From the NCBI RefSeq assembly GCF_002159665.1, contig NZ_NFJC01000010.1:16839-80838 (forward strand): 64,000 bases of DNA, written 5' to 3'. Below, piece after piece: positions 1 through 64,000 of the stretch. How positions within the stretch are numbered: the stretch's first letter is position 1; every line of letters starts with the position of its first letter. The position numbers and the translations under genes were made by a program. Source of the stretch: Desulfovibrio sp. An276 (GTDB lineage: Bacteria > Desulfobacterota > Desulfovibrionia > Desulfovibrionales > Desulfovibrionaceae). Under the pieces are notes generated by a model, which worked only from the letters and a program-made list of their open reading frames with translations, was not told where the DNA came from and ran no database searches.

Positions 1-408
1 GTACCCAGTGAGATAACCGCTCATGTCCGAACTGGCAAAGACGCCGGTCCGCACACCCTTGCTGTCCTCCGGCACGTAGCCAGCGTTCTCAAAGGCCCTC
101 CAGGCGTATTCCAGGACAAGCCTGTGCTGGGGATCCATGATGCTGGCGTCCCTTGGGGAAAAACCGAAGAAGTCGGCGTCAAAGAGATCGAAATCCCTGA
201 GAGAGCTGCGCATGGACACGTAGTCGGGTTCGTGACGCAACCGGGAGTGAAGTCCTGCTGCCAGAATTTCCTCGGGTATGGGCTCCATGCTTTGCCGACC
301 AGCCACAAGATTCTCCCAGAATTCCTGGACTGTGTCCGCTCCGGGCAATCGGGCGGCCATGCCTATGACAGCAATGCAGTTATCGTCATACGGATAGGTC
401 TTGCTCAC
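1..408 (-). CDS. Polyketide synthase, beta-ketoacyl synthase N-terminus (partial, runs off left edge)
   Basis: The minus strand encodes 136 residues with the opening of a type I ketosynthase: IAVIGMAARLPGA near the N-terminus, then FGFSPRDASIMDPQHRLVLE, the classic KS entry motif. The active-site Cys and both His residues would lie beyond the window. The start is a GTG at 408 preceded by GGAG eight bases upstream. It follows the stop of the C-A(MT)-PCP gene by 12 bases, so it is the next station of the same operon. By collinearity a ketosynthase here would take the peptidyl chain from the upstream carrier and extend it with malonate. Whether AT, KR, MT or TE domains follow cannot be seen. Confidence 0.93.
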   Translation of the reverse strand, partial: MSKTYPYDDNCIAVIGMAARLPGADTVQEFWENLVAGRQSMEPIPEEILAAGLHSRLRHEPDYVSMRSSLRDFDLFDADFFGFSPRDASIMDPQHRLVLEYAWRAFENAGYVPEDSKGVRTGVFASSDMSGYLTGY

Positions 409-420
409 GGTCTGTACTCC

Positions 421-3400
421 TTAGCGAGGGGATTGGCGCAGAGTGCGCCTGTTGCGCCTTTGGGGGCGACCCGGCAGGTTGCCCGAGGGCGGGGTCCCGG
501 TGTTTTTTGCAGCTGTCTGTTCCTGTCCGGAAAGGTAGACCGACAGGGCGTGGATGGTGGGGTACTGGAAGAGAACGGACAGGGGAAAGTTCTTCTTGAG
601 CTTTGTCTGGATCATCTGGTGAACCTGGGTGAGCAAAAGCGATGTTCCGCCAATCTCGAAGAAATTGTCGTGCACGCTCACTTCATCAAGGCCGATAACG
701 AGCTTCCAGATATCTGCCACGCACGTTTCGTCTGCCGTACCAGGCAGCTGCATGCCGCTTGCACTGGCAAAGAGCCTTGCGTTGGGGCTGGGCAGGCGCT
801 TCCAGTCTATTTTGCCCGAGGGGGTGCGGGGCCATTCGGGAACGGTTACAAGGACGTCCGGCAGCATGCTCTTGGGCAGTTCTTCGGCAAGGTAGCCACG
901 CAGCCTAGCGCGCAGGGAGCTTTCATCGCGGCTTGTCGCCGGGACGTTGGCGCACTCGGCAGGATCCGGAAGGGGAACACTGGCTGACGGCCAGGGCACG
1001 CCAAGGCACGGAGGCTTTTGCCCCTTATGGTAAAAGAGGGCGTTGAGGCTCAGCCCGTCTCCTGCGTCCAGACTGACACAAACCTCCAGATTCCGGGCCT
1101 GGGCAAGCTCGTGCAGCTCCTCCGGACTCAGTCCTCTTGTGCGGGGATTCTCGTCTCTGGAAGCCTTTTCGAGCATCTCTTCCAGAGTTGCCCCTTTCCC
1201 GGAAAGGACGCTTTCCTCGGCCAGATCCTCGAGCTTGCGGTAGAGGGCAAGACGGGCTGAAGGGATGGAGGCCAGCGCGAGAGCCTGTTCTCCGCTTGCG
1301 GCAAAGCCTGCCAGCAGGTCTCGTACCTGTGCGTACGATGAGCATTCCCCGCTCCCCCATGTGTGCATGACACCATTGAACCGCTCATGGGGCACGGTAT
1401 CGCAGTACAGCACCACCTCATAGCGGAATTCGGTGAGCTCGTTGGCGCTCCTGCCTTTCTTGGGGGAGACCTGCACGGCCGCGATGCGGGGAATGAGGCG
1501 CTGTATCGCCTGCCAGAAGGCTGGGGCAAGCAAAAGCTCGCTTTCCATGCGCTTTCTTGCGCGGGCACGGTCCAGAAATTCCTGTGCCCCGACACTGTTC
1601 GGGCAGCGGTGGGTCTGAATGGCAATATGCAGAAGGTCAAGGCCCGCGAGATTGCGCAGATCGCCGAGAAAGACTTTCCCTCCGAAGTCCAGCCTGTCCA
1701 CAGCCTGGCGCACGGCTTCAATGCAGTAGGCGTAATCGGGAAAATACTGGACAACGGAATTGAATATGGCCGTATCAAAGGTTTGCTCGCCAATGCCTTC
1801 AAGCGAGGACAGGGCTGTGGCCTCGGCCACAAGCAGCGTCATGTCGGCATGGCAGGCATTGTCCCTGTGTTCTCCCACATTTTCACCGAACAGGTCTTCA
1901 AGGCAGGCCAGGGCTTCGCTTGAGATGTCAATGCCCGTGTACCTGTCGCACGTCTGGACCAGATCCATGAGCAGAAAGCCCTGACCGCAGCCGATTTCAA
2001 GGACATTTTTGGGGAACAGGGCATGAATCGAGGCCAGGCTTTCGGCCAGCCATTCGCGCATTTCTTCCACAGGCAGATGTTTTCCCGTGTAGCTGCTTTC
2101 CCAGATGAGGAAATTGTCCAGAATGTTGCCCTGGCTGCGGACATTTGCGTACATGCTGTCGTAGAGGCTTGCCCACTGGAAAAGGCATGCTGCGCGGCTT
2201 TTTTCCAGTTCGGCTTGGCTGTTCTCGCTCTTTTCGTCTTTCTCGTGCGAGCCCTGCGCAAGAATGGGGATGACGTAGGCGACCAGCCTTGGCTCGGGAC
2301 GCGCATACCCTCCGGACTCCGCGGGGCCAGAGAGGGCGAGGACACGGGCCTCGCGCACCTGTGGGTGTCGCTCAAGGACATGCTGGATCTGTTCGGGCTC
2401 TATGCGGACCCCGCGGCGCTTGATCTGTCTGTCTGCACGGCCAAGATGATGGACAAGTCCCTGTTCGTCCACCCTGGCAAGATCTCCTGTGCAAAACCAG
2501 ACAGACTGTCCCGTCTGCTCGACAAGGGAGGCGTAGGCCGCGTCCGTGCAGTGCGCATGATGGTCGGAGGTGAGCCAGGCATCTTTGCCGGATGCGCTTG
2601 CTGCGCCAGCGTAGCCCAGGGCAAGGCAGGCGCCCGCCACATGCAGCAGGCCTGTGGCACCCTGGGGTACGATTCTGCCGTCTGCGTCCAGAACTGCAGC
2701 CACGGCATTGTGGATGGGGATACCGATGGGCACGCTGCCGCTCTGTCTCTGGACAATCTCGTAAAAGGTCGCATCGCCCATGACTTCCGTAGAGCCGTAC
2801 AGGTTGAGCAGGCGAACGGAAGGCAGAGCCTCGAGAGTGGCCGTGGCCAGATCGCTTGGCAGGGTCTCCCCGCTTGCGGAAAGAAGGCGCAGGGAGGTAA
2901 GCCTGCCTTCCAGGCCACCGGTGATACGATGCATCTGGGCCAGCAGGGACGGAACCAGAACGAGGCGCGTGACCTTGTGGCGCTCAAGCGTCTGTATGAA
3001 CCAGGGGACATCGGCAGCCTTCTTGTCCGGCAGGCAGACCAGGACCACGCCTCCGAGCAGGGGGCCGAGGGCTTCCCAGAGAAAATCCACAAAAACCGGC
3101 GAGGTTTTCTGGCAGCAGACCTCGCCATCGCCCCAGGGAAACTGTTCCCACATCCAGTGCAGACGGTTGGAGATCGCACCAAGGCTCAGGCGCACGGCCT
3201 TGGGTTTGCCCGTCGAGCCGGAAGTATAGAGCACGCAGGCGCAATCTTCGCAGGCCATGGGTGCGGCCGGATCCCCAAGCTCGCTCTCTTCCCGTGTACT
3301 CAGGGCTTCTCCAGACACTTTTTCGACATCCAGGAGAAGAGCAGGATCCCCCTGCCAGTGCCTTTTGCTGCTCACCACGCAGGACACATGGGCGTCCTGG

Positions 3401-5238
3401 CACAGCCAGCGGGCAAAGCTTGCCGGATGCTCGCTGGCAAGGGTAGTGAACACGGCCCCCTCACGCCAGACGGCAAGAATTGCTGCCAGAAGATCCACGC
3501 CCTGCTCGAGGCAGAGCAGAACAACGCTGCCTCTGCCAACGCCGTGTCTGCGCAAGCGCAGGGCAATCTGTCCGGCACGGGCCAGTACCTGGGCCCTGGT
3601 GTGGGATGCGGTACGATTTCCATTCCCGTCAGGGACGATGGTACGCACGGCCTCGGCGTCGGGATGGGCAGTGCACAGGGAAACATAGTCCTGCCAGGGG
3701 GCAATGAGAGGGTGGTTGCGCCTGCTGCCACTGACCAGGGAGCTCCTGTGGCTGTCCAGTCCCAGGCAAAGGACACTTGTGCCTGCTGCGGACGGATTTT
3801 TTGCGACAAAGCATGCCAGCTCCCGGAACTGTTCGGCAAGGGCCGCAATGGTCGCCGGCTGGAACAGATCCGTTGCGTAGAGAATCTGGCAGTCCATGCC
3901 CTCGTCCCCTGGCCATGCCAGAAGCTCGAGATCCATGTGGGTTGTCAGGCCCGGCACGGGCAAAGGGGTGAGCACAAGAGTTTCCCCACCCTGCAAATCG
4001 GTGTTTTTCGCGCGCAGCGACTGCATGTTCTGGTAGGTAAAGGCCACCTGATAGACTGGATTGCGGCTCAGATCCCGCTCGCGCCCGAGGGCTTCGGCCA
4101 GCATCTGGAAGGGCAGTGTGGCATGTTCCATGGTGGTCAGACTTTCGTCGCGTACCCGACGGACAAGGTCACGCAGGCTTTCCTGCGGGTCGATGCGAAT
4201 GCGCAGGCTCAGGTTTTCCACGAAAAAGCCGGCCAGAGCTTCCGTGGCAGGCAATGACCGCCCGGCAAAGGAGGAGCCTATGGCAAAGTCGTCTTGCGCG
4301 GCAAAGCGCGCTGCAGACAGGGCAAAGAGGGCAAGCCAGACAGCGTAGGGAGTCGCCTGTTCTGCGCGGGCAAGCTCACTCACGGCATCAAGAACATCCC
4401 TGTCAAGGTGCAGGCTGTGCACAGACCCGCGGAAGGTTTGTACCGCAGGCCTGGGAAAATCCGTGGCCGGCTCGAAATTGGGGAGATTGGCCAGATGTTC
4501 CTGCCACCATGTGGTCTGCGCCTTGCGCGCGTCCTCGACAACAGCCCTGTGCCAGGCCGCATACTGGAAATAGGAAACATCAAGAGGGACATAGGACGGA
4601 GGCCTGCCAAGACTGCGTGCTGCGTGGGCGAATTGCAGATCCTTCAGGAAGATGCCGATGGACCAGCCATCAAAGACAATGTGGTGAGCCGTGAAGAGCA
4701 ACACCTGGCTTCCATCTTCCATGAGGCACAGAAAGCCGCGCAGCAGGGGATCCCGTTCGAGGCTGAAGCCTGTCTCTGCCTCGTGACGCATGAGCTGGGC
4801 AAGCCGCGCCCCGGAGACATGGCTGTGCACAGTCAGGGCGAAATCCGTACTTGGCCGGCAAAAGACAAGGGGCTTTCCCGTGTCCGTGGAGCCAATGCCA
4901 ATGCGCAGGCTTTCGTGGCGTTCGACCGTATCCAGCCAGGCCCGGCACAGAATCTCTTCCCGCACAGGCTGTTCCAGGCGAAAGGCGAAGGGTATATTGT
5001 AGAAGGCACTGCCAGGGACAAGCCTGTCCATGAACCACAGACGTTCCTGAGCCAGGGACAGGCAGGGTGGCTGCCCGGAAAAATCGCGGATGTCCGGCCC
5101 GCTTTTTTGGGAAACCTTTTGCCTGACGAGTCTGGCCAGAGCTGCTATGTCCAGTGAGGCTATGTCTGCCGCGGCGTCCAATCCCTGTTTGTGTTCCATG
5201 CCAAACCGTACGTCATTGTTGGGGGCAACTGTGCTCAT
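421..5238 (-). CDS. NRPS module C-A(with embedded methyltransferase)-PCP
   Basis: This is an elongation module of about 1,605 residues. A condensation domain occupies roughly 55-480, with the intact catalytic motif HHIVFDG at 185-191. An adenylation domain begins near 510, with LYTSGSTGKPKAV at about 670 and YGSTE at about 815. A SAM-dependent methyltransferase (VLEIGCGQG near 1079-1087, SVVQYFPDY near 1162) is inserted between the A8 region (RRGVRIEPEQ near 942) and A10 (TPSGKIDWKRL near 1470), the usual place for N-methyltransferases in NRPSs. A carrier domain ends the protein (GGTS, Ser about 1532). There is no thioesterase. My hand-read pocket residues (D-F-W-S-S-S-L-G-D) match no code I know. 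The ATG at 5238 overlaps the upstream stop as ATGA, and in-frame sequence farther upstream lies inside the preceding gene. Confidence 0.93.
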   Translation of the reverse strand: MSTVAPNNDVRFGMEHKQGLDAAADIASLDIAALARLVRQKVSQKSGPDIRDFSGQPPCLSLAQERLWFMDRLVPGSAFYNIPFAFRLEQPVREEILCRAWLDTVERHESLRIGIGSTDTGKPLVFCRPSTDFALTVHSHVSGARLAQLMRHEAETGFSLERDPLLRGFLCLMEDGSQVLLFTAHHIVFDGWSIGIFLKDLQFAHAARSLGRPPSYVPLDVSYFQYAAWHRAVVEDARKAQTTWWQEHLANLPNFEPATDFPRPAVQTFRGSVHSLHLDRDVLDAVSELARAEQATPYAVWLALFALSAARFAAQDDFAIGSSFAGRSLPATEALAGFFVENLSLRIRIDPQESLRDLVRRVRDESLTTMEHATLPFQMLAEALGRERDLSRNPVYQVAFTYQNMQSLRAKNTDLQGGETLVLTPLPVPGLTTHMDLELLAWPGDEGMDCQILYATDLFQPATIAALAEQFRELACFVAKNPSAAGTSVLCLGLDSHRSSLVSGSRRNHPLIAPWQDYVSLCTAHPDAEAVRTIVPDGNGNRTASHTRAQVLARAGQIALRLRRHGVGRGSVVLLCLEQGVDLLAAILAVWREGAVFTTLASEHPASFARWLCQDAHVSCVVSSKRHWQGDPALLLDVEKVSGEALSTREESELGDPAAPMACEDCACVLYTSGSTGKPKAVRLSLGAISNRLHWMWEQFPWGDGEVCCQKTSPVFVDFLWEALGPLLGGVVLVCLPDKKAADVPWFIQTLERHKVTRLVLVPSLLAQMHRITGGLEGRLTSLRLLSASGETLPSDLATATLEALPSVRLLNLYGSTEVMGDATFYEIVQRQSGSVPIGIPIHNAVAAVLDADGRIVPQGATGLLHVAGACLALGYAGAASASGKDAWLTSDHHAHCTDAAYASLVEQTGQSVWFCTGDLARVDEQGLVHHLGRADRQIKRRGVRIEPEQIQHVLERHPQVREARVLALSGPAESGGYARPEPRLVAYVIPILAQGSHEKDEKSENSQAELEKSRAACLFQWASLYDSMYANVRSQGNILDNFLIWESSYTGKHLPVEEMREWLAESLASIHALFPKNVLEIGCGQGFLLMDLVQTCDRYTGIDISSEALACLEDLFGENVGEHRDNACHADMTLLVAEATALSSLEGIGEQTFDTAIFNSVVQYFPDYAYCIEAVRQAVDRLDFGGKVFLGDLRNLAGLDLLHIAIQTHRCPNSVGAQEFLDRARARKRMESELLLAPAFWQAIQRLIPRIAAVQVSPKKGRSANELTEFRYEVVLYCDTVPHERFNGVMHTWGSGECSSYAQVRDLLAGFAASGEQALALASIPSARLALYRKLEDLAEESVLSGKGATLEEMLEKASRDENPRTRGLSPEELHELAQARNLEVCVSLDAGDGLSLNALFYHKGQKPPCLGVPWPSASVPLPDPAECANVPATSRDESSLRARLRGYLAEELPKSMLPDVLVTVPEWPRTPSGKIDWKRLPSPNARLFASASGMQLPGTADETCVADIWKLVIGLDEVSVHDNFFEIGGTSLLLTQVHQMIQTKLKKNFPLSVLFQYPTIHALSVYLSGQEQTAAKNTGTPPSGNLPGRPQRRNRRTLRQSPR

Positions 5239-8200
5239 GCGTTCTCCTGTGGGCTTTGTTGCATGCCTGCGCTGATGCGGGCAATAAGGGTCCTGGCCAG
5301 GCCCTCGACAGTCGGGGTGGCGAAGAAGTCCTGCAGGGGCAGGGAAAGGGGCAGTCTTTCCCTGAGTCTGGTCAGTATCTGCACAGCCTTCAGGGAATCG
5401 CCTCCCAGCCGGAAGAAATTGGTTCGCACCCCGGGAATCCGGCAGCCCAGCACTTCCTGCCACAAGGCGCACAAAAGCTCCTCCAGTGGCGTCACGGGTG
5501 CGCGGTCCTTGTCGTCCCTCACGCTCATGGCCAGGCTTGCTGCCTCTGCAATGAGCGCCTTTCTGTCCACCTTGCCGTTGGCTGTGAGAGGGAACGTCCC
5601 GACAAAACTCCAGATCCTGGGAATCATCTGGGCTGGCAGACGTTTTGCGAGCCAGCCGGACAAATCCTCCTCAAGGGCTGCCCCAGTGTCTGTTGTTCCA
5701 GACATGCCGGATATTTTTGCACCCCTGGGCAGAATGAATGCTCCGAGCACGCGGCCCGAATGTCTCCGGCTTTGGCCTACGGGAACCACAACGGCCCGCT
5801 CCACTGCAGGATGGCGCATGAGGGTTGTTTCTATTTCTGCCGGATCCAGGCGGTAGCCGCCAATGTTTATCTGAAAATCCGCCCGGCCCATGATTTCGAT
5901 GAGTCCGTCCGGGTGAAAACGCCCCACATCGCCGGTGCGGTAGAGGCGTTCGCCTGTCAGGGGATGGGTATAAAAGCGCTGCACGTTGTCCTGCGCCCGG
6001 ATGTCCAGGCAGACATTGACGCCCGCGCAGTACATTTCGCCTGTTACCCAGTCCGGGACATCGGCAAGACGACTGTCCAGCAGGTAGTAGCTGTTGTTTT
6101 CCGTGGCTGCGCCGTAGGGGATAACCGTCCAGCCGGAAGGAAGTTCCTCTTTCACCCTGTACATGATGTTCCAGACCGTTGTCTCCGTGGGGCCGCCAAC
6201 GGAATAGAATTCCGCCTTTGACGAAAGGGCGGCCAGGCGTTTGGGCAGGGTCGCCTCGACCCAGTCTCCGCCTGTCAGAAAGACCCGTATGGGCAGGCGG
6301 ATGCCGCATTCCTCGCAGCGTGTGGCAAGGGCCTTGAGAAAGGCCGGAACACTGTTCCACAGCGTTACCCCGTGCCGCAGGATATGCTCTATCCACACAT
6401 CGGGATCCTGGGCCTGCTCATGGGGCAAAAGGACGAGGGCCGCGCCGGAGGTCAGGGTTCCGAAGACATCGTAGACGCTGAGATCGTGGTGCAGGGCCGT
6501 GATGCCGATGACGCGATCCGTTTTGCCCAGGGCAAGGACTCTGTTGGTGGCAACGCAGACATTGAGCAGGCCGCGCTGGCCGACCACAACGGCCTTTGGC
6601 GTGCCGGTAGTGCCGGAGGTGAGGATAATGTAGGCCGCATCTGCTGCCTGTGGGGCCGTGCGTGCGAGCTCCTCGGCAAGGCCCTGCCTCTCGACGCTCC
6701 CCAAGCCTGCGCTGCCGCACACGTCTTCCGCCAGGAGAAGGCGAATATCGTCAGCCGCAAGCGTCTGTGTGCAAAGCCGTGTTCTGTTTGCCGTATCCGC
6801 AATGACTATGGCTGCATTGCCTGCTCGCAGCATGGCGTGCAGCCTTTCTTCTGGATTTGTGCAGTCCAGGGGCAGATAGGCAAGACCGGCAAGCTCCGTG
6901 CCCATGATGCAGGCAATGCTTCTCCAGCCGCGTTTCAGCACCAGGGCCACGGAACCGGGCCTTGTGTCCGGCAATTCACGTTCGGCGAGGCAGGCAAGCA
7001 GACTCTCGCGCACGGCAAGGGCATGGGCAAGAAGCTGCCCATAGGTCAGTCTGACATCTCCGTCCGCCACGGCCAGCGCGTCCGGGTCTTCCAGTGCCCT
7101 TTCGACAAAGAGTTCGCAGGGCATCTTGTCTGGCAGGGGAAGGGGGCGTGCGTTGCGTCTTGCGCGGACGGCAGCCTGATCTGCCGGCAGGGCTGCCAGG
7201 GAAGGAGCTGTCCAGGCGGCCTCATCCCTGGCTGTCAGACGCACAAGGCGCATGAATTCCGCAAACATGGCGTCGACCATTCCCGAAGGAAAGGCCTGTG
7301 TCTTGCCGTCCCAGTAGATGTGGAGGCAGTCGTTGAAAAGCGTGTACTGGCAGTCCAGCCTGGTCTGCGGCGTAGAACCGTGCGTAGCGCGCACGCTTCC
7401 GAAGGCTTCAAGTACCTGTTCCACCCCCCGATCCGAGCCCTTGCGGGCAGGCATGGCAGTAAAAACAACAGGCATGGCCTCGGCGGCAAGCTCTCCCCGT
7501 CCCCTTGCGAGCTCGCGCAGCAGACGGACGCCGGAGACTTCGGCATGCTCGAGACTGTCCCACAGCGTTTTTTGCAGGGCCCTGGCCCGTTCCAGAAGGT
7601 TGTTGCCGGCCGAAAGGTCAACGGGCACAAGGGTAAAGGTGGCAAATTCGCCCATGACATGGTTGATGGCCTCGTGCCAGCGCAGATTGCGATTGAAGCG
7701 AGGCATGTTCAGGGTAAAGGCTCTGGTGGCACTCCACAGGCCGATAACCTCGCTGTACAGGGAAGCCAGAAGCGCAGTGAGGGAAAGGCCGTGCCTTTTG
7801 CAGCCATTTTCCAGAAAGGCCGTTTCTTCCCTGGTCAGCACATCCGAGTAGCGCTTGATGTCCAAAGCCCCGGAGTCCGCGCCGGCACGATCCACAGATG
7901 GAGGATTGGGAAATACAGGCGCCGCAGGCATGCTTGCAAGCTTTTCGCGCCAGTAGAGCAGGCTTTTTTGGTACTCTTCCGAGGCCTCGAAATCCCGCAG
8001 GGCCAGCATGTAGTCGCGGAAGCTAACGGGCAGAGCCGGCAGAGGCTTGTCCGGATTGAGATAGAGCGCAGCCAGATCCTCGTAGAGTATCTGAAAGCTT
8101 CTCCCGTCCGTGGCCCACATGTCCCAGCGAAAATGCAGCACACCGCGCTTGCTGCCGTCCTCATTGTGGGCAAGCAGGGAAAAATGCACTTCGGACTGGG

Positions 8201-8642
8201 GCCATGAGCCGAGATCGCTTACCTTTTGGACCTGCCTTGCCGCATAGTCACGCAGCCTGCGCTCCTGTTCTGCGCTGTCCAGAGCAGAGAGATCGCTGAT
8301 GGTGAAGGGGAAATGCACAGGCAAGGGGAGCACGCGCTGCATGCCGTCTTTTGTGACTATCGCATGCAGCATGTCGTGGCGCTCAACGAGAGCGTTGAGC
8401 GCCCTTTCAAAGCGTTCCGGAAAAAGGGCCGGGCAGTCCAGCTCAACGCAGCTTTGCATGGCAACGCCGCCACCCTGCAAATCGTTCGAGCGGCCTATCC
8501 AGTAGGCCTGCTGCATGTCGCTTAGGGGAAAGGGAAGATAACGGTCCCCCGGATGGGGAACAAGCAGGTTTTTGCCCTGGGCGTTCTTGCGGGCCGCGGC
8601 TCTTGCCGCAAGGGCCCCGTGTCTGGGAGGAGGCTGAAGCAT
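5235..8642 (-). CDS. NRPS module Cy-A-PCP, predicted cysteine heterocyclisation
   Basis: This 1,135-residue module opens with a heterocyclisation (Cy) domain: FPLSDMQQAYWIGR near 38-51, and DMWATD at 174-179 in place of the HHxxxDG of ordinary condensation domains. The adenylation domain carries LTSGTTGTPKAV, HHDLSVYDVFG, WNSVPAFLK, TGGDW and GGPTETTVW. Read by hand against GrsA, its pocket is D-L-Y-N-L-G-V-V-W, very close to the known cysteine code DLYNLSLIWK. The carrier Ser is near 1083 (GGDS). The expected activity is loading of L-Cys, condensation with the upstream chain and cyclisation to a thiazoline. No reductase or oxidase domain is present in the protein. A 91-base gap with a strong hairpin separates it from the upstream KS gene. 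The start follows a weak GAGAG. Confidence 0.93.
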   Translation of the reverse strand: MLQPPPRHGALAARAAARKNAQGKNLLVPHPGDRYLPFPLSDMQQAYWIGRSNDLQGGGVAMQSCVELDCPALFPERFERALNALVERHDMLHAIVTKDGMQRVLPLPVHFPFTISDLSALDSAEQERRLRDYAARQVQKVSDLGSWPQSEVHFSLLAHNEDGSKRGVLHFRWDMWATDGRSFQILYEDLAALYLNPDKPLPALPVSFRDYMLALRDFEASEEYQKSLLYWREKLASMPAAPVFPNPPSVDRAGADSGALDIKRYSDVLTREETAFLENGCKRHGLSLTALLASLYSEVIGLWSATRAFTLNMPRFNRNLRWHEAINHVMGEFATFTLVPVDLSAGNNLLERARALQKTLWDSLEHAEVSGVRLLRELARGRGELAAEAMPVVFTAMPARKGSDRGVEQVLEAFGSVRATHGSTPQTRLDCQYTLFNDCLHIYWDGKTQAFPSGMVDAMFAEFMRLVRLTARDEAAWTAPSLAALPADQAAVRARRNARPLPLPDKMPCELFVERALEDPDALAVADGDVRLTYGQLLAHALAVRESLLACLAERELPDTRPGSVALVLKRGWRSIACIMGTELAGLAYLPLDCTNPEERLHAMLRAGNAAIVIADTANRTRLCTQTLAADDIRLLLAEDVCGSAGLGSVERQGLAEELARTAPQAADAAYIILTSGTTGTPKAVVVGQRGLLNVCVATNRVLALGKTDRVIGITALHHDLSVYDVFGTLTSGAALVLLPHEQAQDPDVWIEHILRHGVTLWNSVPAFLKALATRCEECGIRLPIRVFLTGGDWVEATLPKRLAALSSKAEFYSVGGPTETTVWNIMYRVKEELPSGWTVIPYGAATENNSYYLLDSRLADVPDWVTGEMYCAGVNVCLDIRAQDNVQRFYTHPLTGERLYRTGDVGRFHPDGLIEIMGRADFQINIGGYRLDPAEIETTLMRHPAVERAVVVPVGQSRRHSGRVLGAFILPRGAKISGMSGTTDTGAALEEDLSGWLAKRLPAQMIPRIWSFVGTFPLTANGKVDRKALIAEAASLAMSVRDDKDRAPVTPLEELLCALWQEVLGCRIPGVRTNFFRLGGDSLKAVQILTRLRERLPLSLPLQDFFATPTVEGLARTLIARISAGMQQSPQENA

Positions 8643-8678
8643 GTTTGTCTCTCGCTGGGCTTGGGAATAAGGGGGGGG

Positions 8679-8719
8679 GCGAGGGACAGGCAGGATGTAT
8701 TATTCTGCCTGTCCCTCGC
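8679..8719. repeat. Perfect 15-bp hairpin between two assembly-line genes
   Basis: The arms at 8679-8693 and 8705-8719 are exactly complementary (left arm gcgagggacaggcag) around an 11-base loop. On the transcribed minus strand the hairpin follows the stop of the KS-ACP gene and is followed by a run of nine C rather than T. It therefore looks more like an mRNA processing, stability or attenuation element than a classical terminator. Confidence 0.7.
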
Positions 8720-8733
8720 TTGCAAAAAGGGGG

Positions 8734-11238
8734 TCAGACTTCTTCCGCCATCCTGTTCAGAACTTCGAGCAACTGGCGGGCTGTGCGTATGCTGTTGAAA
8801 GTGTTCATGGAAACGCGCAGACCAAAAACGCTTTCCACCTCGGTCAGGATTTCCACTGCTGTCATGGAGCTTCCCCCAAGGGCATAGAAATCGTCGTCCA
8901 GTCCCAGCTCCGGAAGCTCGAAAGCCGCACGCCAGATATTCAGGACAAGCTCCTCCGGAGAAGATTCCTCTTCCGGATCCGCACTGCCTTCGGACTTTTC
9001 CCCGGCGCTGGTCATGTCCCCTGTATCCGTGTCCTGTCTGAGGGACAGCCAGTAGGAAATGCGGGCAAAGGGATAGAGGGGAAGGGCCAGCCTGCGGGCA
9101 CTGTTGCGTGCAAGAACGGGATTCAGTCCCGCGGCAAAAAGCGCCGCGCAAAGGGCTGCCAGGGGAAGGGGCTCATCGCCTGTCATGCGCAGCACAAGCT
9201 CATTGCCACGCCCCCCAGGCAGCAGGGAGGCGTGCTTTCCCAAAACCGGGAATCTTGTGACAAGGTCCCCGGGAGTTTCCCTTTCTGCGAAAAGCTCGAC
9301 ACGCGTGTCCCCGGCAGGCACGGCCCTGAGCAGGACAGGCACTGCTCCCTGGGAAAGCCCGGGCAGGGACGGGATGTCCTCCTTTTCGCAACCATGAACA
9401 ATCTGGCAGGAATCCGGCAAAATATCCCGAACAGGGCGCACAAGGGATATGTTCTCCTCGTCCCCGACAAGGACAAGAAGGGGTGCCACTGCGCTTCGGA
9501 CAAGAAACGAGGCGATTTCTTCTGCCTGCCCGGCACTCACACCCTTTTCAAGAACCAGGACAAGTGCGCCACCATGGGGGGTGTGTCCGGTATACAGACC
9601 CTCTGCCGCATCCGTGGATGCCTTTCCCTTTCGCTCAAGAAGCGTCCTTGCCATGGAAATGCGATCGTTGCCGGCAAGCGCACAGCGGCAGGGGAAGAGG
9701 CTTCGCCCGTGGCGCAGGTTCCAGGCTACCTCCCCGAGAGACAGACCGGGATTGGAGAGCAGGTATTCGCCCCACAGGGCAAGGCAGCGCTCAAGGCCTT
9801 CGGCATTGGGGGCGCTGAACATGAGGACAGTGTCGGGCTCACGCTCCTCTTCTGTCACAATGTCCATGCATTGTGGCCTCAGGTCGGACGCTCTGTAAAC
9901 AGCCGCGTCCCTTGCCCAGACAGGCGTTTCCTCCACCACAAGATGGCAGTTTGTGCCACCGAAGCCAAAGGCGCTGACGCCTGCCAGACGGGGAGCAGTG
10001 CCTGTCCATGGCTCGTTTTCGCAGGCAATGCGAAAACGGGTCGTATCCATCTGCAGCGCGGGGTTCAGGGAACGGAAATTGATGGTCGGGGGGATGTGCC
10101 CGTGCCGGAGCATGAGGATGACCTTGAGCAGGGAGGCCATGCCTGCCGCATTGCCCAGATGTCCCAGGTTGCCCTTGAGGGAACCTATGGGGCAGGCAGA
10201 TTCCCTTTGGTCAAACACTTTGGAAAGGCCGGCAATTTCAATGGGATCTCCAAGGTAGGTACCAGTGCCGTGTGCTTCCACATAGCCAATGTCCCTGCTT
10301 TCCACACCTGCCATGGTCTGGGCAAGGCGCAGGGCAATGGCCTGGCCCTCGGCACTGGGGGCGCCAAAGCCGGCCCTGCGGCTGCCGTCATTGCTGACAC
10401 CATAGCCGCGGATGATCGCTTCTATCCGATCTCCGGCCATGAGGGCGTCTTCAAGCCGCTTGAGTACCACTGCTCCCGCTCCCTCGCCGGGCAGTGTTCC
10501 GGAAGCCGCAGCGTCAAAGGGGCGGCAGTGGCCGTCCGGCGAGAGGATGCCACCGGATTCGGCCACATAGCCCCATCCCCTGGGGTTGATGACCGAGGCT
10601 GTGGCGGCCAGGGCCACGTCGCAGCTGAAGTCCAGAAGGTGCTGGCATGCAGAGGCAACAAGCACAAGTCCGGTGGAGCAGGCAGTCTGTATGTTCAGGC
10701 TCGGGCCGGTAAAACCGAATTTGTAGGAGATCCATGAACTCAGGAAATCCTGGCCGTTGACTATGGCAGCCTTGTGAAAGGCTGTGCCCGTGTTGTTGAA
10801 TGCATTGGGACCGACATTGCACAGCCAGTAGGAGCTCGGCGCTGCCCCGGCAAAAACGCCGACGCGCACGGAACCGTTTTCCAGGCGATCCGGGGCGTAG
10901 CCAGCCTGCTCAAGGGCATGCCAGGACGTTTCCAGCATAAGGCGCAGCTGGGGATCCATGTCCAGCGCTTCGCCTGTGCTCAGCCCGAAAAAGGGGGCGT
11001 CGAACTTGTCCACATCCTCCATCTGTGCGCAAACGGGTACAAAGGCAGGATGCGAGGCGTAGGCCCTGTTGCAGCCGCTTGCCTCGAGTTCCTCGCTGGT
11101 GAGGCGTCTGGCTGCCTCAAAGCCGGCGCACAGGTTGTGCCAGAAGGTCTCCAGATCGGGAGCCTTGCAGAAACGACCGGCCATGCCGACAACGGCAACG
11201 GCATTGCAGTATTCTTCTTCAAGCCAGGGTTGCTTCAT
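8734..11238 (-). CDS. Polyketide synthase module KS-ACP without acyltransferase
   Basis: This 834-residue protein has a complete ketosynthase: TACSTGL with active Cys187, EAHGTGT with His323, and NLGHLGNAAG with His360. After the KS a region of about 300 residues resembles only KS-AT linker sequence and ends in LPLYPFARISYWL, the motif that normally closes an AT. No AT active-site GHSxG was found. A carrier domain follows (YALGGSS, Ser about 790). The extender unit would have to come from an acyltransferase acting in trans, or the KS may be a non-elongating transfer station. The ATG at 11238 (GAAGG upstream) overlaps the end of the preceding NRPS gene by 20 bases, indicating translational coupling. 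Confidence 0.92.
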   Translation of the reverse strand: MKQPWLEEEYCNAVAVVGMAGRFCKAPDLETFWHNLCAGFEAARRLTSEELEASGCNRAYASHPAFVPVCAQMEDVDKFDAPFFGLSTGEALDMDPQLRLMLETSWHALEQAGYAPDRLENGSVRVGVFAGAAPSSYWLCNVGPNAFNNTGTAFHKAAIVNGQDFLSSWISYKFGFTGPSLNIQTACSTGLVLVASACQHLLDFSCDVALAATASVINPRGWGYVAESGGILSPDGHCRPFDAAASGTLPGEGAGAVVLKRLEDALMAGDRIEAIIRGYGVSNDGSRRAGFGAPSAEGQAIALRLAQTMAGVESRDIGYVEAHGTGTYLGDPIEIAGLSKVFDQRESACPIGSLKGNLGHLGNAAGMASLLKVILMLRHGHIPPTINFRSLNPALQMDTTRFRIACENEPWTGTAPRLAGVSAFGFGGTNCHLVVEETPVWARDAAVYRASDLRPQCMDIVTEEEREPDTVLMFSAPNAEGLERCLALWGEYLLSNPGLSLGEVAWNLRHGRSLFPCRCALAGNDRISMARTLLERKGKASTDAAEGLYTGHTPHGGALVLVLEKGVSAGQAEEIASFLVRSAVAPLLVLVGDEENISLVRPVRDILPDSCQIVHGCEKEDIPSLPGLSQGAVPVLLRAVPAGDTRVELFAERETPGDLVTRFPVLGKHASLLPGGRGNELVLRMTGDEPLPLAALCAALFAAGLNPVLARNSARRLALPLYPFARISYWLSLRQDTDTGDMTSAGEKSEGSADPEEESSPEELVLNIWRAAFELPELGLDDDFYALGGSSMTAVEILTEVESVFGLRVSMNTFNSIRTARQLLEVLNRMAEEV

Positions 11239-14200
11239 GGGACCTTCTCACTTGTTTGCGGTTGTTGCGTGCGGCCCGCGCAGCGTGCTGCCTGGCCTGA
11301 AAGTTTTCCTCTGTCCGGGACTTGCGGGCATTGGTCCTTGACTCAAGGCTTGAGCTAACGACCATGGTCAGTTCCTGCAGGCTCGGGTAGAGAAAGACCC
11401 CGGCCACCCCTATGTCTACCTGGAAGGAACTGGCTATGCGTTCCTGGATGAGCGGGGCCATGACGGATGTTCCGCCCAGATCAAAGAAGTTGGCGTTGGG
11501 ATCGGCGTTTTCGGTCTGCAGGATGCTGTTCCAGATGCGCGCCATGGTCGGAGCTATGTCTCCGCAGGCAGCACCCGAGCCTGCCTCTGCGGAGCCGTCC
11601 CTGTTCCGCGCGCATGTCCCGCCAGTTTCCATGCGCAGGGGACCTGTTTCGCAAAACGCGTTGCGCAGGGGATGGGGCAGAAGATGCGGCTCGATCTGTC
11701 CCTGAGTCACAAGCTCGTACTGTGGATGGGGCGTGCGCAAAAGCAGGCTTTGCCAGCCCATGTCTTCGGGCTCAAGGCCTATGATCCCCATGTCCCTGCC
11801 GGAAGCGAGAGCCCTGTGCAAAAGAGTGAAGGCCCGGGTTTCTGTCAGGGCATCCTGCGCCTTTTCCCTGCCGGGACCTGTCTTCCAGTCCGGAAGCGCA
11901 AAGACAAGGAAGGTGTGCGGGGAGCGGAGATTGGCCCGCATGGCAGCCTGACACAGGGAGGCAAAGACTCTTGCCCTGTCTGCCAGATGTTTTTTGGAAC
12001 ATGTGTCCGCGACAAGCAGGTTGAGGCAGGGGACACCTTCCGGAAGCTCTGGAGCCTGCGGACAAGCTGCTACATCGGCAATAATGCGCACGACACTGCC
12101 AATGGGCCCGGAAGCGCCGTTTTCTGTCCAGGGGCAGGTCCTGACACTGCCAAGCTCCGCGCAAAGTCTGATGGCGTTTACCCCCTTGAGAAGGAAGCGG
12201 CAGCCCTCATGCCGCAGGAAGAGCGAGAGGCAGCGATTGTCCAGACTGCTGCCGGAAAGCAGAACAAGGCACTCTTTTCCCGAGGCAAAGACTGGGGTTT
12301 CCCAGGAAGTTTCCTGCTTGGGCAGTCTGAGGGCCGTCATGCCGCGCAGGTCTTGCGCTGGCACATGGAGCAGCGTATCGGCTTCCCTGTCCTGCAAGGT
12401 TTCGAGACTGGCGTTCGGGAGAACGCGATGCACGAATTCCGGGCTGTAGAAGGGGATGTCGAGCAAAGATTTGCGGCACACGGTGCCATCGCTGCGTCTT
12501 GGCACATGGTCTATGTGCATGATGTGCCGTGGTTGCAAAGCCTCGGGAAGACTTTCCAGAAGATCCGTGTGTACTAGGCCGCGCCCGACCCAGGCAACCA
12601 TTTCTCCCTCCTCGTGGACAACCGAGGAGAGCAGGGAGGAGTGGGCGGGAACAAGAAGGCCAAGGGCACAGTCTGGCTGAGCCTGCCCCTGCATTTGGGC
12701 CAGATCCCTCATCACCTGGTCCAGATGAACCGCATGGCCATGTCTCCAGAGCAGGGGGCTTGACCCCCCGGGCAGCGGAAGGGCGACCAGGCCTTGCCCA
12801 AGGCTTGTCAGTCCCCTGGCCGGCCCGTCGTGAACAGGCGTGAAGGCTTTTTGCGTGACGGGAGTCGGCAAAAGTTCTGTCGAGGCCGCAATGTATGTCA
12901 TCCTGTCCGAGACAAGATCCTGTGCGCGGGCAACAACAAGGGAGGATTCTGAGCCCAGCTGAAGCAGCATGCTCAGGCAAGCGCCTTCGCCGGCATGTAC
13001 TCTGGCAAGCTGTTGCGCCGTGGGCAGATGGTTGACAAGGAGCACATCGGCGCTCCCGGACATCTCTCCGGGCTCTTCCGGCCAGCGTGTCTGCACCCAC
13101 AGGACAGGATTCGCAAAAGCTGTTGCGCGTGCCTGCTCCGGTGTCAGGCAGGGGCAGCCGCACAAATCGCAGGCTTTTGCCACAAGATCCGTGAAGGGAC
13201 CGGCGTCACGCAAAATCACGGCCGCGTAGCGGGCAAGATCCAGACATTGGCCGAGTTTCTGGGCAAGGGGCACGTCCTTTTGGGGAGAAGAATCCCGACA
13301 ATTGGCAATATTCTCGGGTTTCCCCTGGCTGTCCGCAAGGAGAAGATCGCACAGGCAGTCCACATAGGCATGAAGCAGTGCCTGCGCGTGTTCTTCCCGA
13401 TAGAGGGATGCATCGTACTCGAGATGGGCAACTATGCCTTCTTCGCCGTAATCCCACAGCACAAAGGCCAGATCGTAGGCCGAAATGGGATCTTCAGGCA
13501 GACGGGCGGTGACAGCGCTGTGGACGCCGGACGCAAAGGCATTCTGCAGTGTCAGAAAAATCTGGCTCAGGGGATGGCGGGCCTTCTGCCTTTTCACCTG
13601 TGCGGCAGCCACAATATCCTGAAAGGGCAGCATCTGGTGGTCCAGGGCCTGCACAAGGCAATCCTGGCTCTGGCACATGTTTTCCGTCATGGAGGCATGG
13701 GGATTGAAGGGGCAGACCAGGGGCAGCACATTGACAAAGCAGCCCACGACACGTTCAAGCCCCGGCAGCTGCCTGTTTGCGGCCACTGTGAGGATGGGAG
13801 CGTGTGTCTGGCCGCAGACCCTGTACAGCAAGAGGCGCAGGGCCGTATGCAGGGCTGCAAAGAGGCTGCAGCCCCTGGCTGCGGCGAAGCGCTGCACCTT
13901 TTCCTTCACCTGTGCCGAAATGCGCACCCGGCATAGTCTGTGCCCGGTCTCCTTTGGCATGGTTCCGCGCACATAGTCCGAGCGTATGCGGTGACACTGG
14001 GGGACACTCTGCACAAGGTCTGTCCAAAAGGCCAACTGATGGCTTTTGATATGGGACAGCCCCTTCTGCGCAAGCCATGCGGCAAAGCTGGGATAGGTGA
14101 CGGGAGGAAGGATATCTTCTGTTTCCTTGCCGGACAGGCAGTCCAGAAGATGGGCCAGGTCACTTGCCAGCAGCCCCATGGACCAGCCGTCCATGATGAT

Positions 14201-14905
14201 GTGGTGCAGCCCCAGAACCAGGGTCGAACGCCTGTGTTGCGGATGGGGAAAGATTGCCGCCCGCCACAGTGGGGCCCTGGCGAGATCATAGCCCGAAGTG
14301 CGAAAGGCTTTTCGGCAGGCCTCGATGTCTGCCTCTCTGTCCGACTCCCTTCCTGACTGGAAGATGGTTACGGGCAGGGGGCATGAGGGAGCGATTTCCA
14401 GCACGGAAAGGCTTTGCGAAAAATTATGAAATAAAATTCCGTTTCCCTTTTCGTTTTTTCTGACAACCCGCGCGCGCAGCATGGGGTGTCGAGTCATGAG
14501 AGAGCGCAAGGCCTCCTGCACAAGCCTGCCCCCTGGATCGGCAACTGGCAGGGCAAGCTCGAAAACACCGACCTGATTGACAATGGCGTGTTCCCCCTGG
14601 CTTGTCAGCAGGGCAAAGATTTCCTGATAGGGCGTGAGGGGGGCTTCATGTATTGCGCTGGCCCCTGGGTTCCTTTGCCACTCGGCCCAGGAGGCCGCGA
14701 GTTCCCGGGCCGAGTGTTTCCTGCGCAGGGTGCGGACAAGAGAGAACTTGTGCCTGCGCAAGTGAAGGCGTTCCTCCTGCGTCAGGGTATTGGCCCTGAC
14801 ATACAGCCTGCCGTCACGCAGTTCCAGCTCGGCCCCCTTTCTGGCGCACAAATCGAGAAGTTCGGTATCGTCAGGGAACATCGACTTTTCCATGCATTCA
14901 CCCAT
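11219..14905 (-). CDS. NRPS: docking-C-degenerate A-PCP
   Basis: About 1,228 residues. The first 60 or so form a TubC-type N-terminal docking domain (LDLCARKGAELELRDGRLYV). A condensation domain follows with an intact HHIIMDG near 234-240. The next 600 residues contain no ATP-binding SGSTGxPKG motif. One stretch reads like a relic of the A-domain C-terminal lobe (WRHGHAVHLDQV, then DHVPRRSDGTVCRKSL in place of A10). A later stretch ending near PHPQYELVTQGQIEPHLLP faintly recalls the structural half of a ketoreductase. A carrier domain is intact (FFDLGGTS, Ser about 1147). The chosen ATG at 14905 has GGAGG ten bases upstream; a longer frame starts at 14980 inside the previous gene. With no working A domain, the carrier must be loaded in trans or skipped. 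Confidence 0.88.
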   Translation of the reverse strand: MGECMEKSMFPDDTELLDLCARKGAELELRDGRLYVRANTLTQEERLHLRRHKFSLVRTLRRKHSARELAASWAEWQRNPGASAIHEAPLTPYQEIFALLTSQGEHAIVNQVGVFELALPVADPGGRLVQEALRSLMTRHPMLRARVVRKNEKGNGILFHNFSQSLSVLEIAPSCPLPVTIFQSGRESDREADIEACRKAFRTSGYDLARAPLWRAAIFPHPQHRRSTLVLGLHHIIMDGWSMGLLASDLAHLLDCLSGKETEDILPPVTYPSFAAWLAQKGLSHIKSHQLAFWTDLVQSVPQCHRIRSDYVRGTMPKETGHRLCRVRISAQVKEKVQRFAAARGCSLFAALHTALRLLLYRVCGQTHAPILTVAANRQLPGLERVVGCFVNVLPLVCPFNPHASMTENMCQSQDCLVQALDHQMLPFQDIVAAAQVKRQKARHPLSQIFLTLQNAFASGVHSAVTARLPEDPISAYDLAFVLWDYGEEGIVAHLEYDASLYREEHAQALLHAYVDCLCDLLLADSQGKPENIANCRDSSPQKDVPLAQKLGQCLDLARYAAVILRDAGPFTDLVAKACDLCGCPCLTPEQARATAFANPVLWVQTRWPEEPGEMSGSADVLLVNHLPTAQQLARVHAGEGACLSMLLQLGSESSLVVARAQDLVSDRMTYIAASTELLPTPVTQKAFTPVHDGPARGLTSLGQGLVALPLPGGSSPLLWRHGHAVHLDQVMRDLAQMQGQAQPDCALGLLVPAHSSLLSSVVHEEGEMVAWVGRGLVHTDLLESLPEALQPRHIMHIDHVPRRSDGTVCRKSLLDIPFYSPEFVHRVLPNASLETLQDREADTLLHVPAQDLRGMTALRLPKQETSWETPVFASGKECLVLLSGSSLDNRCLSLFLRHEGCRFLLKGVNAIRLCAELGSVRTCPWTENGASGPIGSVVRIIADVAACPQAPELPEGVPCLNLLVADTCSKKHLADRARVFASLCQAAMRANLRSPHTFLVFALPDWKTGPGREKAQDALTETRAFTLLHRALASGRDMGIIGLEPEDMGWQSLLLRTPHPQYELVTQGQIEPHLLPHPLRNAFCETGPLRMETGGTCARNRDGSAEAGSGAACGDIAPTMARIWNSILQTENADPNANFFDLGGTSVMAPLIQERIASSFQVDIGVAGVFLYPSLQELTMVVSSSLESRTNARKSRTEENFQARQHAARAARNNRKQVRRSHEATLA

Positions 14906-14910
14906 AGCTT

Positions 14911-17900
14911 CTACACCTCCTCCCATGCACAGTCTTCTTCCGGCACCTGCGTGCAGGCATGCAGGCGTTCCCCAAGGCAAAGAACCAGCTCCTCAAGAAC
15001 AGGATGGGCAAAAATGTCGTGTGCCTCGCATACTGTGCCCAATTCTTTGGAAAGCTCCAGGGCGAGGCTGACAGCCAGGAGGGAATGTCCCCCATCCAGG
15101 AAGAAATGGCTGCGACGTCCAGGGCGTCTTCCCAGGACCTTCAGCCATGCCCGGCCCACACTGCCTGCCACTGGATCGTCCGCCATCATTTCTGCGAAGT
15201 TTTCCGCTGTCCCAAACTCCTGCCCCTCTTTTTCCCTGTCCTCAAGCAAGCGTGCGTGTGCGAGCCTTTTCAGGGCTTCCATGTCCCTCTTGCCGCTGGC
15301 AGTGGTGGGGAAGGATGCACAGTGCAGGAACAGGGAAGGTATGAAGGCCTGGGGCAGACGGCCTGCAAGCGCCTGTCTCGTTGCAAACTCGTCCGGGCAG
15401 TCCCGGCCGCTCAGGCAGGCGCAGAGTATGTCCTGCGCATCCCCAATGGCGAAGACGCAGGCCTCATCGACATGAGGCAGGTCCTGCAGAACCTGTTCCA
15501 CTTCCTGCGGAGCAAGGCGCTGGCCGCGTATCTTGAGCTGGCGATCCATTCGTCCAAGACCAATGAGCTGCCCGTCCGCAGACCAGACTCCCAGATCGCC
15601 TGTGGCAAGCGTTCTTGTATCCGCTTCCGAAAAGGCTCGTGGCGAGCCGTTTTCTTCCAGATAGCCCAGCGCCAGTGCCTGTCCCTGGACAACGATTTCT
15701 CCCGGCACTCCCCAGGGCAGAACATGGCCTGCACTGTCCCTGACAAGGATCTTCGTTCCCGCAATTGGTCTTCCCAAGGGGACGTGCAGCCTGCGCTCGT
15801 CTTCGTCGCGCGTGGCGTACCAGGTGGCCTCGCCAGCGCATTCGGTACTACCATAGAAATTGAAGATGCGCGCGTTGGGGAACATTTCGCGCAGCTCCTG
15901 CAAAAGCGGGCCATGCAGGGCTTCTCCGCTGGAGATGAGCGATCTTATCCCGGCAAGGGGTCTCATGGCGTGCCTTGCGCAGGCTGCCAGTACCCGCAGG
16001 GCGCTTGGCACGGACACAAGCCTTGTGACGCCTTCCTTTTCGATAAAGGCTGCGAGACGATCCATGTGCTGGACATCCTCGTCCGAAAGCACACTGACCG
16101 GAATGGCGTGCAAAAGTGGACCGAACAGTTCCGTTGTGGCGTCTATGAAGCTTATGTCAGCCCTTGCGCAGGCGCGTTCGTCCCTGCCATAGGGAACAGC
16201 CTCGCCCGCCCATTGCAGCCTGTTGAGAAGCGTTCCATGGCTCATCACCACGCCTTTGGGGATTCCGCTGGACCCGGAGGTGAAGAGAACAAGGGCAGGG
16301 GCATCGTCGGCAACGGGAGCAAAATCTGGCAGTTCCGCAAGCTGGGGAAGGCTTGCGAGAGCAAGGACTGCCGGTTTTGCAGGGCTGTTTTCCAGAAGTT
16401 CCCCTGCCTCATCCTCTTCCTGCACCACAAGAAGGGAAGATGCGGCAAGCGCAATCATGTCGCCTGCACGGCGCGAGGATTTGAGCCTGCTCAAGGGCAG
16501 GACACAGCGCCCGCAGCGCCAGACTGCCAGCATGGCCGCGACAAGCCAGGGCCCGCGCTCAAGGTACAGGGCAACGCTGCCCGGGGCTTTGTGCCCTTCA
16601 AGCGCTGCGGCAATCCTTTCCGCCATGGCGCGCAGTTCCCTGAATGTGCACTGATGGGCGCCGCCCAGGCAGACACGGTCGGGAAAGGTTGCTGCAACAT
16701 GCTCAAAGCGTTCCCACAACGAGGGCCAGGGGCTCGCCAGGCTGCGTCCAAGACTCCATTCTTCCATGCGTCCTGCCTCGTCTGGCGGGCAGATGGAAAC
16801 CCTGGCAAGGGGCATGTCCGGAGACTGGACGATCTGCCGGACAACATGGACAAGCCTCTGACAAAAGGCCTGCAGTGCCTCTTCCGTCCACCGGGGAGCC
16901 TGGGCTGTTGCCTCGAAGGCAGGATGCGTCCCGTCGCGCATGGCAACGTCCAGCTGCATGGCAGTGGCATGGCGGCCGCCGGAAACAGGGTGTATGTGCA
17001 TTCCCGAGCCGCTGACAACGGAATCTGCCGTATTGTCCTGGCTGAAGGCGCAGTCGAAAAGAGGGTGCTGCCCTGCCTGGCGATGCGGCTGTACCTCTCT
17101 GACCAAAAGGTCAAAGGGGACAATGGCATTGTCCGCTGCCTCCATGACTGCCGTACGGCACAGGGTCAGAAGCTCGCCGACGGTCCCGGCCTTTTCGGTT
17201 TGTACAATGAGAGGGACCGGGTTGACCATAAGGCTCACGATACCCTCGAGTTCCGGCCGCCCCCGCGATGCAGCGTAGGTCCCGAGCAGGAGGTTTTCTT
17301 CCCCGGACATGCGGCTCACAAGGATGGCGAAAGCGCAAAGTCCCACTATAAATGGCGTACTTGCGTGATTTCGCGCAAACTCGCGAACCTTTGCAACGCA
17401 TTCCGGCTCAAGGGCCTGCTCGTGATAAATCGTTGCCGCGGCACTGTCCCCGGCATCGACAGGGCCAGCCTGCAGAAGAGAGAAATCCGGCAGCTTGGGT
17501 GGGCGTACCCGCAAGAGCTTTCTTGCCAGTATGTCCAGGCGCCTTGCCACCAGTTCCCGGACAGGTCCGGACTGCTCCCAGTCGGCAAGATCCGCATAGT
17601 CGATTGCGGGTACAGGCTTGGAGGTGATGTGCGAATTGGTACCCTCATTGAGCGCTTCCTGCAGACTGTACAGAAAAATCTGCATGGACCAGCCGTCAAA
17701 GACTGCGTGGTGGATGGCGAGGCACAGCTCTGCCTCATTCTCCGAAAGAATCGCAAGGCCAGCCCGCAAAAGCGGTGCCCTGTCCAGCGCAAAGGCTTCC
17801 TCGCCAAGCTTGCGAAAGAAGGCGGCAACGCTGCCCGCGGCCGGGTTTTCAGCGTGCAGGACCTGCAGACGCACGGAGCAGGAAGCGTGAACGTGTTGTA

Positions 17901-20900
17901 CAACCCGGAAATTCTCCTGGCCTGACTTCTTTTCCTCCTGGGAGCGCAGCTCCCCATGCAGGGAGGTGCGCAGAGCCTCATGCCGCGCAATGACCCTGTT
18001 GAGGGCCTGTTCCAGAAGATCTTCCCTGATGGAGCCGGTAATGCGGAAGCGGAAGGAGAGGATGTAGAGGCTGCCGGGCCTGGTCTTCTCCTCAATCCAC
18101 AATCTGGTCTGGGCGTGCGTGGCCGGCACGATGAGCTCGTTGCCGGAGGATGCGGTGCGCCCAGGCGTGGGCTGTATGCAGGGCAAGATTTCCCCGCTCC
18201 CGGCATTTTTGCGGACGCGCTGTTCCACAAGTTCTGTCAGAAGGGCAGGAGCAGGATGCCTGAAGACATCCATGACCGAAAGTCCGCAGTCGCACGCAGC
18301 ACGCAGCGCGTTCAGAAGGCGGATGGCGGACAGGGAATCCCCTCCTGCCTCGAAGAAGTTGCTCTGTCCCGAGGCAGGAGCGGAACCAAGAACCTGTTTC
18401 CAGGCTTCGCAGACCATGGCTTCAGTCCCGTTTTTGGGCGTGTAGGAAGTTTCCTTCCTTTCGAATTGCCAGCCCTCTATGGCGCGGCGATCCAGTTTTC
18501 CGTTGGCCGTGAGGGGAAAGCCATCGCAAATCCCCACAAGGGAAGGAACCATGTATGCGGGAAGGTTTCTGGCTGCAAACGAGCGAATCTCCTCTTCCTC
18601 AAGACGTATTCCCGTCTTGGGCTGTATCCAGGCACACAGTCTTCTGACGCCCTGATCGCTTGTTCCGACAAGGACAACCGCCTCGTGAATGCCGGCATGC
18701 GCGCGCAGGACGTTTTCTATTTCGCTCAGCTCTATGCGGTAGCCGTGCATCTTGACCTGATTGTCCCTGCGGCCAAGAAATTCGATTACTCCATCCGGCC
18801 CCATGCGCCCCATGTCACCCGTGTGATACAGCCTTTCTCCCTCTTCCGTGAGCGAAAAGGACGCTTTTGTACGCTTCTCGTCGTGCAGGTATCCGAGCGA
18901 CATGTAGGGGCCCGTGCAGCACAGTTCGCCTGCGACACCACACGGGCAGAGCCTGCCGCCCTCGTTGCGAACCTGGTAGCCTGTGTTGGCAAAGGGCCTT
19001 CCGTAGGGGATGGAGGTCCAGGCCGGATCAATCCTCCTGACTGCGTGGGAAATGTTGGCCATGGAGATTTCAGTGGGGCCGCCTATGCTGAAGACGGCTG
19101 CCTGCGGAGCACGGCCAAGGAGGGAGGAAACCGTGGCGATGGGCAGCCAGTCTCCACCAAGGGTCACAAGGCGCAGGCTGGACAGATTCCGGGCCGGGGA
19201 ATTGGCATCCATATAGTCCATGAGCATGGTCATCATGGCTGGCACACTGTTCCAGAAGCCTACCTTGTGTCTGTGCAAAAGTGCGAGCCAGTGTTCCGGA
19301 TCCTTGCGCAGGTCATGGTCAGGAAAGACCAGTGGCATACCCCAAAGCAGGCAGCCCATGTAGTCCGGCATGGCCATGTCGTGGTGGAAAGGGGAAAGGG
19401 CCAGGGAAGGGGTGTCCTGTCCGAGAATCGCCATGCTGCCAATGTTCAGCACTGCGTTGGCAATTCCCGCGTAGGGTACCAGAACACCCTTGGGTGTTCC
19501 AGTGCTGCCGGAAGTATAGATGATGGCAAAGAGATCGGCCTCTGCCAGAGGCTGTGCCCCGGACAGGGGCGGCATGGAGTCCTTCCCTGAAAGACTGAAG
19601 GCCGGAATGTCCCAAAGCTTGCCCGATCGAGGCTCGGCCGAATCGGTAAGGACAAGGCTTGTCCCGCAGTCATGAGCAAGAGCCCGCAGTCTTGCTTCCG
19701 GAGCATTGCAGTCCAGTGGGACCACGACACCGCCAGCCGCCCGTACGGCCCAGGGAGCAAGGGCCTGCCAGCGCCCCTTTTTGAGTAGCAGGCACACGCG
19801 GGAACCGGCACAAAGGCCTGCCTTGCGCAAGGCTGCGCTCAGTTCCGCAGTCACGGCATGCACGTTTTCCCATGTCATGGAGCCCCGGCTGTCCGTTATG
19901 GCCGGAAGATTTCCCAGTCGCATGGCCCTCTGGGCAAGAATGTCCAGAAGGTCCTCTTCCGGGACAGGCAGTGCCGCGCCAGTCTCCACGCTGTAGGTGC
20001 AGCGTGCCCGCACCGACGTGTGCAGGGGAGCTGTCTCCTGCCAGGGGCTGTCGCTGCCAGCCATGGCCTTGATCAGGCGCACATACGTGGCAAACATGTT
20101 CATGGGCAGCTTGTCCGGAAAGATCTCGTCCAGCACGTCCCAGGACAGATGCAGCTCGTTGCGGATTCTGCCGTACTGGGCGTCTATCCACACCTGAGGC
20201 GTCTGTGTCAGGGTTCTGCGCACACTCCCCAGCTGCTCCAGGGCGCCAATCCAGGACGATTCTCTGCCCGAGCCTCCGCTCTCGGGCTCGCTTGTGAACA
20301 CATAGGGCATGCCTGTCTCGGGACCTGCCCCCGTGTGCTGGCGCCAGGCCCGCAGGACCGTGACACCGGAGACATGATCGTGCTCCAGATCCTGCCAGAC
20401 CTGCTTTTGTACTGTCCTGCAGCGGTCAAGGAAGGTCGAACCTGTGTCCGAAAGATCCATGGCCGTGAGGGAAAAGCTCGCGAATTCGCCCACGCAGCGA
20501 TCTATATCCTTGTGCACAGCGGGCCTGTTTATGCGGGGGACATTGATGGTGAAACGGCGTTCATAGGTCCAGTGTCCCAGGGTTTCGGCATAGCAGGCGA
20601 GCAGGAAGGCAGACAGTGTGAGATCGTGTCTGCGCAGGCGCGCCGTAAGCCTTGCGAACTCCTCTGCCCCGAGACGGGCCTCGTGCCGCCTGAACTCGGG
20701 ACCGGAGTCGCTCTTTGCCCTGCCTGCCGGCTGTCTGAGCGGCAGGACAGGGGCCGGGGGGAGGGAGGCAATTTTTTGCTGCCAGTAGGCAAGGCTTTCA
20801 CGGTAGCGGGCGCTCGAGCGAAAGTCTGCGCAGGCAAGAACATAGTCGCGGAATGAGCAGGCAGGGGCAGGGGGCAGGCTCTTTCCCCTGTACAGTGCGG

Positions 20901-21585
20901 CAAGCTCGCGCATGAGAATCTGCAGGCTGTGGCCGTCCAGGCACCAGCAGTCAATGCTGCCCATAAGAATGGAACGCCCCCCGGACAGGACAAAGGCGTG
21001 GAAAGTCGTCTGGGGCCAGTGCTCCAGATCATAGCATGTGTGGGAAAGCCTTCTGCAGGCCTTCTCGAGTCTTTCTGTCCGCTCCCGGGTGGAAAGACTT
21101 TCCAGGCTGGTCATCTCGAGAGCGAAGGGAGGAACGTGTTCCTGAACCTGCTGGGTTCCATCCGGCAGGACCCTGGCCCTGAGCATGTCGTGACGGGCGA
21201 CAAGGGCGTTCCAGGCGCTTTCAAAGCTCTCCCTGGAAAAATCAGATATTTCCAGCTCGAAAAAGACATGGATGCCAACACTGCCAAAGGCCATGGAGGT
21301 GTCCCTGCCAAGCCAGTAGGCCTGCTGGTTTTCGTTGAGCGGGAAGGGGGCAAAGCGCTGGGCAGGATCCGGACGCAGCACAGGAAGATCGCCTGCCAGC
21401 TGTTCCTGGCGGAGCAGGGCAAGGACAGAGGTCTTTCTGGTTCTGAGAAGCTCAATGACTTCCCTCGTCAGGGCTCGGGGGTTGCCCCGGCAGATCAGCT
21501 CATCCCCTTCTGCGCTCAGACGCACTCCCTGCCTGCGCAAGGACACAACGAGGGAAAGGTCATCATATGTATTTGTGGCTGCCAT
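14911..21585 (-). CDS. NRPS bimodule: docking-Cy-A-PCP-C-A-PCP
   Basis: This is the largest protein in the window, 2,224 residues. Residues 1-62 are a TubC-like docking domain. A heterocyclisation domain spans about 80-510 (PLNENQQAYWLGR, and DCWCLD at 212-217). The first A domain spans about 540-1040 (IIYTSGSTGTPKGV, WNSVPAMM, GGPTE, GKLDRR). The first carrier Ser is about 1084. A true condensation domain has HHAVFDG at 1292-1298. The second A domain spans about 1620-2110 (FTSGSSGIPKGV, YGSTE), and the second carrier is GGHS with Ser about 2168. The first A pocket reads D-M-P-N-L-G-I-M-A, partly Cys-like (N, L and the GGDW context), so Cys, Ser or Thr is likely given the Cy partner. The second reads D-A-E-S-I-S-F-G-E; its first five positions match a published lysine-type code, which is weak evidence. 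It shares TGATG with the upstream stop. Confidence 0.94.
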   Translation of the reverse strand: MAATNTYDDLSLVVSLRRQGVRLSAEGDELICRGNPRALTREVIELLRTRKTSVLALLRQEQLAGDLPVLRPDPAQRFAPFPLNENQQAYWLGRDTSMAFGSVGIHVFFELEISDFSRESFESAWNALVARHDMLRARVLPDGTQQVQEHVPPFALEMTSLESLSTRERTERLEKACRRLSHTCYDLEHWPQTTFHAFVLSGGRSILMGSIDCWCLDGHSLQILMRELAALYRGKSLPPAPACSFRDYVLACADFRSSARYRESLAYWQQKIASLPPAPVLPLRQPAGRAKSDSGPEFRRHEARLGAEEFARLTARLRRHDLTLSAFLLACYAETLGHWTYERRFTINVPRINRPAVHKDIDRCVGEFASFSLTAMDLSDTGSTFLDRCRTVQKQVWQDLEHDHVSGVTVLRAWRQHTGAGPETGMPYVFTSEPESGGSGRESSWIGALEQLGSVRRTLTQTPQVWIDAQYGRIRNELHLSWDVLDEIFPDKLPMNMFATYVRLIKAMAGSDSPWQETAPLHTSVRARCTYSVETGAALPVPEEDLLDILAQRAMRLGNLPAITDSRGSMTWENVHAVTAELSAALRKAGLCAGSRVCLLLKKGRWQALAPWAVRAAGGVVVPLDCNAPEARLRALAHDCGTSLVLTDSAEPRSGKLWDIPAFSLSGKDSMPPLSGAQPLAEADLFAIIYTSGSTGTPKGVLVPYAGIANAVLNIGSMAILGQDTPSLALSPFHHDMAMPDYMGCLLWGMPLVFPDHDLRKDPEHWLALLHRHKVGFWNSVPAMMTMLMDYMDANSPARNLSSLRLVTLGGDWLPIATVSSLLGRAPQAAVFSIGGPTEISMANISHAVRRIDPAWTSIPYGRPFANTGYQVRNEGGRLCPCGVAGELCCTGPYMSLGYLHDEKRTKASFSLTEEGERLYHTGDMGRMGPDGVIEFLGRRDNQVKMHGYRIELSEIENVLRAHAGIHEAVVLVGTSDQGVRRLCAWIQPKTGIRLEEEEIRSFAARNLPAYMVPSLVGICDGFPLTANGKLDRRAIEGWQFERKETSYTPKNGTEAMVCEAWKQVLGSAPASGQSNFFEAGGDSLSAIRLLNALRAACDCGLSVMDVFRHPAPALLTELVEQRVRKNAGSGEILPCIQPTPGRTASSGNELIVPATHAQTRLWIEEKTRPGSLYILSFRFRITGSIREDLLEQALNRVIARHEALRTSLHGELRSQEEKKSGQENFRVVQHVHASCSVRLQVLHAENPAAGSVAAFFRKLGEEAFALDRAPLLRAGLAILSENEAELCLAIHHAVFDGWSMQIFLYSLQEALNEGTNSHITSKPVPAIDYADLADWEQSGPVRELVARRLDILARKLLRVRPPKLPDFSLLQAGPVDAGDSAAATIYHEQALEPECVAKVREFARNHASTPFIVGLCAFAILVSRMSGEENLLLGTYAASRGRPELEGIVSLMVNPVPLIVQTEKAGTVGELLTLCRTAVMEAADNAIVPFDLLVREVQPHRQAGQHPLFDCAFSQDNTADSVVSGSGMHIHPVSGGRHATAMQLDVAMRDGTHPAFEATAQAPRWTEEALQAFCQRLVHVVRQIVQSPDMPLARVSICPPDEAGRMEEWSLGRSLASPWPSLWERFEHVAATFPDRVCLGGAHQCTFRELRAMAERIAAALEGHKAPGSVALYLERGPWLVAAMLAVWRCGRCVLPLSRLKSSRRAGDMIALAASSLLVVQEEDEAGELLENSPAKPAVLALASLPQLAELPDFAPVADDAPALVLFTSGSSGIPKGVVMSHGTLLNRLQWAGEAVPYGRDERACARADISFIDATTELFGPLLHAIPVSVLSDEDVQHMDRLAAFIEKEGVTRLVSVPSALRVLAACARHAMRPLAGIRSLISSGEALHGPLLQELREMFPNARIFNFYGSTECAGEATWYATRDEDERRLHVPLGRPIAGTKILVRDSAGHVLPWGVPGEIVVQGQALALGYLEENGSPRAFSEADTRTLATGDLGVWSADGQLIGLGRMDRQLKIRGQRLAPQEVEQVLQDLPHVDEACVFAIGDAQDILCACLSGRDCPDEFATRQALAGRLPQAFIPSLFLHCASFPTTASGKRDMEALKRLAHARLLEDREKEGQEFGTAENFAEMMADDPVAGSVGRAWLKVLGRRPGRRSHFFLDGGHSLLAVSLALELSKELGTVCEAHDIFAHPVLEELVLCLGERLHACTQVPEEDCAWEEV

Positions 21586-23381
21586 CAGATCCTCGCCGTG
21601 ATTTCGTTGGTATCCTGGGTATTCTGCCTGGCCTGATGTTGCCCCAGACGGGCATTTTCAATGTACAGGCTGGCCCTGGCAGCAGTTTGTGGCTCCAGAA
21701 TAAGGGAGAAGGGGACTGCAACGCCCGAGTGTTCGCGCAGGGAGGTAATAAGCCTGGCAGCCATGATGGAACTTCCGCCAGCCTCGAGGAAGGAGTCTTC
21801 CGGCATGAAGTTTTGGTCTTCCAAAACTGTACGGAAGATGTGCAGCACAGGATCCTGGGAAGAGATGTCTGCTGCTTCGGGCCTGGGCAGTCTCGTCTTG
21901 TCTATCTTGCCGCTGGAATTGAGGGGAAGCTTGTCCAGAAAGACAAAATGCCTGGGAACCATGTAGTCCGGAACCTGGGCGTGCATGAAATCCCTGAGTC
22001 TTTCCTTGAGTCCGCTTGTGCCTGCGTCAGCGGACGCGGGAACGACATAAGCCACAAGGCTCGTCTGGGGTTCGCGCTGTATGCCAATGTAGGCCATGTG
22101 AACCAAATCCGATTTGAGCAGGGCTGTGCAGACCTCGCCCGGCTCGATGCGGCAGCCCGAGATCTTTATCTGATCGTCCGTACGCCCAAGGATGTACAGG
22201 GTCCCGTCTTTGGCAAGGCAGGCCCTGTCTCCGCTTTTGTAGGCCCTGCTTCCGTCCTCAAGGGTAAAGAAGGCCGAGCTTTTCTCGTTATTCTGTACAT
22301 AGCCGTTGGCTACGCAGATTCCGCTTATGACAAGCTCTCCCTCTGTTTGCGCGGGAAGCGTTTCACCTTTGTCCCCCACAACAAGGAAACGCGTGGAACC
22401 AATGGCCTTGCCAGCGGGGATGCGGACACCGGGTTTTGCATCGTGAGCAAAGGTGTGGGCAGCGACAAAGACACTGCACTCCGTGGGACCATAGCAATTG
22501 TGCAGGGAAAGATTCGGGCATGCCTCAAGCGCGCTTTCTATGGCGGCCTTGTCTGGCAGCTCCCCGCCAAAGCACAGATGCTGCAGGGAACGGAAGACTG
22601 CGGGATTTTGCGAGCAGACCACGTTGAAGACACTGGTTGGCAAAAGCAGAAGCCCTATGGAGTTGTGTCTCAGGAATTCTCCCAGGGAAACAGCGTCAAG
22701 CAGGGTTTCGGGATCACTTACATACAGCGTGCAGCCGTTGAGAAGTCCGCCCCACAATTCCATTATGGACATGTCAAACGTCATGGAAGCGCCATGCACC
22801 ATGCGCTGGCCAGTCACATAGCCAAGGTGTCCAATATTGCCGAAGATGTCATGTATTCCGGCATGGTGCACGCACACGCCCTTGGGCGTGCCGGTAGAGC
22901 CGGAGGTATGCATGATGTAGAGCGTTGTGTCAGCCGACAGAGAAGCAGGAATTGCGGCTGACTGAGCAACCCTGGTATCCGATTCCAGAAAGTCCGCGGG
23001 ATCAATGTGCGGCAATTGTGCTGCCCAGGGGCAGGCAGCAAGCGCTTTCTTCTCTCCCAGAACGCCAGCAAGGCGGCATTGTTCCGCAATGTCCGCGCAG
23101 CGTGCCATGGGCCAGTCCAGCCCCATGGGCACATAGGCAACACCGGCCTTTGCGGCAGCCACTGCAGCAACAACGCTCAGGGCGCTGCGATCCATGTACA
23201 GTCCCACAACAGGGTGAGCAAGATCGGCCAGCCCTCCAGCCAATGCATCGGATATTGCATCAAGCTGGGCGTAGGTCAGGGAAATATTCCTGTCAATCAC
23301 TGCGTATTCCCTGGCCTGTTCTGCAAGGATTGCGTTCAGACGCCTGAGCAGAGGTGAATCTGCTGTTGCTTTGCTGGGCAT
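21585..23381 (-). CDS. NRPS loading module A-PCP
   Basis: 598 residues with no condensation domain, as expected for the initiating station. The adenylation motifs run MHTSGSTGTPKGV (157-169), FDMSIMELWGG (202-212), NCYGPTE (295-301), YKSGD (381-385) and LNSSGKIDK near 490. The carrier Ser is about 537 (EAGGSS). The pocket reads D-M-M-T-C-G-C-V-F. The Asp at the first position normally pairs with an alpha-amino group, which argues somewhat against beta-alanine despite the adjacent panD. The start ATG at 23381 has GGAGG ten bases upstream and lies 46 bases inside the transferase gene. It shares one base with the next gene. Confidence 0.92.
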   Translation of the reverse strand: MPSKATADSPLLRRLNAILAEQAREYAVIDRNISLTYAQLDAISDALAGGLADLAHPVVGLYMDRSALSVVAAVAAAKAGVAYVPMGLDWPMARCADIAEQCRLAGVLGEKKALAACPWAAQLPHIDPADFLESDTRVAQSAAIPASLSADTTLYIMHTSGSTGTPKGVCVHHAGIHDIFGNIGHLGYVTGQRMVHGASMTFDMSIMELWGGLLNGCTLYVSDPETLLDAVSLGEFLRHNSIGLLLLPTSVFNVVCSQNPAVFRSLQHLCFGGELPDKAAIESALEACPNLSLHNCYGPTECSVFVAAHTFAHDAKPGVRIPAGKAIGSTRFLVVGDKGETLPAQTEGELVISGICVANGYVQNNEKSSAFFTLEDGSRAYKSGDRACLAKDGTLYILGRTDDQIKISGCRIEPGEVCTALLKSDLVHMAYIGIQREPQTSLVAYVVPASADAGTSGLKERLRDFMHAQVPDYMVPRHFVFLDKLPLNSSGKIDKTRLPRPEAADISSQDPVLHIFRTVLEDQNFMPEDSFLEAGGSSIMAARLITSLREHSGVAVPFSLILEPQTAARASLYIENARLGQHQARQNTQDTNEITARI

Positions 23382-24202
23382 TGTATATCGTCCTCCGAAA
23401 ATTTGCGGGAAACATCGAAAACAGAAAAATCAAACTCCTGTATGGTTGTCTCAACCTCCTTCTGTTTTGTCAGAATACAGGCACTCAGGACAAAGTCCGA
23501 ATTGCAGAGGGCAAGTGATTGAGCAGAGAGAGGATGCCTGTGCAGGGAAAAGGAAGTGAAGCCGTTTTGAATGTACAGATGGGGAAAGCCGCGGGGAAAA
23601 CCGCAGCCAAGAGCCTTGCACAGGGCTTCCCTTATGGTCCACAGGCGCAGAAAATGCGTTTCGGGCGAAGGAGAGGAAAGCATTTCGACGTATTCTTCCT
23701 TCCGAAAGACCGACTGTGCTATGCCCTCAAAGCCCGCAGGCGTTCTGGCAGGCTCGATGTCTATGCCACAGTGTCCGCAGCAAGTCACAAGGATGGCTAT
23801 ATGGGGCCAGGAATGCGAGAGACTGAAACGCAGGCTACGCAGGCCCTGCGGAGAGGGCTTTGGGAGAAGAAGACCCGGTTTCCCGTATTTGCCCCGGGTG
23901 AAGCGCCAGGCACAAGGCTTGATCTCCGGGCAGTGTTGACTGAGTGCGAGTCTCAAAAGGGCATGGGCTGCAGCGTAGAGGATGCTGTCCCTGGCAAAGC
24001 GAAATTTCCCTGCCTGAGCAAGCTCGCTTGCGTCGAGTAGGGCACAACAGCGTGTATGGAGGCTTACAAACCCTGTTGGCGCATGATTTTTGGAGCCGCA
24101 GAAATGGCTGGCCACCGGCTCCTGAAGACCGGAATTTGCCGAAGCTCGGGTGGCAAGGTCAGTTTCGAGATTTGCGTGCAGTATGTATGCTTTTGTGTCC
24201 AT
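23336..24202 (-). CDS. Sfp-type 4'-phosphopantetheinyl transferase
   Basis: 288 residues. The Sfp-family landmarks are present: FSLSHS at 126-131, CGIDIEPAR with the magnesium-binding Asp148 and Glu150, FRKEEY near 166-171, and LWTIREALCKALG near 187-199. The usual WxxKEA motif has Arg for Lys (WTIREA), a tolerated but uncommon change. It transfers 4'-phosphopantetheine from CoA to the Ser of each PCP and ACP in the neighbouring megasynthases. It is second in the operon, sharing one base (TGATG) with panD and overlapping the first NRPS gene by 46 bases, so it is co-expressed with its substrates. The C-terminal 60 residues are unusually long and unassigned. Confidence 0.9.
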   Translation of the reverse strand: MDTKAYILHANLETDLATRASANSGLQEPVASHFCGSKNHAPTGFVSLHTRCCALLDASELAQAGKFRFARDSILYAAAHALLRLALSQHCPEIKPCAWRFTRGKYGKPGLLLPKPSPQGLRSLRFSLSHSWPHIAILVTCCGHCGIDIEPARTPAGFEGIAQSVFRKEEYVEMLSSPSPETHFLRLWTIREALCKALGCGFPRGFPHLYIQNGFTSFSLHRHPLSAQSLALCNSDFVLSACILTKQKEVETTIQEFDFSVFDVSRKFSEDDIQCPAKQQQIHLCSGV

Positions 24203-24630
24203 CAGGAAGGCTTGTCCGAAAGGGAGGTTATCCTGAAATCATAGGGGAAGTCTTGGGAGGAGAAGACATCATACTGCAGGTGTTCGACAATATTGTTCTC
24301 CCTGTCAAAGGTCAGGATCTGGGGCCTGAGGGAGAGAAGCTGGCTTTTGTCGGAAAGGTATTCCGAAGCGCAGACGATGACCGGATCGCCACGCTGGCAG
24401 CAGCGGGCCGCAGCTCCATTGAGGACGCAGCATTTTGAGCCCGGCTCGCCGTAGATGACATAGGTTGCTATGCGCTGGCCGTTGTTTTTGTTCCAGATGT
24501 ACACAAATTCAAGAGGATAAATGTGAGCCTGACGGCAGATGATCGGATCAAGCGTGATGGAGCCATGGTACTCCAGCTCACAGTCTGTCACATGAATACC
24601 ATGGAGTTTGGAACGGACAACTTCCATCAT
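24202..24630 (-). CDS. panD: Aspartate 1-alpha-decarboxylase (pyruvoyl-dependent), first gene of the assembly-line operon
   Basis: From the chosen start the product is 142 residues and aligns by eye along the whole of E. coli Pan[24 protein letters not shown] matches the N-terminal strand, with the Gly-Ser autoproteolysis site intact (YHGS; the Ser becomes the pyruvoyl group). [16 protein letters not shown] and [18 protein letters not shown] also match. PanD makes beta-alanine from aspartate. Being the first gene after the Fur-like promoter, it may supply beta-alanine as a building block, or boost pantothenate/CoA for carrier priming. I chose the ATG at 24630 because it matches the family N-terminus and has AAGGAG 12 bases upstream. 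A GTG at 24681 would add 17 residues but has no ribosome site. Confidence 0.87.
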
Positions 24631-24806
24631 TTTCTTGTTCAGCTCCTTGTATGGTTGAGGTGCCTTAGCGGTACTTGTCACTATTTCTGTTGCACGGCAC
24701 GAGATGGCGCCAGATTCTCTGGTTGTGTCTGAGCCACGGCAGAAAAATTTTTTTACATAACCTACCTATTCCCTTCTATTTGAATTCTCTGCCCTGACTG
24801 GAAGTT

Positions 24807-24843
24807 TTAATACCGCAAATTGAAATTCATTTTCAATTTGCGG
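24807..24843 (-). promoter_or_regulatory. Fur-like operator overlapping the promoter of the panD/NRPS operon
   Basis: A 13-bp perfect inverted repeat (24813-24825 and 24831-24843) contains TTGAAATTCATTTTCAA at 24820-24836. That is one mismatch from WTGAAAATNATTTTCAW, the Fur signal I recall being proposed for Desulfovibrio species. Read on the minus strand, TTGAAA (24831-24836) and TATTAA (24807-24812) are 18 bases apart, a good -35/-10 pair. A bound Fur dimer would therefore cover the -35 and spacer and repress when iron is plentiful. Confidence 0.72.
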
Positions 24844-25146
24844 CTACAAATGCCCCTGATAATTTCTTGAAAAAATTATATTTTTATTTTTTGGCTATAA
24901 CTCCTTGTCATTGCCAAACAGCCGATAATTGTCATTGCTGCGAATGGAACGGCGACGCCAAGACTGGTCCTCGCCCGAAAGACAGATGGTTTCAGGTCTG
25001 ATCAGGCTCTGGAGTCCATCCCCAGACAGCGGAAGCAATATGGTATTCTGACACTTCATTTTTGGAGAAGCAACGGTTCTGCTTGGGAAGCAGGACGAAA
25101 TAATAATTTAAGTACTTTAAAATATTGATTTTAATAAAAAATGAAA

Positions 25147-25176
25147 TTGAAATCTGATTTCAATATTGAGCATAAA
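25147..25176 (+). promoter_or_regulatory. Fur-like palindrome and promoter for the TonB receptor operon
   Basis: TTGAAATCTGATTTCAA (25147-25163) is a perfect 8-1-8 palindrome resembling a Fur box but with more central deviations than the partner site. Its first six bases can serve as -35 (TTGAAA), with CATAAA at 25171-25176 as a modest -10 at an 18-base spacing. This mirrors the layout of the biosynthetic promoter on the other strand. Confidence 0.55.
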
Positions 25177-25410
25177 AAATCCTTTTCTGAGGATAAAACA
25201 GGTTCAAAAAACTGTATCAGGGAGTAGGTCGAGCATACACTGATACAATTCCTTGTGGAACAGGCATCATTGTCTATTGATGAAAAGCAATACTGAAATG
25301 TCAATTGTTCCACAGCGTACAACAGTATCTTTGAAAGGACACCAGGGGCTGCTTTTTGGAGCATGCAGGATTTCCCTGCGATTTACCTGTTCAAACATGA
25401 AGGAGAAACA

Positions 25411-27618
25411 ATGCTGCCTCGCAAATCGAAAAGGGTACGTAGAGCCAAAAGAAGGAGAATGTCTCTGCTCAGAAAGGGAACGCTTTCCCTTTTTCTTTCC
25501 CTTCTGCTTGCCTCTCCGTCTCTTGCCGCAGAAGATCCCGCTGCTTCCGATGACGTCTATCAGTTGCCCACGGTGACAGTGACCGCGGACAAGAGGGCGA
25601 CTGACGTGCAGAAAACGCCCTCATCCATCACTGTCATGTCCCGCACTAAGCTTGAGGATGCCAATATCGATACCATCGAAAAGGTGCTGCAGCGCATCCC
25701 CAACATGAATTTCAGCCAGTTCACTGGCGGAGCAAACTTCATGTCCATGCGCGGCATCACTACGTCGGCTGGCACATCGACAAGCCCCCTTGTCATGTAT
25801 CTTGACGGCGTGCCTGTGGACACCTTCTTCAATCTCGACGCTCCCCTCATGGACATCGAGCGCATTGAAGTCTTGCGCGGCCCCCAGAGCGCCATCTACG
25901 GCAAAAACGCCATGGGCGGCGTCATCAACGTCATCTCGCGCAAGCCGACCAACGAGTGGCATGGCACATTGCAGGCGGACTACGGCTCCTTCAACACCCA
26001 GCGCTACGCAGCGGCCATCAGCGGACCCCTCATCGAGGACAAGCTCTATCTCGCGCTATCGGGCTCTCATTATTCCACAGACGGCTACATGAACCATGAC
26101 GATACATGGTACGGAAACCAGGAACGTACGGAACGCTTCAAGGGCATGCTGCGCTTTACGCCCACGGAAGACATAGACATCAGCTTCCACCTCAACTACA
26201 CGGCCCGCAGGGATGGCTATTCCAACCTTATCTGGGGAGACGAGCCCACACTGGACTCCATTGCCAACAAGGACGACTACCTGCATTCCGACATCTGGAA
26301 CATGGCCCTGCAAATGTCCTTCGACTTTGACCCTGTCACTTTTGAGTCCATCACTACCTACCGCACGGAAAATCTGGATTATGGCATTGATATGCTGGCA
26401 ACATATGGTGCAGCGTATTCTCCCTATGGTTTAAATCTCGATTGTGCAAACACTGGTCGCAACAATACCCGCAAGGAGTTTACTCAGGAATTTCGCCTGC
26501 GCTCTCCGGACGACAAGAAGGACGGTATCAAGTGGCTTCTCGGTGTCTTTGGTGGCTATACGGACATGAATATCCGTGAGTCCTATTCCGACATGCCCGG
26601 GACATTGCCGGGAGATCTTTTGGATCAGGCATGGGCAGGGATGACTTTTCCTTTTCGCATGTGGACGAACCAGCCGAGTAGAGAATATACGCAGGACTAC
26701 GCAGCCTTTGGCGAGATCACTATCCCTCTCTTTGACAAGCTGAACATCACCCTGGGGTTGCGTGCCCAGCAAACTCACAAGAAAATCGATGTAAACTATA
26801 TGGGTGGTGAGACATATGCTGGCATGGACGTGCCTCTGTTGGGCGTTGCAGGAGACATGCATGGTACAAAATCCGATTCATGGTTTGAGCTTTTGCCCAA
26901 ATTCAACATCAGTTACCAGCTGACAGACGATATCATGTTCTATGGCGGTGTAAACCGCAGTTTCATTCCCGGTGGCTTCAACAATGCTACCAGAACCGGC
27001 ATTGACATGACCTATGACGCCCAGACAGCCTGGAACTACGAAATTGGCGCCAAAACCGAATGGTTCGACAAGCGTTTCCTCCTGAATCTTGCGCTCTTCC
27101 ATTCCGCGGTGAATGATCTGCAGCTCATGAAATATGATATTGGCTCCATGTCCTATCTGAGTGACAACGCAGGGTCTGCCCGCATCTACGGCGTGGAAGT
27201 CGATGCCATGGCTAGACTTTTGCCCGGCCTCGACGCAGAATTCAGCTTTGGCTACCTGTGGACACGATTCGATGACTACACGCATATGGGCAATGACTAT
27301 TCCGGCAACAAGATTCCCTACACCCCGGACTATACGGCAAGCTTTGCCCTGCAGTATCGCCATGAAAAGGGCTTCTTTGCCAGGGGTGAGGTGCTGCATT
27401 ACGGCCAGCTCTACTGGAGCGAGGCCAATGACTACAAGAGGGATCCCGTTACCCTGCTCAATGCCCGCGTAGGCTACGAGTTCGAGCCCTTTGCAGTCTA
27501 TGTCTACGGCAACAACCTGACAGACGCAAAGTACCTCAACTACTACACTGCCACGTCCAATTACGGCATGATGGCCCGTCCGCGCGAAATAGGCGTACAG
27601 CTCAAGTACACATTCTGA
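25411..27618 (+). CDS. TonB-dependent outer-membrane receptor, probably for a siderophore
   Basis: 735 residues. A basic N-terminus and hydrophobic stretch (SLFLSLLLASPSLAA) form a signal peptide of about 40 residues. A TonB-box-like LPTVTVTA and a plug domain follow (SSITVMSRTKLEDANIDTIEKV cut short here; RIEVLRGPQSAIYGKNAMGG is typical of the plug end). A 22-strand barrel ends in the terminal aromatic residue expected for outer-membrane insertion (LKYTF). The likely role is energy-dependent import of the ferric form of the metallophore made by the divergent operon, as FyuA does for yersiniabactin. AAGGAG six bases before the ATG at 25411 decides the start; a longer frame begins at 25363. 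Expression is probably iron-repressed through the palindrome upstream. Confidence 0.93.
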   Translation: MLPRKSKRVRRAKRRRMSLLRKGTLSLFLSLLLASPSLAAEDPAASDDVYQLPTVTVTADKRATDVQKTPSSITVMSRTKLEDANIDTIEKVLQRIPNMNFSQFTGGANFMSMRGITTSAGTSTSPLVMYLDGVPVDTFFNLDAPLMDIERIEVLRGPQSAIYGKNAMGGVINVISRKPTNEWHGTLQADYGSFNTQRYAAAISGPLIEDKLYLALSGSHYSTDGYMNHDDTWYGNQERTERFKGMLRFTPTEDIDISFHLNYTARRDGYSNLIWGDEPTLDSIANKDDYLHSDIWNMALQMSFDFDPVTFESITTYRTENLDYGIDMLATYGAAYSPYGLNLDCANTGRNNTRKEFTQEFRLRSPDDKKDGIKWLLGVFGGYTDMNIRESYSDMPGTLPGDLLDQAWAGMTFPFRMWTNQPSREYTQDYAAFGEITIPLFDKLNITLGLRAQQTHKKIDVNYMGGETYAGMDVPLLGVAGDMHGTKSDSWFELLPKFNISYQLTDDIMFYGGVNRSFIPGGFNNATRTGIDMTYDAQTAWNYEIGAKTEWFDKRFLLNLALFHSAVNDLQLMKYDIGSMSYLSDNAGSARIYGVEVDAMARLLPGLDAEFSFGYLWTRFDDYTHMGNDYSGNKIPYTPDYTASFALQYRHEKGFFARGEVLHYGQLYWSEANDYKRDPVTLLNARVGYEFEPFAVYVYGNNLTDAKYLNYYTATSNYGMMARPREIGVQLKYTF

Positions 27619-27629
27619 TAAACGTCCCT

Positions 27630-27693
27630 GTCCTCACTGTGCCCGGTTTTTCCCCTTGAGCGGAAAAATCGGGAGAGCAGTGGGGACTTTTTT
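27630..27693 (+). terminator. Terminator after the receptor gene
   Basis: A long, slightly imperfect inverted repeat (from gtcctcactg at 27630 to cagtggggac ending at 27687) is followed by six T. It sits 11 bases after the receptor stop and 17 bases before the first ABC gene, so it would reduce read-through into the transporters. Confidence 0.75.
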
Positions 27694-27710
27694 CCTTTCA
27701 GGCAGTATCT

Positions 27711-29471
27711 ATGGAACAAAAGGCGAAAGTCATCCAGATTTCTCCCCTGGCAAAACTGATGCTGGCAGGCTCCCTTGTCTTCGGAGCTATTGACACAGTG
27801 CTCATTCCTGTTCCCTACCTCGCGGCCTGGCTCATTCTCGAGCATCTGGCAGGAAACACGATCTGGCCCATGGACCAGATTTTTTTCTGGGTCTTTGCAG
27901 CCATTGGCGCGCGCTGGCTTGCAAGCCTTCTCTCCACAACCCTCTCGCACCTCTCGGCCATGCAGGTCACAACGGATTTGCGCACAAGGCTTCTCGAGCA
28001 TCTCGGCAGGCTTCCCATGCACTGGCACGCTTGTCAGACCAGGGGGGGGCTCAAAAAGGTTTTTACCAGCGACATCGGCCAGGTGGAGAGCTTTCTCGCC
28101 CACCACATCCCGGACACTGTCTCTGCCCTGCTTCTGCCCATTCTCTCCCTCATATGCCTTTTGTGGGTCAACTGGATCCTTGGGCTGCTGCTTGTGCTTT
28201 TGTTTGTGGCCTGCATCGTCGTGCAGACCACAAGTCTTGCCAAAATGAGCAAAGGCAGCATACTTGGGCGCTACAACAGGGCCCTGGAGGGCCTCAATTC
28301 CGCAGTGGTGGAATTTGTCCACGGCATGCCCGTCATAAAACTCTTCAACAGGGAGCTCTCCTCCTTCTCGAAGATGCGCAGCTGTGTGGACGAGTTCAGG
28401 GACATACAGACCCAGGGCTATGTCACCTTTGCTCCGCGCTGGGCGCTCTTTTCCACCCTCACGGTCATGCCCTTCACGTTGGCTGCCGTAGCCGGAGCGC
28501 CCCTGTATCTTGCGGGTTTGGCAACGCTCTCCGAAGTGACGCTTTTTCTCATGCTGGGCTGCGTGTGCCTGAGCCCTCTCACAAAGCTTGTGCGCCTTGC
28601 CGCCATTGTCTCCGAAATGACGCAGAGCCTGGCCAGGCTTTCGGACATCCTGTCTTCTCCTGCAGAGGAGACAGGCTCCTTTCCCGCGTCCATGGTTCGC
28701 AAGCCTAGGGTTCATGTGCACAATCTGTATGTGCGCTTTGGCGAGAAGACAGTCTTGAAAAACATCAATTTTGTGGCCGAACCAGGCACAACAACGGCAA
28801 TCGTGGGTGCCTCGGGCTCCGGAAAGAGCACCCTCGCAGCTGCCATTGCCGGCCTTGAGCGTATTGATTCCGGAACAATAAGCATTGACGGATACCCTCT
28901 GTCCGCCTTTCCGCCAAAGGAGCTTGCAAGCCTTGTCACGCCGGTCTTCCAGGCGCCGCATATCTTTGCAGGCACAATAGCCGAGAACATCGCCCTTGGC
29001 GTGCAAAATCCGCGCGAGGAGGACATTGTCGCAGCAGCAAATCTTGCCCGCTGCGCGCAGTTTATAGAATCCTTTCCCAACAAATACGCGACAAAAATTG
29101 GCGAAGGCGGTGAAGCTCACTTGAGCGGAGGCCAGAAACAGCGCATTGCCCTTGCGAGGATGGCCTATCGGAGAACTCCCGTTGTTGTTCTTGACGAAGC
29201 CACATCCTACGCCGACGCCCAGAGCGAGGCAGAAATCCAGCAAGCACTTTCGGGTCTTCTCAGGGGGCGTACGGTCATTGTTGTGGCCCACAGACTGCAT
29301 ACCATTGCAAAAGCGCAGCAAATCCTTGTCCTGAAGGAGGGCGAGATTGTCGAGCGGGGAACCCATGAAAGCCTTCTCGCCAGACAGGGCGTCTATGCCG
29401 TCCTGTGGGAAGCCCACCACAGGGCCAGAGCCTGGAGCATACGCACAAAGAGGGAGGCCTGCCCATGCTGA
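27711..29471 (+). CDS. ABC transporter half-unit, fused permease and ATPase (YbtP/YbtQ, IrtA/IrtB-like)
   Basis: 586 residues. An N-terminal membrane domain of about six helices (residues 15-310) is followed by a nucleotide-binding domain. This has Walker A GASGSGKST (366-374), signature LSGGQKQR (471-478) and Walker B VVVLDEAT (491-498), all intact. Fused half-transporters next to a TonB receptor and an NRPS locus are typical of siderophore importers or exporters working as heterodimers. The overlap with the next gene supports a pair. Eight G in a row at 28042-28049 lie inside the coding sequence (Arg-Gly-Gly) and could slip. No strong ribosome site precedes the ATG. Confidence 0.9.
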   Translation: MEQKAKVIQISPLAKLMLAGSLVFGAIDTVLIPVPYLAAWLILEHLAGNTIWPMDQIFFWVFAAIGARWLASLLSTTLSHLSAMQVTTDLRTRLLEHLGRLPMHWHACQTRGGLKKVFTSDIGQVESFLAHHIPDTVSALLLPILSLICLLWVNWILGLLLVLLFVACIVVQTTSLAKMSKGSILGRYNRALEGLNSAVVEFVHGMPVIKLFNRELSSFSKMRSCVDEFRDIQTQGYVTFAPRWALFSTLTVMPFTLAAVAGAPLYLAGLATLSEVTLFLMLGCVCLSPLTKLVRLAAIVSEMTQSLARLSDILSSPAEETGSFPASMVRKPRVHVHNLYVRFGEKTVLKNINFVAEPGTTTAIVGASGSGKSTLAAAIAGLERIDSGTISIDGYPLSAFPPKELASLVTPVFQAPHIFAGTIAENIALGVQNPREEDIVAAANLARCAQFIESFPNKYATKIGEGGEAHLSGGQKQRIALARMAYRRTPVVVLDEATSYADAQSEAEIQQALSGLLRGRTVIVVAHRLHTIAKAQQILVLKEGEIVERGTHESLLARQGVYAVLWEAHHRARAWSIRTKREACPC

Positions 29472-31192
29472 AAACACTACTGGCCCTTGCAGGAAAGGCC
29501 TCTGCTTCCCTGCGCAGGGCAATACTTCTCAACCTGTGCGTCATGGGCGTACAGCAGGCTTCCTATGTGGCTGCGTTCTTTCTGCTTCAGACATTGTATC
29601 TCTCCAGGGAAGGAGGGCAGTCCGACTGGATTGCCTGGGTCGTTCTTCTTGCAGTTCTGGCACTGGCCCATGGCTTTTTCAATCTGCGCTCGCTTGTGTC
29701 CGCCTATACGGGAAGCTACGCCATAAGCGCCAGCCTGCGCCTGCGTCTTTGCGATCACTTGCGCAGACTCTCCCTTGCCTTCTTCAGAAAAACAGACTCA
29801 GGGGTAGTCTCCGGGGCCCTCATAGACGACATCAAGGGCATGGAAGCCTTTTTCGGCATGTATGTCTTTGATCTGGTGACCTGCCTTGTCTTTCCCTGCC
29901 TCTTGTGCGTGCTCATGTTCTTTTTCAGCTGGCAGATTACCGGCGTTCTGGTCTTGTCGGCGGCCCTGGCCTTTCCATTGATTCTCTGGGCCTGCCGCAT
30001 CACGCAACGCCTGGGGCCAGCCTATCTGGAGGCCAGGGACGCCTCGTATTCCTCGCTCATGGACTATGTGGGGGGCATACGCGAGCTAAAGGCGGCAAAC
30101 CTCACAGGCCTTGACTACACGCCCCTTGTTTCCAGCTGGAAGAAATACGGACGTCTGAGCATCCGGATGGAAGGGCAGTACGGTCTTCTGGCACTGGCCT
30201 ATTCCTGCGTTCTCGACATGGGGTTTCTTGCAACGCTCTTGCTTGGCCTTTCCCTGGTGGAAAATCTCACTGTTGGCATCGCAAGCCTCATGTTCTTTCT
30301 CATAGTCGGCAGCCGCTTTGTGGAGCCCATGCGGGAATTCGGCATGGTTTTGCCCGAAGTACGCAGATGCCTGACTGCCGCACAAAAGATTTCCGATATC
30401 CTGGCAGTGCCTGAACCGCAGGTTCTCCCGGAGGAAAAACGTTTCGGGCACGAAATACGCTTTGACAATGTGTCCTTTGCCTATGAACAGGGGAAGAATG
30501 TCCTGCGCAATGTCTCCTTTGTCATGCCCGAAGGAAGCGTCACGGCCCTGGTCGGGCCTTCCGGCTCCGGCAAAAGTACCATTGCCCACCTTTTGCTGCG
30601 TTTCTGGGACGCAGGGAAGGGCAAAATCACCCTTGGCGGCGCGGACATCCGTTCCCTTGCGCAGGAAGAGCTGTACAGAAACTTCAGCGTGGTCTTTCAG
30701 GACGTCTATCTTTTTGATGACACAGTCTTCAACAATATCCGCATGGCAAGGCCAGATGCCAGCCCAGAGGAAGTGTACAGGGCAGCGCGCCTTGCCCGCT
30801 GCGACGACTTCATAAGTTCTCTGGAGCACGGGTACGAAACGCGCGTGGGCGAGGGCGGTGCCAGGCTGTCCGGAGGAGAAAAACAGCGCCTGTCCATCGC
30901 AAGGGCCATCCTGAAGGACGCGCCAGTCATTATCCTCGATGAAGCTACGGCCTCCCTGGATCCGGAAAACGAGCTCAGCATTCAGGAAGGCCTCAACTCT
31001 CTCCTTGCTGGCAAGACATTGCTTGTCATCGCCCACAGGCTGGAAACCATACGCGACGCAGACAACATCCTGGTTCTACAGGAAGGCCGCATAGCAGAAA
31101 TCGGTACCCATGAAAGCCTGCTTGCAGGGGAGGGCCTGTATACAAGGCTGTGGACTTTGCAAAACACCATCAAGTCCTGGCAGCTGGGCTAA
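29465..31192 (+). CDS. ABC transporter half-unit, fused permease and ATPase, partner of the preceding gene
   Basis: 575 residues from the ATG at 29465, which overlaps the previous gene by 7 bases; a longer frame starting at 29405 lies wholly inside that gene. It has a six-helix membrane domain followed by Walker A GPSGSGKST, Q-loop FQDVYLFDDTVF, signature LSGGEKQR, Walker B VIILDEATASLD and H-loop IAHRLETI, all intact. With its neighbour it probably forms a heterodimeric inner-membrane transporter for the ferric complex. IrtAB-type pairs act as importers despite an exporter fold, and export of the metallophore remains possible. A hairpin follows the stop. Confidence 0.9.
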   Translation: MLKTLLALAGKASASLRRAILLNLCVMGVQQASYVAAFFLLQTLYLSREGGQSDWIAWVVLLAVLALAHGFFNLRSLVSAYTGSYAISASLRLRLCDHLRRLSLAFFRKTDSGVVSGALIDDIKGMEAFFGMYVFDLVTCLVFPCLLCVLMFFFSWQITGVLVLSAALAFPLILWACRITQRLGPAYLEARDASYSSLMDYVGGIRELKAANLTGLDYTPLVSSWKKYGRLSIRMEGQYGLLALAYSCVLDMGFLATLLLGLSLVENLTVGIASLMFFLIVGSRFVEPMREFGMVLPEVRRCLTAAQKISDILAVPEPQVLPEEKRFGHEIRFDNVSFAYEQGKNVLRNVSFVMPEGSVTALVGPSGSGKSTIAHLLLRFWDAGKGKITLGGADIRSLAQEELYRNFSVVFQDVYLFDDTVFNNIRMARPDASPEEVYRAARLARCDDFISSLEHGYETRVGEGGARLSGGEKQRLSIARAILKDAPVIILDEATASLDPENELSIQEGLNSLLAGKTLLVIAHRLETIRDADNILVLQEGRIAEIGTHESLLAGEGLYTRLWTLQNTIKSWQLG

Positions 31193-31220
31193 GGGCAAAC
31201 TCCATCATAATAGAATGCGT

Positions 31221-31260
31221 CCTGTCTCTTCCATGAAAACGGAAGAGACAGGCGCTCTTT
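31221..31260 (+). terminator. Hairpin terminator closing the uptake operon
   Basis: A perfect 12-bp stem (cctgtctcttcc at 31221-31232 with its complement at 31241-31252) encloses an 8-base loop and is followed by cgctcttt. The T tract is weak, but the position 28 bases after the last ABC gene fits a terminator. Confidence 0.65.
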
Positions 31261-31283
31261 GCATTGCAACCGTGATGTGTGGT

Positions 31284-31632
31284 CTATGCCTGTACCTTTA
31301 CGCGCTTGGCAATCAGGGCGTTGACGAGGATTTCGTCCAGGGGTGGGTGGGCGAACAAGAGCTCGCGCACAAGCATCTCTGCGCCTGGGTGACAAGATGG
31401 GAGACCTTGTGACCAATGGAGGCCGACCAATTCCTTGTTGTCCCACACGGCCTTCACAAAACCATGGGCCAGAGGAATAGGGGGTGTCCATGGCGCCCAG
31501 GACGAGCACATAACGGGCCTGATGCTCTGCCGCGTGGACCTGAAGTACCTGACCGTTGAGTCGCCCACAGCGTAGATATGGGGAGCAGCAGGTGATCGTC
31601 CACCTCGATGTAGCCACGGTGACATAGCGCAT
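31284..31632 (-). pseudogene. Deleted second copy of dihydrolipoamide dehydrogenase
   Basis: The minus strand repeats both ends of lpdA (34125-35492) but not its middle. The 3' part encodes AHPPLDEILVNALIAKRVKVQA with the same TAG stop, and further in VNGQ/AAEHQARY/GAMDTPYSSGP in shifting frames. Near 31613-31622 the similarity jumps to the lpdA start (MRY) and continues about 90 bases into its upstream region. Roughly 1 kb of catalytic core, including the FAD site, redox Cys pair and NAD site, is missing, and several frameshifts are present. It is non-functional, a relic of an lpdA duplication whose other copy lies 2.5 kb away. Confidence 0.82.
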
Positions 31633-31742
31633 GGGGGCTTCGAAAAGACACGAACCAAGAGTGCAGAAGGGCTGATTTCCCTTTCCACACACGCCGCGAA
31701 ATCGCAATAAGCGACAAAATAGTCGAGAAGCACAAAAGCATT

Positions 31743-31776
31743 CAATTATATCATTTTGTTAAAAATGATATAATTG
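31743..31776. repeat. Palindrome, copy 1 (left of Fic gene)
   Basis: Arms of 15 bases (caattatatcatttt at 31743-31757, exact complement at 31762-31776) enclose gtta. The same arms recur at 33113-33146, immediately upstream of the Fic start codon. The copy here lies where the similarity to the lpdA upstream region ends. Confidence 0.85.
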
Positions 31777-32036
31777 AGCTTCTGGATGATGAAATTGAGC
31801 TACCCTTTCTTAGGAAGTCCGGCTTTCGGTATAGGCGTACAAGGAAAGGCATTTATGTTTTTTCGCAACACGACGATTGCATATCTGAAGATAGTTTTCC
31901 AAGTTCTCTCTTGTTCTCGCGAACTGAGGTACAAGACTGATTCGTGCTGCCGTGTTACTCACAGACAGTGTGGAAGTGTCTGATGCCGCAAAGGAAGCAG
32001 TATCCCTGTCGATTTGGCATACAATATATTCTACCA
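31777..32036. other. No intact gene; possible protein remnant
   Basis: Reading on the plus strand from the palindrome gives about 56 codons (starting near 31771, containing LDDEIELPFLRKSGF and ending with TGA at 31945-31947) without a start or ribosome site. I do not recognise it. It may be the 3' end of a gene lost when the palindrome-bounded segment was rearranged. Confidence 0.3.
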
Positions 32037-33095
32037 TCAGTTTTTTTGACTGTTCCATATGTATGATGTATAGCGGCCACCTCCCAATTTTAGAATGGAA
32101 CCACTTTTTTGCAATTCGGTTAATGTGCGTTGTACTGTTACAAGGCTGATATCCGGGCAGTGCTCCAGAATCTCCTTCTTGGTGATCTGACCAGGAGTCC
32201 TTTTGATAAGTTCACGTATACGCTCAGGCTTGCTCAAAGATTCTGTAGCCAGTATCTGCACCCTTCCAGAAAACTCGCGATAGGCTGCGGACACAATTCC
32301 CAATGTGTAGCGCACAAAAGGAGTATAATCATTGGTTCCTTCGTGCCATCCGCATGAACTTAGCTGCAGTGCCTCATAGTACGTCACCTTGCTTTCTTCG
32401 ATAAGCTTTTCAATGCTGATATACTTGCCAACAATGTAGCCAGCCCTGTAGAGAAGCAGCAGGGTAAGCAGACGGCTCATGCGTCCGTTACCGTCATTGA
32501 AAGGATGAATGCAGAGAAAATCCAGAATAAACATTGGGATCAGCAACAGGGGATCCATGTCATTCGAGGCAAGAGCTTCTGCGAATGACGAACAAAGTTG
32601 CTCAACATACTCTGGAGTCTCCCAAGCCTGAACGGGTTGGAAACGGACAATTTTGTTTCCTGCCTCGTCCGTTTCTGCGATGACGTTATCGCAATTTTTG
32701 TAATGTCCGCCGCAGGAGCTGCCACTAAATTTGTAGAGATCCCGATGCAGCTGGAGTATTACAGATGGCTTGGGCTGGATATAGTCGAAACTTTCGTGGA
32801 TGGTGGTGAGAACATCCCTGTATCCGGCTATCTCCTGTTCGTTGCGGGTATGGGGCTTTGTTTTGTCCAGCACCAACCTCTTGAGGCGCTCATTCGATGT
32901 GTGTATGCCCTCGATAGCGTTGGAAGCCTCGGTACTCTGGATTCTGGCAATTTCTACTAGCCGTGACAGGGTATCCGCACAGCTTTCGATGAACAGGGCT
33001 TGCTCTCCTTTGCTCTCATGGATATGCGTCAGGAGCAATACGACATCTGGCTCGAGTAACTTTTTGTAATTTTGAAAAAAATTGAATGAGCGCAT
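32037..33095 (-). CDS. Fic family protein (putative AMP-transferase) with C-terminal winged helix
   Basis: 352 residues. The Fic core motif HPFNDGNGR is complete at 197-205, so nucleotide transfer to target hydroxyls is plausible. An N-terminal inhibitory motif of the (S/T)xxxE(G/N) kind is present as SNAIEG at 58-63, the self-restraining arrangement. The last 70 residues (IRELIKRTPGQITKKEILEH, then TVQRTLTELQKSGSILKLG) look like a winged-helix DNA-binding domain. The start has AGGAAAGG upstream. A 34-base palindrome 18 bases before the start codon may be its own operator. It stands alone between decayed genes, with no recognisable antitoxin partner. Confidence 0.88.
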   Translation of the reverse strand: MRSFNFFQNYKKLLEPDVVLLLTHIHESKGEQALFIESCADTLSRLVEIARIQSTEASNAIEGIHTSNERLKRLVLDKTKPHTRNEQEIAGYRDVLTTIHESFDYIQPKPSVILQLHRDLYKFSGSSCGGHYKNCDNVIAETDEAGNKIVRFQPVQAWETPEYVEQLCSSFAEALASNDMDPLLLIPMFILDFLCIHPFNDGNGRMSRLLTLLLLYRAGYIVGKYISIEKLIEESKVTYYEALQLSSCGWHEGTNDYTPFVRYTLGIVSAAYREFSGRVQILATESLSKPERIRELIKRTPGQITKKEILEHCPDISLVTVQRTLTELQKSGSILKLGGGRYTSYIWNSQKN

Positions 33096-33112
33096 AGTGC
33101 CTTTCCTGAGGT

Positions 33113-33146
33113 CAATTATATCATTTTTACCAAAATGATATAATTG
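33113..33146. repeat. Palindrome, copy 2: candidate operator of the Fic gene
   Basis: The arms at 33113-33127 and 33132-33146 are identical to those at 31743-31776 (15 bases each); only the 4-base loop differs (tacc against gtta). It lies 18 bases upstream of the Fic start, where a self-regulating DNA-binding protein would bind. The pair also brackets a 1.4-kb segment, as the edges of a mobile cassette would. Confidence 0.7.
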
Positions 33147-33248
33147 ATAACAAAAATGATTGAATTGATTTGGATACGTTGCGGCGCTTCACCACGCTCC
33201 ACCAAGTGTCCGCCGGAAAGCAGTGCAAACTTGAACAAGGAGCAAGAG

Positions 33249-34010
33249 CTATGTCAGAGACTGTATTTCGCTCAAGAAAAGACCTGTATCTTTTGGGATA
33301 TCTTTCAGGGGCATGTTCATATTGAGCCGGTTGCCTGCTATTTCGATTTTTTTTCTTCAACTCTTCCCTTGAGTTCTCCTTTTACCATATCTTCATCTCT
33401 AGCAACAAAACTCTTCGACTTCCAGTCCCTTTGAGCCTTTTCCCGTTGTTCACAGGCATACACAATGCTTTTTCAGAAAGAAACAGTGCTTCAGCCTCCA
33501 GAGGATTGTGAATATTGTTAATGATCTCTACTTGGGAATCTCTACAAAATGCAGTATTAAGTCCTTATTCAGTCGCACATTGCATACTCCTCAATCTCTT
33601 CATAGATCCTATTCTAAAGAATTGAGTATGTTGATAATGTATGTTTGCTTTAGAGCTCGATAGCGCGTTCCAGATTTAAGCTGCCCCCCCCCCGTATACT
33701 GTTGTCCAGTAACAGGGCCTTCTCTTGTCTATATTTACCTTGCTTACATTTTGACCTTCAATATTGATCTTTATACATTCCGGTGTCTCACCAAGTATGT
33801 CAAGACGATATTCCTTGTCTTCTATATTTCCGGAGAGATTTCCCTGTCTGCAAGCATCAGATCGCAGATGACGTCCCTGTCCGGATCCGGGCTCAAAATG
33901 GAATTGACAAGATCGATGAGCAAGGGCTTGTGCTCCGGTTTGCCAAAGATATGCTTGAAGAGGAGCTCACTGGTACGCTCTATCCTATGTCCTCCCACGA
34001 TGTATTCACC
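33249..34010 (-). pseudogene. Rpn family recombination-promoting nuclease (PD-(D/E)XK), heavily decayed
   Basis: Translating the minus strand across several frames recovers the family in order. TSELLFKHIFG, then HKPLLIDLVNSILSPDPDRD and LADREIS come first. A frameshift near 33835 is followed by EDKEYRLDILGETPECIKINIEGQ, the nuclease core. At a run of ten C (33684-33693) the frame shifts again to QLKSGTRYRALKQTYIINIL. In-frame stops follow, then RLNKDLILHFVEIPK, and finally EQREKAQRDWKSKSF, KGELKGRVEEKK and PLKDIPKDTGLFLSEIQSL, the Lys/Glu-rich tail typical of these proteins. At least three shifts and several stops make it dead. The start codon cannot be fixed. Confidence 0.75.
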
Positions 34011-34124
34011 TGAAATGGGGATTGCAGGCTTTCCGGAAAAATACAGGCTACCAAGTGCTCACAATGCGTCCATGGATACGGAAGGAGCAGGGCGCTCCTT
34101 CCGTATTGCAGCAATGATATGGGA

Positions 34125-35492
34125 CTATGCCTGCACCTTCACGCGTTCGGCAACCAGGGCGTTGACCAATATTTCGTCCAAGGTTGGGTGGGCAAACATG
34201 ATTTCGTGCACGTTGTGGGCGTTGCGCTTCTCGCGCACAAGCATCTGCGCCTGGGTGACAAGGTGGGAGACGTCATGGCCTATGGCGGCCATGCCGGCCA
34301 GTTCTTCGCCATCCCATACGGCCTTCACAAAGCCCTGTGCCAGGGAGTGGGACTGTGCAATGGCGTTCAGGGTAAGAGGAGCCTTGGATACTGACACCTT
34401 GTCCCTGCCCTGGGCCAGAAGCTGGGCTGCCGTACTCCCTACGCGCATGATTTCAAGGCCATAGTAGCAGGAGGGTACGGGACCAGAAGAGTAGGGGGTG
34501 TCCATGGTACCCAGAATGAGGCCGCTCACGTAGCGGGCCTGATGCTCTGCCGCATGAGCAAGCAGGACCTGACCGTTGACATCGCCCACAGCGTAGATGT
34601 GTGGGGCAGCCCGCAAGTGATCGTCCACCTCTACATAGCCCCGGCGATCAAGAGAGATGCCTGCCTTCTCGCAGCCAAGGTTTTCGGTGTTGGGTTTCCT
34701 GCCCACAGCCACCAGGGCCTTTGAGGCCGTGAAGACAGTACCGTCTGCCATGGTGAGCTCGGCCTGGCCGTCCTTTGTAACAAGGGATTTGGCAAAAACG
34801 CCTTCCACGCAGGCTATGCCGCGCTTTTTCAGGGTCTTGCGCAGCTCGTCCGCTATGTCCGCATCCTCTAGGGGTGCGATGTGGGCTGCGCCCTCCACAA
34901 TGGTCACCTTGCTGCCCATGGCAGCGAAAAAGTGTCCCATCTCAAGCCCAATGGCGCCGGCACCAATGACCAGCAGGCTTGAGGGTATGGTCTCGATGGC
35001 AAGCAGGCTGGTCGAATTGAGGACGCAGTCTCCGTCCGGCTCCATGCCGGGAAAGGCCGCATTGCGGGAGCCACAGGCAAGGATGATGTCCTCTGCCTCA
35101 AGGCTTTTTGCGCCGTCCTCGCAAGACACTGCGACGACACCCGGGCTCTCCAGGGAGGCTGTGCCCCTGATGAAATCCACGCCCAAAGCAACGAGGTTCT
35201 TTTCCACCATCTGGGAGCTGCCCTTCACAAAGCGGTCCATGCGGGTGCGCAGGGCCTTGAAATCCACGCCAACCTCGCCGCTCAGGACTTTCTGCTTTTT
35301 GAGTGCCAGGACCAGTTCCAGAGGGGCTATGCCGCCAAGGAGCATCTTGGTAGGGATGCAGCCGCGGTTGAGGCAGGTTCCGCCTGCCTGCCTGTTCTCG
35401 ACAACGGCAACCTTCTTTCCACCCCTTGCAAGGCTGAAGGCTGCGGCAATGCCGGCCGGGCCGGCTCCAAGTATGGCGACATCGTAGCGCAT
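34125..35492 (-). CDS. lpdA: Dihydrolipoamide dehydrogenase
   Basis: 455 residues, full length for the family. The FAD fold GAGPAGIAAAF is near 9-19, the redox-active disulfide GGTCLNRGC has Cys40 and Cys45, and the NAD-binding site is VIGAGAIGLEMGHFF. The second FAD motif is IYAVGDVNGQVLLAH, and the catalytic His-Glu pair is in FAHPTLDEI near the C-terminus. It reoxidises lipoamide in 2-oxoacid dehydrogenase or glycine cleavage complexes in the cytoplasm. No lipoyl partner gene is nearby, so it may serve a complex encoded elsewhere. The ATG at 35492 has GGAGGAG seven bases upstream; a longer frame extends to 35717. A deleted duplicate lies at 31284-31632. Confidence 0.95.
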   Translation of the reverse strand: MRYDVAILGAGPAGIAAAFSLARGGKKVAVVENRQAGGTCLNRGCIPTKMLLGGIAPLELVLALKKQKVLSGEVGVDFKALRTRMDRFVKGSSQMVEKNLVALGVDFIRGTASLESPGVVAVSCEDGAKSLEAEDIILACGSRNAAFPGMEPDGDCVLNSTSLLAIETIPSSLLVIGAGAIGLEMGHFFAAMGSKVTIVEGAAHIAPLEDADIADELRKTLKKRGIACVEGVFAKSLVTKDGQAELTMADGTVFTASKALVAVGRKPNTENLGCEKAGISLDRRGYVEVDDHLRAAPHIYAVGDVNGQVLLAHAAEHQARYVSGLILGTMDTPYSSGPVPSCYYGLEIMRVGSTAAQLLAQGRDKVSVSKAPLTLNAIAQSHSLAQGFVKAVWDGEELAGMAAIGHDVSHLVTQAQMLVREKRNAHNVHEIMFAHPTLDEILVNALVAERVKVQA

Positions 35493-36363
35493 GGTTCTCC
35501 TCCGGAAAATACACGAAACAAGAGCACAAAAACACCTTTTTCCCTTCTCACACACGCATGGAAATTGCAACTCGTGCAAAATCTCCCATGCAGGTTGCGG
35601 GCGGCCCTGGGCTCCTAAAGAGCACCTTGAGCGTCTGGTCTTCGGATCAGTGCTGACGCATCCCATATCGAAAGCAGGGTAGTCTTCCCGAGTCCCAAGG
35701 GAGGAAGCCCCGCGCATAAGCGCGGGGAGGCTTCACCATGCTTCCCCGCAATGGAGCCCCTTGTCGCCACATCCGCGGCCAGTGGAGAAGAGTTTGTTAT
35801 CCTGTCGAAAAATTTTGATTTTGTCTGGACAAGCGTTTCTGGATGAAGTATCCTCGAACAAGTTTTTTCAGTGATGCGGGACGTCTTTCCACGCTTCACT
35901 GATAGTATCCATATCTCGACCATATCCGCCGTTCGGGCAGGATTTTTTTGATGGCCCATGATCTGCACTGTACCAGCACAAGGCGCATCGTACGACTTCA
36001 TGCAGAGCAGGGGCTTTTTTCCAACCTACAGGCACCCGGCCAGGAGCAACAAAATGCGTCTTTTCGCAAGCAGGTTGCAAGCTACCTCCCCCCCCCAATA
36101 AAAACAATGGGTTATCCTTCCATGTTGCCTGTGGTGTTTGGTCAGCTCGGCAAAGTCCGCTTTTCGGAATAAGGCTTTTTACAAGGCTGTGCCAGATGCA
36201 CCAGCAGCTGCTCCCCATATTCTGAGATCCGCCCTTCGCATTCAGGCCTACCCGCAATCGCGTGGCAAACCTGTCCGCAGTTTCCCGGAACAGAAGCCCC
36301 GATTGTCTCCGTCAATTCGACATTTCCTAAAAGGCGCGGCAGCTGTCGGAACACTTCCGGCCC
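35493..36363. other. 871-base region without a supportable gene
   Basis: Open frames on both strands here lack ribosome sites and resemble no family I know. It holds the lpdA leader, a stable hairpin at 35704-35734 and a run of nine C at 36088-36096. Base composition is uneven and the region looks like the scar of past insertions. Confidence 0.5.
35704..35734 (+). mobile_element. Hairpin resembling an IS200/IS605-family right end
   Basis: An 8-bp perfect stem (ccccgcgc at 35708-35715, complement at 35720-35727) encloses ataa and is extended by gaagc/gcttc, the form of subterminal hairpin found at right ends of IS200/IS605 elements after tnpB. No convincing tnpB coding sequence lies next to it, so at most it is a solo remnant; it could equally be a terminator. 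Confidence 0.3.
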
Positions 36364-39300
36364 ATGCTTTTGTATACGATGAATATTGAAGAATCGTCCA
36401 CAGCGAACAAGAAGTACTGGCAAAGACTGAGAATACTCAGCGAACGAACGACCAGGGACTTTTTGTCCGGGCTCTTGAACCGGGGCACTGCCACGCAGTA
36501 TATCGAAAACTGCCTGAAAACCATGCCCCGGGACGAATCCTGCGCCCTGTTCATCATTGATCTCGACAACTTCAAGCAGGTCAACGACTCCCTTGGATAC
36601 CAGGCTGGAGACAGGGTCATACAGCAGGCTGCGTCTCTGCTTTCCCGCTGCTTCCGTGTTACCGATATCGTGGGCAGGCTCGGCGGCGACGAATTTTTTG
36701 CCCTGCTCGCGGGACATGTGACCAGAGACATGGTGGAGATGCGGGCCAAAAGCATTTGCGAAAGCCTGCAGTTTCCCATTGACAGCAGCAACGAGCTGCG
36801 CATCACCCCAAGTGTTGGCGTATCCATAGCCAAGGCAGGCATCAGTTTCAAAAAACTCTACGCCAGGGCGGACGCAAGTCTCTTCGAGGCAAAGAAGGGC
36901 GGGCGCAACCGCTACTTCATAAGCGACGACAGCACAATACTCGAGCAACTCGAACCGGGTGCGGCTGCAGTCCCGGATCTGCCCGTGTCCATCCATACGC
37001 TGCTTTCGAACATGAACGAAGGCGTTGCCCTGGTGGACATGACGGATTCGATGCGCGTTTTCTACGCAAGCCCGGCTCTTTCCCGTTTCCTCAATCTGGA
37101 TGGCACATGCGCCTTTCCCTGTCCTCTCCAATCGATCATGCAGGTGCACCCGGACAACGAAATGGATTTCGAGCATCTTCTGCATGAAGGCCTGCATGGC
37201 GACAAGGTGCTCGAATGCGAGTTGCGCGTCACCCCGAAGGGGAGTCACGACTGGCGCTGGTGCAGGATCAAGATGGTGCGAGACAAGAGCAGCATGCTGC
37301 TCTTTGTGACAGACATATCCGCCTCCAAGAATATCCTTGCCTCTGTTGCGGACGGCCAGGAAATCTTGCGTCTTGTCCTGAGTCAGCGTGATCGCTTCAT
37401 CTGGACAGTGGATCTGTACACGCGCACCTTCAGACTTTTCAATACAAGGCACCGCTTCCACACCTCCGGTATCAGCATGAAGAACTTCCCCGATTGCCTG
37501 GTGGAAAGAGGCTGGGTGCACCCGTCTTCGGTTGCCAAGTACCGCAAGTTTGCAAGCGAGCTTTTGCAGGGCAACGCCACGGGTGGCTGTGCACTTGCCC
37601 TGCGCAACAAGATGAGCAAGAGCTACCGCTGGTTTTCGCTCTTCTACCACCTGCTTCCGGAAACACTGGACAGGCCCCCTCGCGTGATAGGCGTTCTCGA
37701 GCCTCTGGCCTGCATGTACAGTCAGGAAGGACTTCTAGTCACCGAGACACTGTGGGAGGATCTGCGCCCCTCGCTCATTCTCTACCTGCACGCCAATCTC
37801 TCCACAAACCATATCAACTCCCTGTGGCGCGAAGGCAAGAACTTCTGCAATACCACCATCTCCTATAGCCAGCTTATAGAACGCAGCAAGTCGTTACTCT
37901 TCTTTCCGGAGGAAGCGCGTATCTTTGCGCAGGAATTCTGCCGCGAGTTTTTGCTTGAGGCTTTCTCCTCCGGCCGATTCTGGATCACGAGAGAGCTCAG
38001 GCGCGTGGACAGCGGCGGCAATATCCGCTGGTGCTCCTATACGATCCTGCTCTCGCCCCTGCCGGAAACCGAGGACGTGCACGCCTTTCTCTTCATCCAG
38101 AATACGGACGTGCGCCACGAATGGGAACGTGCCCTGCCAGGCGGTTGCACATCCCCGGAAGCGGGCCTCTACGACAGGAAAACCGCTGGCGCCCTGGCCG
38201 CCATTGCCATGGAGAGTACTTCTTCCTCTGCCTCGCAGGCCTTCTATGATCTCCAGGCTCTTGTCGTGCTGCAGTTTGATGCCTGCGAGGACTGCTGTGA
38301 CACCCTGAGCGGCGGAGACAAGGGGCTTGTCGCCATAGTGGGTACGCTCTTTGCCGGGGCAGAGTGCATTGTGGGTGATCTGGGCGAGAGCAGACTTTCC
38401 TTTTTCCTGCCCAGAGTTCTTTCCCGCGTCCAGCTGCGCCAGCAACTGGACAAGGTCATTGACTTTGTGCGCAAGACGCTGGCACGTACCCACACCCAGC
38501 ATCCGATTCGCTTTGTGTGCGCTGTTCTTTGCGACAGCCTGATTGGCGCGGACTACGCTACGCTTCTTGCCCATGGCGAGAAAATCTGCTCTGCCTGGCA
38601 CGATTCCCCGGACGACGAGATCATCTACTACACAAGAGCCCAGGCCGAGTCCGGCCATCAGATGCTGGATCCGGATCTGGACCAGACGACTTCCCCTGTG
38701 CGCGTGCCTGTCCCTGCGGGCAGAAACGAACTGGAACACAAGGAGCGCATTGACAGCTTTATTTATGACTGCCTGGACGCCATCATCATGGCGGATTCGC
38801 CAGAGAAGGCCACTGAGGACATCCTGGCGCGCATAGGCAACCACTTTTGCGCGGACAGGGTCTATCTTATGACCATGCCCGTGGACAGCCGCCATGTTGT
38901 CGTCACCAGCGAGTGGTGCAGCGAGCACAAGGGCAGCATCAGGAGCTTTGTCTCCGGCATGCGCATTGACAGCCTTCCCCTGGTCAAAACGTGCCTCGAA
39001 AAGGACAAGGCGCTCTTTGTCAACAGGAGCAACATGCAGGATCCCCAGGGCACAACGGAAAGGTTCATCAGCAGCGAGACAGGGGAACATGTGTGGAACT
39101 ACGCCATCTTTCCCCTGCACATGCAGGGCAAGGAGCCTGCCCATGGCTTCCTCTGTCTCGAAAACATGAATCGGGGGGAAAAGGACGTGAGCGATTTGAA
39201 GCGTCTTTTGCCCTACCTTGTACGCATCAGCCAGAAATACACCCTCTTCATGGACAGCCAAAACGCCTCCCTGGACGCTCTGACCGGCATACTCAATATC

Positions 39301-40467
39301 AATGCCTACAAGAGTAGGGTTCACAAGCTGACCTCGGACAAGTTCAGCTCCATGGGCGTGCTGGCGCTGGACGTACCAAATCTGGACACGAGCGACGGCA
39401 CGCACTGCAAAACCAGTGCCCAGGCTCTTGTGCACATCTCGGGCATCCTCATGACCATTTTCGACAGGAAGTATATTTTCCGCACCAAAATGTCCGAGTT
39501 CATCATGTTCTGTCCCAATACGACCCAGGATGTCTTCCTGGGCAGGGTATTGCGTGCCCAGTCCGTGCTGCAGCGCCGCTACCAGAAGACACTGCGCATA
39601 GGCTACACTTGGGCGGAAGGTTTTTTCTTTGGCGAAAGGCTTGTGCGGGAGGCCCGTGCCATCATGCTGTCTGCCGAGGAAATGCCTTCCCTCAGGCTTG
39701 GCGGGCAGGATGCAGGCAATCCCCAGGACTGGCAAAAAAACTTTGTTGTGTACCTGCAGCCCAAGGTTGACATGCAAAGTGGCAGGGTCTTCAGCGCCGA
39801 GGCTCTTGTGCGCGGTCTGGACAGCGATGGCAAGATGATTTCTCCCCTTCAGTTCATCGAGGCCATGGAAAAGATGGGATCCATCAGGGAACTGGATCTC
39901 TTTGTGCTCAAGGAGGTTCTGGAGTATCTGGATTCCTGCAGGCAAAAAAAGGTCAAGCCCCTGCCTATGTCCGTGAACTTCTCGAGGATAACGTTTTTCA
40001 ATCCTTCGACGCCTGGAGCCGTGCTGGCAATCCTGAGCCGCTACCCGGATGTGGACCCGGGCCTCATAGAAATTGAAATTACCGAAACCGCCGGAGACGT
40101 GGAGAGCAGCACACTCGAGCGCACCATGGACCATTTCCGCCAGCTTGGCCTGCACTTTGCCCTGGACGATTTCGGTTCGCGCTACGCAAACTTCTCCATG
40201 TTCGCCAACATCAGGTTCGATACCGTCAAGCTCGACAGGAGTCTGACCAGGGAAATGTCCTACAATCCTGTCTGTCGTTCCCTTGTTGGCAACATAGTCC
40301 GCATCTGCTCCAATCAGGGCATGCAATGCGTTGCCGAGGGAGTGGAAACCCAGGCGCAGGTCGATGTTCTGCTGGAGGAGGGCTGCAGCCTGGCTCAGGG
40401 ATTTTTCTATAACAGACCAATACCAATGCAGGAATTCTGGCAAAAATATCAGATACAATCTGTGTAG
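36364..40467 (+). CDS. Large sensor with GGDEF, PAS-like, GAF-like, degenerate GGDEF and EAL domains
   Basis: 1,367 residues. An N-terminal diguanylate cyclase domain has GGDEF intact at 107-111 and an RxxD inhibitory site (RVTD, 98-101). PAS-like sensing segments follow between about 210 and 600. A GAF-like region (near 795-965) precedes a second GGDEF-like fold whose signature is lost (RTKMSEFIMF), so it is probably regulatory. The C-terminus is an EAL phosphodiesterase with EALVRG, SVNFSR, IEITET, LDDFGSR, KLDRS, EGVET and AQGFF. All catalytic positions I can check are present, with Arg replacing Gly after DDFGS. No membrane segment is evident, so it is probably cytoplasmic. It would both make and break c-di-GMP in response to signals. 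An in-frame stop at 36328 limits the start to the ATG at 36364 or 36379; neither has a good ribosome site. Confidence 0.88.
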   Translation: MLLYTMNIEESSTANKKYWQRLRILSERTTRDFLSGLLNRGTATQYIENCLKTMPRDESCALFIIDLDNFKQVNDSLGYQAGDRVIQQAASLLSRCFRVTDIVGRLGGDEFFALLAGHVTRDMVEMRAKSICESLQFPIDSSNELRITPSVGVSIAKAGISFKKLYARADASLFEAKKGGRNRYFISDDSTILEQLEPGAAAVPDLPVSIHTLLSNMNEGVALVDMTDSMRVFYASPALSRFLNLDGTCAFPCPLQSIMQVHPDNEMDFEHLLHEGLHGDKVLECELRVTPKGSHDWRWCRIKMVRDKSSMLLFVTDISASKNILASVADGQEILRLVLSQRDRFIWTVDLYTRTFRLFNTRHRFHTSGISMKNFPDCLVERGWVHPSSVAKYRKFASELLQGNATGGCALALRNKMSKSYRWFSLFYHLLPETLDRPPRVIGVLEPLACMYSQEGLLVTETLWEDLRPSLILYLHANLSTNHINSLWREGKNFCNTTISYSQLIERSKSLLFFPEEARIFAQEFCREFLLEAFSSGRFWITRELRRVDSGGNIRWCSYTILLSPLPETEDVHAFLFIQNTDVRHEWERALPGGCTSPEAGLYDRKTAGALAAIAMESTSSSASQAFYDLQALVVLQFDACEDCCDTLSGGDKGLVAIVGTLFAGAECIVGDLGESRLSFFLPRVLSRVQLRQQLDKVIDFVRKTLARTHTQHPIRFVCAVLCDSLIGADYATLLAHGEKICSAWHDSPDDEIIYYTRAQAESGHQMLDPDLDQTTSPVRVPVPAGRNELEHKERIDSFIYDCLDAIIMADSPEKATEDILARIGNHFCADRVYLMTMPVDSRHVVVTSEWCSEHKGSIRSFVSGMRIDSLPLVKTCLEKDKALFVNRSNMQDPQGTTERFISSETGEHVWNYAIFPLHMQGKEPAHGFLCLENMNRGEKDVSDLKRLLPYLVRISQKYTLFMDSQNASLDALTGILNINAYKSRVHKLTSDKFSSMGVLALDVPNLDTSDGTHCKTSAQALVHISGILMTIFDRKYIFRTKMSEFIMFCPNTTQDVFLGRVLRAQSVLQRRYQKTLRIGYTWAEGFFFGERLVREARAIMLSAEEMPSLRLGGQDAGNPQDWQKNFVVYLQPKVDMQSGRVFSAEALVRGLDSDGKMISPLQFIEAMEKMGSIRELDLFVLKEVLEYLDSCRQKKVKPLPMSVNFSRITFFNPSTPGAVLAILSRYPDVDPGLIEIEITETAGDVESSTLERTMDHFRQLGLHFALDDFGSRYANFSMFANIRFDTVKLDRSLTREMSYNPVCRSLVGNIVRICSNQGMQCVAEGVETQAQVDVLLEEGCSLAQGFFYNRPIPMQEFWQKYQIQSV

Positions 40468-40477
40468 GGGGCAGGCA

Positions 40478-43009
40478 ATGACTACAGCAATCAACGTGAA
40501 CAACGGACAACAGGAACTTCGCCCCATGGTCGTGGGCATAGGCGCCTCTGCAGGAGGCCTTGAGGCCCTGCAGCAGTTCTTTTCCTGCATTCCGAGCAAT
40601 ACTGGCCTCATTTTCATTATCATCCAGCATCTTTCTCCAGACTACAAAAGCCTCATGGCCGAGATTCTCGGCAAGCACACCAGCATGATGGTGCTGCAGG
40701 CGGAAAGCGACATGGAAATCGAGCCGGACACGGTCTATCTTATCCCTCCGAAAAAGAACATGACCATCAGGGATGGCAGGCTTCTTCTGACAGACTATGT
40801 ACATGGCTCCATCAACCACCCCATAGACATTTTCCTCAATTCCCTGGCAGAAGAGAGGAAGGAGCGCTCCCTTGCAGTGATCCTCTCCGGCACAGGCTCG
40901 GACGGTACAAACGGCATCAAGGCCATCAAGGAGCACGGCGGCTTTGTGCTTGTGCAGGAGCCAGCCAGCGCCAAGTTCGACGGCATGCCCCGCAACGCCA
41001 TCAATACGGGTCTTGCAGATGTCATTCTGCCCCCCGGACAGCTGGCAGAGGAAATCCTCACCTACGCGAACTATCCCGCCATGGCCATGCGCCAGGAGCA
41101 CCTGCAGGGCTTTCCCGACGAAGACGCCCTTGCCCACATATACATGATACTGAAGCAGGTGAGCGGCATAGATTTCACCCATTACAAGCGCAACACGGTT
41201 TTGCGCCGCATTGAACGCCGCATGCTGGTGACCCACTGTGCAACTCCGCTCCAGTTTTCCAAAATGCTGGAGGAATCCCCGGGGGAGGCAAATCTGCTGG
41301 TCAAGGACATTCTTATAGGTGTTACCAAATTCTTCCGCGACGCCGACTATTTCGAGGCCCTGAAGCGCTCAGCCATCTACACCATTGTGGAACGCAGCAG
41401 TGAATCCGACCCCATACGCATCTGGAGTGCAGGCTGCTCCACTGGCGAAGAAGCCTATTCCCTGGCCATCCTCTTCAATGAGGTGCTGGAAGAAACCGGA
41501 CTCAAGCGCGACATCAAGATTTTTGCAACGGACGTAGACGCCAGCGCCATAGAAACAGCCAGCAAAGGCATCTTTCCAGAAAGCATAGTGGACGACGTCT
41601 CGACAGAACGCCTGACCAGATATTTTGTCAAGCGCAACGACACCTATCAGATTTCCAAGGAAATCAGGAAGATGATCATCTTTGCGCCGCACAACATGCT
41701 CTCGGATCCGCCCTTTGGCAAGCTGGACCTCATTTGTTGCCGCAACGTGCTCATCTACTTCCAGCCCGTACTGCAAAAGGGACTCTTTGCCATCTTCCAC
41801 TCGGCACTCAAAAACGGCGGCTTCCTCTTTCTCGGCAAGAGCGAGACCGCAAGCGAGTATTCGAGCGTGTTCACACCGCTCTCCATTGCGGAAAAGATCT
41901 ATCTGCACAAGAGCGACGGCAAAACAGACGACCTTGTGCCGCCTGCCTTCAAGATCCCCAACATTCAGACTACCGTGCCGAGCCTGCCGGGCCTTGCCCA
42001 CAGGGAAGAGTCAAATCCGGCCATAGAGAGCATCTACACACAGTTCCTGGAACAGTTTCTGCCTGCCTCGGTGATTGTCGACGAACAAAACAATGTCATC
42101 CACTTCTTCGGCAACTATTCGGACTACCTGAATATCGCGCCCGGCAAGGCGACCTTCAACTTCTTCTCCCTGATCAACAAGGACCTGAGCCTTGTTTCTT
42201 CCACGGCTATCAACCGCTGTCGTTCCGAGAACACTCCGGTTACCTACACGGAGATTTCCGTAGACTGCCCCTCCGGGAGCAAGAACATCGACATGTCCGT
42301 GTATCCTGTGTCCGGCACCGGCAAGGGAACGCTCATAGCCATCCTCTTCAAGGAGCACAGCGAGCAGACCGAACAGACAGGCATCAGGGAAAAGTACGAC
42401 ATCAACCAGACCGCTGCGCAGCGCATTACGGATCTCGAGCATGAGCTGCAGGTCTCGCAAAACGACTTGCGTACCACCATCGAGGAACTGGAGACAGTAA
42501 ACGAGGAGCTGCAGGCTGCCAACGAGGAACTGCTCACTGCCAACGAGGAGCTGCAAAGCTCCAACGAGGAGCTGCAGTCCGTGAACGAGGAGCTGTACAC
42601 CGTCAACTCCGAGTTTCAGCAGAAGCTCGACGAGCTGACTACCATGACCAACGACCTCTCGAACTTCCTGTCCTCCACCATGATTGGCATCCTCTTTGTG
42701 GACAGCCAACTCAATATCCGCAAGTTTACGGAGTACGTGGGCAGGGAGTTCCAGCTCGTCAACCAGGACGTAGGCCGTCCCATACAGATTTTTGCCCACA
42801 GTTTCCCGGAGGAGGACATTGTCTCGGATGCCCAGAACGTGCTGAAAAATCTCGTTCCTGTGGACAGGGAAGTCATTGGCATGAATGGGCGCTTCTACAC
42901 CATGCGCATAGCTCCCTACCGTACAACGGAAAACAGCATACGCGGCCTTGTCATCACGGTCATTGACAGCCTTGGCGAAGGGAGCGAACACACGGAAAAC
43001 GCCCAGTAG
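40478..43009 (+). CDS. CheB-CheR fusion with coiled coil and C-terminal PAS
   Basis: 843 residues. The CheB methylesterase comes first, with the Ser-His-Asp triad in [18 protein letters not shown] and [10 protein letters not shown]. The CheR methyltransferase follows, with the SAM site [15 protein letters not shown] and [12 protein letters not shown] long coiled coil near 655-725 contains at least six NEEL-type heptads, and a PAS domain lies near 730-830. There is no receiver domain on the CheB part, so it is not a classical chemotaxis phospho-switch. Such fusions are usually linked to signalling systems outside flagellar chemotaxis. It starts 10 bases after the GGDEF/EAL gene, so the two are probably one operon and may act on one pathway. 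The ATG at 40478 is chosen over a longer frame inside the previous gene. Confidence 0.92.
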
Positions 43010-43043
43010 CAGAACGAAGCCTGCGTTTTTCATTCCAGTCGTA

Positions 43044-43090
43044 CAGGCAGCCAGGGGCTCCTCCCCTGACTGCCTGCGCAATGTATTTTT
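43044..43090 (+). terminator. Hairpin terminator after the CheB-CheR gene
   Basis: Left arm caggcagccagggg (43044-43057) pairs with 43063-43076 with one mismatch around a 5-base loop; a T-rich stretch follows at 43081-43090. A diverged second copy follows the duplicated gene tail near 44,660. Confidence 0.5.
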
Positions 43091-43229
43091 CGATTGTCCT
43101 CACGCCCCGAGGCATGATTGGGTTCAGACCACAAACAACTCGACCTCTGCTGAACTTTCTTGTCTGCGCCTGACGCAGAACTTGAGCCGGTACAGAAGAG
43201 AAAGAGAGTGAATCCTCGGACAGGTCCTT

Positions 43230-44513
43230 ATGTTCACAGAATCCCAGAAAAACGACGAGCTGCTCTCCCTTCTTGAAAACACCTTCTACGCCATTGTACG
43301 TGTGGATCCCGCGAAGGACAGCTGCTGGTTTCTGAAAGGCGTTGCCAGGGAACACAGCTACAGGCGTTTTGCCTACACTCGTCTGTTGCAGGCTTCGAGC
43401 AAGTTTGTCTACTCCAAGTACCGCAGCAGCGTCCTGTATACGCTCAGTGCTGCAAATCTGAAGAAAAGGGCGTTTACTCCGGATTTCACACTCAACTTTG
43501 CCTACGCAACCTTCAATGAGGAGAAATGGGTCTCTGTCAGCTTCATCTGCGATCCGAACTCGGACAATATTTATCTGTTGTTCAGGCAATGCAAGGAATA
43601 TGACGTTGTGCTCAAGGACATCGTCAATATGTATGTCTATGACCGCTGTGACTATTTTGTCTATATTGACGCGCAAAACAACAGCTATGTCATGTTCAGC
43701 GGCAGCAAGAACGGCACGCCGCTGCCACCGCAGTCAGGGGATGATTACAATTCTGAAGTTGTCAGGTACGCAGATCTGTATGTTACACCCGAAGACAGGG
43801 ACATAGCCATCAGCGAAATGCTCCTGGACAACGTAATTGCAAAGCTTGAACACAACAATATTCACAGCTTCTATGCCGGCGTTGTGGATCCTGTACGGGG
43901 ATACACGCGCAAAAAGGTGGAATTCCAATACTACAACAGGGAGAGGAAGAAGATTCTGCTCTGGCGCACGGACATATCGCAGCTCTACCACGAGGAGATG
44001 GAGCGTAATGCCAAGCTGCGCGAGGCGCTCATACGGGCTCAGACGGATTCCATGACAGGTCTTCTCAACAAGCAAACCTTTGAGGAAGAGGTCTGTGCCT
44101 GCCTGCAGACAAACGAGTCTCTTGCCGCCTTCCTCTTTGTCGACCTTGACAACTTCAAGAGTGTCAACGATCAATTGGGTCACAACACGGGCGACAAGGT
44201 CATTCTTGCTCTCGCAGCCATTCTCAGGAAGGAGGCTGCGGACAGACAGGCCATTACCGGTCGCTTGGGCGGTGACGAGTTCGGAGTCTTTTTGAGCGAG
44301 CTCGACAGCCGCGAGGAGGCATGCCAGCTGGCGCGGGCCATCTGTGAAGACTTTGCTGCCCAGGGCAGCATAATCTGCTCCTCCGTCTCCTGCAGCATAG
44401 GCATTGCCTTCTGTCCCGAAGAGGCGACAAGTTACGCAGAGCTCGCGGAAAAGGCCGACAGCAGAACCTATGCAGTCAAGGCATCGGGCAAGAACGGATT
44501 TGCCTCCGAGTAA
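43230..44513 (+). CDS. GGDEF diguanylate cyclase with unusual N-terminal sensor (copy 1)
   Basis: 427 residues. The first 260 form a sensor module I cannot name beyond a PAS-like feel (AIVRVDPAKDSCWFLKGVAR, YVYDRCDYFVYIDAQNNSYV). A short linker (HEEMERNAKLREALIRAQTD) leads into the cyclase, SMTGLLNKQTFEEEV to the end. The active motif is GRLGGDEFGVFL. The RxxD product-inhibition site is absent (DRQA at that place), so the enzyme should not be feedback-inhibited through it. There is no signal peptide or membrane helix. It lies 220 bases after the CheB-CheR stop, beyond a hairpin, so it likely has its own promoter. A close paralogue follows in tandem. Confidence 0.9.
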   Translation: MFTESQKNDELLSLLENTFYAIVRVDPAKDSCWFLKGVAREHSYRRFAYTRLLQASSKFVYSKYRSSVLYTLSAANLKKRAFTPDFTLNFAYATFNEEKWVSVSFICDPNSDNIYLLFRQCKEYDVVLKDIVNMYVYDRCDYFVYIDAQNNSYVMFSGSKNGTPLPPQSGDDYNSEVVRYADLYVTPEDRDIAISEMLLDNVIAKLEHNNIHSFYAGVVDPVRGYTRKKVEFQYYNRERKKILLWRTDISQLYHEEMERNAKLREALIRAQTDSMTGLLNKQTFEEEVCACLQTNESLAAFLFVDLDNFKSVNDQLGHNTGDKVILALAAILRKEAADRQAITGRLGGDEFGVFLSELDSREEACQLARAICEDFAAQGSIICSSVSCSIGIAFCPEEATSYAELAEKADSRTYAVKASGKNGFASE

Positions 44514-44546
44514 AGCGGCGTGCTTCTACACGCCCCTATTGCACTT

Positions 44547-44680
44547 CGGAACAGCATACGCGGCCTTGTCATCATGCTATCGACGGTCTGGGCGAGGGCA
44601 CGGAGCATAAACCAATAGTAGACGAAGCTTGCGTTTTTCATTCCAATCGGCTAGGCAGTCAGACGCTTCTTCCCCAATGG
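44547..44680 (+). repeat. Duplicated remnant of the CheB-CheR gene tail and its terminator
   Basis: Sequence from about 44547 repeats the last 25-30 codons of the CheB-CheR gene (acagcatacgcggccttgtc is shared exactly) and the terminator region after it, with substitutions and small indels. It lies in front of the second GGDEF gene exactly as the original tail lies in front of the first. It is the 5' end of the second copy of a roughly 1.55-kb tandem duplication and encodes nothing functional. Confidence 0.8.
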
Positions 44681-44748
44681 CTGTCTGTGCCGTGGCAAGG
44701 CTGGAATCAGCCTGCAGCTGAATTGTCGGCATCCCCCAAGGTATTGTT

Positions 44749-46071
44749 ATGTTCACAGAATCCGGAAAACACAATGAACTGCTTTCTCTTCTCGAGGGAG
44801 CCTTCTACGCCATTGTGCGCGTGGATCCAGAGAGGGACAGCTGCTGGTTTCTGAAAGGCGTTGCCAGGGAACACAGCTACAGGCGTTTTGCCTACAGCCG
44901 TCTGTTGCAGGCTTCGGGCAAGTTTGTCTATTCCAAGTACCGCAGCAGTGTCCTGTATGCGCTCAGTGTCGCAAACCTGAAAAAAAGAGCGTTTACCCCG
45001 GATTTCACACTCAACTTTGCCTACGCAACCTTCAACAGGGAAAAATGGGTTTCCGTAAGCTTCGTCTGCGAGCCCAGGTCGAAAAATATCTATCTCTTGT
45101 TCAGAAAGTGCAGGGAATATGACCTGGTGCTAAAGGACATAGTGAATCTCTATGTCTACGATCGCTGCGACTACTTTATTTATCTTGATGCCGGCACGAA
45201 CAGCTACGTCATGTTCAGTGGCAGCAGCAACGGAACTCCTCTACCGCCGCAGATCTGCAATGACTACAACACGGAAACAGTGAAGTACGCAAATCTCTAC
45301 GTGCCACCCGAGGACAGGGAAATGGTCATCCGCGAAATGAGGCTGGAGCGCGTGATAGAGATGCTTGAGAGCAAGGGCAGCCACAGCCTGTACACAGGCG
45401 TTATTGATCCTGTGCGCGGCTACACACGCAAGAAGCTGGAATACCAGTACTACAACAGGGAACGAAAGAAGATTCTGCTCTGGCGCACGGACATCTCGCA
45501 GTTCTACCACGAAGAAATGGAGCGCAACACCAAGCTGCGCGAAGCGCTCATACGGGCTCAGACGGATTCCATGACAGGTCTTCTCAACAAGCAGGCCTTC
45601 GAGGAAAGGGTCGGTGATGCACTGCAGACGAACAAGTCCCTTGCAGCCTTTCTCTTCGTGGATCTCGACAACTTCAAGAGTGTCAACGATCAATTGGGGC
45701 ACAACACGGGCGACAGGGTCATCCTTGCTCTCGCGTCCATTCTCAGGAAGGAGACTGCAGACAGACAGGCCATTGCCGGTCGCATAGGCGGTGACGAGTT
45801 CGGAGTCTTCTTGAGCAAGCTCGACAACCGCGAGGAGGCATGCCAGCTGGCACGGGCCATCTGTGAAGATTTTGCTGCCCAGGGCAGCAGGATTTGCTCT
45901 TCCGTCTCCTGCAGCATAGGCATAGCATTCTATCCCGACGAGGCGACTGCCTATGCAGATCTTGTGGAAAAGGCCGACAGCCGCACCTACTCTGTGAAGG
46001 CATCCGGCAAGAACGGGTATGCGTCCTCCTGTAGTGAGACATCTGAAGAGAGGCATAGAGAAACGTTGTGA
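44749..46071 (+). CDS. GGDEF diguanylate cyclase with unusual N-terminal sensor (copy 2)
   Basis: 440 residues, a tandem paralogue of the preceding gene and largely identical through sensor and cyclase. The active motif is GRIGGDEFGVFL and there is again no RxxD site. Differences cluster in the sensor, for example CEPRSKNIYLLFRKCREY against CDPNSDNIYLLFRQCKEY, and around the NIHSFYAG/GSHSLYTG region, which hints at altered ligand preference. The C-terminus has 12 extra residues (CSETSEERHRETL). The start has the same MFTES beginning as copy 1. Confidence 0.9.
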   Translation: MFTESGKHNELLSLLEGAFYAIVRVDPERDSCWFLKGVAREHSYRRFAYSRLLQASGKFVYSKYRSSVLYALSVANLKKRAFTPDFTLNFAYATFNREKWVSVSFVCEPRSKNIYLLFRKCREYDLVLKDIVNLYVYDRCDYFIYLDAGTNSYVMFSGSSNGTPLPPQICNDYNTETVKYANLYVPPEDREMVIREMRLERVIEMLESKGSHSLYTGVIDPVRGYTRKKLEYQYYNRERKKILLWRTDISQFYHEEMERNTKLREALIRAQTDSMTGLLNKQAFEERVGDALQTNKSLAAFLFVDLDNFKSVNDQLGHNTGDRVILALASILRKETADRQAIAGRIGGDEFGVFLSKLDNREEACQLARAICEDFAAQGSRICSSVSCSIGIAFYPDEATAYADLVEKADSRTYSVKASGKNGYASSCSETSEERHRETL

Positions 46072-46106
46072 AGAGCAACGTTTGTACAAAAAAGAAGTGA
46101 GGCGAG

Positions 46107-47160
46107 ATGAACAGGGCAGGGACAATGGTGCCCAATCTGTTCGGAAAGGAGACCTCTTTTTCCCTGAGGCCAGCATTGTTTCCACCTGTGCCGGGGATTG
46201 CGCTGAACGGGAATCAGGCGCGGAAACTGGACTTTGCCCAAAAAAGGCTGGCCGAACTCGTCGCATTTGTCCGCGATAGCCCAGAGACACAGTATTTCAT
46301 TCCCATGATTCAGCTTCGCGAGGCCATCCTGTCGTCCAGGATTGAGGATATTGAGTGCAGTATGGACGAGGTTCTCAAGGCCGAAGCCGGCAAGATGCGG
46401 GGAAGGGAGGTTTGCCTGGTGCAGGGCCTGCGGGAGGCTGCAGAGTACGCTCTTTCAAGGCGAAAGGAGCTCCTCTTGTGCAACAGGCTTGTCCGGGAGG
46501 CGCATCGTGTCCTCTTCGGAACTGTGTGCGAGACTGGCAAGAATCCCGGGGAGTTTAGCAAGACGCAAAACTGGATTGGTCCTGCAGGGTGCACCCTTGC
46601 CACGGCAAGCCATGTCCCCCCCCCCCGAACGTACAGGACATGCTTGAGGGCCTTGCCAATCTCGAAAACTATATCAACTACAGGGATGGCAGTGATCCGC
46701 TCATCAGGGCAGCCCTTGTCCACTACCAGTTCGAGACCATAAAGGCTGCTCATCATATTGTGCCTTCTTGAATGGGGGCTTCTCTCGGAGCCTGTCCAGT
46801 GCATATCGAAGGCCCTGCTGACAAGGCAGGATGAGCACTACGCATCCTTTACGAGCAATGGGTAGAGTTTTCCTTGAGGCTGTGTAAGCGACGCAGCTGC
46901 CGCGTCCTGTGCCACACTGCGCGGCCTGCAGGAGCTGTACGCAAAAAACAGGGAAGCTGCCGCTACATGCGCGAACATGCAAGACCAGACCCTGAGGCTC
47001 TTCCATTTGTTGCACACCCATCCCGTCATCACCCAAGATGCCGTCTGCAGGGAACTTGGCTCAAGTCAGGAAGCCATCGGGACTTGCGTGGAAAACCTTC
47101 GCAAACTGGGCATTTTGCAGGAATGCGGGAATTACCTTGTCTATCGTTCCTGCAGAAATT
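46107..47160 (+). pseudogene. Second Fic family gene, frameshifted and missing its catalytic motif
   Basis: The Fic N-terminal domain reads cleanly from 46107: RPALFPPVPGIALNG, then IQLREAILSSRIEDIECSMD and VLKAEAGKM. The frame breaks at eleven C (46616-46626); twelve would restore it. It continues as NVQDMLEGLANLENYINY and LIRAALVHYQFETI, where HPFxxGNGR should follow but is deleted. Later fragments (LLSEPVQCISKALLTRQDEHY, GLQELYAKNREAAAT) and a winged helix (QDQTLRLFHLLHTHPVITQD to NYLVYR) complete the family order. The loss of the catalytic loop means it cannot AMPylate. Confidence 0.8.
46616..46626 (+). repeat. Homopolymer of eleven C at the Fic frame break
   Basis: A single added C (or loss of two) joins the N-terminal Fic frame to the NVQDMLEGL frame. 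Runs like this slip during replication. Similar runs occur at 8671-8679 (nine G), 33684-33693 (ten C), 36088-36096 (nine C) and 28042-28049 (eight G). Confidence 0.85.
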
Positions 47161-47722
47161 CGGTTTCGACTTTGTGCACATGCAGCTGGATCGCACGCGT
47201 CATGCTCAGGACTCTGGCAATACGGACAATCCCTTGCAAGACAGGGTCTATGTCTTTCATGGCGACGGACACGGCAGGGAAATAGCCCTTGATCTGGAGA
47301 GGGATGAATCCGAGGGTACGAAGGTTGTCGCAGGGCTTGTCGGCATGTCTCTCCTTGTCCTGAAAACCGGTGGCGTGCTCGTTGTGGACGGGTTGGACAA
47401 ATCCATACACTCCCTTGTCTTCAGGGAACTGGTCCGTCTGTTCAAGGACAGGGAATACAATAGGCACAATGCCCAGCTTGTCTTCACAGCGCACAATACC
47501 GATCTCCTCGACGCTGATACCCTGCGTGTCTCGGAAGTGGGCATAGTCGACAAGAGCCAGGATGGCGGGACTATCGTACACAGGATTTCCGACTACAGGG
47601 ACATGCGCAATGTCCTCAATTTCAGAAAGCAGTACCTGCAGGGAACCTTTCAGGGGCTGCCGAAGGTTGTTTCGGAGGATTGGGATGACCCGATGTGGCA
47701 TGTAAATCATCTCCACGACTGA
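47149..47722 (+). pseudogene. C-terminal fragment of an AAA-family ATPase
   Basis: About 190 residues match the C-terminal half of ATPases of the AAA_15/AAA_21 sort often found in defence loci: LERDESEGTKVVAGL, LLVLKTGGVLVVDGLDKSIH, NAQLVFTAHNTDLLD, then FRKQYLQGTFQGLPKV. The N-terminal half with Walker A is absent; the frame is fused directly to the tail of the broken Fic gene near 47,150. In Walker B the catalytic Glu is replaced (VVDGLD instead of VVDELD). Both facts make it a relic. Confidence 0.78.
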
Positions 47723-47788
47723 GGCCACTTTGGGTTCGACAGCAAAAATGTCCCCGCAACCAGTGAAGGGGCAGGGTTTGGGAACTGG

Positions 47789-49276
47789 CTAGAATTCCCA
47801 GCCAATCTGCAGGCTAGCCCGTATGGCGCTGTAGTCCTCGCGGAAAAATTCTCCGCCAAAATCTATCTGGGCAAAGAAGGGAGAGGTGGGGTGCCTGAAC
47901 CTTAAGGAGCCCCAAAGAAGCAGTGAATCCCTGCCAGGCAGATTGGTCGCAGACTTAAAATCGTACTCTCCGTAGTCCCTGAAGGAAGCGCCGGTGCGGA
48001 AGGTCGCATCCAGAAGCTCGTGACGCCAGACTGCCAGAAGATCCAGGCCAATGGATGCGCCATTCTCAAGACTTGTTGTCCAGCCCGCGTGGGCTCCGAG
48101 GTTCATGAGCAGGGACTCATAGACCGTATCGTCCACGCTCAGGCGGCTGGCCTGACCATTGCGCTCGTCTATCCCTGGGCGCTGCAAGAAGCTGTACTCG
48201 AAAAAGGCAAGGGGGCCTGCCGCAAAGCGCGCTTGTGTCGGAAGCTTCCCAAAGCCAGTCCAGAGGCTCTCGCTCAAACGATTGTAGCCGTTGAAGGAAA
48301 CTTCGCGGTCCATTTCGCCGCTCTCGATGCCCAACCTCCCCTGGGCAGTGAGCCCAAAGCCGTCCCAGGACTCAGGCGCAAGCAGGGCCTGCAGGCCCAC
48401 AAAGGCGGACTTTGTATCTGTTTGTGCGTCATGGTTGCCCTTCACATGGGTGCGCTTGGCAGCAACTGCCACGTGGGCGCCCAGGGAAAGACCACCTTCA
48501 AAGTACCTGTCAGCACCCACAAGAAGCCCTATGCCGTTGCTCGACCAAGAGGATGTGCCGCCATGGGAGCCCTGCTAGGAACCGGAACCGTAGGGGCTTG
48601 CCCAGAACTGCCAGTTGTCTGCCTCAGCCTGCTTCTCGCTTGTCGCAGAAAGGAAGCGGCGTGCGCTCTCGTTGCCAAGCATGCGCCTCAAAATCAGGAG
48701 GTTGAACTCGCTTTGCTGGGCAAGGGAGGCTCTGGCTGATGCGTCGTAGGCCTCGGGTCCCAGAGTGTCGAGGGCACGGCTTACCTCGTGGCCGTCGGGA
48801 GCGGACCAGTCCAGGGCTGTGAAGAGGGTACGCATGTCACCACTAGCCATTTTGCCTATGTTCGCAAGGGAGCGCCCAAGCCCGGATGAGCCCGAATTTT
48901 GGGCGTACTGGCTGTAGGCTGTCTCAAGACGGCTGACATTCACCTGAAGAGAGTCGATGTCTTCATTCACAAGGTCGAAGGCTAGGGTGGGGGAGGAGAC
49001 ACTTGTCAGGGAAACAGTCCTAAAACCACTGTCCGACTCTGTTATCCTCAGCGGGTTCTTGAGATGTATCTTCTGGTCGCTCGCGTAGAAATCCGCCATG
49101 GGCCGCAGAGCCAGGGTGCCGGAAAGCTTGGCATACCTTGCCTGGATAGCCGTGACAGTTTCATCTGCGACAAAGCCTGCTTCCAGCGTGGCGTCGGAAG
49201 CATTCACAAAGTTCCAGTTGCTCCAGAAGACCGTCAGCGCAGAGCAAGCCTGCGGCTGCGGGCAAGTCTCGCGCAA
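47789..49276 (-). pseudogene. Autotransporter beta-barrel interrupted by one amber codon
   Basis: One continuous minus-strand frame encodes the end of a passenger region (TLAFDLVNEDIDSLQVNVSR, LDTLGPEAYDASARASLAQQ) and an autotransporter barrel ending in the outer-membrane signature GWEF. It is broken only by TAG at 48575-48577, between PYGSGS and QGSHGGTSSW, in the linker just before the barrel's GIGLLVGADRYF. No signal peptide or long passenger is present; the 5' end runs into the 3' end of the MmcQ/YjbR gene, so the gene is also truncated at its front. A fragment beginning at 48520 could in principle be translated but would lack export signals. Confidence 0.8.
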
Positions 49277-49905
49277 AGTTCCTCAAAGGCCAAGCCACTG
49301 TCAAAGAGGATGGTGTACCAGGTTTTCTTGTTCATATGCCAGCCAGGAAAGAATATTCTCCTGTTCACAAGGCCTGCCAGATCCTCGTCCCCAACCCGAA
49401 GGTCGATGATCTCGATGAGTTCTGGGCTTGCAAGGCCGATTTTTGTGCCCGGAATGCGCATGAAGACAGCATACCACTTGTCCGTATCCGCCCGTCGCAA
49501 TATGGCGTATTCGGGTGTCTTCGGCCACAGATGCTCAAGGGCCTCGTCAAAGGAGTGCAGGGCGTAGTCGATGAGGCTCTGCGCCTGGGTTGTCCTGAAG
49601 ACATCGAGGACTGTCGCCTTGTCTGCTATCTCTTGCAGGGCAAGCACGTATTCCTCCCGTACCCTGCCCACAAAGGCCCCCACGGCCTCGTCTGTCAGGT
49701 GCAGGGTATAGGGTTCCCCGAAGGCAGGGTCTGTCACGGTGGTGGAAACCTTGCCCTCGGCAGATACCACAACCTCAAGGACAAGCCCTGTGCCAGGCAA
49801 AATGCTCGTACGGAAAAAACCGCTTTCACTGCGCGCAAAGCCCAGGTGCGGGAGTCTCTCCCACAGAACGCGCCTGTGCGCAAACATATCGTGCACCATG
49901 TCCAT
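49234..49905 (-). CDS. MmcQ/YjbR family protein
   Basis: 223 residues. The C-terminal 110 match the MmcQ/YjbR fold: AILRRADTDKWYAVFMRIPG, SPELIEIIDLRVG, then FFPGWHMNKKTWYTILFD, the family hallmark. The N-terminal half (RVLWERLPHLGFARSESGFFRTSI) is an extra domain seen in longer members. The function of the family is unclear; a DNA-binding role is often suggested. GGAG lies ten bases before the ATG. It is 34 bases downstream of the GNAT gene on the same strand, so the two are probably co-transcribed. Confidence 0.85.
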   Translation of the reverse strand: MDMVHDMFAHRRVLWERLPHLGFARSESGFFRTSILPGTGLVLEVVVSAEGKVSTTVTDPAFGEPYTLHLTDEAVGAFVGRVREEYVLALQEIADKATVLDVFRTTQAQSLIDYALHSFDEALEHLWPKTPEYAILRRADTDKWYAVFMRIPGTKIGLASPELIEIIDLRVGDEDLAGLVNRRIFFPGWHMNKKTWYTILFDSGLAFEELCARLARSRRLALR

Positions 49906-49939
49906 TTTTTTCTGTCTCCATTTAGTGCAAATGAATACG

Positions 49940-50500
49940 CTATTCCAACTCCCTGCGCATGATGTAGTCGGTCTGCCTGTCGCTGCCTATGACAAAGGAG
50001 TGTTCGCTTGTCTTGCGAAAGTTGTTCTTTTGGTAGAAGGCGAGGGCCCTTGTGTTCTTCTCCCACACGCCAAGCCAGAGGGAGCGCATACCCTTTTGCC
50101 TGGCAACTTCCACAGCCATGTCCATGAGGCAGTTGCCAAGTCCCTTGCCCTGGAAGCGCTTGTCCAGGTAGATACGCTCGATCTCCAGGGAGTCCGGGCT
50201 GTGTATGTCCGTCTGGGCTCCGCACTCGTTCAGTTTGAGGTAGCCGGCAAGCTCGGAGTCGACCAGGAGAAAATAGAAGGTTGAGCCGGACTCAAGGAGC
50301 TCTGCGCGCATCTTCTCCTCTGAGAAGGCGTCTTTCAGGTAGGCCTCCATGTCCTCTGGCTTGTTTTGCGCGGCAAAGGTCTCGAAAAAGGTCCTGCTCG
50401 AGAGGGCCCGCAGTTCGGCCAGATCCTCTATCGTGCATTTTCGAAAGCAGATATGCCCAGCGTTTTCTCTTGTCTCATCCACCACCATTTCCTCCAGCAT
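49940..50500 (-). CDS. GNAT family N-acetyltransferase
   Basis: About 186 residues. The GNAT fold is clear: ICFRKCTIEDLAELRALSSR at the start, FYFLLVDSELAGYLKLN (strand 4), LEIERIYLDKRFQGKGLG with the acetyl-CoA pyrophosphate loop (RFQGKGLG), and LWLGVWEKNTRALAFYQKNNF. It resembles PaiA-like polyamine/small-amine acetyltransferases in layout, but the substrate cannot be read. The ATG at 50500 is tentative; alternatives are a further ATG at 50488 and a longer frame to 50560 without a better ribosome site. It shares an operon with MmcQ/YjbR. Confidence 0.87.
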   Translation of the reverse strand: MLEEMVVDETRENAGHICFRKCTIEDLAELRALSSRTFFETFAAQNKPEDMEAYLKDAFSEEKMRAELLESGSTFYFLLVDSELAGYLKLNECGAQTDIHSPDSLEIERIYLDKRFQGKGLGNCLMDMAVEVARQKGMRSLWLGVWEKNTRALAFYQKNNFRKTSEHSFVIGSDRQTDYIMRRELE

Positions 50501-50721
50501 TCCTGAGCTGCCCAAGGGGGTTGTGCCCCAAAGCCTTGCCCAAATATGCCCGGCAGGCATTGTCCTGGCAAGGGGCCCAACAGCCCAGGCTCAAAAAAAA
50601 AATGCCCGGATTAGGCCCGCACCCACCTGATAGAGTATTTTCACAAAGTGCAAAATGGTATACATGAGGACAAAAGTTTCTTCGTTTTGAAGGAACGCAA
50701 AAGTTCATCGAGAGGGTGCCC

Positions 50722-51105
50722 ATGTCAAATCAACTCGACCATACTCTCAAACTGAATCTCGACTCTCTTCCCAGAAGCCTGCGCAACGCGCCTTCCCGTG
50801 AGCATTTGGACGACGCGATAAAGCTCAACCGCCTCACATGGCTTATTGCCCTGTACATGGCGGACGACAAAAGCGGCTCGGACCCAAAGGCATGCGAAGG
50901 ACTGGCACTGGTCTGCGAACTCATCGAAGACAAGATCAGAATGGCTCTTGGCGAGCTGACTCTCCCCGAGGGGACGAAGGATGCAGACGCTCCCACTCTC
51001 CAGGAAGTGCTCGACGAGGCCTGTGCCGCGCTGAAGGCCAAGGGAAAGATCGCCCCTGACTCCCTTTTCACGCTGTCGGACAAGGAAGATCTGGCCGCCG
51101 AATAG
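50722..51105 (+). CDS. Hypothetical protein, 127 residues
   Basis: I do not recognise this family. The product is acidic and helix-rich with no signal peptide or membrane segment (LDHTLKLNLDSLPRSLRNAP, then LNRLTWLIALYMADDKSG, ending DKEDLAAE). GAGAGG six bases before the ATG at 50722 and a strong terminator 30 bases after the stop argue that it is a real single-gene unit. It sits between the GNAT gene and the TraY-like gene, at the edge of the putative conjugative element. Confidence 0.65.
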   Translation: MSNQLDHTLKLNLDSLPRSLRNAPSREHLDDAIKLNRLTWLIALYMADDKSGSDPKACEGLALVCELIEDKIRMALGELTLPEGTKDADAPTLQEVLDEACAALKAKGKIAPDSLFTLSDKEDLAAE

Positions 51106-51136
51106 CCGCAAGCTTTAACCTTCGGACTCGTTTGTA

Positions 51137-51192
51137 CCCCAGGTCATAGCCCTTGCATTTTTCGCGCAAGGGCTATGACTCTGGGGCCTTTT
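51137..51192. terminator. Strong, probably bidirectional terminator
   Basis: About 20 bp of near-perfect stem (cccc at 51137 to gggg at 51186, including gtcatagcccttgc and its complement) has one bulge and a short T-rich loop. It is followed on the plus strand by ccttttc. It separates the hypothetical gene from the convergent TraY-like gene ending at 51230. Confidence 0.8.
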
Positions 51193-51229
51193 CGGTTTGC
51201 TTCAGACAAAGCATAAGGGAGCATACGTC

Positions 51230-53488
51230 TTATACCTTGCGACTTCCCTGGGAGAGTTCCCGTATGAGGGCCTCGTTCTTCCTCCGTGCCCTGCCTGCTC
51301 CAATGCCTGCCACGGCTCCTATGGCCGAGCCTGCAGCTATGGAGGGCAGGACCCGGCCTGCAGTCGCGTCCATGCTGGCCTTTCCCTGCTGCATGACAGC
51401 CTCAGCGTGGAAGTCCCCGAGGCTTGCCATCAGCTGCCCTGCCCAGCGTATGATGCGGTCAGGGACCATGGTGACGAGCGTAAAGAGCTTCCAGGTCGCA
51501 ATTCCAGTCACAAGGCCCACCAGAAGGACTGTGGTGATGCTTGCCGTAACACCCCAGCCGCTGGTGCCAAAGCCGCCCACATCGAAGGCCCCTCCCTGGG
51601 CGTCGAAGAAGGGGACAAGCAAGGCACCCATGAAGCTTCCGGAAACGGACATGACTGCCATGCAGATGAAAAAGGAGAGCACAAGAAGCAGCGGCCGCAA
51701 AAGAACGCTCAGGATGAGAGCGTAGCCGGCCCTGGCACTTGCGCCCGCAAAACCGTCCCCGTCGGGCATGCAGTGGGCGATGAGCCACAGGGGACTTGCG
51801 GCTATGGCCTCGAGACAGAGCACAAGCCACCCTATGATGGCGGAAAACCAGGCAATGAACGGTAGCATGGGGAGCATGTACGCATAAAACCAGGCAACGA
51901 GCCACAGGGGAGCCGCAATGGCGAGCGCAATCTTGCCCACAAGGTCCAGCGTGTCCTCTGCCGCCTTGGCAACCACGCCGGTCACAGGATTCTTGGCAAA
52001 GAGCGAGAAGCTGTGCCCGAAAAGCTTCAGGGACATGTAGGTGACAACCGCATTCTCGCACACGTTCATGAGGGTGCGGGCTGCCTTGACCACGTTGAAC
52101 ACAAGGTCGTGCCCCTGCAGGATACTCACCATGCCGCTGCCTATGGCCGCATCGTCCAGGGCAAACTCGGAAATGGCGTGAGAGGCACCGGAAAAGAAGC
52201 CGGCAAGTCCGGCAACCACCGAGGTGTTGGCAAAATCCGTAGCTCCTTCGTCCTTTTGTTCCTGCGAACGCACAAGGGGCGAGCCAGTGATGGGGTTGCT
52301 TGTCCCGCTCCCTTCGGTTGCGAACACAAGCGCTTGTGCCGCAAGCTCTCTCCCAAGCTGCAGGTGGCGCTCGAACTCCGGGTTCATGAATTCTGCAAGT
52401 GCCGCAAGGTTCACGGGCGTGGCCGTGGTCCTGTCCTGCATGACCTCCACGCTGTCCGCTGCCATCTTGGCGAGCACCCAATAGTAGGAGCCCGCAAGCC
52501 ACCAGCCTCCCTTTGCAGCCCGCTCCCGAAAATCCGCGAGCATGGCACTCTGCTGCTCCTCCATGCGGGCGGATGCCTGTTTCAGAGCCTGACCTACGGC
52601 CTTTTGATAGGACCTGGCAAGGGCGCCCAGGTTTGCGGCCTTGTACCTGTCCGTGTCGCTTGCCGTGGCAAGGGCCCTTGCCACGGCACTTCCAACGTCC
52701 CGATAGAGCTGCCCATTGGGGGAAAGGACTTTCGCAAGCTCTTCCGAGGCCTCCCGCACGGGCGTTGCAACCGTGATCTTGCCGAAGTCCCCGAAGTCGA
52801 GTGCCGGGTTCAGGGTCATGCCGAAGCCGTCGTCGCCGCGCAGGTTCGGGCAGTTCATGAGGTAGGGGAGCTCGAAGCTGATGACATAGCGGTTGAGGGA
52901 CCAGTCCGAGCTTTCCTTCCTGCCGTCCTGCGCCATGGCGCACTTTTCGGAGCTTGCGAAGTAGTTGCGAAGGACGTGGTGCTCGATAAGCACTGGTAGT
53001 ACCTGGGAAGCAGATCCTGCCACAGCGGGTTCTGCGCGTGCGGCAATGGAGCCGGTCTTGCCTATGTGCTCGAGTCCTGCCTGCCACATGGTGTCTGCGA
53101 ACTGCACAGAGAGGGAGACGCAGGCAAGGACTATGGCCTGCATGGCAGATAGCCCCGAGAAGACCGGTGTGATGGCGCCCATGGCAAACGAGTAGCGGAT
53201 GGGAATCCAGGCATTGGAGTAGCGCACTCCGCCAATGCCGCGGCCGTCCTGGGCAGCGCCCAGGGTGGCGGAAAGGGTGGTCAGGATGAAGAGCCAGGCC
53301 ACGACTATGGCGCAGCAGCAGTTCAGGACGTTGAAGAGGGTGAAGAGCAGATCGCCGAGTACGGCTCCCGTACCGTTTGCCGCAAGCGACGCCAGGTTGT
53401 GCCAGCCCTCGCCAAAGAGGGCAGAGAGGACCTGGACACTCAGGTCCGCAGGATCGAGGTTTCCGGGAAGGGAAAACGTGTCTGCCAT
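51230..53488 (-). CDS. traY: DotA/TraY-family conjugal transfer membrane protein
   Basis: 752 residues. It has multiple hydrophobic segments: near 40-70 (LFTLFNVLNCCCAIVVAWLF), 105-130, then a large soluble middle, and a cluster between about 520 and 720 (LVGKIALAIAAPLWLVAWFY, LPFIAWFSAIIGWLVLCLEA, LLLVLSFFICMAVMSVSG, TTVLLVGLVTGIATWKLF). This layout and the motif content match DotA/TraY, the polytopic inner-membrane protein of IncI-type (type IVB) conjugation systems, usually 700-1,000 residues. GGAG six bases before the ATG at 53488 fixes the start, although a longer frame runs to 53911. It suggests an integrated conjugative element; the remaining transfer genes are not in this window in recognisable form. 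Confidence 0.8.
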   Translation of the reverse strand: MADTFSLPGNLDPADLSVQVLSALFGEGWHNLASLAANGTGAVLGDLLFTLFNVLNCCCAIVVAWLFILTTLSATLGAAQDGRGIGGVRYSNAWIPIRYSFAMGAITPVFSGLSAMQAIVLACVSLSVQFADTMWQAGLEHIGKTGSIAARAEPAVAGSASQVLPVLIEHHVLRNYFASSEKCAMAQDGRKESSDWSLNRYVISFELPYLMNCPNLRGDDGFGMTLNPALDFGDFGKITVATPVREASEELAKVLSPNGQLYRDVGSAVARALATASDTDRYKAANLGALARSYQKAVGQALKQASARMEEQQSAMLADFRERAAKGGWWLAGSYYWVLAKMAADSVEVMQDRTTATPVNLAALAEFMNPEFERHLQLGRELAAQALVFATEGSGTSNPITGSPLVRSQEQKDEGATDFANTSVVAGLAGFFSGASHAISEFALDDAAIGSGMVSILQGHDLVFNVVKAARTLMNVCENAVVTYMSLKLFGHSFSLFAKNPVTGVVAKAAEDTLDLVGKIALAIAAPLWLVAWFYAYMLPMLPFIAWFSAIIGWLVLCLEAIAASPLWLIAHCMPDGDGFAGASARAGYALILSVLLRPLLLVLSFFICMAVMSVSGSFMGALLVPFFDAQGGAFDVGGFGTSGWGVTASITTVLLVGLVTGIATWKLFTLVTMVPDRIIRWAGQLMASLGDFHAEAVMQQGKASMDATAGRVLPSIAAGSAIGAVAGIGAGRARRKNEALIRELSQGSRKV

Positions 53489-53621
53489 GCGTTGCTCCGT
53501 TTTGTGCCTATGCATTGCGCAGTTGCCAATTGTATGTGCCCCCAGGGCTTTTCCTGCCATTGAGCATGGCAAAGACCTCGGAGAGGGATTGCAGAAAAGT
53601 CGTTTGTCTGGATTTTGGGGC

Positions 53622-53650
53622 TTGTCACAGTTTCCCAAGTGGTCTAAGTA
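53622..53650 (+). promoter_or_regulatory. Promoter for the FadR-type regulator
   Basis: TTGTCA (53622-53627) and TAAGTA (53645-53650) are 17 bases apart. The expected start of transcription is about 53657, only two bases before the ATG at 53659, so the mRNA may be leaderless. No ribosome site precedes that ATG, in keeping with this. Confidence 0.5.
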
Positions 53651-53658
53651 CTGTTCAC

Positions 53659-54378
53659 ATGAGCAACAGCAAGATTTCCACCCTCCATCCCATCGAACGC
53701 CAGGATGTCTTCCAGAAGGTGCTGGCAAGCCTGGACGAGCTTGTGACCGATCCTGTCTACAGGCCTGGCGATCGCCTGCCTCCCGAGCGCGAGCTCGCGG
53801 GGCGACTTGGCGTGAGCAGAACGCTGGTACGCCAGGCCCTGAAGCTGCTTGAGGCAGCGGGCAAGGTGGTGAGCCGCATGGGCAGTGGCACCTACGTGGC
53901 GGACATGACACGCAGGACCAACCCCTGCCTGCTCTCCTGCACAGTGCCGAACACTGTGGATATGGCCTACCTGGAAAAGCTCGTGGATCTGCGCTCGCTC
54001 GTGGAGGAGAAAATCTTCCTCGAGTTCTGCGCGCGCTGCACGGAAGGCCAGATTGACGAGCTTGTACGCCTCCTTGAAGAGAACATGCGTGAAGACCTTC
54101 CCGGCAGCGAGCTCATGGGTCTCGACATGAGCTTCGAGGAGAAGGTGGGCGAGTTTGTGGGAAACGATTTGCTCTACTGCGTGCAAAGCCAGTTGCACCA
54201 GACCTGGATCATGGCCTGGACGCGCTACGGCTATGTGCCCGAGAGCCAGGAGGTGCTGCACACGGAGCACCTGGGCCTGCTCCAGGCGCTCCATGCCCGC
54301 GACAAAAACGAGGTGTCGAGGCGCATTGTGCAGCACGTCAAGCGCGCACACGAGGAATGCGGGGACTACAGGGCTTGA
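53659..54378 (+). CDS. GntR/FadR-type transcriptional regulator (FCD family)
   Basis: 239 residues. The N-terminal winged helix is textbook GntR: YRPGDRLPPERELAGRLGVS, RTLVRQALKLLEAAGKVVSR, then GSGTYVADM. The C-terminal FCD ligand domain (LVDLRSLVEEKIFLEFCAR, FEEKVGEFVGNDLLYCVQSQ, HTEHLGLLQALHARDKNEVSR) would bind an organic acid, commonly through His/Asp metal ligands. It lies between two minus-strand genes of the transfer region and points the other way. The divergent spacing to traY (170 bases) makes that gene a candidate target. A longer frame starts at 53377 but overlaps traY. Confidence 0.88.
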   Translation: MSNSKISTLHPIERQDVFQKVLASLDELVTDPVYRPGDRLPPERELAGRLGVSRTLVRQALKLLEAAGKVVSRMGSGTYVADMTRRTNPCLLSCTVPNTVDMAYLEKLVDLRSLVEEKIFLEFCARCTEGQIDELVRLLEENMREDLPGSELMGLDMSFEEKVGEFVGNDLLYCVQSQLHQTWIMAWTRYGYVPESQEVLHTEHLGLLQALHARDKNEVSRRIVQHVKRAHEECGDYRA

Positions 54379-54459
54379 GCTGCAAAGCTTGAGCTACGGG
54401 AGCTGACTGCAGGCCCAATCCCTCATTCCGGGGCAAAAGCCCCATGTCTTTCCTGCCTT

Positions 54460-54963
54460 CTATTCACGTTGGACAGGACTCTTGGCGCGCAGGGGAAGAA
54501 CAAGGCCCTTAAGCCACGCAGTAAAGGGCACAAAGTGCCTTTTCATGCACACGCGCGCCCGCCAGGCAGAGGCCAGGCACATGACAAGGGAGGCTGCCAC
54601 AAAGCTTGTGCAGGCAAGCCCTGCCAAAAAGCGCACCAGGGGCACGCGCGCGGGAAAGAGCAGGTTCGCGTAGCAGGCCACAAGGCCCACAAGACAGAGC
54701 AGGGCAAAGAAGATGGCCTCGCGCACCCTTGCCCGGACATAGTCGCGAAGTCCTTCCTCGCCAATTCCCCAGGCAGCAAGCAGCCTTGCAAAGCCGCCCT
54801 TTTGCACCTCGTCCTCAAGGCCAAGGTTGCTTGCAAGCCTCACCCTGGCCCGCGTCAGGGGACCAGCGGGATTTGCACAGCCTAAGCCCTTCGCAAAATC
54901 GAGCCCGCACGTAAGGCCAGTTGCCGCGGTTGCGCGCTCGCAAAAACTTCTGTTTCTTGCCAA
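54460..54963 (-). CDS. Small inner-membrane protein of the transfer region
   Basis: 167 residues. Two strong hydrophobic segments near 83-105 (AIFFALLCLVGLVACYANLL) and 112-132 (LAGLACTSFVAASLVMCLAS) follow a soluble N-terminus rich in small residues. The start is a TTG with GGAG seven bases upstream. Position and size resemble TraX, which precedes traY in IncI plasmids, but I cannot claim sequence identity. It follows the zinc-ribbon gene by 12 bases and is probably in one operon with it. Confidence 0.6.
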   Translation of the reverse strand: MARNRSFCERATAATGLTCGLDFAKGLGCANPAGPLTRARVRLASNLGLEDEVQKGGFARLLAAWGIGEEGLRDYVRARVREAIFFALLCLVGLVACYANLLFPARVPLVRFLAGLACTSFVAASLVMCLASAWRARVCMKRHFVPFTAWLKGLVLPLRAKSPVQRE

Positions 54964-54975
54964 AATCGTTCTCCT

Positions 54976-55614
54976 CTACCACGCGGGACGGCCGTCATCG
55001 TCTTCCCAGTAATGGGCTTTCTTTGGATTGTGCCGCTCAGCCTCAAGGCAGGCAAAGGTCTTCCTGCCCCTGAATCTGCCGTTTTGCACCTCGAAGTAGG
55101 CAAGGGGGCTGTTGCATTCAGGGCAGAAGAATTTCTCCTTCGGGATGGGGCGAGTTCTGATTGTGCCATCGAGGTTGAAGAAGATGGCTTCCCCGCTCTT
55201 GTGGTCCGTCTTTTCAAAGCAGGCGCAGTAGGGGCGGCCGTTCTTGCCTATGCCCTTGCGCAGCCCCTGATGGCACTCCGGGCAGATTTCCCGCACAAGC
55301 CCGAGTTTTTTGCCCTCTGCATTGCGCTCGAAAAATCTCCTGCCCCTGCAGCCAGTCTGTGCAAAATTCGTGCAGCCGTAGAAGAGGAATTCGTCGTTGC
55401 GCATCACAACATGCATGGGTGCTCCGCAGCGCGGGCAGACGATGGGATCGCCCGGACGATCGTCCGGGGAGCCTGTATCCCGGGCCGTTGTGGCCGTAGC
55501 GGATAGTGTGGTTGCAGCCGTTGTCGTCCTGGTGTCGGATATGTTTTTTCCGGGATCCGCAGGGAGAGTCTGTGCGGCTGCAGAACGTGCCGCGTTGTCC
55601 ATGACATCTGACAT
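54976..55614 (-). CDS. Topoisomerase-type zinc-ribbon protein
   Basis: 212 residues. After a low-complexity Thr/Ala-rich leader of about 55 residues come three Cys-rich ribbons of the kind found at the C-terminus of bacterial topoisomerase I: CPRCGAPM to GCTNFAQTGC, then CPECHQGLRKGIGKNGRPYCAC, and CPECNSPLAYFEVQNGRFRG to ACLE. No catalytic topoisomerase domain is present. Stand-alone proteins of this type are common on mobile elements and bind single-stranded DNA or help relaxation or primase complexes. The ATG at 55614 has AGAGGA nine bases upstream; the upstream 20 codons of open frame lack a site. Confidence 0.8.
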   Translation of the reverse strand: MSDVMDNAARSAAAQTLPADPGKNISDTRTTTAATTLSATATTARDTGSPDDRPGDPIVCPRCGAPMHVVMRNDEFLFYGCTNFAQTGCRGRRFFERNAEGKKLGLVREICPECHQGLRKGIGKNGRPYCACFEKTDHKSGEAIFFNLDGTIRTRPIPKEKFFCPECNSPLAYFEVQNGRFRGRKTFACLEAERHNPKKAHYWEDDDGRPAW

Positions 55615-55828
55615 GGGAGGTTGTCCTCTTTGCTGTTGCCTGTTTTCGTACGCTCCCGGCAAGAGCCCCACCATACACTATAAGGGGCTGGTCCAAACCG
55701 GGCCTTTATCTGCCATTTGCCCTATGTCTTCCCCGATCCCGAAAGGGGAGTGCCACCGGGCAGGAAGAGAAATAGATCCTTTGGCAGATTCTGTCAACAT
55801 CTTTTGACATGCCGAAAAAATTTTATGC

Positions 55829-55857
55829 TTGACAGTTTTTGAAAAAGTGGCTAGATC
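55829..55857 (+). promoter_or_regulatory. Sigma70-type promoter in the 497-base gap before the rightward gene set
   Basis: TTGACA (55829-55834) and TAGATC (55852-55857) are separated by 17 bases. It would start transcription about 250 bases upstream of the exported-protein gene at 56112. The rest of the gap (55,615-56,111) has short open frames without ribosome sites; I see no gene in it. Confidence 0.6.
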
Positions 55858-56111
55858 CTGTGCCAGGAAAAATTCCGGCATGGCTCACCCTTGCTTCATC
55901 CATACTATATGTTGCCGCGGGCAGGGTGTCCGGAACAAGGGAGCCGGATTTTTCCCCGTGGTCTTCCGGGACACACAGCATGCGCCAGCATGGCCGCAAA
56001 AGCGGCTCTCCTGGCGTCTCACTCGCAGTCTCGTTCATATGCATGTACGCATTTGCCCGGAAGTTCTGGCCCAAAAAACTGCAACAGGCAACGTGAAACA
56101 GAGGAATATTC

Positions 56112-56705
56112 TTGCGTACCTCCACAAATACTCACCCCACAGAAAGGCACTGCTGCGGAAACATTTTCTGCGGCATGCTGATTTTTGTCTTTTTGCTTGT
56201 TCTTTCCCTGGTCGCCGTCCAGGGAAAAGCCAGGGCGGCGAGCTGCGCCGCAACAGGAACAGCCGAGACAAGCCCGGCAGACGTCTACGCCGCGCGCATG
56301 GCTGCCAAGGCTGCGGACGGTGCCTTCGATTTTTCCACCGGCTCCATGGAGGCTGCGAAGGAGTGTGCGGAACTTGTCAACCGCATCTCCTCCATACGTC
56401 TCGACAATGTGGCCGTACCAGGCATGGACGAGGTCCTTGATGCCGTGCGCGACTCTTTAGAGGAGGCAGCGCAGGAGACCATCGAGGAGGCCTGCCGCTA
56501 TGTGGCTGCCAATACCACCAACTGGGCACGCTCGCAGATTGGCCTTGCACGCGCCTCGGCAAATGACACTGCCTCAAGCCTTGCCGGCGCGAGGGTGAAT
56601 GTCGCAAACCCCGATCTTGCGGACGTCATAGCCACTCACAGAACAAGGTTGCGACAGGGACTGCCGACCTACTCGGACCTGCCCTCGCTGCGCGATCTGG
56701 AATAG
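56112..56705 (+). CDS. Exported protein of unknown function
   Basis: 197 residues starting at TTG, with GAGG seven bases upstream. Residues 22-42 (MLIFVFLLVLSLVAVQGKARA) form a signal peptide with an Ala-x-Ala-like cleavage site; an ATG at 56175 would begin exactly there. The mature part is Ala-rich and helical (AARMAAKAADGAFDFSTGSM, AVRDSLEEAAQETIEEACRY) with two Cys residues. I do not recognise the family. It is first in a rightward gene set with the 574-residue protein 31 bases behind, and may be a periplasmic component of the conjugation machinery. Confidence 0.65.
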   Translation: MRTSTNTHPTERHCCGNIFCGMLIFVFLLVLSLVAVQGKARAASCAATGTAETSPADVYAARMAAKAADGAFDFSTGSMEAAKECAELVNRISSIRLDNVAVPGMDEVLDAVRDSLEEAAQETIEEACRYVAANTTNWARSQIGLARASANDTASSLAGARVNVANPDLADVIATHRTRLRQGLPTYSDLPSLRDLE

Positions 56706-56736
56706 ACAACAAACAAATTCATGGAGATACAATACA

Positions 56737-58461
56737 ATGGCCATACGCTACAACTTCGCCGGCCGAAGCCCCGGGCACGCTTCCGCGCGCGAGAAAAGAG
56801 AGGCCTTCGACATTTCCGGCACCCTGTGCGTGCGCGTAGACGACGTTCTGGCAAGCACGGACAGGGACGGAAGGCAGGAGATCACGGGCTTTTGGTGCAC
56901 AAGCATGTGCTCTGGCGAGCCCATCTTCGTGCGCCTCACAAGCGAGGAAGAGGAGCTTGCGGAAAACAACCGCCCGATTCCCGCCTCGCGCAGGAGCGCC
57001 AAAACCCTTGTGGACATGTACCCGGAACTGGCAAACGCTTCGCAGATGCCAGAGGAAAGGCGCCCCGTACTTCGCTGCGACAGGGCTCGCCTTATCACCG
57101 ACCAGGAGGGCAGGCCCACTGCCAGCATACGTTACGCCCAGGGCGAGGACACTGTCCTCTACACCCGCATGCGCACAAGCTGGATGGTCCCCTACGTCTC
57201 CTACGAAACGCGCCTTGGCAACAGGGTCTTTCCCCAGGAGCATATGGAGGCGCAAAGGCTCTCCACTGTAAACCTTGCTCTTTCCAGGGGGCGCACAGGC
57301 ACGGACTACTACCGCATCTTCACCGCAAGCCTTGCAAAGGCTGCCAGGCTTGGCATGGGAAGCTTTGCCAGGGCCGCCTCGGATGCTGCCTGGGAAATCG
57401 TGCAGGCCTGGGCGCAGGAGCGATCCCAGGGCAATCAGGAGGCCAGGGTAGGAGCCCTTTCCTTCACCACCTGGCATCCCGAGGAGAGCTTTCGCCTTGA
57501 CCTTGCGGACACTGGCGGCCAGGGCAGGCAGGCTCTGGCGGACTTTCTCTCGCACCCGGACTTTGCGCCGAGAGTCCTTGCGGGAAGCTTGGGCGCAAGC
57601 GGTGCCCCAAGTCCTGTCTCCCCGGAGTGCGTGCTGCGCTTCATGAACAGGGACAGCGAGGTGTGCGGGGTATACCGCGTCACTGCCTACGAGCTTTCGA
57701 CCCTTCCGGCCCTTGGCAGGCGCAAGGACGGGGGCTATGGGGATACGCCCGAAGGCAGGGCAGACTTTATCCTCGAGGAGATGGTGCGCGGCCTTGACCC
57801 AGGCTTTGTGCGCGCAAACGGCGTCGAGTTCGTGGACATCCTGCCTGGCAGAAACTTTCGCGCAGACTCGCACCTTGTCTGCCCGAAATCGCAGCCTGCG
57901 CGCGGCGTGACCTCGCAGGCTGCACTCTGCCAGCTGAAGAACATGGTCTACCTTGCCCTCATTCACACCTTTAGCCCCCTTCCCGAAAGAAGACAGAACA
58001 TAGGCTGCGCCCAGGCCTTCATGCCCAGGAGCGCAGGCGACTACGCCCTTGGCTGGTACAGTCTGCGCGATGGCGCATCCTACAAAAACGCCTGCCTGCT
58101 TGCACAGGATATGGGAAGCCTCAGGCCCTCTGCACCCTACGCGGACGAGATTGAGCGCGAACAGGAATGCCTTGCAAGCATATCCCTTGTGCCAAATCTG
58201 CGGCCAGGCGCAGGGGAAAGGGAAGCTGCAGGGGAAAGACAGGAGCAATGGCAGTCGGCCCGGCAGTCTGAAAACAGGGCAGCCCGACCCTCGTCAGGGA
58301 CTGCCTGGCCTTCCCAAAACGCCGCAAGGACGGCCGCAATATCGGCCACAAGCCCCAGGGTGGAAGAGGTACGCTTCGATACGCAGGATACGGCTTCCGA
58401 AAGGGGGTATGCTGCGCCCTGCATGGCGGAAAACCAGCCTTCGGTCTTGCCCAGGCCCTAG
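56737..58461 (+). CDS. Unrecognised 574-residue protein
   Basis: I do not recognise this protein. It has no signal peptide or membrane helix. Residues 1-500 appear globular (DISGTLCVRVDDVLASTDRD, RTSWMVPYVSYETRLGNRVF, GYGDTPEGRADFILEEMVRG). The last 90 are disordered and rich in Gln, Ser and Ala. GGAG ten bases before the ATG supports the start. Codon use matches its neighbours. Its place next to the exported protein and within the transfer-like region suggests a conserved accessory gene of the element; the exact role is unknown. Confidence 0.7.
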   Translation: MAIRYNFAGRSPGHASAREKREAFDISGTLCVRVDDVLASTDRDGRQEITGFWCTSMCSGEPIFVRLTSEEEELAENNRPIPASRRSAKTLVDMYPELANASQMPEERRPVLRCDRARLITDQEGRPTASIRYAQGEDTVLYTRMRTSWMVPYVSYETRLGNRVFPQEHMEAQRLSTVNLALSRGRTGTDYYRIFTASLAKAARLGMGSFARAASDAAWEIVQAWAQERSQGNQEARVGALSFTTWHPEESFRLDLADTGGQGRQALADFLSHPDFAPRVLAGSLGASGAPSPVSPECVLRFMNRDSEVCGVYRVTAYELSTLPALGRRKDGGYGDTPEGRADFILEEMVRGLDPGFVRANGVEFVDILPGRNFRADSHLVCPKSQPARGVTSQAALCQLKNMVYLALIHTFSPLPERRQNIGCAQAFMPRSAGDYALGWYSLRDGASYKNACLLAQDMGSLRPSAPYADEIEREQECLASISLVPNLRPGAGEREAAGERQEQWQSARQSENRAARPSSGTAWPSQNAARTAAISATSPRVEEVRFDTQDTASERGYAAPCMAENQPSVLPRP

Positions 58462-58596
58462 GGCGGAAAAGGCTTTTTCGCAAGAACGCGCTTGAAAAAA
58501 GGCCCATCGACATGGTCTTGCAAGGGGGACAAGCTGGGCCTTTGCGAAATATTTTCTGCAATAATATCGTTGTATTGCGTGTTGTTTATAGCGAAA

Positions 58597-58616
58597 GCGC
58601 AAAATTTATTTTGTGC
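58597..58616. promoter_or_regulatory. Inverted repeat, candidate operator of the S24 regulator
   Basis: gcgcaaaa (58597-58604) and ttttgtgc (58609-58616) form an 8-bp inverted repeat with one mismatch around ttta, in an AT-rich stretch 108 bases upstream of the regulator. The 262-base gap here holds no other gene. Confidence 0.4.
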
Positions 58617-58723
58617 AACTCTTGACAGGAGCAACAAATGCTCGTACCAAGGAATTGCGAATTGACTAACTCTATCCCAGGACCGGCTCCCAAGGCTGGC
58701 CCAAGCCCTCCCGGAGGTTTTTC

Positions 58724-59392
58724 ATGCACACCGATGACCTGGCCAACATCAATACCAACCTGGATCGCCTGCGGGACTTTTTGCGCAGTCGTATTGGGCG
58801 CGGGAAGACCTTCAACACTGCCAGGGAAATGGCCGAGACCCTGAATCTCGGACCAACCCGGGCAACCATACTCTACAAGTTTCTGAAGGGCGCCGACCCC
58901 AGGGCAGGCGTTGTTCTCGACTGGCTGGAAAAGCTCGGCATCACAGTCATCTATCCCGAAGGCGAGTGCGATGGCGTGGAATACCTGCCTGTCATGAACT
59001 GCCGCGCAGGTGCTGGCGTGTACCTTCCCTCCTCTCCGGAAGACGGGGAATTCGACAAGGTACGTGCCTTTGACCGCAGCTACTTCAGGCGCATGCATAT
59101 CAATCCCGCAGACTGCTGCTTCCTTGATGTCATGGGGGATTCCATGGAACCCCTGTTCAGCAACGGCAGCACCATCATGGTAGACATGTCCCAGGACGCC
59201 AAGCTCTACCTGGTGGACGGCAAGATCTATGTCGTGCGCTACATGGACGGCATTCTCGTCAAGCGCATTGCACTGACAACCGAATCCATTACCCTGTGTT
59301 CGGAAAATCCCCTGCACGCGCCCATTACCATTGAAGATCCCTCGCAGTTCGAGGTGATAGGCCGCGTTCGCTGGTATTCCGTCAACGCCTAA
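58724..59392 (+). CDS. S24-family (LexA/CI-like) repressor
   Basis: 222 residues. The C-terminal half is an S24 peptidase domain with the catalytic pair Ser140 (VMGDSMEPL) and Lys180 (MDGILVKRI), and an Ala-Gly self-cleavage candidate (CRAGAGVYLP near 93-102). The N-terminus (FNTAREMAETLNLGPTRATIL, YKFLKGADPRAG) looks like a helix-turn-helix but not a standard one. GGAGG six bases before the ATG fixes the start. Proteins of this design keep prophages and conjugative elements silent and are inactivated by RecA-driven cleavage during DNA damage; that role is inferred here. Confidence 0.85.
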   Translation: MHTDDLANINTNLDRLRDFLRSRIGRGKTFNTAREMAETLNLGPTRATILYKFLKGADPRAGVVLDWLEKLGITVIYPEGECDGVEYLPVMNCRAGAGVYLPSSPEDGEFDKVRAFDRSYFRRMHINPADCCFLDVMGDSMEPLFSNGSTIMVDMSQDAKLYLVDGKIYVVRYMDGILVKRIALTTESITLCSENPLHAPITIEDPSQFEVIGRVRWYSVNA

Positions 59393-59866
59393 TTCAACAC
59401 CTAGCCAATACCCCCTTGAGTGCAATCAAAAATACAATTGCACCCAAGACCTGCAACCCCTAACCTCATAAACCCGTAAACCCAACAGATTTTTTCCTTC
59501 TTCGCGAGTACCCGCAAGGCCCCAGGGGCGGATGAGACAAAAGCCCGCCCGGGGCTTGCAGGGAAAGCAGGCACGAACCGGGCGTCGGATCGGCTGATGT
59601 CCTGTCATGTGTCACACCCATGAAGGCAGGCCTCAACTTTGCCAGGGTCTTCTTCTGCACCCTTTTTGGGAGGGCGCGCAACAGGCAACGCAGTTTGTTT
59701 TTCCAAGGCATATGTTCAAGTCCGATTTTGCAGGCAAAATCTTCCCTGCTCGAGCTTTCGAGCCCGAGCAGGGCCTGGTTCTACCCGTCTTGCCCTGCAT
59801 TCAAAATACTGGCAGTTCATTTATTTTAAAACCGTACATCGCTTGCGCACGCAAGAGGAGTTTTCG
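59393..59866. other. 474-base gap with hairpins, no gene
   Basis: An 11-bp stem (59416-59426 with 59437-59447, one wobble pair) lies just after the repressor stop but lacks a T run. A second perfect 9-bp stem (ccctgctcg at 59744-59752 with 59765-59773) lies about 95 bases before the next start codon. I see no supportable gene; the second hairpin could be part of an mRNA leader. Confidence 0.5.
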
Positions 59867-60529
59867 ATGGGAAAGCTCTGGACAGACATCAACATTCTAG
59901 TCAGCCAATCCCGCGGCTTTTGCCCGTTCTTTGCCACAAGCGACCGCTATCCCTGCGGCATCCCGGTAGTAACCAGGATACGTCCGGGCTGTGTGGAAGT
60001 TTTGACCGATTGGGACGGGGAAGGCTTTTGGCAGCCGTATACCTGCGACATCAGGGACGAGGAGGACGGCAGCTGCAGGCTCTACGTTGTCCTGCCAGCC
60101 TCCATCACAAAGTCCGGCCTTCGCTGGGTCTATGGGGACAGTCCCTGCGGTGCCTGCGTGCACAAGCTCGCTGGCCTTGCGGATCTGCTCTTCGACGAGG
60201 ACAACAGCAGGGATCTCTCCGATGAGCTTTTCGAGGAGGCCATTCCCCTCCTCGGGGAACTTTCGTGCCTTCTGCGCTCCCTTGTTCCCGGCTCCGAGGA
60301 CTGCCGCGAGGTGGCAACGCTTGAAGCAAACGTCTCGGACGCCATGATCCGCTCGGCCCTCACCATCAGCAACCACGACGCCGAGCGCGCAGCCAGGGGG
60401 ATCATGGAAAACCTTGAGCGGGACGGCTGGATCTGCGCCTTCGAGCGGCAGGCCCTCGTACGGCGCATTCGAGGGAGTATTGGAGGCCAGTGCCTGCAAA
60501 ACAGGCAGTGCCAGACGCTGTGGCAGTAG
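59867..60529 (+). CDS. Unrecognised 220-residue protein
   Basis: I do not recognise this protein. It is soluble, acidic, and carries five Cys residues, including SPCGACVHKLAGL near 96-108 and PCGIP near 28. The C-terminal third is helical (EANVSDAMIRSALTISNHDA). GAGGAG six bases before the ATG at 59867 is a strong ribosome site, and the longer frame upstream has none. It lies 107 bases before the Gln/Gly-rich protein gene. Confidence 0.65.
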   Translation: MGKLWTDINILVSQSRGFCPFFATSDRYPCGIPVVTRIRPGCVEVLTDWDGEGFWQPYTCDIRDEEDGSCRLYVVLPASITKSGLRWVYGDSPCGACVHKLAGLADLLFDEDNSRDLSDELFEEAIPLLGELSCLLRSLVPGSEDCREVATLEANVSDAMIRSALTISNHDAERAARGIMENLERDGWICAFERQALVRRIRGSIGGQCLQNRQCQTLWQ

Positions 60530-60635
60530 CACAAAAGGGTTCAAGGCCCAATACAAATATCACGAAACATGCATACCCTGGATCCAGTGGCACACGCGTG
60601 CCACTGGGCCCGGAAGAGAGACAAGGGAGAAGACA

Positions 60636-62057
60636 ATGGCATACACAACACGAAACGGACAGCAGGGCCAGGGAACACAAGCAAGGCAGGGAGCCAGGAC
60701 AGGCGCAGACCCCAATGACATCTGGGGCGAGAGAACGCCCTACAGCGATCCCATACTGGTCGTTTCCCGCAAGGTTCCCGACCTGCGCTATCTCGGCCGC
60801 GCCTACAACCGGGACTTTCACCTGGTCTTCGAGCATCTGGCAAGGGCAACCATGAGCGAGAACACCCAGCTCTACCGCAACCTCTGCCTGCGCATCCTGC
60901 CCGGCTGGGAGGTCTGGCGCGAGGGCATGCGCTTTGCCCAGGGGAACTTTCTAAAGGAGACGATGACCCTTGCAGGTGCGCGCTCCTTCCTCTCGGCTCT
61001 TGCAGACTGCCCGCTCACACCCGAGGCCAGGGAAAGAGTCGAAGAGGTCAGCGCTGCCTTTGTGGACAGCACGCCAGAGGGAACGCTCTTCATCATCCCT
61101 GAAGGTTCGCCCTACGATCCGAACGAGCGCCACATTCCTTCGCTGCCCCTGCGGGCCATCTGCCGCGACAGGCTCATGTACCCCCTGCTTGTGCACGACA
61201 CCGAACGCTGGCTCCCGCTTGCCTACCTCTGCCGCTGGTACCGCCTGCCCTATGGAGGAATCCGCCACTTCATGGCCCAGGGTGCATCAAGAAGGTACGA
61301 CACACGCGAATGGATCGTTCCCGGAGTAAACAGGGTGCCGCAGTTCTACGTACCGGAGGAAGCTGCCCCGGACTTTTTGCTTGAGCTTGCAGGCTACTGG
61401 CGCTCCATGAACGCCAGATGCTGGCAGCGCACGGTGTACCTTGGCAACGCCCTTGCCAACGGGGCCCATGTGGGCGGCAGTGCTGCCTGGACCTCTGCCC
61501 CAAATCGCAACCAGGCCCAAAACCAGGGCCAAAAGCAGACAGGCTCTCTTCCCCTGCAACCCGATGGACAGGCCCGCGCAAGGCAGGACGCAGGGTTCGC
61601 GCAGGGCAACGCGGGCTATCGTCAGGCAGGTGTCCAGAACAGGGGACAGTGGCAGGGTGCGCAGAGACCTCAAGGCCAGACCAGAGGGCAGGCCGGAGCA
61701 TACGCTGGAGGGCAGGCAAGTGGACAGTCTGGAAGATACGCAAGGCAGACTGGCGCGTACAACGCGGGGCATGCCGGATACACTGCGCGTGGTCCGCAGG
61801 GAACAGTCCAGCGAGCAACACAGGGACCTGCGCAAAGACCAGCCCAGGATACCTGCAACGAGCCTGACATTTTGCAGAGGCAGCTTGAGAGCCTTGTTGC
61901 CAGCATGAAGTATCTGGAGAAGAGCGTTCAGGAAATCACTGCCCGCTTAAGCCGCATTGAAGGCGAGAAGAAGCCCCTGGCGGTAGAGGCGAGCACAAGG
62001 CCCGGCAGAGTACTGCCTGCCCTTGAGCCCGGCACAACGCCCATCCCGCTCAACTAA
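60636..62057 (+). CDS. Unrecognised 473-residue protein with Gln/Gly-rich linker and coiled coil
   Basis: The first 280 residues are globular (DPILVVSRKVPDLRYLGRAY, LYRNLCLRILPGWEVWREGM, RLMYPLLVHDTERWLPLAYL). A linker of about 130 residues follows, dominated by Gln, Gly, Ala and Arg in short irregular repeats. The last 60 residues form a coiled coil (LQRQLESLVASMKYLEKSVQ). No family is recognised. The layout, a structured head, flexible arm and oligomerising tail, would suit a scaffold or DNA-handling protein. GGGAG six bases before the ATG supports the start. Confidence 0.68.
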   Translation: MAYTTRNGQQGQGTQARQGARTGADPNDIWGERTPYSDPILVVSRKVPDLRYLGRAYNRDFHLVFEHLARATMSENTQLYRNLCLRILPGWEVWREGMRFAQGNFLKETMTLAGARSFLSALADCPLTPEARERVEEVSAAFVDSTPEGTLFIIPEGSPYDPNERHIPSLPLRAICRDRLMYPLLVHDTERWLPLAYLCRWYRLPYGGIRHFMAQGASRRYDTREWIVPGVNRVPQFYVPEEAAPDFLLELAGYWRSMNARCWQRTVYLGNALANGAHVGGSAAWTSAPNRNQAQNQGQKQTGSLPLQPDGQARARQDAGFAQGNAGYRQAGVQNRGQWQGAQRPQGQTRGQAGAYAGGQASGQSGRYARQTGAYNAGHAGYTARGPQGTVQRATQGPAQRPAQDTCNEPDILQRQLESLVASMKYLEKSVQEITARLSRIEGEKKPLAVEASTRPGRVLPALEPGTTPIPLN

Positions 62058-62094
62058 ACCTTCAACCTGGCCTGCCAGAAGGAGGGAAGGTCCA

Positions 62095-62125
62095 GGGGTT
62101 CCCCCATACCTTTTGGGGGAGCCCC
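62095..62125 (+). repeat. Hairpin between the 473-residue gene and the NrdD-tail gene
   Basis: ggggttccccc (62095-62105) pairs with 62115-62125 with one wobble pair around a 9-base loop. No T run follows, so it may attenuate rather than end transcription. Confidence 0.5.
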
Positions 62126-62181
62126 GTTCGAAAACAAGCAACCCAATGACAAGCAACAATGACAAGCTACAGGGACGAGCA

Positions 62182-62349
62182 ATGACTACCAAGGTGATCG
62201 CAAGAGACGGCAAGATTGGCGAGGGCATCAAGTTCGAGCGTATCCGCAGGATTACAGGCTATCTTGTCGGCTCTCTGGACAGGTTCAACAACGCCAAGGC
62301 AGCGGAGGTACGGGAACGCGTCAAGCACGGGGGCACAGGCAAAGCCTGA
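62182..62349 (+). CDS. 55-residue protein resembling the C-terminal tail of anaerobic ribonucleotide reductase (NrdD)
   Basis: The product reads as the end of a class III ribonucleotide reductase: ERIRRITGYLVGSLDRFNNA followed by KAAEVRERVKHG. It lacks the Cys pairs of the zinc site and everything upstream, including the glycyl-radical domain. The start ATG has AGGGA nearby; an upstream ATG at 62146 lacks a site. It could be a stand-alone small protein of the element or the stub of a lost nrdD. The family match is by memory of the tail motif, so it is moderate. Confidence 0.5.
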   Translation: MTTKVIARDGKIGEGIKFERIRRITGYLVGSLDRFNNAKAAEVRERVKHGGTGKA

Positions 62350-62425
62350 CTTGTTCTCCCTCTTTTGGGAAGAGCTCCTGATGAAGAGGGAGCCTCACTT
62401 GCTCCCCGGGTTGCCGCTCAGGACC

Positions 62426-62713
62426 CTATAGCCGGAACACTGTGGTACGAGACCGCGCAGTCAGGTACAAAACCCATTTTTGCCAGCTCTGCCAGCAACG
62501 CTTCGTGTGTGCCTTTGCTCTTGCCAGATCGCAGGGCTCGGGCAAAGGTCTTCCCTCTTTCCCGTAGACATCAACAAGCAGGCGCAAGCAGTCGGTAGCC
62601 ATATCGACTGCTTCTTCGAGACAATCGCCCTGAGAACTGAACTCTGGAAAATCCGGGCTGAACAGGGAAAAGCCCCCGTCGTCCGAGACAAAGGCAATCA
62701 GACAGTGTTTCAT
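62426..62713 (-). CDS. HicB-like antitoxin, apparently without HicA
   Basis: 95 residues. The N-terminal 50 match the HicB fold: MKHCLIAFVSDDGGFSLFSP, then DFPEFSSQGDCLEEAVDMAT. The C-terminal part lacks the usual ribbon-helix-helix or HTH DNA-binding motif. GGAGG stands unusually close (3 bases) to the ATG. No HicA toxin gene is present on either side: 26 bases upstream on the same strand is the decarboxylase, and downstream is the convergent NrdD-tail gene. It may be a solitary antitoxin or a HicB-fold protein with another role. Confidence 0.65.
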   Translation of the reverse strand: MKHCLIAFVSDDGGFSLFSPDFPEFSSQGDCLEEAVDMATDCLRLLVDVYGKEGRPLPEPCDLARAKAHTKRCWQSWQKWVLYLTARSRTTVFRL

Positions 62714-62739
62714 ATACCTCCAAAGGGAACCGAAGCCCC

Positions 62740-63894
62740 TCATTCTTCAGGAAAAAAGACCTCCCTGCAGGGTGTGTGGCTTGCAAATCCGTGGAAACTC
62801 AAGGCGCTTGCGTAGGCGCCGGCCCCAGGAAAGACAAGCAGGTTGCCGATGGCGACATTCTCAAGATACACGTCGCGCGCTGCCACGTCGTTTGCCGTGC
62901 ACAATGTGCCGCAGATGGTGACAGTGCGGCCAGTTGCTGGTTTTCCGAAAACCATGGGCCTGCAGATTCCGGGACCGCTCCACAGGGGCTCCGCTGGTCC
63001 CCGAAAGCCCTCAAGGGGCAGGGAGTCCATGAAGGCCGCAAAACTTGCCCGAAAATAGTGGTTCAGAAGCCCCGGGGCATACACAAAGGTCTTCCCCCTG
63101 GACTCCTTGATGTCCAAGATGGGGGTTACGAAAAAGCCCGCCTCACCCACAAGATAGCGCCCGCTCTCAAGGTAGAGGCGAACATTCCCGGACAGACTGT
63201 TCACGAGTCCGGAAAGGCCAGCGCTCAAATCCGCAAGGTCCAGCTCGCTCTCTTCCTCTCCCTGGGGGATGCCAAGGCCACCGCCAAGGTTCACAAAGGA
63301 AAGCTCTATCCCAGCGTTTTGCAAATAGCGCGCAATCCCTGCCACGCGAGCAAAGGCGGCGGTGAGGGCACGAGCCGAGAGCACCTGGCTGCGCACATGG
63401 GCGTGTATGCCGCACACCTGCGCATGGGTCAGGCTGCGCAAAAAATCGATGTGACAAGCAAGGCTTTCTTCCGGCACCCCAAACTTGTCCGGAGCACCTT
63501 CCAAAACCTCCGGAAAAGGCCCAGGACCAAAGCTTAAACTGGGGCTCACCCTGAGACCAACGCACACCTTTTTTCCAAAGCGCCTGCATAAAGCATCGAG
63601 GCGCTCGAGCTCCCCGTAGGAGTCCGCGACGATGGTGCACACATCAAGTGTGGCAGCAAGGTCTTCCTCGCTCTTGCCTGGCGCAGAGTAGAGAATCTTC
63701 TCTTGTGCCAGTCCCAGCTTGTGGGCAAGCAGGACTTCACCTTGCGAGGCTGCGTCCATGCCAAGACCAAGGCCTGCCAGACGGGTCAGGATGACTGGAT
63801 GGGGATTGCACTTGATCGAATAGAGCAGGGTGATGCCGCCAAGGGCCTTGCGCAGGGCAAGGGCCCGCTCTTCAAGAAAACGAAGATCGTAGAG
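62740..63894 (-). pseudogene. PLP-dependent decarboxylase (LysA/ornithine decarboxylase fold III) cut by an IS element
   Basis: The frame runs from the IS junction at 63894 to the stop at 62740 (384 codons). It opens with LYDLRFLEERALALRKALGG, then LLYSIKCNPHPVIL containing the PLP-binding Lys, GMDAASQGEVLLAHKLG, VNLGGGLGIPQG, LESGRYLVGEAGFF and CGTLCTANDVAARD, the order of the diaminopimelate/carboxynorspermidine/ornithine decarboxylase family. The gene's start is missing because an IS200/IS605 right end abuts it at 63895. An internal ATG at 63759 would give 339 residues but loses the PLP Lys. Members act in lysine or polyamine synthesis and in some siderophore loci; the substrate cannot be decided. 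Confidence 0.78.
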
Positions 63895-63930
63895 TTGACA
63901 TCCTCCCCCGCCTAAAGGCGGAGGATTCCC
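63895..63930 (-). mobile_element. IS200/IS605-family right end (TnpB element)
   Basis: On the minus strand the sequence ends ...cctccgcctttaggcgg... then gaggatgtcaa, the hairpin and tip typical of IS605-family right ends just after tnpB. The stem is ccgcc/ggcgg with flanking cctcc/ggagg and loop taaa. The tip at 63895 abuts the decarboxylase reading frame. In such elements this region also specifies the 3' end of the guide (omega) RNA used by TnpB. Confidence 0.68.
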
Positions 63931-63942
63931 AGCGGAAACAAG

Positions 63943-64000
63943 CTAGCTTGATCCCTGGGCGGGTTCCGCTTCAACGAGGCAAGGAGCCTCTCCACAGGCT
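63943..64000 (-). CDS. TnpB (IS605 OrfB) C-terminus, partial
   Basis: The last 18 codons before TAG at 63943 read ACGEAPCLVEAEPAQGSS. An ACGE motif followed by a short variable tail is typical of TnpB C-termini after the zinc finger, and the right-end hairpin follows 13 bases later. The body of the gene is outside the window, so the RuvC residues cannot be checked. Confidence 0.55.
   Translation of the reverse strand, partial: ACGEAPCLVEAEPAQGSS

Follow-up and report, generated by a model that had tools for sequence, protein, structure and literature searches.

We examined if an NRPS/PKS locus of Desulfovibrio sp. An276, carried on a 64,000-nucleotide stretch of DNA (the window), makes a metallophore, and if it belongs with the yersiniabactin/pyochelin-type systems, to which a sequence-only reading had likened it while proposing a new thiazoline/oxazoline metallophore of an anaerobe. 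Every element listed in that reading was recovered as Pfam domains, motifs or palindromes.

Organization of the locus

The analysis covered the window and the 16.8 kb of contig adjoining it on the left; Pfam domains carry the cluster past window base 1 to about -6.9 kb or further. Ten co-directional genes stand in the order panD, PPTase, A-PCP, Cy-A-PCP-C-A-PCP, C-x-PCP, KS-x-ACP, Cy-A-PCP, C-A(MT)-PCP, KS-AT-ACP with a degenerate C, and a stand-alone terminal C; because they are ≤91 bp apart or overlap, they likely form one operon. A TonB receptor gene and a half-ABC pair diverge from the assembly-line genes, MATE and MacB-like exporter genes lie at the left end, and the cluster also holds an AraC regulator gene and a type II-like TE whose matches include YbtT. 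A Pyr_redox_2 gene flanks the cluster. Rfam returned 0 matches in the window at gathering thresholds. Homologous genes occur in the same order in Desulfovibrio sp. MES5 and Humidesulfovibrio mexicanus, and a tree of C/Cy domains paired them by position, with the exception of C4 with H. mexicanus (an open fork); neither the half-ABC pair nor the AraC gene had a homologue in the 40 kb of MES5 that were read. No description of this module order was found in the accessible parts of the literature searched.

Modules with their own loading domains

All assembly-line genes in the window are read from the minus strand. The carrier-priming transferase of the sequence-only reading is the 4'-phosphopantetheinyl transferase at 23336..24202 (PF01648, E 4.4e-14). 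Module 1 (A1-PCP, 21585..23381) is an amino-acid type starter; its code, read by eye as DMMLCGCVFK, retains the amino-acid Asp. Modules 2-3 share one protein (14911..21585) composed of TubC docking-Cy2-A2-PCP-C3-A3-PCP from Pfam (TubC_N-[Cy]-A-PCP-C-A-PCP) and motifs, and module 6 (5235..8642) is Cy6-A6-PCP. Both heterocyclisation domains contain the DxxxxDxxS motif (DCWCLDGHS and DMWATDGRS), confirming the two that had been claimed, and the claimed Cys-type A domain is clearly seen in A6 (code read as DLYNLGVVW), more weakly in A2. With one Cy-linked A code plainly Cys-like and the other loosely so, the thiazoline half of the earlier proposal is likely, while the oxazoline half found no support. 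The MT-containing module was found, as had been stated, as module 7, C7-A7(MT)-PCP (421..5472, by Pfam and HMMER alignment), whose gene likely starts near 5238 at an ATG overlapping the upstream stop. Module 8 (KS8-AT8-ACP-degenerate C by Pfam) enters the window with its first 136 of 1437 aa (1..408), the remainder occupying the adjoining 3.9 kb to the left (L007:12933-16838); AT8 has the motifs GHSLGE and SHAFHS, and its HAFH is presumably malonyl-type.

Modules 4 and 5 lack visible loading domains

Module 4 (11219..14902, minus strand) is docking-C4, an A-less stretch of about 580 aa, and PCP4. Pfam detected no AMP-binding or KR match there up to E = 1, so the "A*" formerly written between C and PCP has no visible counterpart; H. 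mexicanus has A and KR at the same place. The C4 motif HHIIMDG and the PCP4 serine are intact. Between the window and locus L037, pN/pS was 0.29/0.54 for the remnant and 0.20/0.51 for C4; the remnant is thus not decaying freely and may have an unseen function. An AlphaFold2 model of the 581 aa, built from 5 sequences, had a mean pLDDT of 39.5, too low for a fold to be read from it.

Module 5 (8734..11238, minus strand) contains KS5, an AT remnant with a post-AT linker, and ACP5; KS and ACP were found by Pfam, as the earlier KS-ACP claim held, and neither an AT (Pfam) nor GHSxGE was found in the module. KS5 has C187/H323/H360 and ACP5 has GGSS, which is the pattern of a trans-AT type module, the catalytic AT absent and the active residues of KS and ACP kept. 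The H. mexicanus counterpart has an intact AT. Among 28 homologues of module 5, GHSxGE was present in 3, and the KS C-H-H and the ACP Ser in all 28; the stretch at the AT position measures 343-344 aa in the 3 with GHSxGE, 170 aa in the window, and 0-274 aa over all 25 rows without the motif. Comparison of the window with L037 gave pN/pS of 0.07/0.42 for KS, 0.37/0.53 for the AT remnant and 0.10/0.49 for ACP. Three AT matches were obtained in the whole genome (AT8, C47 and C19). With the active sites preserved in KS, C and carriers alike, modules 4 and 5 are best read as loaded in trans.

Beta-alanine as a predicted building block

The gene that opens the operon, absent from the list of the sequence-only reading, is panD, an aspartate 1-decarboxylase predicted to supply beta-alanine (24202..24681, minus strand, true start probably near 24627; PF02261, E 1.8e-37; TIGR00223, 102.1 bits, just under the cut-off of 106). 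The same genome has a further panD on contig C28, and a second panD elsewhere in the genome was also present in MES5 and H. mexicanus; of ten other genus-mates scanned, nine have one and one has none. Four of the five homologous loci scanned have panD at the cluster start (the window, MES5, H. mexicanus and G207). The related cluster of G201 keeps the shifted Asp described below, yet the 60 kb examined there showed no panD. For G207 and G260 one panD was found, located on the contig of the cluster, and it may therefore serve CoA there as well.

The shift concerns A3 (read by eye as IDTVISFGE) and A7 (code read as VDWVSSLGD), where Asp is displaced by one residue; for A7 the HMMER alignment places V-D at the D of another A domain. 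The displacement was seen for A3 in 7/7 and for A7 in 6/6 genomes read, and Asp in its usual place for A2 in 6/6 and A6 in 7/7. Basic-amino-acid A domains (Glu at 239) were considered for A3 and A7 and dropped when HMMER put Val-Asp-x-x-Trp in register. We take the beta-alanine code to be VDWVISLADK; it was not found printed in the literature searched, and the A-domain papers, in their accessible parts, contain no code of this kind, though beta-alanine or beta-amino acids are mentioned in them. The bleomycin and cryptophycin lines have beta-alanine-type A domains with a shifted Asp, and the cryptophycin cluster contains an aspartate decarboxylase; they differ from the window cluster in architecture and are not known as Fur-linked uptake systems. 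From panD together with the Asp shift in A3 and A7, as in beta-amino-acid A domains, beta-alanine is the likely building block of both.

Predicted uptake genes and Fur-like sites

The claimed divergent TonB receptor is present at 25363..27618 (+) and is of the siderophore class (TIGR01783, 235.3 against a cut-off of 223.5); its nearest solved relative is the pesticin/yersiniabactin receptor FyuA (4epa, 138.7 bits; next 67.8). The paired half-ABC genes follow, as had been stated, at 27711..29471 and 29405..31192 (both +). Their best half-transporter chains are, for the YbtP/IrtA-like product, 6p6i_A, which we take to be YbtP (250.5 bits, with 243.7 bits against IrtA), and for the YbtQ-like product 6p6i_B and 8vsi_B (329.7 and 329.0 bits; 8vsi_B carries the name YbtQ), although for both proteins two-domain pump chains outscore half-transporter chains in sum. 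A siderophore receptor and an importer-type transporter, as belong to an NRPS/PKS metallophore locus in the broad sense, are both encoded.

Two perfect 19-bp ATTGAAAnnnnnTTTCAAT palindromes lie between the divergent units, ATTGAAATTCATTTTCAAT at 24819..24837 and ATTGAAATCTGATTTCAAT at 25146..25164, bearing out the Fur-like sites that had been noted. Allowing ≤2 mismatches, 2 sites were found vs 0.17 expected, and 1 of 100 shuffles reached 2. Palindromes with 1 mismatch precede feo genes in two relatives, and ones with 1-3 mismatches precede panD in MES5, Ca. D. intestinipullorum and H. mexicanus. The window genome has two feoB genes; at one of them the sequence read showed no such palindrome even with 3 mismatches allowed, and at the second there was a 2-mismatch site only; G201 had 7 weak palindromes, several inside genes. 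Given the near-copies before the feo genes of two relatives, the palindromes at these divergent promoters are, judged by sequence, likely Fur boxes.

Relation to yersiniabactin and other systems

We presume the yersiniabactin gene set to be HMWP1/HMWP2, FyuA, YbtP/YbtQ, YbtT and YbtA. The window cluster resembles it in mixing Cy-A-PCP thiazoline modules with PKS, in a receptor and half-transporters whose nearest solved relatives belong to that system, in its type II-like TE and AraC regulator, and in carriers lacking their own A domain, as some in HMWP1/2 do. It differs in its many small mono- or dimodular proteins, and in having panD, beta-amino-acid type A domains and a stand-alone terminal C. 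The DxxxxDxxS Cy domains and a Cys-type A domain of the aryl-thiazoline family are there; its aryl-acid start is not, since no aryl-acid ligase or salicylate synthase was found by Pfam among the cluster genes scanned and A1 retains the amino-acid Asp. Genome-wide, the best salicylate synthase score was 180.1 bits (cut-off 325.15), and no thiazolinyl reductase match was obtained. With no aryl-starter genes found, the locus is, on its gene content, outside the yersiniabactin/pyochelin family, and the earlier assignment, taken strictly, finds no support. The description as a metallophore of an anaerobe is supported by the siderophore-class receptor, the yersiniabactin-system relatives, the Fur-type palindromes and the Desulfovibrio kinship.

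In searches on Desulfovibrio siderophores or metallophores and Desulfovibrionaceae polyketides, the only relevant one among the matches listed was a paper on the Bilophila bil cluster and its bilothiazoles, accessible in part, which describes knowledge of Desulfovibrionia natural products as very limited (PMC11934131). By the accessible description, bil is the closest reported Desulfovibrionia cluster; it is likewise NRPS/PKS with Cy domains and a suggested metal role, and differs in start and order, having three core genes and four modules that begin with DHB/salicylate and continue Cys-Cys-C2-Cys (PMC11934131). Compared by that description, not by sequence, core gene set and order are not the same, and the word "alanine" is absent from the paper's main text. 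The kasichelins of Streptomyces, as far as the accessible text goes, are siderophores that also combine a Cy-made ring with beta-alanine or beta-aminoisobutyrate; unlike the predicted product here they are phenolate or catecholate oxazolines plus hydroxamate, the predicted kas line is without a PKS module, and "decarboxylase" is absent from the main text (PMC12305651). Yersiniabactin clusters are reported in MAGs, with none in Desulfovibrio in the accessible part of the source (PMC11324757). A search combining yersiniabactin or thiazoline with aspartate decarboxylase gave no relevant match.

Discussion

The product of the cluster is, from its genes, likely a new metal-scavenging molecule. As a whole we judge it reasonably probable that this Desulfovibrio locus makes and retakes a metallophore of thiazolines, beta-alanines and C2 units, with modules 4 and 5 loaded in trans and under Fur control. 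The chain would start with an amino acid at A1, followed by a Cys thiazoline, beta-Ala and the module 4 unit, and would end with C2, a Cys thiazoline, N-methyl-beta-Ala and C2, giving two likely thiazolines, two predicted beta-alanines and two predicted malonate-derived C2 units. The A-KR module of H. mexicanus makes an alpha-hydroxy acid the likely module 4 unit there. PCP4 would be charged in trans by some A domain, and ACP5 and ACP8 by AT8 or by an AT elsewhere in the genome; the type II-like TE may proofread. Release may be aided by the stand-alone terminal C, which could for instance transfer the chain to a free amine such as free beta-alanine. Export would use the MATE and MacB-like proteins, return the TonB receptor and the YbtPQ-like pair, and expression of the locus is probably Fur-controlled.

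The missing A and AT admit two other accounts. The line could be a cis-loaded siderophore of the yersiniabactin/pyochelin thiazoline class with loading domains too divergent for Pfam, as the two Cy domains and the relatives of its receptor, half-ABC and TE proteins might suggest; we regard this as decidedly improbable, as the cluster genes scanned include no aryl ligase or salicylate synthase, the genome has no salicylate synthase over cut-off and no thiazolinyl reductase match, A1 has kept its amino-acid Asp, the stretch at the AT position is short (170 vs 343-344 aa with GHSxGE), and module 4 is without an AMP-binding match up to E = 1. Alternatively, the loss of both loading functions from neighbouring modules could mean skipping of modules 4 and 5, with carriers that are never loaded, a chain moving over or through them, and a shorter product. 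Drift is what one would expect of a skipped KS, so the place of KS5 among the most conserved stretches measured argues against skipping, as do the intact C4 HHIIMDG, KS5 C-H-H and PCP4 and ACP5 serines, and we think this quite unlikely.

It is also unlikely that panD and the PPTase serve only pantothenate/CoA and priming, A3 and A7 taking some other beta-amino acid: panD adjoins the PPTase, which fits pantetheine supply, and in G207 and G260 the only one found is on the cluster contig, but the window genome, MES5 and H. mexicanus have a second panD, 9/10 other genus-mates hold one, and A3 and A7 show the displaced Asp of beta-amino-acid A domains. A product that acts chiefly as an antibacterial or signalling thiazole, and not as a metal carrier, would accord with the MATE and MacB-like exporters and with the antibacterial activity described for some bilothiazoles in the accessible part of PMC11934131; with a siderophore-class receptor, a YbtPQ-like pair and Fur-type sites in one divergent unit, we hold such a role very improbable.

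Returning to a metallophore loaded partly in trans, the module 5 KS-ACP position has a whole AT in Humidesulfovibrio and Oleidesulfovibrio but an eroded one in Desulfovibrio, the direction of this change being read from the leftover linker and not from a rooted tree. We tentatively suggest that Desulfovibrionaceae have their own class of metallophores, amino-acid-capped and of the beta-alanine/thiazoline type, for sulfidic anoxic places, and that a cis-AT module has been turning trans-AT within it; as part of the same tentative reading, Desulfovibrio would have lost the A-KR of the preceding module along with the AT. The sulfide of sulfate reducers locks metals into insoluble sulfides, and to our knowledge little is known of how these bacteria compete for metal in the gut. 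The Fur-type sites, receptor, transporters and predicted building blocks make that question testable, and the loading domains lost from two adjacent modules and kept in relatives provide a natural experiment on the passage from cis to trans loading.

Organization of the cluster

The contig is 80,838 bp long, in a genome of 3.2 Mb; the window makes up its right-hand 64 kb and overlaps exactly with L007, which covers the 16,838 bp on the left. A profile search of the genome gave six condensation-type PF00668 matches, every one on this contig. By Pfam the minus-strand order was panD, PPTase, module 1 (A1-PCP), modules 2 and 3 (TubC-Cy2-A2-PCP-C3-A3-PCP), module 4 (docking-C4-remnant-PCP4), module 5 (KS5-remnant-ACP5), module 6 (Cy6-A6-PCP), module 7 (C7-A7(MT)-PCP), module 8 (KS8-AT8-ACP8-degenerate C) and a free terminal C, the labels Cy and degenerate C being based on motifs and the domain tree. 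These ten genes overlap or are spaced by at most 91 bp; the TE gene lies 0.7–0.95 kb past the terminal C, depending on the TE start chosen. Beyond TE were an AraC regulator, a MATE exporter (about residues 1–470) joined to an HlyD-like adaptor (557–844) within one 936-aa frame (L007:5495-8305), a MacB-like ATPase (our own reading of a frame) and two MacB-like permeases. The plus strand carries the TonB receptor and two half-ABC transporters. The sequence-only reading had listed such a layout, with heterocyclization, Cys-type A, KS-ACP and MT-containing units, a carrier-priming transferase and divergent receptor and half-ABC genes, and Pfam and the sequences confirmed it.

In the 40 kb of Desulfovibrio sp. 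MES5 that was read, the receptor, MATE (stand-alone, 489 aa) and two TEs were present, and the search turned up neither a half-ABC nor an AraC homologue. The degenerate condensation-like domain after ACP8 (L007:12933-14234, the C-terminal third of the module 8 protein) is without HHxxxDG and is alignable with MES5 at 37% identity; the Humidesulfovibrio mexicanus protein stops soon after the ACP. Neighboring genes included an HMG-CoA reductase toward the contig's left end (L007:710-2044), a Fic/DOC family protein adjoining the cluster (window 32037-33095), a large GGDEF-EAL protein of 1367 aa with a CheB-CheR-PAS protein of 892 aa after it (window 36364-43009), and an 893-aa candidate frame on the minus strand (window 51230-53911) with zero Pfam matches at E 0.001.

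Receptor, transporters and metallophore reading

The receptor scored 235.3 bits against the NCBIfam model for TonB-dependent siderophore receptors (cut-off 223.5), and its best solved relative was 4epa, the pesticin receptor (138.7 bits vs 67.8 for the next), which we take to be FyuA, the ferric-yersiniabactin receptor. For one half-ABC protein the best half-transporter chain was 6p6i_A, presumably YbtP (250.5 bits; IrtA, 243.7), and for the other it was YbtQ (329.0–329.7 bits); summed scores for both were higher for two-domain drug pumps than for half-transporter chains, and among the 25 matches listed zero NCBIfam models reached cut-off for either. The TE was similar to stand-alone TEs, with YbtT within its 13 matches. 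TonB_C proteins gave two matches in the genome. The siderophore-class receptor, the YbtP/YbtQ-like pair and the Fur-like palindromes bear out, at the level of sequence, the earlier proposal of a metallophore locus; we consider this reading well supported, with product, metal and regulation as predictions.

Fur-box-like palindromes

The palindrome ATTGAAAnnnnnTTTCAAT has two exact copies in the window, which share the interval separating panD from the receptor gene, and these were the only sites at up to 2 mismatches (0.17 expected). Genome-wide, 6 sites were found at up to 1 mismatch vs 0 for the reversed control pattern; four are outside the panD-receptor gap and none of these is tied to a named gene. 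Two 1-mismatch palindromes are on another contig of this genome (C9:57658-57676 and 58458-58476), upstream of a 266-aa frame, the nearer about 320 bp before it. At up to 3 mismatches there was one palindrome in Candidatus Desulfovibrio intestinipullorum (0.1 expected), before panD; two in MES5 (0.35 expected), one each ahead of panD and the MATE gene; two overlapping in H. mexicanus (0.1 expected), before panD; and seven in the relative G201 (vs 1.05 expected), three ahead of genes (TE/ABC, the last NRPS and, with less certainty, the receptor) and the others not at a clear promoter. In MES5 a 1-mismatch copy runs into the beginning of the longest FeoB frame, some 80 bp upstream of the first ATG. 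One in H. mexicanus is separated by about 0.3 kb from a following FeoA-like frame, identified by eye, and by 0.56 kb from FeoB; both FeoB proteins were confirmed by Pfam. Of the two feoB genes of the window's own genome, one has a 2-mismatch site at best, and for the other the stretch read shows no site of 3 or fewer mismatches; this counts against the Fur-box reading.

Orthology, chain end and distribution

In a tree of 20 C/Cy domains, window and MES5 paired position by position, and Cy2, C3, Cy6, C7 and the terminal C each grouped also with the H. mexicanus counterpart. The H. mexicanus C4 was at an unresolved fork and was still the next best BLAST partner of the window and MES5 C4. The terminal C grouped with the C of the last H. 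mexicanus module, C-A9-PCP-reductase (reductase by Pfam), so Desulfovibrio has the C without the relative's A-PCP-reductase, and a free amine might serve as the acceptor. The chain of G201, from the window's genus, ends in C-A(MT)-PCP-reductase.

KS5 as query (at least 50% identity) matched 6/79 genomes of the genus and, in an order-wide draw, 7/297 (the same six and H. mexicanus), and matches to module 4 extended well beyond the C domain in 3/199 family genomes (the window's own, MES5 and H. mexicanus). The closest report found was the bil cluster of Bilophila, which the accessible part of that paper describes as three core genes and four modules with an aryl acid start, for arylthiazoles (PMC11934131). 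The window's module order is in neither this line nor that of the kasichelins, as far as the accessible descriptions go (PMC11934131, PMC12305651), and the literature search, comparing published descriptions, found no described cluster equal to it. In the window's genome no salicylate synthase passed cut-off (best 180.1 vs 325.15 bits) and no thiazolinyl reductase match was found.

Missing loading domains in modules 4 and 5

Eight carriers stand against six loading domains (A1, A2, A3, A6, A7 and AT8). Module 4 of the window and MES5 gave docking (weak in the window), C and PCP matches, with AMP-binding and KR matches absent to E = 1 (Pfam). The H. mexicanus counterpart, whose flanks align with those of the window module, contains an AMP-binding domain and KR between C and PCP, an arrangement that occurs in hydroxy-acid modules. 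For module 5 the H. mexicanus counterpart has an AT; in the window what is left of it is the post-AT linker LALPLYPFARISYWL, preceded by about 170 aa. KS proteins of <1100 aa with a usable KS were compared (n=28, the window protein and 27 of 32 matches; four longer matches were dropped, as was the homologue P0032, with Ser at the place of the KS Cys). The KS Cys-His-His and ACP Ser were present in 28/28 and GHSxGE in 3/28; the homologue P0023 was labeled AT by Pfam, yet is without GHSxGE. Counting P0023 as having AT, the KS tree requires the AT state to have changed at least twice; locus context was read for a minority of its proteins.

Nei-Gojobori proportions (pN/pS, uncorrected) for the least saturated pair of compared loci, L037 vs L038, were 0.02/0.14 for KS, 0.22/0.37 for the AT remnant and 0.03/0.20 for ACP, which indicates relaxed constraint on the AT remnant and maintained constraint on KS and ACP. 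The values were 0.07/0.23 for C4, 0.10/0.29 for the module 4 remnant and 0.02/0.20 for PCP4; the remnant is under only slightly weaker constraint than its C domain and may still be functional. Module 4 of G201 likewise lacks A, and immediately ahead of it, in the same orientation, is a separate A-PCP gene, a hint that a stand-alone A-PCP could act as trans loader and that PCP4 might be served in this way. The stand-alone A-PCP gene adjoining the A-less module in G201 (L128:6115-8046) is the second in that cluster.

Predicted beta-alanine use and panD

Asp235 contacts the alpha-amine and is highly conserved among A domains for alpha-amino acids, according to the accessible part of PMC11355689. 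HMMER aligned A7 with a solved A domain ungapped over this motif, V-D-F-L-W against D-V-S-V-W, so the A7 Asp is moved by one. The same pattern was read by eye in A3; among genomes read, the shift was present in A3 of 7/7, A7 of 6/6 and the extra terminal A9 of 2/2 (H. mexicanus and G201), and the usual Asp was kept in A2 of 6/6 and A6 of 7/7. The A7 code, VDWVSSLGD, is similar to VDWVISLADK, a code of beta-alanine domains in the bleomycin and cryptophycin lines.

The first cluster gene is panD in the window, MES5, H. mexicanus and Candidatus D. intestinipullorum, and the cluster panD scored 102.1, slightly short of the equivalog cut-off for panD (106). No panD was found in 60 kb of G201, which has one outside the stretch read, nor in 40 kb of the relative G204, whose locus gene order differs. 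One further panD is elsewhere in the genomes of the window, MES5 and H. mexicanus; other genus-mates scanned had one (9/10) or none (1/10). In Candidatus D. intestinipullorum and the relative G260 a single panD was found, on the same contig as the cluster; the single one found in G255 is on a contig other than its 16-kb cluster piece. Beta-alanine can be part of a siderophore, as the accessible part of the kasichelin report states (PMC12305651). The new content of this cluster is the loss of loading domains from two adjacent modules and, as a prediction, the use of beta-alanine as a building block with the cluster's own panD.
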